This document shows, one piece after another, positions 1 through 36,804 of a DNA stretch of 36,804 nucleotides. The notes beneath the pieces were generated by a model. It saw only the letters and a list, made by a program, of their open reading frames with translations, searched no databases and was not told the origin of the DNA. Source of the DNA: Candidatus Aminicenantota bacterium. GTDB taxonomy: Bacteria; Acidobacteriota; Aminicenantia; UBA2199. The stretch is from positions 1-36,804 of the forward strand of contig JAGLSW010000870.1 of NCBI GenBank assembly GCA_023135565.1, given 5' to 3'. How positions within the stretch are numbered: position 1 is the first letter of the stretch; each line of letters begins with the position of its first letter. The position numbers and the translations under genes are program-made.

Positions 1-2879
1 GGGACGACCTGCGCTACGAGCGAGAACAGGACACCATGCTGGATGCTTTTAGGGATTTTGACCGGGAGCGGGTGTTTTTGGATATGCCCGACCCGGTGAA
101 AGATACGTTGACCGGGATCGAAGAACATTTACAGGACGGCAAACACGACATTCTGCATATTACGGCCCACGGCTCGATTAACGAAAAGGGCGAAGGCGTT
201 CTTTCCTTTGAAACCGAAGAAGGCGAAGAGGCGCTCGTCACCGGCTCGGAACTGGCAAAGGCGCTGAATCCGCGGCCCAAAATCCTTATCCTCTGTTCCT
301 GCCGGTCGGCAAGCGAAGAACCGGGACTGCTGCCCGCGGCCAAAGCCCTGCGCGAAGCGGGCGTCGAAAGCGTCATCGGCATGAAAAAGGCCATCAGCCA
401 TGAAGCGGCTATGGAGTTTAACCGGGCGTTTTTGCTTTCCCTGTCGGCGCAAAATACCCTAAAACAGGCGTTTGAAGCCGGGAAAGAGGCTGTTTTTAAA
501 GGCGAAGAAGAGCGCCAGAGGCAGTCGCCCGGCCGGGAAGCTCTTAAAGAGTACGAAATTCCCCAACTGCTTACAGCGGACGAAAACCTCACTGCTGCCG
601 CTTTTTCCGACTATCGTATTGCCGCGCCCGGCAGGCCGCGCAGCCACCGGTTTATGGGCGCGCAGTATTTGGAACGGGGCTTTATCGGCAGGAGGCAGAT
701 TCTGCGCCGGGTGTACCGGTCGATCAAAAAGGGTTTGGGCGCAATCGTGTTAAAAGGTCCCGGCGGCATCGGCAAATCCACGCTTACTACCCGCGCCGCG
801 GCTAATCTTAATCGCCAGGGTTACGAATTTATCGTGGTGCAGGGCGAAACCGGCGTCGCGCAAATATTGCAAGCCCTTTCGCAAAAAGCGGCGGCGAAAG
901 ACGTTCCCGATGCCGAGAAAATTTTCTCCGCCAATGCCGGTGAAAAAGACAAGTTGGTCTGGTACTTAGAGAATTATCTTTTAAAGAATAAGGTGTTGAT
1001 TATTTTCGATAATTTTGAAGAGAACCAGGACGGGGAGCGGGACTGGGATTTTCGCAAGCCCGGGCTGGCGGAGTTTTTGGGTTTTTTCCGGGACAGTTTG
1101 CAGCACAGCGAATCTTTTTTATTTTTTTCCACTCGATATACGCTGCCCGGATTCGACCACCCGGATGTGTGCGAAGATATAACGGAGTTTTCGCCCGTAG
1201 AGTACCGCAAGATGCTGCTCAACCGGGATGCCTTAAAGAACGCGGACAAAGAATCCATCGAAAAATTGCGCCGGGAGATCGGCGGCAATCCGCGGGCTTT
1301 AGAACTGCTGGATAAGATCGCTTACAAAGAGTTCGGCAGCCGGGAGTTTTCCTGGCAAGAGTTGGAAGAACTGATCCCCGGGCTGCGTAAGCGCATCATC
1401 GAAAAAAGGGGCAAAGGCGATGATTTCACGCCGTTGTTTTTGGACAGGCTGCTGAAATATTTGACCCCGGAGCAGCGGGGCATCCTCGACGCTTTTTCTA
1501 TTTTTCGTATCCCCGTGCCTAAAGGGGCGTTGACTGTTTTCGATCTCGACTTGCCGCGGGAAGACCGCGTTCGTTTGCAGGATTTTTCCTTGTTGGAGCG
1601 CACCCCCGGTGACGACGCAGATAAGTATTACATCCACCGCCTCACCGCCCAACACCTGCAGGCCGCCTTAGATGAGGCAGCCCGGGCCGCCTACCATCAA
1701 AAAGCAGCCGGGTACTTTGCCGCCCTGCGCGACGACGAAGGTGTCGCATACCTCGAAGGCAAAAAGTTTCTCGATAACGACATCGAAGCCCGTTGGCACT
1801 ATCTGCGCGCCGGGCTGTGGGACGACGCGGCGGCTATCACCTTTGACCTGGAAGCTTATTTAGAGCTTCGCGGCTACCCGCAGCGCGCCTTAGAACTGCT
1901 CCTGGAACTGCCGCTGCCGAAATTGAACGAAGAGAACCAGGCGATTTTCCACAACCGCACCGGCATCCTGTACCAGGGATTCGGCGAATATGACAAAGCC
2001 CTGACTAGCTTTGAGGAAGCGTTAAAAATAGATAAGCGGCGAAAAGACGACAACGGCACAGCGGCCAACCTGCATCAAATCGGGATTATTCATCAACTAA
2101 AAGGCCACTATGACGAAGCATTAAAGAACTATGAGCAGTCCTTAGAAATTGCAGGAAAACTTGGTAACCCAAAAGGCATCGCGGAGAGTTTGCATCAAAT
2201 CGGGATGATCCATGAAGAAAAAGGCCGATATGACGAGGCATTAAGTCGCTATCAGCAGTCCTTAGAAATCAGGGAGAAAATTGGAGATACAAAAGGCATC
2301 GCGGAGAGTTTAGGACAAATCGGGATTATCTATCAAAAAAAAGGCCAATATGACGAGGCGTTAAAGAACTATGAAAAGTGCCGGAAAATATTTTCAGGAC
2401 TGGGCGCTCAGAAAGAGCTGTCCACGACTTTGCATCAAATCGGGATGATCTATGAAGAAAAAGGCCAATATGACGAGGCATTAAAACACTACCGGCAGTC
2501 TTTAGAAATCAAGGAGAAAATTGGAGATACAAAAGGCATCGCGGAGAGTTTGCATCAAATCGGGATCATCTATCAAAAAAAAGGCCGATATGACGAGGCA
2601 TTAAAGAGCTATCAGCAGGCCCTAGAAATAGCCGAGAAAATCGGCGATATTGCCGGCTCGGCTATCAGCCTGGGGCAGATGGGTAATCTTTATTTTGAAC
2701 AAAAGGAATATGAAACCGCCTTGAGAAACTTTATCCAGGCGTTTATTACCTTTGATAAGATCGGTTCGCCCAATGCAAAGCTTGTGGAACGAAACATAGC
2801 CAGGGTGCGCGAAAAAATGGCTCCGGAGCAGTTCGAGAAAATATTGAAGGAATTCGGCAGTAGCGAAGAAGGCGATTGA
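1..2879 (+). CDS. CHAT protease - STAND/NB-ARC-like ATPase - TPR protein (5' partial)
   Basis: The reading frame is open from nt 3 to the stop at 2877-2879, so the gene runs in from upstream of the window; the first ATG (36) is probably internal. Counting from that ATG, residues 1-155 form a CHAT (caspase-like) domain with the His of HITAHG (about H45) and the Cys of ILCSCRSA (about C89). A FIGRR motif (~216-220) leads into a STAND/NB-ARC-type ATPase with Walker A GPGGIGKST (241-249) and a Walker B-like VLIIFDNFEEN near nt 993-1025. A winged-helix-like region follows, then at least seven TPR units of about 40 residues from nt ~1940 to 2790. CHAT proteins are known effectors in STAND-type signalling and in type III-E CRISPR (TPR-CHAT). 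A role in antiphage or stress-triggered proteolysis is inference. The substrate is unknown. Confidence 0.88.
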   Translation, partial: DDLRYEREQDTMLDAFRDFDRERVFLDMPDPVKDTLTGIEEHLQDGKHDILHITAHGSINEKGEGVLSFETEEGEEALVTGSELAKALNPRPKILILCSCRSASEEPGLLPAAKALREAGVESVIGMKKAISHEAAMEFNRAFLLSLSAQNTLKQAFEAGKEAVFKGEEERQRQSPGREALKEYEIPQLLTADENLTAAAFSDYRIAAPGRPRSHRFMGAQYLERGFIGRRQILRRVYRSIKKGLGAIVLKGPGGIGKSTLTTRAAANLNRQGYEFIVVQGETGVAQILQALSQKAAAKDVPDAEKIFSANAGEKDKLVWYLENYLLKNKVLIIFDNFEENQDGERDWDFRKPGLAEFLGFFRDSLQHSESFLFFSTRYTLPGFDHPDVCEDITEFSPVEYRKMLLNRDALKNADKESIEKLRREIGGNPRALELLDKIAYKEFGSREFSWQELEELIPGLRKRIIEKRGKGDDFTPLFLDRLLKYLTPEQRGILDAFSIFRIPVPKGALTVFDLDLPREDRVRLQDFSLLERTPGDDADKYYIHRLTAQHLQAALDEAARAAYHQKAAGYFAALRDDEGVAYLEGKKFLDNDIEARWHYLRAGLWDDAAAITFDLEAYLELRGYPQRALELLLELPLPKLNEENQAIFHNRTGILYQGFGEYDKALTSFEEALKIDKRRKDDNGTAANLHQIGIIHQLKGHYDEALKNYEQSLEIAGKLGNPKGIAESLHQIGMIHEEKGRYDEALSRYQQSLEIREKIGDTKGIAESLGQIGIIYQKKGQYDEALKNYEKCRKIFSGLGAQKELSTTLHQIGMIYEEKGQYDEALKHYRQSLEIKEKIGDTKGIAESLHQIGIIYQKKGRYDEALKSYQQALEIAEKIGDIAGSAISLGQMGNLYFEQKEYETALRNFIQAFITFDKIGSPNAKLVERNIARVREKMAPEQFEKILKEFGSSEEGD
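2065..2660 (+). repeat. Near-identical 120-bp tandem repeats encoding TPR units
   Basis: Inside the CHAT-STAND-TPR gene, 120-bp (40-codon) units are nearly identical at the DNA level. The phrase AAAGGCATCGCGGAGAG recurs at about 2176, 2296 and 2536, each time followed by a close match to CATCAAATCGGGATNATC and then GGCCNNTATGACGANGC. The low divergence between units points to recent duplication or gene conversion, so copy number may vary between strains. The repeats are coding and have no spacers. Confidence 0.85.
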
Positions 2880-2898
2880 TGAATGATGAAGGGTATTG

Positions 2899-3226
2899 TT
2901 TTAGCCTGTCCCTAAAATCCCCAAATTATTTAGATCTCATAAAGTCTTCGTAATGAGTTCTACTTGTTCCACCACACTTGGGGCAAGGGGGACCACATAG
3001 TTCACAATATTTTGTTTTGCAGTCCCAACAGGAATATTGTCTTATAGTTAAGCCATGAGTAGAAGAAGTTTTCCCACACCAAGGGCACGATCCTACTTTT
3101 GTCATTTTCGACCTCCAAGGAATTTTCTTACAAAACATAGTATATCAGATTCCAATACATCATGTCAAATAAATATTTAAAAAAAATTAAATCAAGATGA
3201 GTTAGAACTTTAGGGGACAGGCTAAA
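2899..3226. mobile_element. Small element with GCCTGTCCC inverted ends around a zinc-ribbon gene
   Basis: The left end reads TTTTAGCCTGTCCCTAAAA (2899-2917). The right end (3208-3226) has the reverse complement of the same sequence with one extra C. These roughly 18-bp imperfect inverted ends enclose 328 bp whose only gene is the 59-residue zinc-ribbon protein on the minus strand. No transposase is present. Inverted GGGACAGGC motifs are often seen beside Y1/REP-associated transposases, so a non-autonomous element is a reasonable reading, but this is inference; no clear target-site duplication was seen. Confidence 0.45.
2926..3105 (-). CDS. Small four-CxxC zinc-ribbon protein
   Basis: A 59-residue protein starting MTKVGSCPWC. 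The ATG at 3105 is preferred over an upstream in-frame ATG at 3138 because a GGAGG Shine-Dalgarno sequence (minus strand, 3112-3116) sits 6 nt before it. Four CxxC knuckles are visible (CPWC, CWDC, CELC, CPKC), enough to bind two structural zinc ions in a double zinc-ribbon or rubredoxin-like arrangement. The tail contains THYEDF. There is no other domain, signal peptide or membrane segment. I do not recognise a specific family. The gene lies alone inside an inverted-repeat element, suggesting cargo or a nucleic-acid-binding accessory factor; that role is inferred only. Confidence 0.7.
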   Translation of the reverse strand: MTKVGSCPWCGKTSSTHGLTIRQYSCWDCKTKYCELCGPPCPKCGGTSRTHYEDFMRSK

Positions 3227-3230
3227 AAAA

Positions 3231-3480
3231 ACTCGAATCAAAAGCGTTCTTGCCTCCGGCGGCCCTGCCGGGGGCTAAACTTTTGAAAAAGTTTAATCAA
3301 AACTTTTGATGATTTAGAATCAAAAGCGCTCACCCGCTGCCTCTTGCGGCGGAGCGGCTTATCGCCCCCTCGTGCGCACGGGGTTTAGAATCAAAAACGC
3401 TCCCTGCGGCGAAGCCGCTTATTGGCTCCCCGCGCCGCGGGGTTGGAAAAGTTTGCTCAAAACTTTTGATGAGCCGCTTC
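3231..3480. repeat. Intergenic modular repeat cluster A
   Basis: This gap is made of short recurring modules: AATCAAAAGCG, a GC-rich TGCCTCCGGCGGCCCT block, AAACTTTTGA/TCAAAAGTTT palindromic pieces, and CCCTGCGGCGAAGCCGCTTA followed by GGCTCCCCGCGCCGCGGGG. The last two modules recur with few changes at about 23551-23590. A CCCCGTGCGCACGGGG-like palindrome around 3373-3386 is also found at the very end of the glycosyltransferase near 36720. No plausible protein is encoded here. Confidence 0.7.
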
Positions 3481-3523
3481 TTAGCCGAATGCCGATAGCT
3501 GAATACTGAAAACGTCCCCACTG

Positions 3524-3552
3524 TTGACTTTTACCCCCAATACGGTTATAAT
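3524..3552 (+). promoter_or_regulatory. Consensus sigma70-type promoter for the MFS/spermidine-synthase gene
   Basis: TTGACT (3524-3529), a 17-nt spacer and TATAAT (3547-3552) make a near-perfect housekeeping promoter. The predicted transcript would begin near 3559, giving a leader of about 230 nt before the ATG at 3793. The leader starts with the conserved structured motif at 3557-3650. Confidence 0.8.
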
Positions 3553-3556
3553 ATAT

Positions 3557-3650
3557 CATTACATGGTGGTAATGAACAAAATGTTTTACATAATTCGAGT
3601 TCACACCGCTTTGCAGATCTCTTTTCAAGCTTTGTTTTAAAAAAAAGTTA
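3557..3650 (+). ncRNA. Conserved structured leader motif, copy 1
   Basis: One of three related ~90-nt segments (others at 23795 and 26158). Shared features in order are ATGGYGGTAMT, an A-rich stretch with a TTTTAC-like core, a partner strand (here CACACC; CCGCC in the other copies) able to pair with the first G-rich strand, and a second hairpin TTTTCAAG...TTTTAAAA ending in A-rich sequence and AAAGTTA. In this copy both stems are weakened. It starts about at the +1 of a consensus promoter, so it would form the extreme 5' end of the mRNA. Function is unknown. Confidence 0.5.
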
Positions 3651-3792
3651 CCTTTTTTCAGCCGCTAATTTAAAAATACGATTCCAAATGAGGACGGCGC
3701 CCTGGCCAGGAAACTTAAAAATTGCCGGGAAAACCGGCGAAAATGAAACTCCCCGGTTTCCAGCCCCCCCCCAGGAATTTATAGGAACTAAA

Positions 3793-6700
3793 ATGAACAC
3801 AACAGCAGCTAAACCAAACAATCAGAAATTATACTTTCTCGTTTTTGTGCTTTTCTTTTTCTCCGGTATTTCGAGCCTGATCTACCAGATCGTCTGGACC
3901 CGGGAATTAGTGCTCATCTTCGGCAATACTATGCTGGCTACCAGCACCGTGTTGAGCGCCTTTATGGCCGGCCTGGCCGCCGGTAGTTTCGTTTTCGGGA
4001 AATTCGCCGACAAACGGCCTCGCAATTTGATCCGCGTCTACGCCCTGCTGGAAGCGGGCATCGGCGTCTTCGCTTTATTATTCCCGCTGCTGCTGGCTGT
4101 GATCGGCCCGCTCTATACCGGCCTTTACCGGTCTGTAGAAGGCAATATGCTGACGTTGAATTTGGTCCGTTTTGCCGTATGTTTCGTATTGATCGTGGTG
4201 CCTACGTTCCTGATGGGCGCTACCCTGCCGGTGCTGTTGAAACGTTTCGTTAACAGTACGGCCACTATCGGCAAACGCATGGGCCTGTTTTACGGTCTGA
4301 ATACCATCGGGGCAGTGGTGGGCAGCTTGCTGTGCGGTTTCTTGTTCCTGAGACTTTTCGGGATGCGCCTTTCCACCCTGTTAGCCGTAGTAATCAACTT
4401 AGGCGTGGCCCTGCTGGCCTGGGCCATAGGCAAAGATGACAGCGCCCCGGAACCGGCTGTGGCTGCGCCGGAAAAGAAAAAAAACAGCGCCGGGGAATAC
4501 AGCCCCTTAACCGTGAAATTAGTCTTTTTAGGCATCGGCATTTCCGGTTTCTGCGCCCTGGCCTACGAGGTCTTCTGGACGCGCATGTTGAACCTCTTTT
4601 TCCACAATACGGTTTATTCTTTTACTACCATACTGGCTACTTTCCTTACCGGCATCGCCATCGGCAGCTTGATCTATGCGCGCTTCCTATCTAAAATAAC
4701 CAACCGTATAATGCTTTTTATTGTGGTGGAAATCGGCATCGGCGTTTTTGCTTATGCCACGCCTTATATTTTTAACCTGTTGTACGAACCGCTTTTTTCC
4801 AAACCGGCTGAAACCCTGACCGTTTTAAAAGCCGGTGTGATTATGATCGGCCCCACTATCCTGATGGGCATTGCCCTGCCGCTGGCGGTACAGATTTGCC
4901 AGCGCGGACCGCGGCGCGAAGGCGACAGCGTGGGCCGGGTATATGCCATTAATACCGTGGGTTCGATATTCGGCGCTTTTGCCGCCGGTTTTATCCTGGT
5001 TCCCGAATTAGGCATTCACAAAAGCGTCATCGTGGTGGTCTGCTTGAATATTATCGCCGGGCTGTTAGTGCTGTTCTCTTATGCACGCCTGCGACTGCAA
5101 ATGCGTTTGGCAGCCGGTTTTGTGTTTGCCTGTATCCTGGTGATTATGTTCGTGATCGCCCCGGGCGACCTGTTCCGCGACCTGTACCGCAAAAAAATAT
5201 CCCACGCCAACTTAGAGTACTATAAAGAAGGTAAAATAGCCAATGTGGTGGTCTATGATTTCTACAAGAACGGCTATAAAGACCTGTACCTGAACGGCAT
5301 CGAAGAAGCATCCAGCCGGTTGTGGCATGTGCAGTTGTTTAAAATGTTGGGGGCGCTGCCCGCCGTGGTGCATCCGCAGCCCGACGACGCTTTGATGATC
5401 GCTTTCGGCGCCGGTATGTCGGCCGGCACTACCGTGGACTTAGTGGACTATTTCGAGTGCGCGGAACTGAACCCGGACATCTACGAGGAAGCGGAAATTT
5501 TCAAAAAAGAGAACCGGGACGTAATCAACAACCCGAAATTGAACATGGTGTTTAATGATGGCCGCAACCACCTGCTGCTGACGCCTAAGAAATACAGCCT
5601 TATTATTTCCGATGCCACCAACCCTTTGACTTTCGATTCCTGGACTTTGTATACTCAAGAGTTCTACCAACTGTGCAAAGAAAAACTCAAACCCGGCGGT
5701 GTTTTTTGTCAATGGGTGCCCATACCTTTGCCCAGCGACGCTCTGAAAGTGGTATTAAAAACTTTTAAATCGGTTTTTCCGCACACCAGTTTTTGGAGTA
5801 TTTACGGTCACTCGCAGTGCCTGATGCTGGCCACCCCGGAGCGGCTGCGGTTGAATTACCGGCAGTTGGCAAAAGAATTGCCCGCTGTTTTAGAAACCAC
5901 GGACTTGAAAGATTACGGTGTGGAAACAGTGGAAAAATTCCTCAGTTTTTTTATGTTGGGTGAAGATGAATTAGACGAATACTTGAAAAATTTCGATAAG
6001 ATCAACAGCGATGACCTGCCGGACGCCCAATTCCACAGCGGCATCGACCGGGAAGGGATCGACACCGCCTTAGAGCTTTTAAAGCACCAGCGAACTATCC
6101 TGCCCTACCTGACCGGTTTGGGCGCCGAGAAAGACCGTGTCCAATCGGTTTTAGAAAACTATGTGTCTATTTCCCGGTTCCTGAACATCGGGTTTTTAAG
6201 AGAGAGTAATTTCGAGTTGAGTAAAGCTTATGCTTTTGCCTCCGAAGTGGGTCTGGCGGATGATAAAAACATATTGTGCATGTTGAATTACGGGCCCAAA
6301 AGGAAAGAATATTTCCTGGACCGGGCCGCCCGTTTTCCCGATGACGCCAACGCCCATAATAGTTTAGGATACATTGCCTGGAAAGAAGGCGATTACCCGA
6401 AAGCCATAAAAGAATTTAAACGGGCTATCGAGCTGAAACCCGATTTTGCCCGGGCTTATGTGAACTTAGGGCAGGCTTTAAGCGACGCCTCTAAGTTCGA
6501 CGAAGCGGTGGAGATTTTCCTGGAAGTGAAAGAGCTGAACCCCACCATGAATGTATTAACCTTAGTGCGCGGCGAATTAGGTCTTATGCAAACGATGCGG
6601 AAACTCATGTACCAGGACGACACGGCGCTTTTTGGAAAACTGGCCAAGTCCTATATGGACAGGGGCGAAATATCTTCTGCCATCGAAGCTCTCAAGCTGG

Positions 6701-7512
6701 CTTTAGTACGCAGCCCCAATGACCCGAATGTTCTTGCTTCCCTGGCTGCTGTTTATGAGACTCTCGATATTTTGAACGGTTCTCTTTATTATTATGGAAA
6801 AATGGCGCAAGCAGTCCCGGGGGACGTAAATGTAAAAAATAAGATCAAAGAATTGAAAGCGGTGCGCAGCGATGCCGATGCCCGGGCGGACTGGATAATG
6901 AGCCGGGTTAAAGCGCCGGCGAGGACTTCCGATCACCCGGAAGGGTGCGGTACAGCGTCCAGGAAATGGAACGAGTACGAATTTGACGGCAAGATTAGCA
7001 AAACGAATTTGAGGGCCGCCGCCGCTGAGTTTGAGAAAGTCATCGCAGAGGATGTAAAGCACATGCATGCCTATGCCGATGCCGCCACCATTTATGAGCA
7101 TTTGGGAGAGTACGTCAATGCCGCGCAATTATTGCGTTTCGGTCTGGCAGTATCTCCCGGTAACCGGGTGGCGCTCAACAGTTTGAAACGCCTGGAGCTG
7201 CTCGATCAACTGCATACTACGAAGCCCAGCGGTGAGAAATTGGTAGAAATGTACAACAACATCGGGGTTTTGTATTGGCAGAACGGGGAAATAGAGTCGG
7301 CCATCGTTTATTTTAAAAAGGCGCTCAAAGAGAACCCCGGTCATGCTATGTCCTGGGCGAATTTGGGAGCCAATTATATTCAATCCGGGCGTTTCCGGGA
7401 AGCCCTCCGGGCTTTGGAAGCGGCAATAAAATTGAACCCGGCCATAGGTTTTGCCGACCAGATCAAGAAGCAGATGCAGGATCTCCAGAATATCATAGCC
7501 GGGATAAAATAA
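3793..7512 (+). CDS. Fused MFS-like membrane domain / spermidine-synthase-like domain / TPR protein
   Basis: A 1239-residue protein from ATG 3793, chosen because TAGGAAC precedes it and the protein then opens directly with a membrane segment; an upstream in-frame ATG at 3688 would add 35 unlikely residues. Residues ~10-460 hold many transmembrane helices in two homologous halves, each containing a Y(Q/E)(I/V)(V/F)WTR motif (near 31-36 and 257-262). Residues ~480-690 form a spermidine-synthase-like Rossmann domain with a SAM/dcSAM-type FGAGMSAGT motif near 537 and ISDATNP where aminopropyltransferases carry their acidic catalytic segment. The rest (~840-1239) is TPR repeats, including DDANAHNSLGYIAWKEGDYP. 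Such fused MFS/SpeE-like proteins are widespread in environmental bacteria; the true reaction is not established, so polyamine synthesis should not be assumed. Confidence 0.88.
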   Translation: MNTTAAKPNNQKLYFLVFVLFFFSGISSLIYQIVWTRELVLIFGNTMLATSTVLSAFMAGLAAGSFVFGKFADKRPRNLIRVYALLEAGIGVFALLFPLLLAVIGPLYTGLYRSVEGNMLTLNLVRFAVCFVLIVVPTFLMGATLPVLLKRFVNSTATIGKRMGLFYGLNTIGAVVGSLLCGFLFLRLFGMRLSTLLAVVINLGVALLAWAIGKDDSAPEPAVAAPEKKKNSAGEYSPLTVKLVFLGIGISGFCALAYEVFWTRMLNLFFHNTVYSFTTILATFLTGIAIGSLIYARFLSKITNRIMLFIVVEIGIGVFAYATPYIFNLLYEPLFSKPAETLTVLKAGVIMIGPTILMGIALPLAVQICQRGPRREGDSVGRVYAINTVGSIFGAFAAGFILVPELGIHKSVIVVVCLNIIAGLLVLFSYARLRLQMRLAAGFVFACILVIMFVIAPGDLFRDLYRKKISHANLEYYKEGKIANVVVYDFYKNGYKDLYLNGIEEASSRLWHVQLFKMLGALPAVVHPQPDDALMIAFGAGMSAGTTVDLVDYFECAELNPDIYEEAEIFKKENRDVINNPKLNMVFNDGRNHLLLTPKKYSLIISDATNPLTFDSWTLYTQEFYQLCKEKLKPGGVFCQWVPIPLPSDALKVVLKTFKSVFPHTSFWSIYGHSQCLMLATPERLRLNYRQLAKELPAVLETTDLKDYGVETVEKFLSFFMLGEDELDEYLKNFDKINSDDLPDAQFHSGIDREGIDTALELLKHQRTILPYLTGLGAEKDRVQSVLENYVSISRFLNIGFLRESNFELSKAYAFASEVGLADDKNILCMLNYGPKRKEYFLDRAARFPDDANAHNSLGYIAWKEGDYPKAIKEFKRAIELKPDFARAYVNLGQALSDASKFDEAVEIFLEVKELNPTMNVLTLVRGELGLMQTMRKLMYQDDTALFGKLAKSYMDRGEISSAIEALKLALVRSPNDPNVLASLAAVYETLDILNGSLYYYGKMAQAVPGDVNVKNKIKELKAVRSDADARADWIMSRVKAPARTSDHPEGCGTASRKWNEYEFDGKISKTNLRAAAAEFEKVIAEDVKHMHAYADAATIYEHLGEYVNAAQLLRFGLAVSPGNRVALNSLKRLELLDQLHTTKPSGEKLVEMYNNIGVLYWQNGEIESAIVYFKKALKENPGHAMSWANLGANYIQSGRFREALRALEAAIKLNPAIGFADQIKKQMQDLQNIIAGIK

Positions 7513-7576
7513 AGCCAAAAAGAGTCATTCGTGTTTCTTGAAATCTCATGAAAAATTTACAACTGATGTAAGGAAG

Positions 7577-7918
7577 CTATTCTTCTCTTTTTTTTCCCCG
7601 GTTTTTTACATCCCGATGGGAAGCCCGGGACACGATAGAGAAATCGGTCATCAAGTGATAAAGTCTTATCTGTTTCCCGGTTTTACTCTCGATGTGGATA
7701 GATTCATAAAGAAAGGGTTTGATGTTTGATCTGATTTCCTGTTCGGTCTTTGTTTGAGGAAATTCTCCGGCACAAAGTTCATTGATACGATTTATATTCT
7801 TTTCTATATCTACCGGTTTTACCAGGAATGCGATCATGCCGTTAACGCCGGAATAGGTGGGATATTTACTGGAAACGAATCTCAGTATGCCTTCGAGGAT
7901 ATTTTTTATGTCGCTCAT
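7577..7918 (-). CDS. Small hypothetical protein coupled to the type IIG enzyme
   Basis: A 113-residue protein starting MSDIKNILEGILRF. Its ATG (7916-7918) overlaps the TGA of the restriction-modification gene (7915-7917) as ATGA, the classic arrangement for translational coupling, and this decides the start over longer in-frame options. The N-terminal half looks alpha-helical with a hydrophobic patch (GVNGMIAFLV), the middle is acidic, and the C-terminus is strongly basic (NRGKKREE). There is no signal peptide or transmembrane segment. I recognise no family. The coupling suggests it is made in proportion to the methyltransferase and acts with it, for example as a partner subunit, inhibitor or regulator; this is inference. 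Confidence 0.6.
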   Translation of the reverse strand: MSDIKNILEGILRFVSSKYPTYSGVNGMIAFLVKPVDIEKNINRINELCAGEFPQTKTEQEIRSNIKPFLYESIHIESKTGKQIRLYHLMTDFSIVSRASHRDVKNRGKKREE

Positions 7919-10900
7919 GTAGATTGGGCGTCCTTTTTCAAAATAGCATCGACAAATTCCAGCAGATCGATCCTGGCAGTCGCCGGATGCCAACTTTTGT
8001 ACTCATTGGGTTTTATTACGTAAAACGAATCCGCTTCGAAACCTTTAATATCTTTTTGGATAAAGATATCCTTTGTGATTTTTTCCAGGGAAACACTCTT
8101 ACCCAGGAGTTCTATGACCCGGGAAATTTCAGCGGGGATAGGGGGTTCCTCTATGGGCGCTTCGGGAACTTCGGCCACTATTTTAAAATTCATGCCGGTG
8201 AAATATGAGGCGCGATAGATTTCGACTTTAAAATATTCATCAGGTCCTTTGTACCAATCCCGGAAATAATCTACAAAAACCCGGGCATACTTTTCTAACT
8301 GGCCGCTATCGGGAGAGCGCAGCGGCGCCGGTTTGTTTTTGAATAACGGTATCGATATGTTAATAGCATAATCGATCAAATCTTTTTCCATTTCCGACAG
8401 CGCATAAAGTTCATTCACTATGCGGTTGATTTCCGCTAATTCTTCCCCGGCCAGGTTACCGGTTTCACTGTCTAAGTTTTCTTTAGGGGGCAGGGAGCTA
8501 TTTGCGTGAGCTTCACCCTCCCACAAATGCCTTTGTTCCCGGTTTAGCTGTTCAAATTTCTGCGTTATTTTTACAAAATTCTCATCCAGTTTATCGACAT
8601 AAATTTCATTTAAATCAACCAGGGGTATGTTGTCAAATTCCCTTTTTAAAACTTTGCCCCGGTCTACGCCCCATTCCACGGAATTCATAAACAAAAAATA
8701 GGCGGTTAGATCGGAAGATAGCAAAGCCCCGATGGCCTTTAATAATTTTTTCTGCCCATTTTTCCCGGCTATTCCATAAACCACGTTGGAGAAGGCACAG
8801 GGAAAATCCAAAAAAGTCAATATTGGCCGATCCTTCCCGATACCTTGTTTGATTATTAAGTGAGGCGCTTTATAGGTTTCAACTATTCCAACATCCTCAA
8901 ATAATAAGTCGGGATATTTATCTCGAACTCTTTTCAAATCGTAATTGTTGATAAAAGATGAAACGGATTCCGGCGGTAAAAACATTAGGTCAGCGATATT
9001 TTCTCTCGATTTGTTTTTATTTGCCCTTTTTAAACCGGCCCCGAATTGCAGATCGTTATCCCGGAGAAAAGTATTGAATTTTTTGTGTGAAAGAATCAAT
9101 CTCTTTAAAAAATGATAATCAAGAGAATTTCCATATAAAAGGGGTTTCCACAACCAATCAAATTCCCGGAGTATGTCCTGATCGATAATTTTTATATTGC
9201 TCTTCTCGATCACTAAGCTTCTAAATAATCTGAAATACAGGTTTGGCAGCAGCGAGATATGCTTTATTTCGTTTTTAGGACTGCGGCCTGTTTGATAAAA
9301 TATTACAGCACCGGGGCATATGGAGCTGGTAAAAACCAACCGCCCGACAGGTGAAAAATTAAAAACTTCATTTATCTCAAAATTCTTTAGAAAATAATTC
9401 CTGAAATGTACAGCATTTGCATTATAAAGAATTTTACTTGTGACGATTAAAGCTATCCCGGTTTTCCCCTTTCCGGTGAAGTCCCTGACGCGGAGCATAA
9501 AACTTTGGGCAACCTGGAAATCACTGATGATAATATTTTCTTTTTTGCACTTTTCGATGAAGTCTTTATTTTCTTTGGACTTAATGCTGCCCCAGGGTGG
9601 ATTACCGATTATGAAATCGAATTGCTTATCCTTTATAAAATCGAAAATGGGATTCCGCCAATCTAAAAAATCTACCTGGAAAAAGTTTAGCCCGTTTCCC
9701 GCGGCAGGTTTATCTTTCCTGTATTTCAAATAAGGGAATTTATAGTTAGCGATGTCCTTAGGTTCTTTATAATCCAGCAGGGTGATGTACAAAGAGAACA
9801 CAGCTATGTCGATGGCGTCTTCATCTTTATCTATACCATATATATTATCTATAAGTAAGCGTTCTAATTCCCGGGCCGTTAGGTTGCCGTTTTTTTGTTT
9901 TTTCCCCTTCGCCACGATTTGGCGGAAAGCCTCAACCAGGAATATCCCTGAACCGCAAGCCGGATCCAATACCCGGCAGCGGCTCGAACCGGATTCGTTC
10001 AAGTGTTTATTGACTGTTTTTTCAAGGGTATAGTCAACCAGGAAGGGAGGAGTATAAAATGCCTTATGCTTGACTTGTTTATCTTTGCCGATAAACCGTT
10101 CATAAATATTGCTGATCAACTCAACCGGGATAATGCTGAAGTCGTAAATGTTAAATAATGACTTCTGGCTTTTTAAGAGATCGCCTCCCTGGAAAAGAAG
10201 ATGTAATGTTTTACAGTGATTAGAATCGATGCCGAGCAGGTCGGCTTCGGCCAGTTCAAACAGATCGCCGTTGAAAGCATTTTTCAGGTAGTTGTAAAAA
10301 TCGACCAATCTTTGCGGTTTTTGAATGATGACCGACAAACTTTGCCGGGCAGCATCGACGTCCCTGTTAACTATGAACTCTTCATCTAATTTGACGCCCC
10401 GGTCTACCAGGTATCGTGCAAAAATAAGGAAACCGATTATTTTTTTGGCAATTTTCCCGGGTAATTTTTTCTCTTCCAGTAGAAGGATAGTTTCCTCGAT
10501 GTTTTTTAGCAGGTACCAATCGACGCGGGTGTTATTTTTAAATTTATTTTTGTTGTTTTCCCAATATTTGCCGGACAATAGATTCCACAATGAATATTTA
10601 TCTATTTCACCTGATGAATCGTTAATGTCCAGTTCGTCCAGGATTTGCAAACAGCTTTTATTATCTTTGTTCAACTTGAGAGCATTAAAAACGGTGATTG
10701 TCGTATCATCTATAACAAAGGCTAAAGGAGCCCGGTTAAAATTCCATATCTGCCGCTGGATTAATTTTTCTTTTTCTTTCCCCGGGGCGTCGAAAAACAA
10801 AACGAAAGGTTCATCGTTAATACAGAAAAAAGCTGTTGGGGCTATTTTTTCCAGGCTTTCCCGTGTTCGTTGGGGTAATCCCAAATCCCGCCACTTTTTT

Positions 10901-10983
10901 TCGGCAGTCCGGTACAGGTCTTTATTTTCTAACAGGTTCAACCTTTTCAGCAGGCTATTCAAACTCATTTTCATATTATACAT
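7915..10983 (-). CDS. Type IIG-like restriction-modification enzyme (Eco57I-class N6-adenine methyltransferase)
   Basis: About 1022 residues from ATG 10983. That start has a weak GGAC ribosome site; ATGs at 11016, 10974 and 10968 and a GTG at 11064 are alternatives. The N-terminal ~110 residues (APTAFFCINDEPFVLFFD then QIWNFNRAPLAFVI) resemble the nuclease-like head of type IIG enzymes, though I cannot assign all PD-(D/E)xK residues. The central domain has AFYTPPFLVDYTL (308-320), SAM motif I DPACGSGIF (340-348) and catalytic motif IV NPPW (461-464), defining a gamma-class N6-adenine methyltransferase. The C-terminal third, with ACGxx-free variable sequence and NSVEWGVDRGKVLKREFDNIPLVDL, fits a target-recognition region. 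It is expected to methylate and cleave a specific site. It starts from its own promoter, facing away from the M14 peptidase, and is coupled to the 113-residue gene. Confidence 0.85.
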   Translation of the reverse strand: MYNMKMSLNSLLKRLNLLENKDLYRTAEKKWRDLGLPQRTRESLEKIAPTAFFCINDEPFVLFFDAPGKEKEKLIQRQIWNFNRAPLAFVIDDTTITVFNALKLNKDNKSCLQILDELDINDSSGEIDKYSLWNLLSGKYWENNKNKFKNNTRVDWYLLKNIEETILLLEEKKLPGKIAKKIIGFLIFARYLVDRGVKLDEEFIVNRDVDAARQSLSVIIQKPQRLVDFYNYLKNAFNGDLFELAEADLLGIDSNHCKTLHLLFQGGDLLKSQKSLFNIYDFSIIPVELISNIYERFIGKDKQVKHKAFYTPPFLVDYTLEKTVNKHLNESGSSRCRVLDPACGSGIFLVEAFRQIVAKGKKQKNGNLTARELERLLIDNIYGIDKDEDAIDIAVFSLYITLLDYKEPKDIANYKFPYLKYRKDKPAAGNGLNFFQVDFLDWRNPIFDFIKDKQFDFIIGNPPWGSIKSKENKDFIEKCKKENIIISDFQVAQSFMLRVRDFTGKGKTGIALIVTSKILYNANAVHFRNYFLKNFEINEVFNFSPVGRLVFTSSICPGAVIFYQTGRSPKNEIKHISLLPNLYFRLFRSLVIEKSNIKIIDQDILREFDWLWKPLLYGNSLDYHFLKRLILSHKKFNTFLRDNDLQFGAGLKRANKNKSRENIADLMFLPPESVSSFINNYDLKRVRDKYPDLLFEDVGIVETYKAPHLIIKQGIGKDRPILTFLDFPCAFSNVVYGIAGKNGQKKLLKAIGALLSSDLTAYFLFMNSVEWGVDRGKVLKREFDNIPLVDLNEIYVDKLDENFVKITQKFEQLNREQRHLWEGEAHANSSLPPKENLDSETGNLAGEELAEINRIVNELYALSEMEKDLIDYAINISIPLFKNKPAPLRSPDSGQLEKYARVFVDYFRDWYKGPDEYFKVEIYRASYFTGMNFKIVAEVPEAPIEEPPIPAEISRVIELLGKSVSLEKITKDIFIQKDIKGFEADSFYVIKPNEYKSWHPATARIDLLEFVDAILKKDAQST

Positions 10984-11031
10984 TTTAATAAGTCCGAAAT
11001 CAAACCGCCTCGACATGTTCGCACCATTTAT

Positions 11032-11049
11032 GCAGTTGTTCACAACTGC
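11032..11049. promoter_or_regulatory. Perfect 18-bp palindrome between the R-M promoter and start codon
   Basis: GCAGTTGTTCACAACTGC has two exact 8-bp arms (GCAGTTGT/ACAACTGC) around a 2-nt centre. It lies about 50 nt downstream of the predicted minus-strand -10 box and 16-50 nt upstream of the candidate ATG starts. It could be an operator for a dimeric repressor (C-protein-like control of restriction-modification genes is a known theme) or a short mRNA hairpin near the start. No controller gene is visible in the window. Confidence 0.5.
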
Positions 11050-11100
11050 GCGGCGTTTCTCCACGCAGGCGGTTTTTTAGCAGGTCTTAAAACAAACACG

Positions 11101-11129
11101 ATATTATTATAATGTATATGGTATGACAA
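11101..11129 (-). promoter_or_regulatory. Promoter for the type IIG R-M operon
   Basis: On the minus strand TTGTCA (11124-11129), a 17-nt spacer and TAATAT (11101-11106) match the sigma70 pattern. It would start transcription near 11094, reading through the 18-bp palindrome into the methyltransferase gene. Confidence 0.6.
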
Positions 11130-11203
11130 ATAACGGCATACCTACTAAATAGAAATCCCGGGGCGGGCTGCCGGTGTGAAAATATAAAAAATAATTTTAA
11201 CAG

Positions 11204-11232
11204 TTGACAAAAAACCCGATAAGATTTATATT
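11204..11232 (+). promoter_or_regulatory. Promoter for the M14 metallopeptidase gene
   Basis: TTGACA (11204-11209), 17-nt spacer and TATATT (11227-11232) on the plus strand. The predicted leader is about 178 nt and carries a GC-rich hairpin from the dispersed repeat family (11336-11369). Confidence 0.7.
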
Positions 11233-11319
11233 AAATTCTATAAAACGAGGTTTTTACGTGAACCAAAAACAAATACCGGTTGTAATACTAAAATTATTCG
11301 ATAATCTTAGTATATCCAA

Positions 11320-11395
11320 AATTTGCCTTCGGCGAGCAGGGGGCGCTTTTTGAGAAAACTGCCCCCTGCACCCCCGCAAAAACTTTTGTTAATAA
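11320..11395. repeat. Intergenic repeat module with a 9-bp GC hairpin (inverted copy)
   Basis: GCAGGGGGC (11336-11344) pairs perfectly with GCCCCCTGC (11361-11369), followed by ACCCCCGCAAAAACTTTTG. The same module in the opposite orientation lies at 14272-14330 (AAAAGTTTTGTGGGGGTGC then an AGGGGGT...ACCCCCT hairpin and GCCGGAGGCAAA). Here it forms part of the peptidase mRNA leader. Confidence 0.65.
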
Positions 11396-11416
11396 ATAAA
11401 ATCATAGGAGAAAAAT

Positions 11417-14020
11417 ATGCTTAGAAAAATTCTTTTTACCGTTTTAGCTGTATCGATTCTCGTACAGTTTACTTTGTTTTCCCAGACTTCCCCGGAAGAA
11501 TTCTTAGGCCATAAGGTCGGCGCAGACCGCAAATTGGCCGACTATACACAAATCCGGGACTATTTCGCAAAGTTGGATAAAGAGTCGGACAAGATCAAAG
11601 TCCTGACCATCGGTAAAACCACCCGGGGCAAACCGATGATTATGGCGGTGATTACTTCCGAAAAAAATATGCCCCGCTTAGACGAATACCGGGCTATTAT
11701 CAAAAAACTGCGGGACGCCCGCAACGTGTCGCCCGAAGAAGCAAAAAAACTGGCCGAAAAAGGTAAGTCCATCCTGTTGATTACTTGCAGTTTGCACGCT
11801 ACGGAAATCGCCGCTTCACAAATGTCCATGGAACTGGCCTACAACCTTGTCACCGGCAAAACTCCTTTCGACAGCGAAAAAGCCCTGGAAGACGTTATCC
11901 TCCTCCTGGCTCCTACTATCAACCCGGACGGCGAACAAATGGTCACCGATTGGTACCGCAAATATGTGGGTACGAAATACGAAGGGGGCCGGATGCCCTG
12001 GCTCTATCACGATTACGCCGGTCACGACAATAACCGCGATTGGTTTATGTTCAACCTGCCGGAAACCAAAGCGGTAACCAAAGTGCTCTACCACGACTGG
12101 ATTCCCCAAATCCATATGGACGAACACCAGATGGGTTCCACCAGGGCGCGTCTTTTTATACCGCCTTTCATGGACCCGCCTGTTCCCAGCGTACACCCTT
12201 TAGTGTGGCGCGGCGTGGGTTTGTGCGGCGTTAACATGGCTTACGACCTGCAAACAAAGGGTAAAAAAGGTGTGGTCTATGACCGCAGTTTTACCGGCTG
12301 GTGGATCGGCGCTTGCGACGACACTTCCTGGCTGCACAATTCCGTGGGCCTGCTCAGCGAGATGGCGTCGGTAAGAACAGCCAGCCCGATTTTTATCGAC
12401 CCTTCCGAAGTGTCGGATTCCTATACGGAAAAACGCATTAAGTTTCCCGACCCCTGGCCCGGCGGCTGGTGGCGGCTGCGCCATTTAGTAGACTATGAAC
12501 TTATCTTATCTATGAGTTTGGTCAGGACCGCCCACCTGTACAAAGAAGATTTCCTGTTTAATTTCTACCAAATGTGCAAAGACGGCATCGAGAAAAGAGA
12601 GGAAGGCGCGCCTTTTGCTTTTGTTATCCCGGAGCAGCAGCGCGATTATCCCACCACTTTGAAAATGCTGGACATCTTAAAATTCGGCGGCGTGGAGATT
12701 CACCGCGCCAAAAAGGATTTTATCGCCGCCGGCAAATTCTACAAAGCCGGTTCTTTCGTAGTGTGGATGGCCCAACCTTACCGGCCTTATGCCCAGGCCC
12801 TGTTGGAAAAACAGCGTTACCCCGACATGCGCGAATACGAAGGAGGCCCGCCGATCCCGCCCTATGATAATGCCGGTTGGACGCTGCCGCTGCAGATGGG
12901 CGTCAAATGCCACCGGGTGGATAGACCTTTCAAAGCCGACACCGAGTTGTTGGCAGCCATCCCGGCCCGGGCAGTGAAAGCGCCCCCAAAGTCGGCGGCT
13001 TATTTAGTTCTCTCGCCCTGGGAGAATGCCGCTTACGCGGTGGTTTTCGCCCTGCTCAAAGAGAAAGCTGAAATCTACCGCGCTGCTGCTTGTATCAAAG
13101 CGGAAAAGTGTATCGCTTGTCCCGGTAGTTTTATTATTAAGAACACGGCTGCGGTGCGGAAAGCGCTTCCCGGCCTGCTGAAAAAGTGGCCTGTGGAAGT
13201 TTCCGAGCTTGACGATATTTCCGGGGTCGCCAAAGCGCGCTTAGATAAGACCCGTTTCGCTTTGTATCGCTCCTGGCGTTCCAGCATGGACGAAGGTTGG
13301 ACCCGGTATGTTTTCGATGATTTCGGCGTACCTTATACCTCGCTGCGCAACAAAGATTTTAAAGGCAAAGGGAAGCAGAAAGTTGATTTAAAGAAGCGTT
13401 TCGATGTTATCGTATTTGCCGATGAGCGGGTCGAGATTATCAAGTCCGGCAGTCCTGATCCTAAATCCCGTTATGCCAGGTGGTTTACTCCCCTGCCGCC
13501 GCCTTATTCCGGCGGGATCGGCAAAGCCGGCGTGGAAGCTTTGAAAGATTTCGTTGCCAAAGGCGGTATCCTGGTGACCATGAACAGCGCCTCCGATTTA
13601 GTGATAAAAGATTTCAAAGCGCCGGTCAGCAGCGCTTTAGAGCGTGTCGGCAGGGACAAGTTTTTCTGTCCCACTTCGCTTTTGAAAGTCAAGGTGAACA
13701 ACATGACGCCTATCGGATACGGCATGCCCCCGGAAGCGGCGGTGATGTTTTCCAGGAGTCCTGTTTTCAGGACCCGGGTGCCTCGCGGCGAATGGAACCG
13801 AACTGTAGTGGCCTCTTATCCGAAGAAAGATATTTTGATGAGCGGCTGGCTTTTAGGAGAAGGTATGATTGCCCGCCGTCCCGCATTAGTGGACATCGAG
13901 CACAAAAAAGGTCATATAATAATGATCGGATTCCGCTGCCAGCACCGCGCTCAATCACACGGAACTTTTAAGTTCTTATTCAACGCCCTGCTCTACCCTG
14001 CGGCGCAGGGAGCCTATTAG
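11417..14020 (+). CDS. Secreted M14-family zinc metallocarboxypeptidase
   Basis: An 867-residue protein with a good AGGAG ribosome site 6 nt before ATG 11417 and a signal peptide (hydrophobic residues 5-20, FSQTSPEEF after it). The M14 zinc ligands are visible: H127 and E130 in SLHATEIAAS, and H233 in QIHMDEHQMG. Family hallmarks NPDG (169-172) and HDNNRDWF (203-210) are also present. The peptidase domain ends near residue 340. The C-terminal half looks like one or two alpha/beta domains, including VDYELILSMS and a ThuA/amidotransferase-like stretch around GIGKAGVEALKDFVAKGG. It probably trims peptides outside the cytoplasm. The last codons (PAAQGAY) are encoded by an intergenic repeat module (CTGCGGCGCAGGG...CCTATTAGGGG). 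Confidence 0.88.
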   Translation: MLRKILFTVLAVSILVQFTLFSQTSPEEFLGHKVGADRKLADYTQIRDYFAKLDKESDKIKVLTIGKTTRGKPMIMAVITSEKNMPRLDEYRAIIKKLRDARNVSPEEAKKLAEKGKSILLITCSLHATEIAASQMSMELAYNLVTGKTPFDSEKALEDVILLLAPTINPDGEQMVTDWYRKYVGTKYEGGRMPWLYHDYAGHDNNRDWFMFNLPETKAVTKVLYHDWIPQIHMDEHQMGSTRARLFIPPFMDPPVPSVHPLVWRGVGLCGVNMAYDLQTKGKKGVVYDRSFTGWWIGACDDTSWLHNSVGLLSEMASVRTASPIFIDPSEVSDSYTEKRIKFPDPWPGGWWRLRHLVDYELILSMSLVRTAHLYKEDFLFNFYQMCKDGIEKREEGAPFAFVIPEQQRDYPTTLKMLDILKFGGVEIHRAKKDFIAAGKFYKAGSFVVWMAQPYRPYAQALLEKQRYPDMREYEGGPPIPPYDNAGWTLPLQMGVKCHRVDRPFKADTELLAAIPARAVKAPPKSAAYLVLSPWENAAYAVVFALLKEKAEIYRAAACIKAEKCIACPGSFIIKNTAAVRKALPGLLKKWPVEVSELDDISGVAKARLDKTRFALYRSWRSSMDEGWTRYVFDDFGVPYTSLRNKDFKGKGKQKVDLKKRFDVIVFADERVEIIKSGSPDPKSRYARWFTPLPPPYSGGIGKAGVEALKDFVAKGGILVTMNSASDLVIKDFKAPVSSALERVGRDKFFCPTSLLKVKVNNMTPIGYGMPPEAAVMFSRSPVFRTRVPRGEWNRTVVASYPKKDILMSGWLLGEGMIARRPALVDIEHKKGHIIMIGFRCQHRAQSHGTFKFLFNALLYPAAQGAY

Positions 14021-14330
14021 GGGCTGCCGGTCGAGACACAGGATAGCCGATAGTCTCCACTATTGCCGATACAGCTATCACAGCCAATCGTTTTTAGGCC
14101 CCGGAACGCGGCGCAGGGAACCTATTAGGGGTGCGGCGCACCCACCCTATAAAAGCTGTTATCATCGCTTTTCTTGAATCATTGATAATTGTTCATTGAA
14201 CATCGATCATTGAAAAGGCTTCTCCAGCCCATGAGGGGTGCTTTTCAGGGTAGAAAAGCGTATCGCTTAATAAAAGTTTTGTGGGGGTGCAGGGGGTGGT
14301 TTTTCAAAAGAACCCCCTGCCCGCCGGAGG
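13999..14330. repeat. Intergenic modular repeat cluster B
   Basis: The module GCGGCGCAGGGA(G/A)CCTATTAGGGG occurs twice (about 14001 and 14108); the first copy provides the stop codon of the peptidase gene. Next come short ATTGA-rich units around 14176-14214, then GAAAAGCGTATCGCTTAATAAAAGTTTTG (14253 on, similar to the end of the window at 36781), then an AGGGGGT/ACCCCCT hairpin that is an inverted copy of the 11336 module. No gene is seen. Confidence 0.65.
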
Positions 14331-14331
14331 C

Positions 14332-14376
14332 AAAAAAAAAGGCTGCCCTTCATACGAAGGACAGCCTTTTTTATTT
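14332..14376. terminator. Bidirectional rho-independent terminator
   Basis: GGCTGCCCTTC (14341-14351), loop ATAC, and GAAGGACAGCC (14356-14366) form an 11-bp stem with one mismatch. It is flanked by nine A (14332-14340) and a run of T (14367-14372). It fits termination of the minus-strand papain-like protease gene (stop at 14400) and of readthrough from the left on the plus strand. Confidence 0.85.
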
Positions 14377-14399
14377 GTTCAATTAAGTTATCTTCTTAA

Positions 14400-16052
14400 T
14401 TAGAGTCCGATGATCTGCCATTGTTTGTCGGTATTTCCGTTCCAGGTGTAGTGATAGACGTAGCTGGTGGTGCCGGTGTCGAGTGAGTAGCCGCGGGCGC
14501 GGTTGATGATCCGGTAATAGCCGGTGCCTAAGTCGGTAATGGTCCATTGTTTGTCGGTGCCGCCGTTGGGGGTGTAGAGGTAGACATAGTTGCCGGTGTT
14601 GCCGACGTCTAAGTCATAACCGGTCTGTTTGTTGTTGATCCGGGTATAGCCGCCGGCATCGATTAATTCCCAGTGTTTGTCGTCGGTGCCGGTGTAGGTG
14701 AAGTGATAGCAATAGCTGGTGCCGTTGTAGTCTAAGTCGAAACCGCTGGCGCGGTTTACGATCCGGTAGTAGGTGGAACCGCCGCCGCCACCGCCGGTGG
14801 GGAAGGTGACGTTCAGGGTGTAGGTGCTGAGGGAGCCGTTGTAACCGATAACTTTGACATAATATGTGCCGGTGGCTGTGGCGCTGTAATTACCGGTTTC
14901 CGGGTTATTGGTGGTATAACCGCGGGCCAGGTAGTTTACGGTGTCGGATGAGTGGTAGAGATACCAGTCGAGGTCTTCGCCGCTTTCGTGGGAAACGCTG
15001 ACGGTGATGGTGCCGGTTTCGGCAATGCTGAATGTGAACCAGTCTTGGTCAGAGCTGGTGTCGATTTCCGCATCGGCGTAATTCTCGCCGGAAGTAATGG
15101 GACCATATGCAGCGGATGCGCTGTCATTGTCTTCATAGGGGTCTTCGGTGCCGCCACCGCCGCCGCCGGAAGGCACGGCGTAACACGAGGCATAACCGAT
15201 CTGGTTGCAGCCATAGGTGATGCGGATGTAGCCGCTTTCGCCCCAGCCGGTGCCCCAGGAATTCTTTACGATCCAGCAGCCATTGCCGTCATCCCAACCT
15301 ACAATACTCACCGCGTGGTTTACATTACCGCTCTGGCAGTAATTGAAGACACCGCCGGAGTAGCTCTGTAACGAGGAAGTGGCATATACAGCCGCGGCAA
15401 CCGGGCCGTAATCATAGATGGCCTGTTTGATGGCCGCAGAGGTGGGTACGCCGCTGGAAGTGCCGACATAAGTCCAACTGGTCATGGGATAGTACTTGGT
15501 GCAGCCGGTCTGGCAAGTTTGTTCATAACCCACATAAGGATAGCAGCTTTCCATGGGAACGCCGTTATACATGTCGCCGAAGGCCCACCAACCGCCGTCG
15601 CAGCCGTAGCCGCTGGTGTTACAATCCAGCAGGAACTGTTCGGATAAATCTTCCAATGAGCCGCCGTTTACGGCAATAGCGCCTTCATAACTGGCGATGG
15701 TGCCGAAAGCCCAGCAGGACCCGCAGGAACCCTGGTTTTTAACCGGGGTAATTTTGCCCGTGTCACGCCAGTCGAAGCTGGAGGGCACTGCCCTGGTGGC
15801 ATTTTCTATGCCGTCGAAGTTGCCTTTGTCGCGCCAGTCATTGGGTTCTACTAAACCGCAAATATCGTTTAAAGATTTGCCGGTGACGCTGGTTTTACCT
15901 ACGGTGAAGGTATAACCGTTCGCTTTCAGTTTTTCGTTGATCCTCTTAAATTTCGCATCTAATTTTTTGCCTGCTTGCAGGACCAATGCGAAAGTTAAGA
16001 TTACAACCACACTTACTACAAGGATGAATCCTTTGTTTCTGAATTTTTTCAT
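14400..16052 (-). CDS. Secreted papain-family (C1A) cysteine protease with PPC and ricin-like domains
   Basis: A 550-residue protein with GGAGGC 10 nt before ATG 16052. Residues 8-27 are a signal peptide. Residues ~30-90 are a short propeptide. The peptidase C1A domain (~91-295) has oxyanion Q107, catalytic C113 in GSCGSCWAF, H246 in NHAVSIVGW and N264 in KNSWGTGWGESGY. A Gly-rich linker leads to a pre-peptidase C-terminal (PPC) beta domain (~302-418; DPYEDNDS...DQDWFTFSI). A second Gly linker leads to three ricin-type beta-trefoil repeats (~428-550), each with (Y/W)xRIxNxxxGxxLD and a terminal KxW. It is probably exported and bound to glycan while degrading protein. It has its own promoter upstream and a strong terminator downstream. 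Confidence 0.92.
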   Translation of the reverse strand: MKKFRNKGFILVVSVVVILTFALVLQAGKKLDAKFKRINEKLKANGYTFTVGKTSVTGKSLNDICGLVEPNDWRDKGNFDGIENATRAVPSSFDWRDTGKITPVKNQGSCGSCWAFGTIASYEGAIAVNGGSLEDLSEQFLLDCNTSGYGCDGGWWAFGDMYNGVPMESCYPYVGYEQTCQTGCTKYYPMTSWTYVGTSSGVPTSAAIKQAIYDYGPVAAAVYATSSLQSYSGGVFNYCQSGNVNHAVSIVGWDDGNGCWIVKNSWGTGWGESGYIRITYGCNQIGYASCYAVPSGGGGGGTEDPYEDNDSASAAYGPITSGENYADAEIDTSSDQDWFTFSIAETGTITVSVSHESGEDLDWYLYHSSDTVNYLARGYTTNNPETGNYSATATGTYYVKVIGYNGSLSTYTLNVTFPTGGGGGGSTYYRIVNRASGFDLDYNGTSYCYHFTYTGTDDKHWELIDAGGYTRINNKQTGYDLDVGNTGNYVYLYTPNGGTDKQWTITDLGTGYYRIINRARGYSLDTGTTSYVYHYTWNGNTDKQWQIIGL

Positions 16053-16190
16053 GTTATTAACGCCTCCTAAAAGTTAATTTTTGTTTTTTTAATTTTTTTG
16101 AATCTCTTCCATCACTATGCCGACTGACATTACTTTTGTTATTCCTAAGAAACCCGGTTAAGCTGTGCATTGTTTTATTCCTTCACAAGG

Positions 16191-16218
16191 TTAGGCGGTT
16201 TAAAATAGGCCCGCCTAA
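16191..16218 (-). promoter_or_regulatory. Inverted repeat in the leader of the papain-like protease
   Basis: TTAGGCGG (16191-16198) and CCGCCTAA (16211-16218) are exact inverted arms around 12 nt. They lie just after the predicted transcription start on the minus strand, so they would form a hairpin at the 5' end of the protease mRNA or serve as an operator. Confidence 0.4.
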
Positions 16219-16236
16219 TTTTACCTTTAAGATACT

Positions 16237-16264
16237 ATTATAATATAGAAAAGTCTCATGTAAA
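16237..16264 (-). promoter_or_regulatory. Promoter for the papain-like protease gene
   Basis: On the minus strand TTTACA (16259-16264), a 16-nt spacer and TATAAT (16237-16242). Transcription would start near 16230, giving a leader of about 180 nt before ATG 16052. Confidence 0.65.
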
Positions 16265-16303
16265 TAGGTCTAAAGTTCTAAATTTGGTTGTATGTTATTT
16301 TTA

Positions 16304-16329
16304 AAAAATACAACTTTAGTTGTATTTTT
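16304..16329. promoter_or_regulatory. Perfect 26-bp AT-rich palindrome
   Basis: AAAAATACAACT (16304-16315) and AGTTGTATTTTT (16318-16329) are exact 12-bp inverted arms around TT. It sits about 40 bp upstream of the protease -35 box and 140 bp past the stop of the thioesterase gene on the same strand. It may be an activator or repressor site, or a weak AT-rich terminator for the thioesterase. A TTGTATGTTATTTTT half-site-like run lies beside it. Confidence 0.45.
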
Positions 16330-16384
16330 GCTCGCAAAGGTCGGTTTTTTTACCAATATTTTGTGAAAATTTGCTAAAAAAACA

Positions 16385-16460
16385 AAGCCCGCGGCGCGGG
16401 CACCCTAAAAGCCGCTCCGCCCAGGCATCTCATAGGGTGGGTGCGCTGCACCCTCGAGAA
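16385..16460. repeat. Intergenic repeat cluster C
   Basis: GC-rich modules of the dispersed family: GCCCGCGGCGCGGGC (palindromic), CACCCTAAAAGCCGCTCCGCCC, and CATAGGGTGGGTGCGCTGCACCC. The CCTATRAGG/CACCC style recurs near 14140, 23530, 25570 and 31520. No gene is seen between 16330 and 16467. Confidence 0.55.
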
Positions 16461-16467
16461 ATTTCGC

Positions 16468-16986
16468 TTAAATTTCTACTTCCCTGGGATCGCCGGTTGA
16501 AGAAACCACTCTCCATTCCTGCTCTTCGGCATCGAAACCCGCATCCGGCCCGGTTATTTTGTCTATCGACAGTTTGAAATATTTGCCGTTGCCCAACGCC
16601 GCGGCGCTGCCGTCGCAGAGCAGGATTTCGCCGCTGCCTTCGAAAATACGGCCGGCGTCTTTCGTAACCCGGGCGATCACGCGGATTTCTTCGTTTAAAG
16701 GAATAGGTTTCTTGAAACGGATAGTAAACTCAGCCGTTACTCCCCATATCTCTTCCGGGTATTTGACCATGATTGCCCGGCCGATAGTTTCGTCCAGGAT
16801 AGCCGCGGCCATTCCGCCGTGCAAGCGTCCGGGGTAGCCCTGGTGTTCTTCGTCCGGTGTAAAAACCGCCAGTAGTTCATCATTTTCCAGCTCATAGAAA
16901 GAACTTTTTAAACCTGATGAATTCTTTAATCCGCATACCAAACACATCTTGCTGTTGGGTTGTTTTTTCTTGATTCGATAACGCAT
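16468..16986 (-). CDS. PaaI/hotdog-fold thioesterase-like protein
   Basis: A 172-residue protein with GGGAG before ATG 16986. It has a single hotdog domain with the PaaI-type core LHGGMAAAILDETIGRA (H56, G57, G58; acidic D65/E66) and the following beta strands VTAEFTIRFKKPIPL and RVIARVTKD. Near the N-terminus is CLVCGLKN (C15, C18), a CxxCG motif common in this subgroup that may bind a metal or act structurally. The family hydrolyses acyl-CoA thioesters in the cytoplasm; the acyl substrate cannot be told. The gene is on the same strand as, and about 50 bp downstream of, the small hypothetical gene at 17036-17464, so the two may be cotranscribed. Confidence 0.85.
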   Translation of the reverse strand: MRYRIKKKQPNSKMCLVCGLKNSSGLKSSFYELENDELLAVFTPDEEHQGYPGRLHGGMAAAILDETIGRAIMVKYPEEIWGVTAEFTIRFKKPIPLNEEIRVIARVTKDAGRIFEGSGEILLCDGSAAALGNGKYFKLSIDKITGPDAGFDAEEQEWRVVSSTGDPREVEI

Positions 16987-17035
16987 TATATCTCCCTGCT
17001 GCCCGTAATAATCTATCGGTTTACCGGATGACCTC

Positions 17036-17464
17036 TTATTCTACGATCTGTACGCCTACCTGCCTGAGAAATGCCAGCATTTTCTTTTTACGCGATTTCC
17101 CCTTAAAATCGATCTCGTCGATACCGGGCCAAATAAACTTCATTCCCCAGAATGTGGGCGATACCTGCTGCATGGAACCGAGATCGAGCTTCTTTACCAG
17201 TGTCGCTTTGGACACTGCTTTTTTGCTTTTTTCGTCTAATTCTTGAACTTCGGAATCATCCATGTGCTCCAATTTCATCCCGGCGGCTTTCTTCTTGTCG
17301 ATGAGGCCGCCGATGAGGGCGCCGATAACCCCACCGATAAATGCGCCCGATTGGGCGGCGTCGCTTATGGGGCGAAGAAAAAAAGCGGACCTGCTTGTTA
17401 ACAAGATTAAACCGTTTCCGCTCTTGCCGTCGATTTTTAATAATCCATTTACGAGTATGTGCAT
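17036..17464 (-). CDS. Hypothetical protein with a glycine-zipper segment
   Basis: A 142-residue protein with a strong AGGAGG ribosome site 5-6 nt before ATG 17464. The N-terminal part (MHILVNGLLKIDGKSGNGLILLTSRSAFFL) looks like beta strands of a PH- or GRAM-like fold. Residues ~38-54 (AFIGGVIGALIGGLID) are a glycine-zipper-like hydrophobic helix. The rest is charged, with a C-terminal FKGKSRKKKMLAFLRQVGVQIVE. There is no signal peptide. I do not recognise a named family. It may be peripheral to or inserted in the membrane. It lies directly upstream of the thioesterase gene. Confidence 0.7.
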   Translation of the reverse strand: MHILVNGLLKIDGKSGNGLILLTSRSAFFLRPISDAAQSGAFIGGVIGALIGGLIDKKKAAGMKLEHMDDSEVQELDEKSKKAVSKATLVKKLDLGSMQQVSPTFWGMKFIWPGIDEIDFKGKSRKKKMLAFLRQVGVQIVE

Positions 17465-17484
17465 TTTGCCTCCTAAAAGATACT

Positions 17485-17614
17485 ATATCGAAAAGTTAAT
17501 CGATTGTCAATGTTTAAAAGCGCTTCCCTACCGGGGGCAGCGGGTGAGCGCTTTTGATTTTAAATAAATAAAAGTTTGGCCTCCCCGGCAGGGGCCGCCG
17601 GAGGCATTTATTGG
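17485..17614. repeat. Direct repeat copy 1 flanking the truncated AlbA_2-like gene
   Basis: 93 bp (17485-17577) match 18863-18955 with one mismatch, and the next 37 bp (17578-17614, ending in GGAGGCATTTATTGG) match 19017-19053. This copy lacks the 61 bp present in copy 2 between the two blocks. Internal modules include AAAAGCGCTTCCCTACCGGG and GGTGAGCGCTTTTGATTTT, which form an AAAAGCGC...GCGCTTTT inverted pair. Confidence 0.85.
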
Positions 17615-17759
17615 CCTGACCCCTTTTTTTTTCCATATTCTTTAATTCCTCCACAATGAAGTGTAATTAGCCTGGGATGAAATAGAGTAGATGCGTTTGA
17701 ATGTTGCAATGATAGGGAAAAAATTGGGGTTGTAATCCGCCTGCCCCCTTTTCGACCCC

Positions 17760-17810
17760 TTTGTCCCGTTTATGTCCCGTTTATGTCTCGTTTGTCCCGT
17801 TTATGTCCTG
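17760..17810. repeat. Short tandem repeat over the 3' end of the AlbA_2-like gene
   Basis: Five tandem units alternate between TTTGTCCCG (9 nt) and TTTATGTC(C/T)(C/T)G (11 nt). On the minus strand they encode the last residues (QDINGTNET) and the stop codon, then continue past it. Slippage here would change the C-terminus or stop position. Confidence 0.75.
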
Positions 17811-18698
17811 TTTAAAACTTGCTAAAATATAAAAAACACCTCTTCCTGCTATCCCTTTTTGCTCCAATATTCCTTTTTTGACAAGAGCAGCTAATTCCCT
17901 GCTTGACGTTTTTTTCGTGATACTCAAATAGTTTTGTAACTCTTTATTCGTAATCTTACCGTTCTCTTTTACATACATAACAGCCTTAATCTGCCTCTGG
18001 CTCAAACCCAATTTTTCCAGCTTCTCTTCGGAATAAATGTCTTTATAAAAATAGACGCTGAATCCCCCAAACTCCTCTTTAAATTCAGGCTCCGGTAAAC
18101 CATGCAATTCGGCAGCTTCGAGTATTCTTCCAATCCCGGAACCGTATTCTTCTATAAAACCGGCCAGGTAAAAGACATGAACAATCAAAGGATTCCTGGC
18201 TATAGATGGATGCGGCTGTTTTAACTGCTCCAGGTCGATTCCTTCCGGCAGTTTGCCGGTATTGAAAAACCAGGTGCGATCATCAAATATCTTAATTTGC
18301 ACCTGGACATTATACTTGAAGTAATCCCTGTGAATTAAAGCGTTATATAGAGTTTCCCGCAAAGCATCGAGCGGATAATCCCAGATGTTTTTCCTAACGA
18401 AGCCATCACCCGGTATTTCATATTTAACGTCGATGCAATTTTTTATCGCTTCTTCAGCTTCCAGCGCCTGGGTAAAAAGATTTCCCTCTATTAAACGGTC
18501 ATTGACAATCGTTGTTTCATTTTTTAACCTTCCCACTCTCACCTTTGCATTGGTGAAATATTTCTGGGGTTCCTTGCCAAATAACATTATAGCAGCGTTG
18601 GTTAATTTTCCATCGACTATCAACTTTAGTTTCTTGAGTATCGACTCTATTCCCTCTTTTTCATCCGCAGCCCTTAGTCTATCGGTTTTAGCCGCCAT
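17781..18698 (-). CDS. 5'-truncated AlbA_2/RecG-like ATP-binding protein with winged helix
   Basis: 305 residues from the first available ATG (18698). The content matches the C-terminal two-thirds of 'Schlafen AlbA_2 / ATP-dependent helicase RecG-related' proteins: LTNAAIMLFGKEPQKYF, then the GHKL/HATPase_c_4 segment YPLDALRETLYNALIHRDYF, IFDDRTWFFNTGKLPEGI, HPSIARNPLIVHVFYLAGFIEEYGSGIGRI, and a C-terminal winged helix LSQRQIKAVMYVKENGKITNKELQNYL. These proteins act as transcriptional regulators or in toxin-antitoxin and defence contexts. The frame stays open upstream and encodes more of the family, but the N-terminal AlbA_2 core is missing, cut at a repeat. A shortened product may be made; a decayed gene is as likely. 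Confidence 0.75.
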   Translation of the reverse strand: MAAKTDRLRAADEKEGIESILKKLKLIVDGKLTNAAIMLFGKEPQKYFTNAKVRVGRLKNETTIVNDRLIEGNLFTQALEAEEAIKNCIDVKYEIPGDGFVRKNIWDYPLDALRETLYNALIHRDYFKYNVQVQIKIFDDRTWFFNTGKLPEGIDLEQLKQPHPSIARNPLIVHVFYLAGFIEEYGSGIGRILEAAELHGLPEPEFKEEFGGFSVYFYKDIYSEEKLEKLGLSQRQIKAVMYVKENGKITNKELQNYLSITKKTSSRELAALVKKGILEQKGIAGRGVFYILASFKQDINGTNET

Positions 18699-18866
18699 CC
18701 TGAGAAATTTCCTGACAGAATCTTCATCTATCTCGTCTGTTTTAAAATTCCCGGTAATACCATCCCAATTCGCACCGCTGGTGAAGTGCGTCCCGATAGT
18801 TCTCGGACAACCTGTTGCATTAACACATTTTCCTATATTCTTGCCTGTCCCCTTTTTTAACCATAT
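18699..18866 (-). pseudogene. In-frame upstream remnant of the AlbA_2-like gene, cut by repeat copy 2
   Basis: Reading the same frame upstream of ATG 18698 gives family-typical sequence with no start codon, beginning IWLKKGTGKNIGKCVNATG and continuing through GTHFTSGANWDG to DEIDEDSVRKFL. WLKKG is the conserved motif that in full-length members follows the AlbA_2 domain. Coding similarity stops at about 18863, exactly where the 93-bp repeat copy 2 begins, and a stop codon follows at 18885-18887. The N-terminal ~130 residues usual in the family are therefore gone. Confidence 0.65.
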
Positions 18867-19053
18867 CGAAAAGTTAATCGATTGTCAATGTTCAAAAGCG
18901 CTTCCCTACCGGGGGCAGCGGGTGAGCGCTTTTGATTTTAAATAAATAAAAGTTTTGTTCAAACTTTTTTGAAGGTGCGGTATGCCGCTGGCCCCCAACG
19001 ACAATTCAATGGGGGAGGCCTCCCCGGCAGGGGCCGCCGGAGGCATTTATTGG
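18863..19053. repeat. Direct repeat copy 2 (full length)
   Basis: 191 bp. The first 93 bp match copy 1 at 17485 with one change, and the last 37 bp match 17578-17614. The 61-bp middle (TTTGAAGGTGCGGTATGCCG then GGCCCCCAACGACAATTCAATGGGGG) is absent from copy 1 but is found again at about 23636-23690 with few changes. It joins the truncated AlbA_2-like gene on its left. Positions 19054-19172 hold only AT-rich leader sequence and the ribosome site of the next gene. Confidence 0.85.
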
Positions 19054-19172
19054 AATGTCAAAAAAAACTGTTTTTTTTGCAAGATTTTAGCATACCGGTT
19101 GTTAACATATTTGCGGGATAAATCCGTACTCATTGAATGCGGGCCTCGTCCGTTAAAGGAGCAAAATAAAAC

Positions 19173-21335
19173 ATGAAGAAAATTTTACCTCTTACTTTAT
19201 TCCTTTTGACTATCGGAAGCGTTCTTTACCCCGCCGCCGTCCATTTGCAGGCGGTAAAAATAAACACAGGGCCCAAAATAGACGGGCTGCTGAACGATGC
19301 GGTCTGGCAAGAAGCCCTGCCTTTTTCTAATTTCAAAATGATCGATCCCGATGTGGGCCAAAAACCCAGCGAAAAAACAGAACTGCGCGTCCTTTACGAT
19401 GAGAAAAATCTCTATATCGGCGTTTTTTGTTTCACCTCGGACCCGGCACAAATCACCGTCACCAACCTGAAACACGACCAGGGCGAAAGAGAACGGGGCA
19501 ACGACTTAGTGCGGGTGCTGCTGGACCCTTTTCAGGATAAACGGAACGCTTATGTTTTTTTTGTCACCGCGGGGGGCGCGCGCACCGACGGCCTGGCCTC
19601 GGGAGAACACATGAGCACCAACTGGGACGGCATCTGGAACGCCAAAAGCAAAAAAGGAAAAAAAGGCTGGTCAACGGAAATTAAAATCCCCTTTAAAACG
19701 ATAAATTTTAAACCGGGCTTAAGAGCCTGGGGATTCAATGTGGAAAGATATATCCCCAAAAAAATGGAAACCATCCGCCTCTCCGGCATCAGCCGGGACA
19801 GTTTTTTCTACAACCCGGCGGAGGCCGCCCTTTTAGAAGGCATCCGCGATGTAAAGCAGGGCAATGGACTCACCTTTAAACCCTATACGTCAGCCGGTAC
19901 GACCCGGGATTTCGAGGCGGGCACAGAGCGGGAATGGCCGCTGGAAACCGGTTTCGACCTTTATAAAAACTTCACCCCCAATTTAGTGGGCGTTATTACT
20001 TATAATACCGATTTCGCCGAAACCGAAGTGGATGAGCGGCGCATTAATCTTACCCGTTTTCCCCTCTATTACCCGGAAAAAAGGGCCTTCTTTTTAGAAG
20101 GTTCCGAAATATTCAGTTTCGGCAGCGGCCTGCACCGTTCGTTTATCCCCTTTTTTAGCCGTAATATCGGCCTCTATGACGAAGAGCAAATCCCTGTGCA
20201 CTACGGGGCCAAGGTCTTCGGCAAGATAGGAAACACCAATATCGCCCTGCTGGATGTGAAAACTAGGCCCTTCGAAGAATTAGGCGGACAGAATTTTTTC
20301 GCCGGACGTTTGTCGCAGAATCTTTTCGCGGAAAGCAAAGCGGGGATAATCTTTACCGGCGGCGACCCTTCGGGCGCAGGCGCTAACCATTTAGTGGGCG
20401 CTGATTTCACCTATCAAACTTCGCGGTTTCTTAAGAAACGGAATTTTTCCGTAGGCGGTTGGTGGGTGTATAATTGGAACACCATAGAAACAGGCAAACA
20501 CTACGGTTATGGGTGCCGCATCGACTATCCCAACGACCTGATCGACACTGCGGTATCCTACCGCTATTTCGGGGACGCTTTAGAACCGGGTTTGGCTTAC
20601 CTGCCCCGAAATGGAGTGCATTCCCTGGCGTATATGTTCCAATATAAGCCGCGGCCCCAAAAAGGCTTGATGGGCAAATTGATCCGGCAGCACCGTTTTG
20701 AACTTTTCGCTTTTTTCCATTGGGACCTGTCGGGCAGCCTGGAATCCATGAAAATTTTCACCGCCCCGATCAATTTCCGCACCGAAAGCGGTGACCATTT
20801 CGAGTTCAATATTATCCCGGAAAAGGATGTGCTGATAGAGGAGTTCGAGCTTTCGGACGACTTTGTTCTACCTGTAGGCTCTTATGAATTTACGCGGTAT
20901 GGCATACAGTTTCATTCGGCCTCCCACCGCGCTCTTTCGCTGAACTGCAAATATACTTTCGGTAACTATTATAGTGGCAAATTAAATGAACTCCAGGCCG
21001 GCGTCTCCTTTAAATACAGGGGAAATATCAATGTCGGTTTAGCCGGCGTTTTTATCCGCGGCGACTTTCCCCAGGGCGAATTTAACAAGAACCTTTTCCG
21101 GGTCAAAACGGACTTCTTTTTGAACAGCGATTTGGGTTTGATGAGCTATATCCAATACGACGATGTCAGCAGGGAATTTGGCGCCAATATCCGTCTCCGC
21201 TGGCGTATTTCGCCGGGGAATACCCTTTACTTAGTATACAGCCGGGGCTGGGAGAGAACCTGGGACCCGCAGAGCCGTTTTACTCCCCTTTACGATCGCG
21301 GCGTTTTTAAAATCCAGTTAACCTGGAGACCGTAG
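19173..21335 (+). CDS. DUF5916/CBM9-like outer-membrane protein
   Basis: A 720-residue protein with AAAGGAG before ATG 19173 and a signal peptide (LPLTLFLLTIGSVLYPAAVHL). Residues ~25-220 form a carbohydrate-binding CBM9-like domain with the hallmark start KINTGPKIDGLLNDAVWQEA and LRVLYDEKNLYIGVFC. The remainder matches DUF5916, a predicted beta-barrel-like region rich in alternating aromatic strands (PLYYPEKRAFFLEGSEIFSFG is the signature). It ends in aromatic/basic residues (KIQLTWRP), common for outer-membrane barrels. The ligand is unknown; saccharide binding or surface processing is suggested by the family fold. It is a single gene, and no convincing -35/-10 pair was found. Confidence 0.88.
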   Translation: MKKILPLTLFLLTIGSVLYPAAVHLQAVKINTGPKIDGLLNDAVWQEALPFSNFKMIDPDVGQKPSEKTELRVLYDEKNLYIGVFCFTSDPAQITVTNLKHDQGERERGNDLVRVLLDPFQDKRNAYVFFVTAGGARTDGLASGEHMSTNWDGIWNAKSKKGKKGWSTEIKIPFKTINFKPGLRAWGFNVERYIPKKMETIRLSGISRDSFFYNPAEAALLEGIRDVKQGNGLTFKPYTSAGTTRDFEAGTEREWPLETGFDLYKNFTPNLVGVITYNTDFAETEVDERRINLTRFPLYYPEKRAFFLEGSEIFSFGSGLHRSFIPFFSRNIGLYDEEQIPVHYGAKVFGKIGNTNIALLDVKTRPFEELGGQNFFAGRLSQNLFAESKAGIIFTGGDPSGAGANHLVGADFTYQTSRFLKKRNFSVGGWWVYNWNTIETGKHYGYGCRIDYPNDLIDTAVSYRYFGDALEPGLAYLPRNGVHSLAYMFQYKPRPQKGLMGKLIRQHRFELFAFFHWDLSGSLESMKIFTAPINFRTESGDHFEFNIIPEKDVLIEEFELSDDFVLPVGSYEFTRYGIQFHSASHRALSLNCKYTFGNYYSGKLNELQAGVSFKYRGNINVGLAGVFIRGDFPQGEFNKNLFRVKTDFFLNSDLGLMSYIQYDDVSREFGANIRLRWRISPGNTLYLVYSRGWERTWDPQSRFTPLYDRGVFKIQLTWRP

Positions 21336-21419
21336 ACAGCTTTCGGCCTTCAGCATTCAGCATTGGGCCTTCAGCCTGCAAGTTCAGCCGGGCAAAAAAA
21401 ATAAAAAAAATCGTTGAAC

Positions 21420-21448
21420 TTGAAATTTTTTCATTTTTACATTACAAT
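21420..21448 (+). promoter_or_regulatory. Promoter upstream of the first S74 protein gene
   Basis: TTGAAA (21420-21425), a 17-nt spacer and TACAAT (21443-21448). The sequence after the -10 (AGTAC) matches that after the -10 of the second paralogue's promoter (23752-23780). The leader is about 335 nt and contains hairpins and an S74 tail remnant. Confidence 0.65.
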
Positions 21449-21451
21449 AGT

Positions 21452-21553
21452 ACCGGCATGCAAAAACGCCGGTTCTTTCCGGGATATTCACTGTTGGGTC
21501 AGACAACTTTAACCGGGCTGATTTGCAGGTGAACAGGTAGGTTTTACCCGGAA
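21452..21553 (+). ncRNA. Potential structured leader RNA
   Basis: Just after the predicted start site, ACCGGC (21452-21457) pairs with GCCGGT (21468-21473). TTCCGGG (21477-21483) can pair with CCCGGAA (21547-21553), enclosing a GTTG/CAAC hairpin (21493-21507). AACCGGG (21511-21517) can compete for the same CCCGG partner. This could be a regulatory leader, but I recognise no known riboswitch consensus. Confidence 0.35.
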
Positions 21554-21670
21554 TTTGAAAAATGTGTAACAAAAATTTAATGCCGCTAAAAGACCCGCTG
21601 CTCAGCCCTTTTAGAGAGCCGATTTTTCCCCCGATAAAAAAATCACAAATTTCCCCCCTGGCGGCAGGAT

Positions 21671-21760
21671 ATGGTCAAACAAAAGCAGCAAGTGGTGGAG
21701 AAGCAGCAAAAAACCATCGCGGAACTGCAAAAAAGGATTTCCGAGTTTGAAAAAAAATAA
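21671..21760 (+). pseudogene. C-terminal coiled-coil remnant of an S74-type paralogue
   Basis: A 29-codon frame starting MVKQKQQVVEKQQKTIAELQ and ending RISEFEKK then TAA closely matches the coiled-coil tail of the downstream gene (QQQQKSVQEQQETISELKRR then ISQLEKK). It ends about 30 bp before the start of that gene and lacks the rest of the protein. This indicates a third, deleted copy in a tandem array. Upstream sequence to 21556 shows no further similarity by eye. Confidence 0.7.
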
Positions 21761-21789
21761 AATTTTAAAATTCCATAAGGAGGTAAAAC

Positions 21790-23376
21790 GTGGAAGGTAA
21801 AAAAAGATTTTTTGCAGCAATCGCTGCAGTATTTTTTGTTTTCGGTTTTGTAGTGACAGCAGCAGCAGCGGATAAAACCCGCACTGCCGATGTAAGCATC
21901 GGGTCGTTCGGTATTAACTGGCAGCCCAGGGTAAGCTATGAAAAGATCACCCTTACAGTTGCCTGCCCCGATGGACAGGTTTTTCAAAAAGCTTTTAATA
22001 ACGGTACGCTGCCTTATTTTGCGCTTTCCGACATCGGCGAGAAATCCCCCAACGGCTCTTATACCTATGAACTGCGGGTAACCCCGTATCTGAAGAAGAA
22101 AACGGCCCGTATCGGGGCTGAAACGTTCCCCGGCAGCAAAGCGCCTGCGCACATGAACATTTTAACCCAATCCGGGTACTTTACGGTTAAGGGCGGCAGT
22201 ATCGTCACCCGCGCCGGCGCGGAAGAGGAACCTGAAAAACCCCAGGATATCGTTCACCTCGACGATGTGATCATCGACGGCAGCCTGTGTGTGGGTAATG
22301 ATTGTTACAGTGGACTGGCCTTCGGTTTCGACACCATCGTTTTGATGGAGAACAACCTGCGCATATTTTTCGACGACACCAGCACTATCCAGAATTATCC
22401 CCGCAACGACTGGCGCATCATCTGCAACGACAGCACCGACGGCGGCGGTAATTATTTTGCCGTGCAGGATGCCACGGAAGTATCGAATATCTTTGTACTG
22501 GAAGCCGGAGCGCCCGATAATTCCCTTTACGTGGACAGCCACGGCGACGTGGGCATCAACACCTCGACCCCCTATTATGAGCTGCACATCGTAGATGGGG
22601 ACTCGCCCTGCGTACGTTTAGACCAGGACGGCTCCTATGGTTGGGAACCCCAGAAGTGGGACCTGTGCGGCAATGAAAGCAACTTCTTCATTCGCGACGC
22701 CACCCATGCCTCCAAGCTGCCTTTCAGGATAGAACCCGATGCTCCCACCAACAGTATTTTCATTAAGGCCACCACTGGAAACGTGGGGATAGGCACCGGC
22801 TCACCGGTTTATTCTATGGAATTGGAAAGAACCGGTTCAGATACCATTTTTGCCATCGAGCGCACCGACGGCGCAACCGGGAAAATCGCTGCCGGCACCA
22901 ACGGGGTACAAATCGGTTCCATCTCCACTCACAAAGTCCATTTTGTGGTAAGTGGAGGCACCAAAGTGTTGACCGTGGATATCGATGGCGATGTGGGCAT
23001 CGGCCAGACGGCTCCTTCTTACCTGCTGCATTTAAACGGTGGGGCGTACTGTGACGGCGGCGCCTGGGTGTCCGGTTCCAGTAGGGAATATAAGGAAAAC
23101 ATCGCCGGTCTAACCTTGACCGAAGCTATAGAAACGTTGAACCAACTTGAACCGGTCAAGTTTAATTATAAGCGGAATGCGGATGAAGATTACATCGGTT
23201 TTATTGCCGAGGATGTTCCTGAGTTGGTAGCCACCAAAGATCGTAATGGGATGAGTTCCATGGACGTGGTGGCAGTCCTGACCAAAGTATTGCAGCAGCA
23301 GCAGAAGAGCGTACAGGAGCAGCAGGAGACCATCTCGGAACTTAAAAGAAGAATTTCCCAGCTTGAGAAAAAATAG
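21790..23376 (+). CDS. Secreted protein with C-terminal peptidase S74 intramolecular chaperone
   Basis: 528 residues from a GTG start placed by AAGGAGG 7 nt upstream. It has a signal peptide (RFFAAIAAVFFVFGFVVTAAAA). Residues ~30-140 are a beta-rich domain (DVSIGSFGINWQPRVSY) shared with its downstream paralogue. The middle has tail-fibre-like repeats of the form VGI(G/N)TxxPxYxLxI around 245-260 and 330-345 and again near 400. Residues ~425-528 are a peptidase S74 domain (SSREYKENIAGLTLTEAIE, then VKFNYKRN and IGFIAEDVPELV), ending in a coiled coil. S74 domains trimerise and self-cleave beside a Ser before the RxKxxI motif. No phage genes surround it, so a surface fibre or adhesin is more likely than a tail spike. 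Confidence 0.85.
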   Translation: MEGKKRFFAAIAAVFFVFGFVVTAAAADKTRTADVSIGSFGINWQPRVSYEKITLTVACPDGQVFQKAFNNGTLPYFALSDIGEKSPNGSYTYELRVTPYLKKKTARIGAETFPGSKAPAHMNILTQSGYFTVKGGSIVTRAGAEEEPEKPQDIVHLDDVIIDGSLCVGNDCYSGLAFGFDTIVLMENNLRIFFDDTSTIQNYPRNDWRIICNDSTDGGGNYFAVQDATEVSNIFVLEAGAPDNSLYVDSHGDVGINTSTPYYELHIVDGDSPCVRLDQDGSYGWEPQKWDLCGNESNFFIRDATHASKLPFRIEPDAPTNSIFIKATTGNVGIGTGSPVYSMELERTGSDTIFAIERTDGATGKIAAGTNGVQIGSISTHKVHFVVSGGTKVLTVDIDGDVGIGQTAPSYLLHLNGGAYCDGGAWVSGSSREYKENIAGLTLTEAIETLNQLEPVKFNYKRNADEDYIGFIAEDVPELVATKDRNGMSSMDVVAVLTKVLQQQQKSVQEQQETISELKRRISQLEKK

Positions 23377-23394
23377 TTACTAAATAATTAACAG

Positions 23395-23745
23395 CTTGCG
23401 GTGCAGGAAGCTTACGGGTTTCCCGCACCCTGCCTCCGGCGGCCCTCCGGGGGGTCGCTTTTAAAAAAGCTCCGCAAAACTTCTTATTATTTAAAATCAA
23501 AAGAGTCACCTGCCGCGAAGCGGCTTATAGGCTGGGTGCGCCGTTCCCCCTGCGGCGAAGCAGCTTAATGGCTCCCCACGCTGTGGGGCCGGGGAAGGGT
23601 GCTTCTCGCTTTTAAATAAACAAAAGTTTTGTTCAAACTTTTTTGAAGGTTCGGTATGCCGAGGCCCCCAACCTCAATTTAATGGGGGCGGCCCCCGGCA
23701 GGGCCGCCGGAGGCTTTTTCCCCCAGGAGGGGCGAAAAAAAATTA
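23395..23745. repeat. Intergenic modular repeat cluster D
   Basis: About 350 bp with no gene, built from the dispersed modules: TGCCTCCGGCGGCCCTCCGG (as at 3249), CCCTGCGGCGAAGCAGCTTA with GGCTCCCCACGCTGTGGGG (as at 3404-3441), then AAATAAACAAAAGTTTTG, TTTGAAGGTTCGGTATGCCG and GGGGGCGGCCCCCGGCAGGG (as at 18941-19050). Changes in one arm of the ACGCTGTGGGG palindrome break pairing, so at least some modules are decaying. Confidence 0.7.
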
Positions 23746-23751
23746 TTTTTT

Positions 23752-23780
23752 TTGAAATTTCCAGCTTTTTGATGTAAAAT
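23752..23780 (+). promoter_or_regulatory. Promoter for the second S74 protein gene
   Basis: TTGAAA (23752-23757), a 17-nt spacer and TAAAAT (23775-23780). Predicted start is near 23787, a few bases before conserved leader motif copy 2. Confidence 0.7.
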
Positions 23781-23794
23781 AGTACATGCCGTTT

Positions 23795-23880
23795 CATGGC
23801 GGTACTAACCAAAATATTTTACGTAATTCAAGCTGCCGCCGTTAAGTGGTTTTTTTCAAGTTTAGTCTTGAAAAAAAGTT
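23795..23880 (+). ncRNA. Conserved structured leader motif, copy 2
   Basis: The best-formed copy. GGCGGTA (from 23799) can pair with TGCCGCC (23834-23840) through G-C pairs plus a wobble. A second, perfect 9-bp hairpin is TTTTTCAAG/CTTGAAAAA with a 6-nt loop (about 23852-23875). It is followed by AAAGTTATTGC and, about 50 nt later, the GGAGG of the 23948 gene. The position at the transcript 5' end matches copy 1. Confidence 0.55.
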
Positions 23881-23947
23881 ATTGCATTGCTTTTAAATTT
23901 GAAAAAAATTCTTCGGTTGGAGAATAAAATATAAGGAGGTAAGATTC

Positions 23948-25480
23948 ATGATTGGGAAAAAGAGTCTTATAGCATTAGCAGCGTTATTTTTTGCGCTATG
24001 TTTTACCGTTACGGCAGCCGGTTATAACAAGGTTGCCGATGTAAGCGTGGGTTCCTTCGGTATCCACTGGCAGCCCAAAGTAGGCTTCGAGAAAATAGTT
24101 TTGACCGTCTCATGTCCCGACGGTTCGGTTTTCTCAAAAACTTTTTCCGGCGGCGGCGCACCCTATCTCGGCCTATCCGACAACAAGGGGAATTTCGGCG
24201 ATGGCCTTTATACTTACGAACTGCGGGTCAGCCCTTACACTGTGAAGAAGACCCGGAAAGCCGGGGACAGGTCGCTGCCTCAAAAAACCATGCTTCAGTC
24301 CGGTTTTTTTACGGTTAAAGGCGGCAGTATCGTCACCACCGGCGGCGGTGAAGACGGTTTAGATCCTACCAACGATATACTCCACTACGATGACGTCATT
24401 ATCACCGGCAGCCTGTGCGTAGGTTTCGACTGCGCCAACGGGGAATCTTTCGGTTTCGATACCATTATTCTAAAAGAACACAACCTGCGTATTTATTTCA
24501 ACGACACCAGCTATACAGCTTCTTATCCCACCAACAACTGGCGTATTACCATAAACGATTCTACCAATGGCGGCGCTTCCTATTTTTCTGTCGATGATGT
24601 GGATGACGGCACCTCGATATTTAAGATCGAAGCCGGAGCTCCCAGCAACTCTCTTTATGTAGAAGACTATGGCCGGATCGGTTTAGGAACTTCTACACCG
24701 GTGGTGGAACTGCATATCAAAGACAGCGACACACCGACTGTGCGCTTAGAGCAGGACAGCTCGGGCGGATGGACCGCCCAAACCTGGGATGTAGCCGGTA
24801 ACGAATCCAATTTCTTTATCAGGGATGCCACCAACGGGTCCAAGCTGCCTTTCAGGATCCAACCCAGCACTCCTTCCAGCACATTGTGCCTCAAATCGGA
24901 CGGCAAAATAGGTATCGGCACCTGGTCGCCGGCATATGCCCTTGAATTAGAGACCACAGGGTCAGACGCCATTTTCGCTATCGACCGAACTGACGGCGCA
25001 ACCGGAAAAGTCGCCGCAGGTACTAATGGAGTACAAATAGGATCTATCTCCAACGACAAAGTACATTTTGTAGTAAATAACGGCACCAAAGTGTTGACTG
25101 TGGACACCGACAGCCAGGTGGGTATCGGCCAGACGGCCCCTTCTTACCTGCTGCACTTAGGCGGCGGCGCTTATTCCGACGGCAGCGACTGGTACCCCTC
25201 ATGCAGCAGGGAACTCAAAGAAAACATCGAGAACCTCACCCTTGAAGAAGCGATAGCAGCGGTAAAAGATCTCAACCCGGTAAAGTACAATTATAAAAAG
25301 AACAAAGAAGAAGCGAGAGTGGGTTTCATCGCTGAAGATGTGCCGGAACTGGTAGCCATAAACAGCAGGAAAAACCTGAGCACTATGGACATCCTGGCTG
25401 TTTTGACCAGGGTTGTTAAAGCACAGCAGGAGACCATAGAGAAACTCAACCGGCGGCTTGCCGAGGTTGAAAACAAATAA
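23948..25480 (+). CDS. Secreted S74-domain protein, paralogue of the upstream gene
   Basis: 510 residues with AAGGAGG 8 nt before ATG 23948 and a signal peptide (LIALAALFFALCFTVTAAG). The architecture matches the 21790 gene: shared N-terminal beta domain (DVSVGSFGIHWQPKVGFEKI), central fibre repeats (VGIGQTAPSYLLHL is identical in both), and a C-terminal S74 domain (CSRELKENIENLTLEEAIAA, VGFIAEDVPELVA) with a shorter coiled coil (QQETIEKLNRRLAEVENK). The most conserved stretch is the region before S74; the middle is the most variable. The gene has its own promoter and leader. The pair likely arose by tandem duplication and may form alternative surface fibres. Confidence 0.85.
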   Translation: MIGKKSLIALAALFFALCFTVTAAGYNKVADVSVGSFGIHWQPKVGFEKIVLTVSCPDGSVFSKTFSGGGAPYLGLSDNKGNFGDGLYTYELRVSPYTVKKTRKAGDRSLPQKTMLQSGFFTVKGGSIVTTGGGEDGLDPTNDILHYDDVIITGSLCVGFDCANGESFGFDTIILKEHNLRIYFNDTSYTASYPTNNWRITINDSTNGGASYFSVDDVDDGTSIFKIEAGAPSNSLYVEDYGRIGLGTSTPVVELHIKDSDTPTVRLEQDSSGGWTAQTWDVAGNESNFFIRDATNGSKLPFRIQPSTPSSTLCLKSDGKIGIGTWSPAYALELETTGSDAIFAIDRTDGATGKVAAGTNGVQIGSISNDKVHFVVNNGTKVLTVDTDSQVGIGQTAPSYLLHLGGGAYSDGSDWYPSCSRELKENIENLTLEEAIAAVKDLNPVKYNYKKNKEEARVGFIAEDVPELVAINSRKNLSTMDILAVLTRVVKAQQETIEKLNRRLAEVENK

Positions 25481-25499
25481 CTATCCGGAAAATATAACC

Positions 25500-25685
25500 C
25501 TTAATTAACAGAGGCGCTTTTTCCAGGCTCCTTAGGGTGGGGGAGCCGACCCCCGCCCAGGCCCCTCATAGGGTGCGGACGCCGGCCGCTTTGCAAAAAC
25601 AAACTTTCCGGTCAACCCGGTCAGAGATTTGATTCCTCAGCCCCTTATAGGTTCCCCGTGCCACGGGGCCGCACCCCCGGGGAAT
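25500..25685. repeat. Intergenic repeat cluster E
   Basis: Between two convergent genes. It contains a strong hairpin GGGTGGGGG (25535-25543)/CCCCCGCCC (25550-25558) with no T-run, then CCCCTCATAGGGTGCGGACGCC and CCCCTTATAGGTTCCCCGTG followed by a CCGTGCCACGG palindrome, all in the style of the other clusters. The hairpin may end transcription from either side. No gene is seen. Confidence 0.55.
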
Positions 25686-25694
25686 TTTTACTTT

Positions 25695-26150
25695 TTATTT
25701 TGATTTTTTGGAGCCGGTGTTCAAGCCTACGATACTAACCACATTACCATAACGCATCATGGCCATGCCATTCTGCCTCAAAATAAGGTCTAAAGCCTGA
25801 TCCCAGGGCACTTGCTTCAATGAACAGGTAACCCTGCCGTTCACATCAGGGTCGATAACGATATTAAACTTGTAGTTCCGGGCAAAAATAAGAAGCACAT
25901 TCTTCAAATCCGCATCCTTAAAATAAAAATCTCCCGGTTTCCCGGTGTATTTTTTTGCAGCTCCCCGGATACTCCTGCCTGCTTGTGTTTTTACCGGCTC
26001 TTTTTTTTCGGTCTTCTCCTGCTTTTCCTGTTTCTCTTGTTTTCCCCGGCAGCCGGGGCTTCCGGCAGCTTGCTCTGCGGCGGGCAAACTTACCCACAGC
26101 AGCAGTGCCGTTATCGCGCAGCACATCGCTATTACTCTTTTTTTTCTCAT
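25695..26150 (-). CDS. Standalone STN (secretin N-terminal short) domain protein
   Basis: 151 residues with a signal peptide (MRKKRVIAMCCAITALLLWV); the start has no clear ribosome site, and ATG 26126 is possible. A Lys/Glu/Gln-rich low-complexity linker (KQEKQEKQEKTEKKEPVK) joins it to one STN domain (~72-143) of the PilQ type: DFYFKDADLKNVLLIFARNY, NIVIDPDVNGRVTCSL, VPWDQALDLILRQNGM. In PilQ and other secretins or TonB receptors this domain precedes a channel; here the protein stops just after it. It may be a periplasmic accessory to a secretin elsewhere, or a broken secretin. The short 3' gap is repeat sequence, with no visible secretin remnant. Confidence 0.8.
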   Translation of the reverse strand: MRKKRVIAMCCAITALLLWVSLPAAEQAAGSPGCRGKQEKQEKQEKTEKKEPVKTQAGRSIRGAAKKYTGKPGDFYFKDADLKNVLLIFARNYKFNIVIDPDVNGRVTCSLKQVPWDQALDLILRQNGMAMMRYGNVVSIVGLNTGSKKSK

Positions 26151-26157
26151 TTTATGC

Positions 26158-26250
26158 CATTACATGGCGGTAATGAGCAACATGTTATTCACTTTTCAGG
26201 TTACCGCCGCCAGGTGGTTTTTTTTCAAGCTTAGCCTTGAAGAAACATTA
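26158..26250 (+). ncRNA. Conserved structured leader motif, copy 3
   Basis: ATGGCGGTAATGAGCAACAT begins a segment matching copies 1 and 2. GGCGGTAA (26166-26173) pairs perfectly with TTACCGCC (26201-26208), and TTCAAG/CTTGAA forms the second hairpin (about 26224-26241). No good promoter lies directly upstream. It is divergent from the STN gene, whose 5' untranslated region would be its complement, and lies about 300 bp before the polysaccharide cluster. Confidence 0.5.
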
Positions 26251-26362
26251 TATATTACCGGGTAATAAAATTCAATAGCGGGCCATTACAAAAAAACCGC
26301 TTTTCCCGGCTGCGGAAGGAGGAAACATTCACTCCTAAATTGTTTTTTTTTGGCTTCTTGCC

Positions 26363-26391
26363 TTGAATTTTTCTCCTGTTTGTGCTATATA
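26363..26391 (+). promoter_or_regulatory. Promoter for the polysaccharide cluster
   Basis: TTGAAT (26363-26368), a 17-nt spacer and TATATA (26386-26391; TATACT overlaps just downstream). It would give a leader of about 165 nt before ATG 26564. The leader carries a perfect 14-bp palindrome CCGGAAATTTCCGG at 26509-26522. Confidence 0.55.
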
Positions 26392-26563
26392 CTAACTTAG
26401 AATTTAATAAGAAAACCCTTGAATACAGGGAAAAAAACATTCATGGCTGTAAATACTGGAAGAATATCTTCTGGCCGCAAAAAACCTATGGGCGGGAGCT
26501 TACTCAACCCGGAAATTTCCGGTTTCTTCATTGTAAAACAGCGGCATTAATGAGAATTTGTCT

Positions 26564-27400
26564 ATGGTAAGAACACAATTAAAAAAATATTTGAGTTTAA
26601 AAGGTTTCTGGGGATTTTTAAAAGGCCTTTACGAAAATCGCAAGATAATCTACCAGTTGGTCGAAAAAGACATGCAAAATCAATATTTGGGCTCTTTTTT
26701 AGGGGTAACCTGGTCTTTTATCCAGCCCACAATCTTTATACTGGTACTCTGGTTTGTTTTTTCCACCGGTCTCAGGGGTGCCCGAACAGCAGGTGAGGTA
26801 CCTTTTGTCCTCTACTTAGTGGCGGGAATAATCATATGGAATTTTTTTTCCGCCTGCCTGCCGGCCGGAGCATCATCTATAAAACAAAACAGTTACCTGG
26901 TAAACAAGATGGTATTCCGGGTGAGTATGCTGCCTGTAGTGAAGATTTTATCTTCCTTAGTCGTCCATACATTTTTCCTGGTAGTAGTAATGATCTTATA
27001 CTTTGCCCACGGGTATTTTATCGATCTTTATTACCTGCAAATTTTGTACTACATTTTTGCCACCATGGTTTTTACCCTGGGGGTCTCATGGATTACCTCT
27101 TCGGTGGCGTTGTTCTTCCCCGATTTATTCCAGATTATTCAATTAGTAGTGCGCATTGGATTCTGGTTTACCCCCATCATCTGGCCCATCGAAAGGGTGC
27201 CGGAGAAGTACCAGGTCTTTGTCAAGGCTAACCCGGCTTACTACTTAGTAATGGGTTACCGGGACAGCCTGATTTATAAGGTTTGGTTCTGGGAACACCC
27301 GGCGTTAACTACCTATTTCTGGCTGCTCACCCTAATTGTATTTGCCCTGGGCAGCATCGTTTTCAGGCGGCTGAAACCCCATTTCGCCGACGTATTATAA
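26564..27400 (+). CDS. wzm: ABC-2 type polysaccharide export permease (Wzm-like)
   Basis: About 278 residues from ATG 26564; a TTG at 26558 is in frame, and neither has a strong ribosome site. It has the family's amphipathic N-terminal stretch (LVEKDMQNQYLGSFLGVTWSFIQP) and six membrane helices (from IFILVLWFVFST to TLIVFALGSIVF), with the conserved FWFTPIIWP and ANPAYYLVMGYRD segments. It forms the inner-membrane channel of an ABC exporter for lipid-linked O-antigen or capsule-like glycans. The ATPase gene starts 10 bp downstream. Confidence 0.92.
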   Translation: MVRTQLKKYLSLKGFWGFLKGLYENRKIIYQLVEKDMQNQYLGSFLGVTWSFIQPTIFILVLWFVFSTGLRGARTAGEVPFVLYLVAGIIIWNFFSACLPAGASSIKQNSYLVNKMVFRVSMLPVVKILSSLVVHTFFLVVVMILYFAHGYFIDLYYLQILYYIFATMVFTLGVSWITSSVALFFPDLFQIIQLVVRIGFWFTPIIWPIERVPEKYQVFVKANPAYYLVMGYRDSLIYKVWFWEHPALTTYFWLLTLIVFALGSIVFRRLKPHFADVL

Positions 27401-27409
27401 TTTCCGAAC

Positions 27410-28780
27410 ATGACAAACATCGCAATAAAAATTGAAAATCTTTCCAAAGTATACAGGCTCTACGACAAAAATATCGACCGTCTAAAAGAGGCGATTCATC
27501 CCTTCAAGAAAAAATACCACCATCCCTTTTACGCTTTGAAAAAATTGAACATTACGGTTAAAAAAGGAGAAATCCTGGGTATTATCGGACGTAACGGCTC
27601 CGGGAAATCGACGCTGGCAAAAATTGTCAGCGGAGTGCTGATGCAGTCTACCGGGAACTGCGCTGTCAATGGTAGAGTTTCCCCACTTTTAGGCGTGGCG
27701 GGAGGTTTTAACCCCGAATTAACGGGAGTAGAGAATATCTACTTGAATGGCATGATAAAGGGCTTTTCCCGCAAAGAGATGGATGCCATGTTAGATGACA
27801 TCATCTCATTTGCCGACATCGGGGAATTCATTTACCAGCCGGTAAAAACCTACTCCAGCGGTATGAACGCCCGCTTAGGGTTTGCCGTGGCCATCAATAT
27901 CAACCCGAAGATTTTGATTTTAGACGAAGTGCTTTCCGTGGGTGATGAACTATTTAAAAGAAAGTGTTTTGCCAAGATGGAGGAGCTTTTCGATTCCGGT
28001 TGTACTGTATTATTTGTGTCTCACAGCATGAGTTCCGTGAATGAAATCTGTTCGAGAGCTATCCTTATCGATAAGGGGGAATTAATTTTAGAAGGTCCTC
28101 CGAAATCGGTTACCCTGCACTATCAGAAATTATTATATGCAAAAGAGGAGAAAAAAGATAAAATCAGGAATGAGATCATTCAACTGAATAACAATGAGGA
28201 GAAGAAAAAAAAGTTTGCTTCGACTGTAGAAGAAATCGAAGAGAAACCCGCCGCAAAAGAGACGGAAGAGGTGGAAAAGCAGGAAGCATATTATATCCCC
28301 GAATTTATACCCCAAAGTACTGTTATACATAAAAATTATGATGTCGATATATACGATGTACAGATCAAAACCCTGGATGGGGGAAAAGTGAATGTGCTGG
28401 TAACGAATGAAGAGTATGTCTATTCTTACAAAATCCGTTTCGATATGGATATTGAAAATGTTAACTTCGGCATGGGTATTAGAAGTGAAAAAGGATTTGT
28501 TTTAAGTTGGATGAAGTATCCTGGAACAAACCGGTATTTAGAAGACAAAATCACTAAAAAGTCTAATTATTTAGTAGAATGGTATTTTACATGTTCATTT
28601 CTCCCGGGAAATTATTACGTTTCCGCCGGCTTGAGATCCCTAAAGGATGGCGAAATCGTGTTTTTGAATAAAATTGATGATGCTTTAGTCTTCAAGGTCC
28701 AGGAAGACAAGAAAAGACAAAAAGGTGGAATTGTCGATTGTAAGCAATATGTAAATATCAAAGAACTTGACCGGGAATAA
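27410..28780 (+). CDS. wzt: ABC polysaccharide exporter ATPase with C-terminal extension (Wzt-like)
   Basis: 456 residues. The ABC domain (1-~235) has Walker A GRNGSGKST (60-68), signature YSSGM (148-152), Walker B ILILDE (168-173) and switch H206 in VSHS. It belongs to the teichoic-acid/O-antigen exporter group (LEAIHPFKKKYHHPFYAL precedes Walker A in style). A charged Lys/Glu-rich linker (~245-290) joins a C-terminal Wzt_C-like beta domain (~310-440) that in E. coli O8/O9a binds the modified non-reducing end of the glycan. Since methyl or other caps are read there, the downstream methyltransferases may supply the export signal; that link is inferred. Confidence 0.92.
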   Translation: MTNIAIKIENLSKVYRLYDKNIDRLKEAIHPFKKKYHHPFYALKKLNITVKKGEILGIIGRNGSGKSTLAKIVSGVLMQSTGNCAVNGRVSPLLGVAGGFNPELTGVENIYLNGMIKGFSRKEMDAMLDDIISFADIGEFIYQPVKTYSSGMNARLGFAVAININPKILILDEVLSVGDELFKRKCFAKMEELFDSGCTVLFVSHSMSSVNEICSRAILIDKGELILEGPPKSVTLHYQKLLYAKEEKKDKIRNEIIQLNNNEEKKKKFASTVEEIEEKPAAKETEEVEKQEAYYIPEFIPQSTVIHKNYDVDIYDVQIKTLDGGKVNVLVTNEEYVYSYKIRFDMDIENVNFGMGIRSEKGFVLSWMKYPGTNRYLEDKITKKSNYLVEWYFTCSFLPGNYYVSAGLRSLKDGEIVFLNKIDDALVFKVQEDKKRQKGGIVDCKQYVNIKELDRE

Positions 28781-28815
28781 TCGTTTTGTAAATTTTCCCA
28801 GGATCATTAAACAAA

Positions 28816-29604
28816 ATGAAAAAAAATCCTTTTGAAAAGAAATTTATTTTTATAACAGGTACTCCAAGATCAGGCTCCTCGATGCTTACAAAAGTAATCG
28901 ACGCTCACCCTGATATCGCAATGTTGATGGAAAATAATTTTGGAAACCGGCGCCGGCATTGGGAAAAAAATGAAGCCTGGAACTCTCCCGAAAACCTAAT
29001 AAAGGAAGTTGAAATTTTATACTCCCGTTTAAAAGAGCCCATCATAGGAAATAAAGTATGCACACCCGATGTTTGGTGCGCGGACGATATTAATATGTTT
29101 TGCCGATTATTTAAGAATTTCAAAATTTTATTTATAGTCAGGGACCCGGGAGCAGTCGCCCTATCCCGTCAAACAAGAGAAGTAGGGAAGCAGGATTATT
29201 CACTCGTTTATAATGAAAAAGCTAAGGAAAATATTTTATTGAACTTTAAAAGTCAATTTCACACATATATATCTTCCTGGCGGCAAAGTATCGAGACTTA
29301 CTGGAAATTGACAGACGTATTTGGAGATAAGGTAAAAATTGTTTATTACGAAGATTTTTGTGACCGGTTTGAAGAGCAGGCAAAAAAAATTTTTAATTTT
29401 TTAGATATAAAATTTTCCGGCAGGGTATTAAATTGGTATAAATATCCTCATTATGATGGCGGAGGTAATATGGTCAGGGATTTAAAGTATAAAGATGCCC
29501 CGGTTTTTGCCCGCAGCAAATACGAAAATCATCCAAAGGATTTGTCGGAAGTGTTGAAAACAGTAGAATGGCAATTTCATCTCTGGGAAAACAGGAAATT
29601 GTAA
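28816..29604 (+). CDS. Sulfotransferase family protein 1
   Basis: 262 residues. The 5'-phosphosulfate-binding loop TPRSGSS (16-22) and a 3'-phosphate-binding segment FIVRDPGAVALSRQTRE (~106-122) show a PAPS-dependent sulfotransferase. It ends with the common late motif YYEDFCDRFEEQAKKIFNFL. The likely acceptor is a sugar of the exported polymer, judged from the gene neighbourhood only. It starts about 35 bp after the ATPase gene and has no signal peptide, fitting modification in the cytoplasm before export. Confidence 0.88.
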   Translation: MKKNPFEKKFIFITGTPRSGSSMLTKVIDAHPDIAMLMENNFGNRRRHWEKNEAWNSPENLIKEVEILYSRLKEPIIGNKVCTPDVWCADDINMFCRLFKNFKILFIVRDPGAVALSRQTREVGKQDYSLVYNEKAKENILLNFKSQFHTYISSWRQSIETYWKLTDVFGDKVKIVYYEDFCDRFEEQAKKIFNFLDIKFSGRVLNWYKYPHYDGGGNMVRDLKYKDAPVFARSKYENHPKDLSEVLKTVEWQFHLWENRKL

Positions 29605-29660
29605 AGCATTAGGATTTGGACTAAAAAAAGAAATTTATATTTTATAAGAAAAGTGAAAAA

Positions 29661-30761
29661 ATGGATCATCCGGATAAAATAAGGTTTGAACACGATTTTA
29701 CAGATCGGCAATTTGTGAAATATTTGTTGGATTCTATCCTGGAATATAAGAAAAACAACATGAAGATTTTGTTTTCGGAAAATAACCCGATAACCGGGGA
29801 AGTCGTTAAAACACTGGATGAGACATATAAGCTGCAGTGTGAATACTACATTATAGATAACTCTTCATCTCCCGTCTCTTTAACCGGTAATGTTGTTTTT
29901 TATAATTCCTTGATCGACTTTGAAAAGGAACGGGAAGCTCTCGATGTGATAGTTTGTGTGAGCGCCGATAGTAAAAAAGTGCATGCTTTTTTTTATGAAA
30001 CCCAGGGGAATCCGAAGTTATTTAAAACTCCTTTTATATATAAGATAAGAGGAAGCGAGACCTATCCCCTGCTTAATGAGCAGGACCTGTGGAAAGAGTT
30101 CGGTATTGCGGACACTCATGTATTCATAACCAGCCAGTTTGATAACGGGTTATTTGAAAGTATTTACAGGTATTCTTTAACAAAGGTGAGAAGAAAATGC
30201 CAGGTTAGAGACGCCTATGACTTGTTTTCATGCCTGGAACAGTGCGATTCGGTGAGTGGCGATATTATCGAGTTCGGTACTTTCGAGGGACATTCCGGGC
30301 TTTTGATAGCAGAGTACATCAAAAGGCGGAATTTAAATAAAAGGCTCTTTCTCTGCGATACCTTCGACAAATTCCCCGGAGTAGATTGTGGAATAGATAG
30401 ATGGTGGAGTAATCTCGACATTAAAAACTTTGATTTTACCCACGTCAAAGCGATTTTTGAACCTTATGAATTTGTAAAATTGGTGAAAGGAGAATTTGAA
30501 AAAACGATTCATCATATTCCCAGCGATAGGTTTTCCTTTGCTTTTGTCGATTGCGATAGTTATGAGGCTACTCGGTTCGCAGCGGATTATGTCTATCCAA
30601 AACTGTCTACCGGAGGTTGTATGGTTTTCGAGGATTATGGCCATCACAATTTGGTAGGAGCGCGCCGGGCAGTCGATGAATTTATCGCTGGGAAAGGCAA
30701 TAAAATATTTTCATTTTTTTCTTTTTTCAGCGGGCTTAAAATAGTCGTAAAACTTGCATGA
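29661..30761 (+). CDS. TylF/MycF-type SAM methyltransferase with an extra N-terminal domain
   Basis: 366 residues. The C-terminal ~175 residues are a TylF-like sugar O-methyltransferase: DIIEFGTFEGHSGLLIAEYI (SAM site), FLCDTFDKFPGVD, FAFVDCDSYEATRFAADYVY (metal/catalytic Asp region) and MVFEDYGHHN. The N-terminal ~180 residues (KIRFEHDFTDRQFVKYLLDS, ITGEVVKTLDETYKL, VIVCVSADSKKVHAFFYE) look like a separate alpha/beta domain resembling a nucleotide-binding or CoA-binding fold; I cannot name it. It probably methylates a hydroxyl on a glycan or nucleotide sugar. It precedes the second methyltransferase gene directly. Confidence 0.82.
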   Translation: MDHPDKIRFEHDFTDRQFVKYLLDSILEYKKNNMKILFSENNPITGEVVKTLDETYKLQCEYYIIDNSSSPVSLTGNVVFYNSLIDFEKEREALDVIVCVSADSKKVHAFFYETQGNPKLFKTPFIYKIRGSETYPLLNEQDLWKEFGIADTHVFITSQFDNGLFESIYRYSLTKVRRKCQVRDAYDLFSCLEQCDSVSGDIIEFGTFEGHSGLLIAEYIKRRNLNKRLFLCDTFDKFPGVDCGIDRWWSNLDIKNFDFTHVKAIFEPYEFVKLVKGEFEKTIHHIPSDRFSFAFVDCDSYEATRFAADYVYPKLSTGGCMVFEDYGHHNLVGARRAVDEFIAGKGNKIFSFFSFFSGLKIVVKLA

Positions 30762-30777
30762 AAAGGAGATTTGTTTA

Positions 30778-31530
30778 ATGTTAGAATGGCCGAGATATAG
30801 TGTTTATAAAACGCCGGAATATTTGGAATTACGTAAGAAAATAAGAAACCCGGGTCCCGGCAGGCCCAAGGCATGGGCTTACCCATGGTGTATCCTGAAC
30901 GGTCAACTCCATGAGCATTTATTTTCCCTGGATTTCGGCTGCGGCTCAAAGTCCAATTTTACCTATTATATAAGTGAAATCACCAAAAGTATGACCATTG
31001 GAGCGGACTTAAGCCGCCTCCAGGAAGATTCCGGCAGTGTCCGTTTTGTGCAAAACCGCATCGACCGGCTGGAATTTCCAGACGATTTTTTCGATCGTAT
31101 TTTTTCTATATCGGTGCTGGAGCATGTGCCGCTTAACAAAAGGGCAGAGGTATTAACTGAGATTTTCCGGGTGCTGCGCCCCGGCGGGCTGGCTGTTTTC
31201 ACTATCGACTGGATTTTCGGGATGAATGACCGGCTGCTGGAACAGTTAATCGCCAGCAGAGACTTAGGACGCATCGGTTCGAATATATTCGGTAATTATG
31301 ATTTTTCCAGGCTAATATCCGATTATGAACACCTAATTTCCCCACTTCTGCCCATCAACGAAAAATATCTCCCCGGTTCGGCGGCATTCGATGAAGAACG
31401 AATTCTTGCCGATGAAGACATGCTGGTGAGTGAATCGGACAATGTGACCGATGTGGAACTTTTCAAGTATACCACGGTTGGGCTGATCCTTAAGAAACAA
31501 GGAAAAGCGGACTGCGTCCGCACCCTATGA
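30778..31530 (+). CDS. Class I SAM-dependent methyltransferase (Methyltransf_11 type)
   Basis: 250 residues from ATG 30778, chosen for AAAGGAG about 8 nt upstream; an in-frame ATG at 30754 overlaps the previous gene. The SAM-binding motif is LDFGCGSKSNFTYYI, followed by GADLSRLQED and the motif IV-VI region IFSISVLEHVPLNKRAEVLTEIFRVLRPGGLAVFTIDW. It is a soluble, single-domain enzyme. Its place in the cluster suggests glycan or lipid-linked sugar methylation, but the acceptor is unknown. The last codons (ADCVRTL) run into a repeat-like palindrome GCGGACTGCGTCCGC with the CACCCTATGAGAGG module. Confidence 0.87.
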   Translation: MLEWPRYSVYKTPEYLELRKKIRNPGPGRPKAWAYPWCILNGQLHEHLFSLDFGCGSKSNFTYYISEITKSMTIGADLSRLQEDSGSVRFVQNRIDRLEFPDDFFDRIFSISVLEHVPLNKRAEVLTEIFRVLRPGGLAVFTIDWIFGMNDRLLEQLIASRDLGRIGSNIFGNYDFSRLISDYEHLISPLLPINEKYLPGSAAFDEERILADEDMLVSESDNVTDVELFKYTTVGLILKKQGKADCVRTL

Positions 31531-31672
31531 GAGGCGCGGGAATTCAAAACTCGACCAGGTTGACCGAAAGTTTTTTTTGCATCCTTTCACGTAATATTAA
31601 TACAAAAGGGCCCCGGGACAAAGATCACGAAAAAATAATGTGACCGCACATGATAAAAAGCAGAGTAAAAAC

Positions 31673-32443
31673 ATGGAAAAAACCGATTTTTTAACGATAT
31701 TTGCCGGTTTTGAGAATTTGCCTGTGGTGGAGCAAACGCTGCCCGCGGTGATCGAGGAAACGCGGCAAAATGACGCAAGACTGATCGTTCATGATTCCAG
31801 TGTAAAAGAAAGGGATAAAAAATGGGAATACCTAAAGGAATTAAATAAAAATAAAGACTTTTTCCTGCTGCTCTCCGATAACCTGTCGATGGCCCATGCC
31901 CGGAATATGTGCCTTCACCTGGGCCAGGAACTCATGGCCCCGGAGTATATATGTGTGATGGAAGATGATCATGGATTTAAACCCGGTCTAATCCAGGCGG
32001 CTATTAAAGCAATGAAGACCTATTATGGCAAGAAAGCGCCCAATGGACTGCGTTATGGCTTGTTTAGCGGGTGTGGGAAACATCATAAAGCCAAAAGAGA
32101 ATTATTGCCTGATGGGAATGCCTATCCCGCTTCCGATAATAATCCGGCCCAGATGGGCAGGGCAAATAGCTGCTTCCGCTGTGCGCCCACTTCTCATTGG
32201 AATAACGTATTAAAAGGCTATGATACGGACGAATATTTGATATCTACGTTTCAAACGAATAATCTAAATTTGCGTAATTATTTTAAAGGATTTACGATGA
32301 TGATTATTCAAAACGGGGATTTAATGTTTGATATCGAAGTGGGCGGTCGCGGCGTAAGGAGCGCTTCAGATATGAAACTATGGGATGAAAAATACACGGC
32401 CAGCGATTCGAGGAGCCGGTATCTCGGCAAAGATTCGGTATAA
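31673..32443 (+). CDS. Putative GT-A type glycosyltransferase
   Basis: 256 residues from ATG 31673; a GTG at 31640 is in frame, and both have weak ribosome sites. The fold looks GT-A: an N-terminal FLTIFAGFENLPVVEQTLPA strand-helix, SMAHARNMCLHLG, and an acidic EDDHGF (about 97-102) in the place of the metal-binding DXD, followed by PGLIQAAIKAMK. The C-terminus (ANSCFRCAPTSHWNNVLKGY, LMFDIEVGGRGVRSASDMKL) does not match a subfamily I can name. It would add a sugar to the cluster's polymer. A 140-bp gap before it holds repeat-like sequence and may contain a weak internal promoter. Confidence 0.65.
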   Translation: MEKTDFLTIFAGFENLPVVEQTLPAVIEETRQNDARLIVHDSSVKERDKKWEYLKELNKNKDFFLLLSDNLSMAHARNMCLHLGQELMAPEYICVMEDDHGFKPGLIQAAIKAMKTYYGKKAPNGLRYGLFSGCGKHHKAKRELLPDGNAYPASDNNPAQMGRANSCFRCAPTSHWNNVLKGYDTDEYLISTFQTNNLNLRNYFKGFTMMIIQNGDLMFDIEVGGRGVRSASDMKLWDEKYTASDSRSRYLGKDSV

Positions 32444-32468
32444 ATAAAAGAAAGTATCCATCGAAACA

Positions 32469-33839
32469 ATGAAAATTTTCGGCATCGGACTTAATAAAAC
32501 CGGCACCAAGACATTGGGTACCTGTTTAAAACATTTTGGGAACCGCCATATAAGTTGTGATTTTAATTCTCTAAAATTATATTCAGCAGGAAACTTCGCA
32601 GCCGTTTGTGAAATAATCGATCAATATGACAGCTTTGAAGATTGGCCATGGCCATTAATGTATGAATTACTGGATAAAAATTACCCGGACGGCAAATTTA
32701 TTCTCACTGTAAGAAAAAGCCCGGAAATATGGTTTCAAAGCCTTGTTAAACATGCGAATCGCACAGGTAAAACCGAATTTCGCAAAGTTGCTTACGGCCA
32801 TGAAATGCCCCATGGGTTTAAAGAAGAACATATAGCGTTTTATAAAAAACATAATCAGGACGTGCTGGAATATTTTAGCAATAAGCCCGGGAAACTTTTA
32901 AAAGTGTGTTGGGAAAATGGGGACGGCTGGAAAGAAATTTGTCCTTTCCTCGAGAAAGAAATACCCGGCATCCCCTTCCCCCATGACAACAAACATCTAT
33001 ATTTAGATGAAAAATTCTCAAAGCAGCAGGAAAAAAAAAAGAAAAGGCTGAAGCGGGAAACGGCGAAAAATGTGCTTGTTATGGGATCAGGCAGAAGTGG
33101 CACCAGCCTGGCATCCGGTATTTTGAGCAAAGCCGGTTATTACATGGGCGAAAACCTGATGCCGGCCACCCGCGCCAATCCCAAGGGTTTTTTCGAATCC
33201 TATGACATCGAACAAATCAATGAAGATATACTAAGAAAAGTAGTGAAAAAGAAACCGCCTTTGATCGATTTCTTTTTACGAAAAAACCTGCGTAAAGGTC
33301 ACTACTGGTTAGCGAAAGTAGGTTTGACAGAGCAATTGGAAACAGGTGAAATCATCGAAAAACGTATACAAAAAGAAATCGACCGGATTCCCTTCTGTTT
33401 CAAAGACCCCCGGTTTTCATATACGCTGCCCGCCTGGAGACCTTTTTTGCCTGAGGACACCGTATTCCTTTGTGTTTTCAGACACCCCAGCGCCACCGGC
33501 AAAAGTATCTTAAAGCAAATACGGACTTCCCGCGGGTTAGGCTATTTAAGATTCAGCTTTCGTGACGCCATGCAGCTCTGGACCCTGATGTATTCCCATA
33601 TCCTACACAAACATAGGAACCGGGGCAACTGGCTCTTTCTTCATTATAATCAACTGCTTGAAGAAGAAGGACTAATTAAAATCGAAGACTTCACCGGCGC
33701 AAAAATCGACAGAACCTTTCCCGAAAAAAAGTTAAACCGTTCGCTGCCTGACGAGGCTCCCATACCCGGCCAGGCAGCGGAAATATACGCCGAACTCTGC
33801 CGGCTGGCTGGAGTGAAAAGCTCCCCGTGTGAGAAATGA
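32469..33839 (+). CDS. Fused two-domain sulfotransferase
   Basis: 456 residues. Domain 1 (1-~180) begins FGIGLNKTGTKTLGTCLKHF with a 5'-PSB loop and later FILTVRKSPEIWFQSLVKHA as the 3'-phosphate segment (Sulfotransfer_4-like). A very basic linker (KQQEKKKKRLKRETAKN, ~183-200) leads to domain 2, with its own loop MGSGRSGTSLASGIL (~205-219), FFESYDIEQINEDIL, and a second 3'-phosphate segment FLCVFRHPSATGKSIL. Two complete PAPS-type domains in one chain are unusual and may sulfate two positions. The stop overlaps the next start as ATGA, so the glycosyltransferase is translationally coupled. Confidence 0.85.
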   Translation: MKIFGIGLNKTGTKTLGTCLKHFGNRHISCDFNSLKLYSAGNFAAVCEIIDQYDSFEDWPWPLMYELLDKNYPDGKFILTVRKSPEIWFQSLVKHANRTGKTEFRKVAYGHEMPHGFKEEHIAFYKKHNQDVLEYFSNKPGKLLKVCWENGDGWKEICPFLEKEIPGIPFPHDNKHLYLDEKFSKQQEKKKKRLKRETAKNVLVMGSGRSGTSLASGILSKAGYYMGENLMPATRANPKGFFESYDIEQINEDILRKVVKKKPPLIDFFLRKNLRKGHYWLAKVGLTEQLETGEIIEKRIQKEIDRIPFCFKDPRFSYTLPAWRPFLPEDTVFLCVFRHPSATGKSILKQIRTSRGLGYLRFSFRDAMQLWTLMYSHILHKHRNRGNWLFLHYNQLLEEEGLIKIEDFTGAKIDRTFPEKKLNRSLPDEAPIPGQAAEIYAELCRLAGVKSSPCEK

Positions 33840-34780
33840 CCGCGCCGCCCATAACAGTTCTTATGCCGGTTTACAACGGCGAAACGTATTTACGGGAAGC
33901 CATCGAAAGTGTGTTGGATCAGACATTTCCCGATTTTGAGTTTATTATCTTCGATGACGGCTCTACCGACGGCAGTTTGGAAATAATTAGGGATTATGAC
34001 GATAAAAGAATCAATTTGATTCAAAACCGAAGAAATGTCGGTATAGCCGGGAATCTGAATCGCGGTATTTCTCTTGCCCGGGGTAAATATATCCTGAGGA
34101 TGGACGCCGACGATATTTGTTTGCCGGGCAGGTTCGAAGAGCAATTTAAATTTATGGAAACAAACAGGGATGTCGCTGTTTGCGGCGCCTGGGTAGAATT
34201 TATCGGCAAGAAGATAAAATGGTTGACCGGCAATATATTAAAAGACCCCACGCATCCGGAAGAAATCCGCTGTTATTTTTTATTCAACTGTGTGCTGAAA
34301 CATCCTACCGTGATAATCAGGAAGGAGGTTTTCCAGCAGGAAGGATATTTATACGATGAGAAAGTCAACCGGGCTGAAGATTATGATCTTTGGGTCCGGG
34401 TCTCGAAAAAATATGATTTAGCCAACCTGAGCAAAGTTTTGCTCAAATACCGGGTGCATCAGACTAATATCAGTGCAGTTCATAAGAAAGAGAACGTCAA
34501 CCAGTCGAATGAGATCAGGAAGAATCTATTAATGGAATTGGGAATAAAACCCACAAAAAAAGATTTACGACTGCATCTCGATTTTGCGAAACGGGCTCGA
34601 AAAGAGTATCCTGATGAAATCCTTGACGGATTTAAAAAATGGCTGCTGAAAATATATCGAACAAATAATAAAAGTAAAGTGTATGATGAAGAAACGCTGC
34701 AAAAAGTGCTGTCACAAAAGTGGCGCGATAAATGTGGCAATGAGTCGGAGCCTAATTGGGAAACCGCTTGCCGGGCATGA
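33836..34780 (+). CDS. Family 2 glycosyltransferase
   Basis: 314 residues with its ATG overlapping the TGA of the sulfotransferase gene. Canonical GT2 N-terminus: ITVLMPVYNGETYLREAIES, with D40/D41 in FDDGSTDGS for nucleotide binding and MDADD (89-93) as the DXD metal site. HPTVIIRKEVFQQEG and AEDYDLWVRVSKKYDL match the acceptor-side ED motif. It is a soluble inverting enzyme that would extend the polymer from a nucleotide sugar. Confidence 0.92.
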   Translation: MTAPPITVLMPVYNGETYLREAIESVLDQTFPDFEFIIFDDGSTDGSLEIIRDYDDKRINLIQNRRNVGIAGNLNRGISLARGKYILRMDADDICLPGRFEEQFKFMETNRDVAVCGAWVEFIGKKIKWLTGNILKDPTHPEEIRCYFLFNCVLKHPTVIIRKEVFQQEGYLYDEKVNRAEDYDLWVRVSKKYDLANLSKVLLKYRVHQTNISAVHKKENVNQSNEIRKNLLMELGIKPTKKDLRLHLDFAKRARKEYPDEILDGFKKWLLKIYRTNNKSKVYDEETLQKVLSQKWRDKCGNESEPNWETACRA

Positions 34781-34812
34781 AACAGGGCAGGAATTAGGAG
34801 TAAGATACTAAT

Positions 34813-35568
34813 ATGTTAGTCATTTCAGGAAGCTTACCGAAAGCAGGCAGTTCATGGTTTTTACATTTAACCAACGATTTGTTAGTGGCCGCCGGGCACC
34901 CGGATAACAAGCAGATCAGGGATAAATTCGACCTGCAATTCATGAAGTATGACGAATGTAATATCCAGGAACCCACCCCTGAAAAAATAGAAATTTTAAC
35001 CAGCCCGCCGGTTTCTGAATATACTTTTGCCGTCAAGACCCATCATCCCCCGAACCGGCATGTCCTGGACTTGTTAGCGAAAGGAAAAATAAAAATCACC
35101 TATATCTACCGTGATCCCCGGGACACGGCGGTTTCCGGTTTGGAAGCGGGGCGCAAGCTCAGGGCAAGAGGTGTCTTTGAAAGGTTCGGGAAAATCGAAA
35201 GTATGCAGGATGCCATAGAGTGGAGTTCTCGCCAGGTGGAGAATAACTGGCAGCGCTGGATTCAAAAAGAAGGCATTTTGTATTTCAGGTATGAAGACCT
35301 GCTGCGCAATCCCCTGGAAGAGTTATCCCGGCTTGCCGGTTACCTGGAGATAGATGTGCCGGAAGAGGCAGTCGGGAAAATCATAGGAAAACACAGCGCC
35401 GCCAGGTTAAAAGAGTCCCGGGAAGGTAAACCGAAATATCACTTTAACAAAGGCAGAACCGGCAGGTTCCGGGAGGTAATGACAGCGGTGGAAATCGAAT
35501 CTTGTCACCGTCTTTTCGGTGATTATTTAGAAAAAATGGGATACGCAGATCGAGAGAGTCCCGGATGA
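34813..35568 (+). CDS. Sulfotransferase family protein 3
   Basis: 251 residues. The 5'-PSB loop SLPKAGSSWF (7-16) is the classic cytosolic-type KxGxxW form, AVKTHHPPNRH follows, and the 3'-phosphate segment is ITYIYRDPRDTAVSGLEAG. The C-terminal FNKGRTGRFREVM matches the RKGxxGDWK-like PAPS-binding loop. It is closer to the Sulfotransfer_1 type than the other copies, so the three genes are not simple duplicates. It probably acts on a glycan hydroxyl. Confidence 0.9.
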   Translation: MLVISGSLPKAGSSWFLHLTNDLLVAAGHPDNKQIRDKFDLQFMKYDECNIQEPTPEKIEILTSPPVSEYTFAVKTHHPPNRHVLDLLAKGKIKITYIYRDPRDTAVSGLEAGRKLRARGVFERFGKIESMQDAIEWSSRQVENNWQRWIQKEGILYFRYEDLLRNPLEELSRLAGYLEIDVPEEAVGKIIGKHSAARLKESREGKPKYHFNKGRTGRFREVMTAVEIESCHRLFGDYLEKMGYADRESPG

Positions 35569-35595
35569 ACTCAACCGGGGAACTAAAATAATTCC

Positions 35596-36738
35596 ATGAA
35601 AATTTTATATTTTACCCGTTCTGCTCCCTATGTAGACAGCGGCGGCGGCGGGCGCAGGAGAACTTACCAGGTTTGCGAAGCGCTTAAAGCCACCGGTTCT
35701 TTTGAATTTATAACTTCTTTTCGTCCCCCGGTTGAAATTCTCAAAAAGATCGACTCGAAATTTCGCAAAGTAATTACTAAAAATTTCGTTACTAACGGCG
35801 AATATAAACTGTGGAGTAAGGACCGCCGCGATGCCCTTTATCGTTTCAGGAGCATCGCGCGGGAATGGCTAAAGAGCGTCCCCGGTTTATTTGCCGCGGA
35901 TTTAATTTTTGTAGAAGACCCGGTTTATTTTAAGCCCTTAGTGGTTGGGCTTAAAGGAGCTGGTATCCCGGTGATCGCTTCCTGCCAGAACATCGAATCC
36001 CTCTCTTATGGCCGGGTATCATTCGCGGACAAGCAGGCGATTCTCTATAAAGAATTGGATATCCTATCTTTATGTGACCTGACTATCACCATTTCCAGGG
36101 AGGACTCCTGGCTGCTGAACAATTTTGGCATAAAAACCTATTTTTTCCCTTATTTCCCACCGCCCCTGGACCGGCAGCGGCTATTGAAGATTCGCCGTTT
36201 CAGGGAGAAAAATAAAGAAAAAATAAAAAATGGAAATATTCTCCTGTTAGGCAATGCCGGTAATATTGCCACCCGGCGCGGTATGAAAAAGGTTATTGAC
36301 TATTGGCGGGTAAACAGCCTGTCCCGGTCAGCCGGTAAACTCGCAGTCGCCGGTTACAAAACCGATATTTTTTTTAAAGAGGTGCTTGCTTACCCGGGCA
36401 TTGAATTTTTAGGTCCTCTTTCCAACGATGAATTGGATAAGAAACTGCAGGCCGTAAAAGCCTGTTTGTGTTACCAGGAAGAAGGCGGCGGCGCGTTGAC
36501 CAGGATTTGTGAAATGCTGCTGGCCGGAATTCCTGTGCTGGCGAATTTTAATGCAGCCCGTACCTATGCTAACAAGCAGGGTGTGATCGAGTTTGCCGCT
36601 CTCGAAGATTTGCAGCGCGTACTGGCCCGGGACGGCGTCTTTGCCGGGGCAGTCCCCGAACCGCCGCGGCCCGATACCGCCGAACTCATCACCGAAATCA
36701 AAAAGGCCCGCGGCCCCGTGCGCACGGGGGGGCGATAA
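35596..36738 (+). CDS. GT-B family 4-like glycosyltransferase
   Basis: 380 residues. The N-terminal half has YFTRSAPYVDSGGGGRRRTY, the glycine-rich acceptor-side loop of GT4 enzymes, and FVEDPVYFKPLVVGLKGAGI. The C-terminal half carries LLLGNAGNIATRRGMKKVIDY and the donor-side motif EEGGGALTRICEMLLAGIPVLA, matching the EGxGLVxLEAMAxGxPVIA pattern. It has no signal peptide. The last codons (RGPVRTGGR) fall in a CCCCGTGCGCACGGGG repeat palindrome that is also in cluster A, so the native C-terminus may have been altered. Confidence 0.88.
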   Translation: MKILYFTRSAPYVDSGGGGRRRTYQVCEALKATGSFEFITSFRPPVEILKKIDSKFRKVITKNFVTNGEYKLWSKDRRDALYRFRSIAREWLKSVPGLFAADLIFVEDPVYFKPLVVGLKGAGIPVIASCQNIESLSYGRVSFADKQAILYKELDILSLCDLTITISREDSWLLNNFGIKTYFFPYFPPPLDRQRLLKIRRFREKNKEKIKNGNILLLGNAGNIATRRGMKKVIDYWRVNSLSRSAGKLAVAGYKTDIFFKEVLAYPGIEFLGPLSNDELDKKLQAVKACLCYQEEGGGALTRICEMLLAGIPVLANFNAARTYANKQGVIEFAALEDLQRVLARDGVFAGAVPEPPRPDTAELITEIKKARGPVRTGGR

Positions 36739-36804
36739 GGGGGACGGCGTGGGGTGCCTATAATGAGCTTCCGGGTATCAGAAAAGCGTATCGCTCATCA
36801 AAAG
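36715..36804. repeat. Intergenic repeat cluster F (runs out of the window)
   Basis: Contains the GTGCGCAC palindrome, GGGGTGCCTATAATGAGC and GAAAAGCGTATCGCTCATCAAAAG; the last matches the 14253 module (GAAAAGCGTATCGCTTAATAAAAG). It follows the last glycosyltransferase gene, and no gene starts before the window ends. Confidence 0.55.

Follow-up and report, generated by a model that had tools for sequence, protein, structure and literature searches.

The locus and its three copies of a structured element

The window, i.e., the whole stretch of 36,804 nucleotides of a Candidatus Aminicenantota genome analyzed here, contains three homologous copies of an element of about 95 nt, all on the forward strand. 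These had been claimed by an earlier sequence-only reading and were borne out by alignment, profile HMM and covariance model: copy 1 at 3552-3650 (HMM 70 bits; covariance model 82.7 bits), copy 2 at 23785-23881 (81 and 90.5 bits) and copy 3 at 26153-26250 (92 and 103 bits). Zero-mismatch matches to the core CATGGYGGTAMTRA within the window were confined to these three copies, and an Rfam covariance-model scan of the window returned no match at the gathering score.

Copy 1 sits in the 5' leader of a plus-strand gene at 3793-7512 (start from the gene caller), for which Pfam indicates an MFS/spermidine-synthase-like/TPR protein, and it begins at the -10 hexamer of a predicted sigma70-like promoter (TTGACT-17-TATAAT, 3524-3552, plus strand). 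Similarly, copy 2 sits in the 5' leader of a plus-strand gene for a Peptidase_S74 (endosialidase chaperone) protein by Pfam (23948-25480), 5 nt behind the promoter-like sequence TTGAAA-17-TAAAAT (23752-23780, plus strand). Both copies start 0-5 nt past a sigma70-like -10 hexamer, in agreement with the good sigma70 promoters noted for them before. Copy 3, forward on the plus strand, lies in reverse orientation relative to the minus-strand gene at 25695-26150, which encodes a secretin/STN N0-domain protein (Pfam PF21305 and PF07660). It is located inside the leader of that gene: one end is 2 nt ahead of the ATG, and its 3' end is abutted by a promoter-like sequence reading towards the gene (TTGAAT-17-TATAAT, 26247-26275, minus strand). 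Copy 3, noted before as lying upstream of the polysaccharide cluster, is not part of the leader of that cluster, since a separate promoter-like sequence of the operon, TTGAATTTTTCTCCTGTTTGTGCTATATACT, follows copy 3 near 26365. This sequence is conserved at the orthologous operon of the congener G001, where the intervening element and the secretin-like gene are both absent. Together, the secretin/STN-domain gene and copy 3 amount to an insertion of about 0.8 kb (25480-26330) relative to the congener locus.

Further interspersed repeat families are present in the window at 3249-3383, 11322-11392, 14263-14334, 17536-17577, 18914-19045, 23431-23551 and 23601-23691, each with approximately 7-21 similar stretches among the studied loci of the same genome. 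Parts of some of them have counterparts of 90-95% identity in the congener, whereas genes are only about 70-75% identical. The genome thus seems to be unusually rich in small repeats.

Structure of the repeat

Alignment of the copies gave the consensus TATGCCATTACATGGCGGTAATGAACAACATGTTGTACATATTTCAAGTTCCCACCGTTAGGTGGCTTTTTTTTCAAGCTTAGTCTTGAAAAAACACTATA, in which no terminal inverted repeat was found. The hairpin H1 (GCCAT-TAC-ATGGC) is located at 3555-3567, 23788-23800 and 26156-26168 in copies 1, 2 and 3, respectively, and the hairpin H3 (poly-T CAAG...CTTG poly-A) at about 3622-3645 and 23850-23876 in copies 1 and 2 and at 26220-26245 in copy 3, all on the plus strand. Between H1 and H3 lie the conserved core AACATGTTnnACATATT and the small local hairpin H2 (CCACC-GTTA-GGTGG), which is followed by a T-run and scanned as terminator-like on the plus strand in copies 2 (23835-23850) and 3 (26203-26218). 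A possible element-internal promoter in reverse orientation (TTGAAA...TTATTA) appeared weak by eye.

In an alignment of 46 copies, relatives included, standard pairs filled 89.4% of the cells of H1, H2 and H3, with weaker support for H2 (81.7%). Changes on both sides of the hairpins numbered 34 as compared to 9.8 in shuffles and far lower values in slid controls, counts that are inflated by relatedness among the copies. When the structure was not supplied, RNAalifold recovered H1 and H3 and found compensatory change at 9 of its 10 pairs. The stem of H1, of the general form GCnnT-TAC-AnnGC followed by GGTAA, is swapped among subfamilies (GCCAT/ATGGC, GCACT/AGTGC, GCATT/AATGC, GCGCT/AGCGC), while the TAC loop and the GGTAA tail are constant. 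Even so, each of the three genomes has its own version of H1 and H3, which speaks for a real constraint on these hairpins, be it at the DNA or the RNA level. Covariation, named as a check in the earlier proposal, is present in the two terminal hairpins, and the TTCAAG/CTTGAA hairpin proposed from the window copies is real and covaries. The proposed GGCGGTA/CCGCC helix, by contrast, is not a feature of the family, as two of its pairs form in just 9 and 4 of the 46 copies.

Tandem H1 modules were seen in all three element-bearing genomes. Modules of the form GCnnTTACAnnGC-GGTAA with differing stems within one element occur, e.g., at the loci L120, L173, L032 and L152.

Distribution, siting at predicted promoters and empty orthologous sites

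The genome of origin (7.6 Mb in 1261 contigs) is a fragmented assembly, 87% complete and 4% contaminated. With copy 2 as query, tens of further copies were found in it. With up to 3 mismatches allowed, a 29-base core pattern had 87 matches, split 50 to 37 between the strands, and its reversed control had none; the covariance model scored 121 candidates, all of which passed. Thus, instead of the three copies first noticed, the genome carries at least 121. The same model detected 27 copies in G001, the congener, and 33 in the family member G021; the other 31 genomes of the family, three of them congeners of G021, gave zero matches. Among 84,980 species genomes, from which the record of the genome of origin was possibly left out, a pattern of H1 plus core matched only the two Candidatus Aminicenantes MAGs CS4-C025 and RS_8_31. 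A search of IMG/VR for a link to viruses gave no match. The nearest neighbor in sequence was found within the same genome for 118 of 120 copies. Both orientations are present, and 97 of the 99 copies with gene context are intergenic. Accordingly, the element is short, non-coding, high-copy, intergenic and present in both orientations, as small interspersed repeats are. A literature search on repeats of Aminicenantes, of incomplete coverage, revealed no title or abstract describing such a family, and we regard the family as previously undescribed.

The regions studied for context were picked mainly by match to one end of the element. Gene starts were called with a simple caller trained on this sequence, and promoters were predicted with an E. 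coli-like matrix. Of the 88 element ends that face a gene start no more than 300 nt away, 50 (57%) have a sigma70-like -10 hexamer beginning at most 25 nt from the element, as compared to 15.1% of random gene-facing positions in element-free intergenic DNA (p ~2e-19) and to 9 of 57 ends not facing a gene (Fisher p 8e-7). The enrichment was seen in both orientations, i.e., for 36 of 53 reverse and 14 of 35 forward copies, and, given the -10, the -35 hexamers at the right spacing scored higher than shuffles, with 1.90 against -0.38 for reverse copies (standard error 0.34) and 2.22 against -0.37 for forward copies (standard error 0.51). The relatives, although with few copies, pointed in the same direction: predicted promoters were found near gene-facing versus other ends in 6/19 versus 0/12 cases in G021 and in 5/11 versus 3/9 in G001, or 11/30 versus 3/21 when pooled. 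Convergent gaps were depleted: they hold 5 of the 88 copies with both neighboring genes called but make up 21% of the intergenic sequence that is free of the element (p 5e-5). The placement at predicted transcript 5' ends foreseen from the window copies is therefore systematic, and since the repeat starts close behind a sigma70-like -10 in either orientation, it would become the 5' UTR of the transcript. Most copies near start codons are in reverse orientation, many of them 11-19 nt from the start codon. The space between the native -10 and the ribosome-binding site is short in G001, so that an insertion there places the element near both, which accounts for the spacing of the reverse copies.

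Orthologous gene starts in the congener were compared for twelve genes whose start in the genome of origin is no more than about 110 nt away from a copy and for which G001 orthologs were located. Eleven of the twelve G001 starts have no element upstream; in the remaining case, an arginase-like gene, it lies about 276 nt upstream and thus in a different place. The promoter was recognizably the same at filled and empty sites for the rfbC-, PycA-, DnaJ-, Acs- and GNAT-like genes. Among eleven G021 orthologs inspected, no convincing copy was present. Together with the copy-3 locus, which is empty in the congener as well, these filled and empty sites are those of lineage-specific insertion. One TAT-like triplet is seen at the empty site of the GNAT and rfbC loci, where the filled site has TAT on each side. 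Moreover, the trinucleotide before GCC was repeated at the other end in 65 of 84 copies as compared to 45.0 +/- 3.5 in permutations, the recurring end triplets (TRT) being mostly TAT with TAT or TGT with TGT. This fits a possible 3-bp target duplication, albeit the same signal would arise if the ends were fixed within subfamilies; no target-site duplication longer than 3 bp was seen.

Two observations on partial copies may be added. A truncated copy before a methylmalonyl-CoA mutase gene (L118:2976-3090) is devoid of H3 and flanked by a 17-bp direct duplication AAAGTAGAGGAAAAAAA. An apparent retroposition-like bias of partial copies towards one end was dropped because the core-pattern search had selected for that end; copies found incidentally in flanks were balanced.

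Origin of the repeat and comparison with known systems

The clustering by genome, the occurrence in both orientations, the unrelated neighboring genes and the absence at orthologous starts identify a lineage-specific mobile-type repeat rather than a conserved leader of surface genes. Probably, it is a non-autonomous, structured interspersed repeat of about 95 bp (MITE/REP-like) which was amplified separately in a few lineages of Aminicenantes and is sited at predicted promoters. The sequence-only reading had named a mobile-repeat origin as the alternative to its main proposal, and the patchy, genome-specific distribution now favors it. Conversely, the role in cis-regulation or antitermination of surface or polysaccharide genes is not supported, given congener orthologs devoid of the element and functionally mixed neighbors, which include methylmalonyl-CoA mutase and uracil-DNA glycosylase by Pfam and DnaJ-, PurB-, DAHP-synthase- and phosphofructokinase-like genes by sequence.

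From the distribution of copies, known for a single genome per species and showing neither excision nor polymorphism, we infer mobility and propose that the repeat would be mobilized in trans by some enzyme and would insert in either orientation at TAT or TGT sites, possibly duplicating 3 bp. Insertion or survival may be favored in and just behind the -10 region of promoters; the promoter would be kept, and the mRNA would begin with the ~95 nt of the element. H2 and the T-run resemble an intrinsic terminator when the repeat is in forward orientation, and this would account for the predominance of reversed copies near start codons; given this terminator-like arrangement in copies 2 and 3, the orientation bias was probably shaped by selection. 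Tentatively, the repeat might be a miniature element that targets active promoters, inserting at TAT in or behind the -10, possibly via the single-stranded bubble of the open complex, and leaving promoters undestroyed. Such targeting would explain both the promoter preference in either orientation and the avoidance of convergent gaps. No described example of a promoter-targeted bacterial miniature element was returned by a literature search. Neither an autonomous relative nor a mobilizing enzyme was found among the regions examined, and no insertion sequence sharing the ends of the repeat, as in a classical MITE, was seen in a search of part of the genome.

Several other explanations have to be weighed. 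If the repeat were a selected RNA element of the 5' UTR, one that stabilizes the mRNA or is recognized by an RNA-binding protein or a regulator and that has been kept in, or copied into, many leaders because it favors expression or coordinates a regulon, with mobility being secondary, then the covarying hairpins, the unpaired core conserved across three genomes and the strong placement between promoter and start codon would be accounted for. However, occupation of the same place in both orientations is hard to reconcile with a sequence-specific RNA signal, the genes share no functional theme, and the element is absent from congener orthologs and most of the family, so that we consider this unlikely. 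Random insertion at any AT-rich, TAT-like site, with the link to promoters arising from their AT-richness and from survival, agrees with TRT at both ends and with the T/A-rich flanks; it is rather improbable in view of the 15.1% obtained for random gene-facing intergenic positions against 57%, the lack of enrichment at equally intergenic ends which do not face a gene, and the depletion of convergent gaps, the safest places.

Movement as a REP/REPIN-type repeat, with a Y1 transposase (RAYT/TnpA-REP) that works on single-stranded hairpins, would be in line with the hairpin at each end, the high number of copies, their location between genes, the tandem H1 modules, the absence of a long target duplication and 13 Y1_Tnp matches in the genome of origin, some of them recently duplicated. 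Nevertheless, among the Y1 loci examined, full copies were near a Y1 gene only at C1247, with a fragment at C1193, and Y1_Tnp was found in 32 of 34 family genomes as compared to three with the element; this route has a small probability. As linkage was inconsistent and co-occurrence across the family absent, Y1/RAYT was rejected as a linked mobilizer. The Y1_Tnp (RAYT-like) proteins themselves, of about 310 amino acids, include at least three copies with 86-90% identity (L125, L130, L219), i.e., a recent expansion.

An antitermination leader of the JUMPstart/ops type, acting on surface or polysaccharide operons via an RfaH/LoaP-type NusG paralogue, was suggested by the GGCGGTA core and by the position of copies 1 and 2 in leaders. 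The resemblance holds for the short core match and for nothing beyond it: more than 120 copies lie beside unrelated genes and mostly in reverse, copy 3 precedes the promoter-like sequence of the operon, and the core is inside a hairpin conserved by structure and not by sequence, reading GCACTTACAGTGCGG in G021. The genes that follow the copies are mixed instead of polysaccharide or long operons. The search for a NusG paralogue did reveal a second NusG-family gene, a divergent one at L283 (G000:C1101:1764-2039; 56 bits as compared to 96.5 for NusG), which by its sequence could be an RfaH/LoaP-like paralogue, albeit nothing connects it with the element. We regard this explanation as very improbable.

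On the favored reading, i.e., a mobile-type repeat at promoters, its presence at dozens of predicted transcription starts whose promoters are unharmed would imply that insertion is directed to promoters or that copies in 5' UTRs are strongly retained; either, if true, would be a route to uniform structured leaders across a genome. It also calls for caution, as structured leader motifs that recur in an uncultured genome can prove to be mobile repeats and not riboswitch-like regulators.

In ops/JUMPstart elements, which act with RfaH, the GGCGGTA string is found in a leader position. The repeat shares both (the latter in copies 1 and 2) but differs from them in being high-copy, present in both orientations and untied to polysaccharide operons. 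REPINs and RAYTs are the nearest mechanistic analogue, although linkage fails here: they have in common with the repeat high-copy intergenic hairpins, genome-specific populations and the lack of a long target duplication (PMC3116915, PMC8266576), to which the Y1 proteins encoded in the same genome may be added, whereas the inconsistent Y1 linkage, the other hairpin layout and the 5'-UTR siting set the repeat apart. Correia elements of Neisseria (CREE/NEMIS) are likewise small and non-autonomous; most of them precede genes, and they end up in transcripts and can contribute promoter sequence. Unlike the repeat, they have terminal inverted repeats, and the promoter of the repeat is in its flank and not inside (PMC2649163, PMC10969869). 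Finally, BOX, RUP and SPRITE of Streptococcus pneumoniae resemble it as structured intergenic repeats of about 100 bp with about 100 copies and no functional theme; module number varies in both, namely boxB in BOX and tandem H1 here, and SPRITE is terminator-like, as are the forward H2 and T-run (PMC3049150). Sequence kinship is not expected. BOX, RUP and SPRITE are over-represented between convergent genes (PMC3049150), i.e., repeats of this type gather where they are least harmful. By contrast, the repeat described here is depleted in convergent gaps and concentrated just past -10 boxes, at the predicted starts of transcripts.
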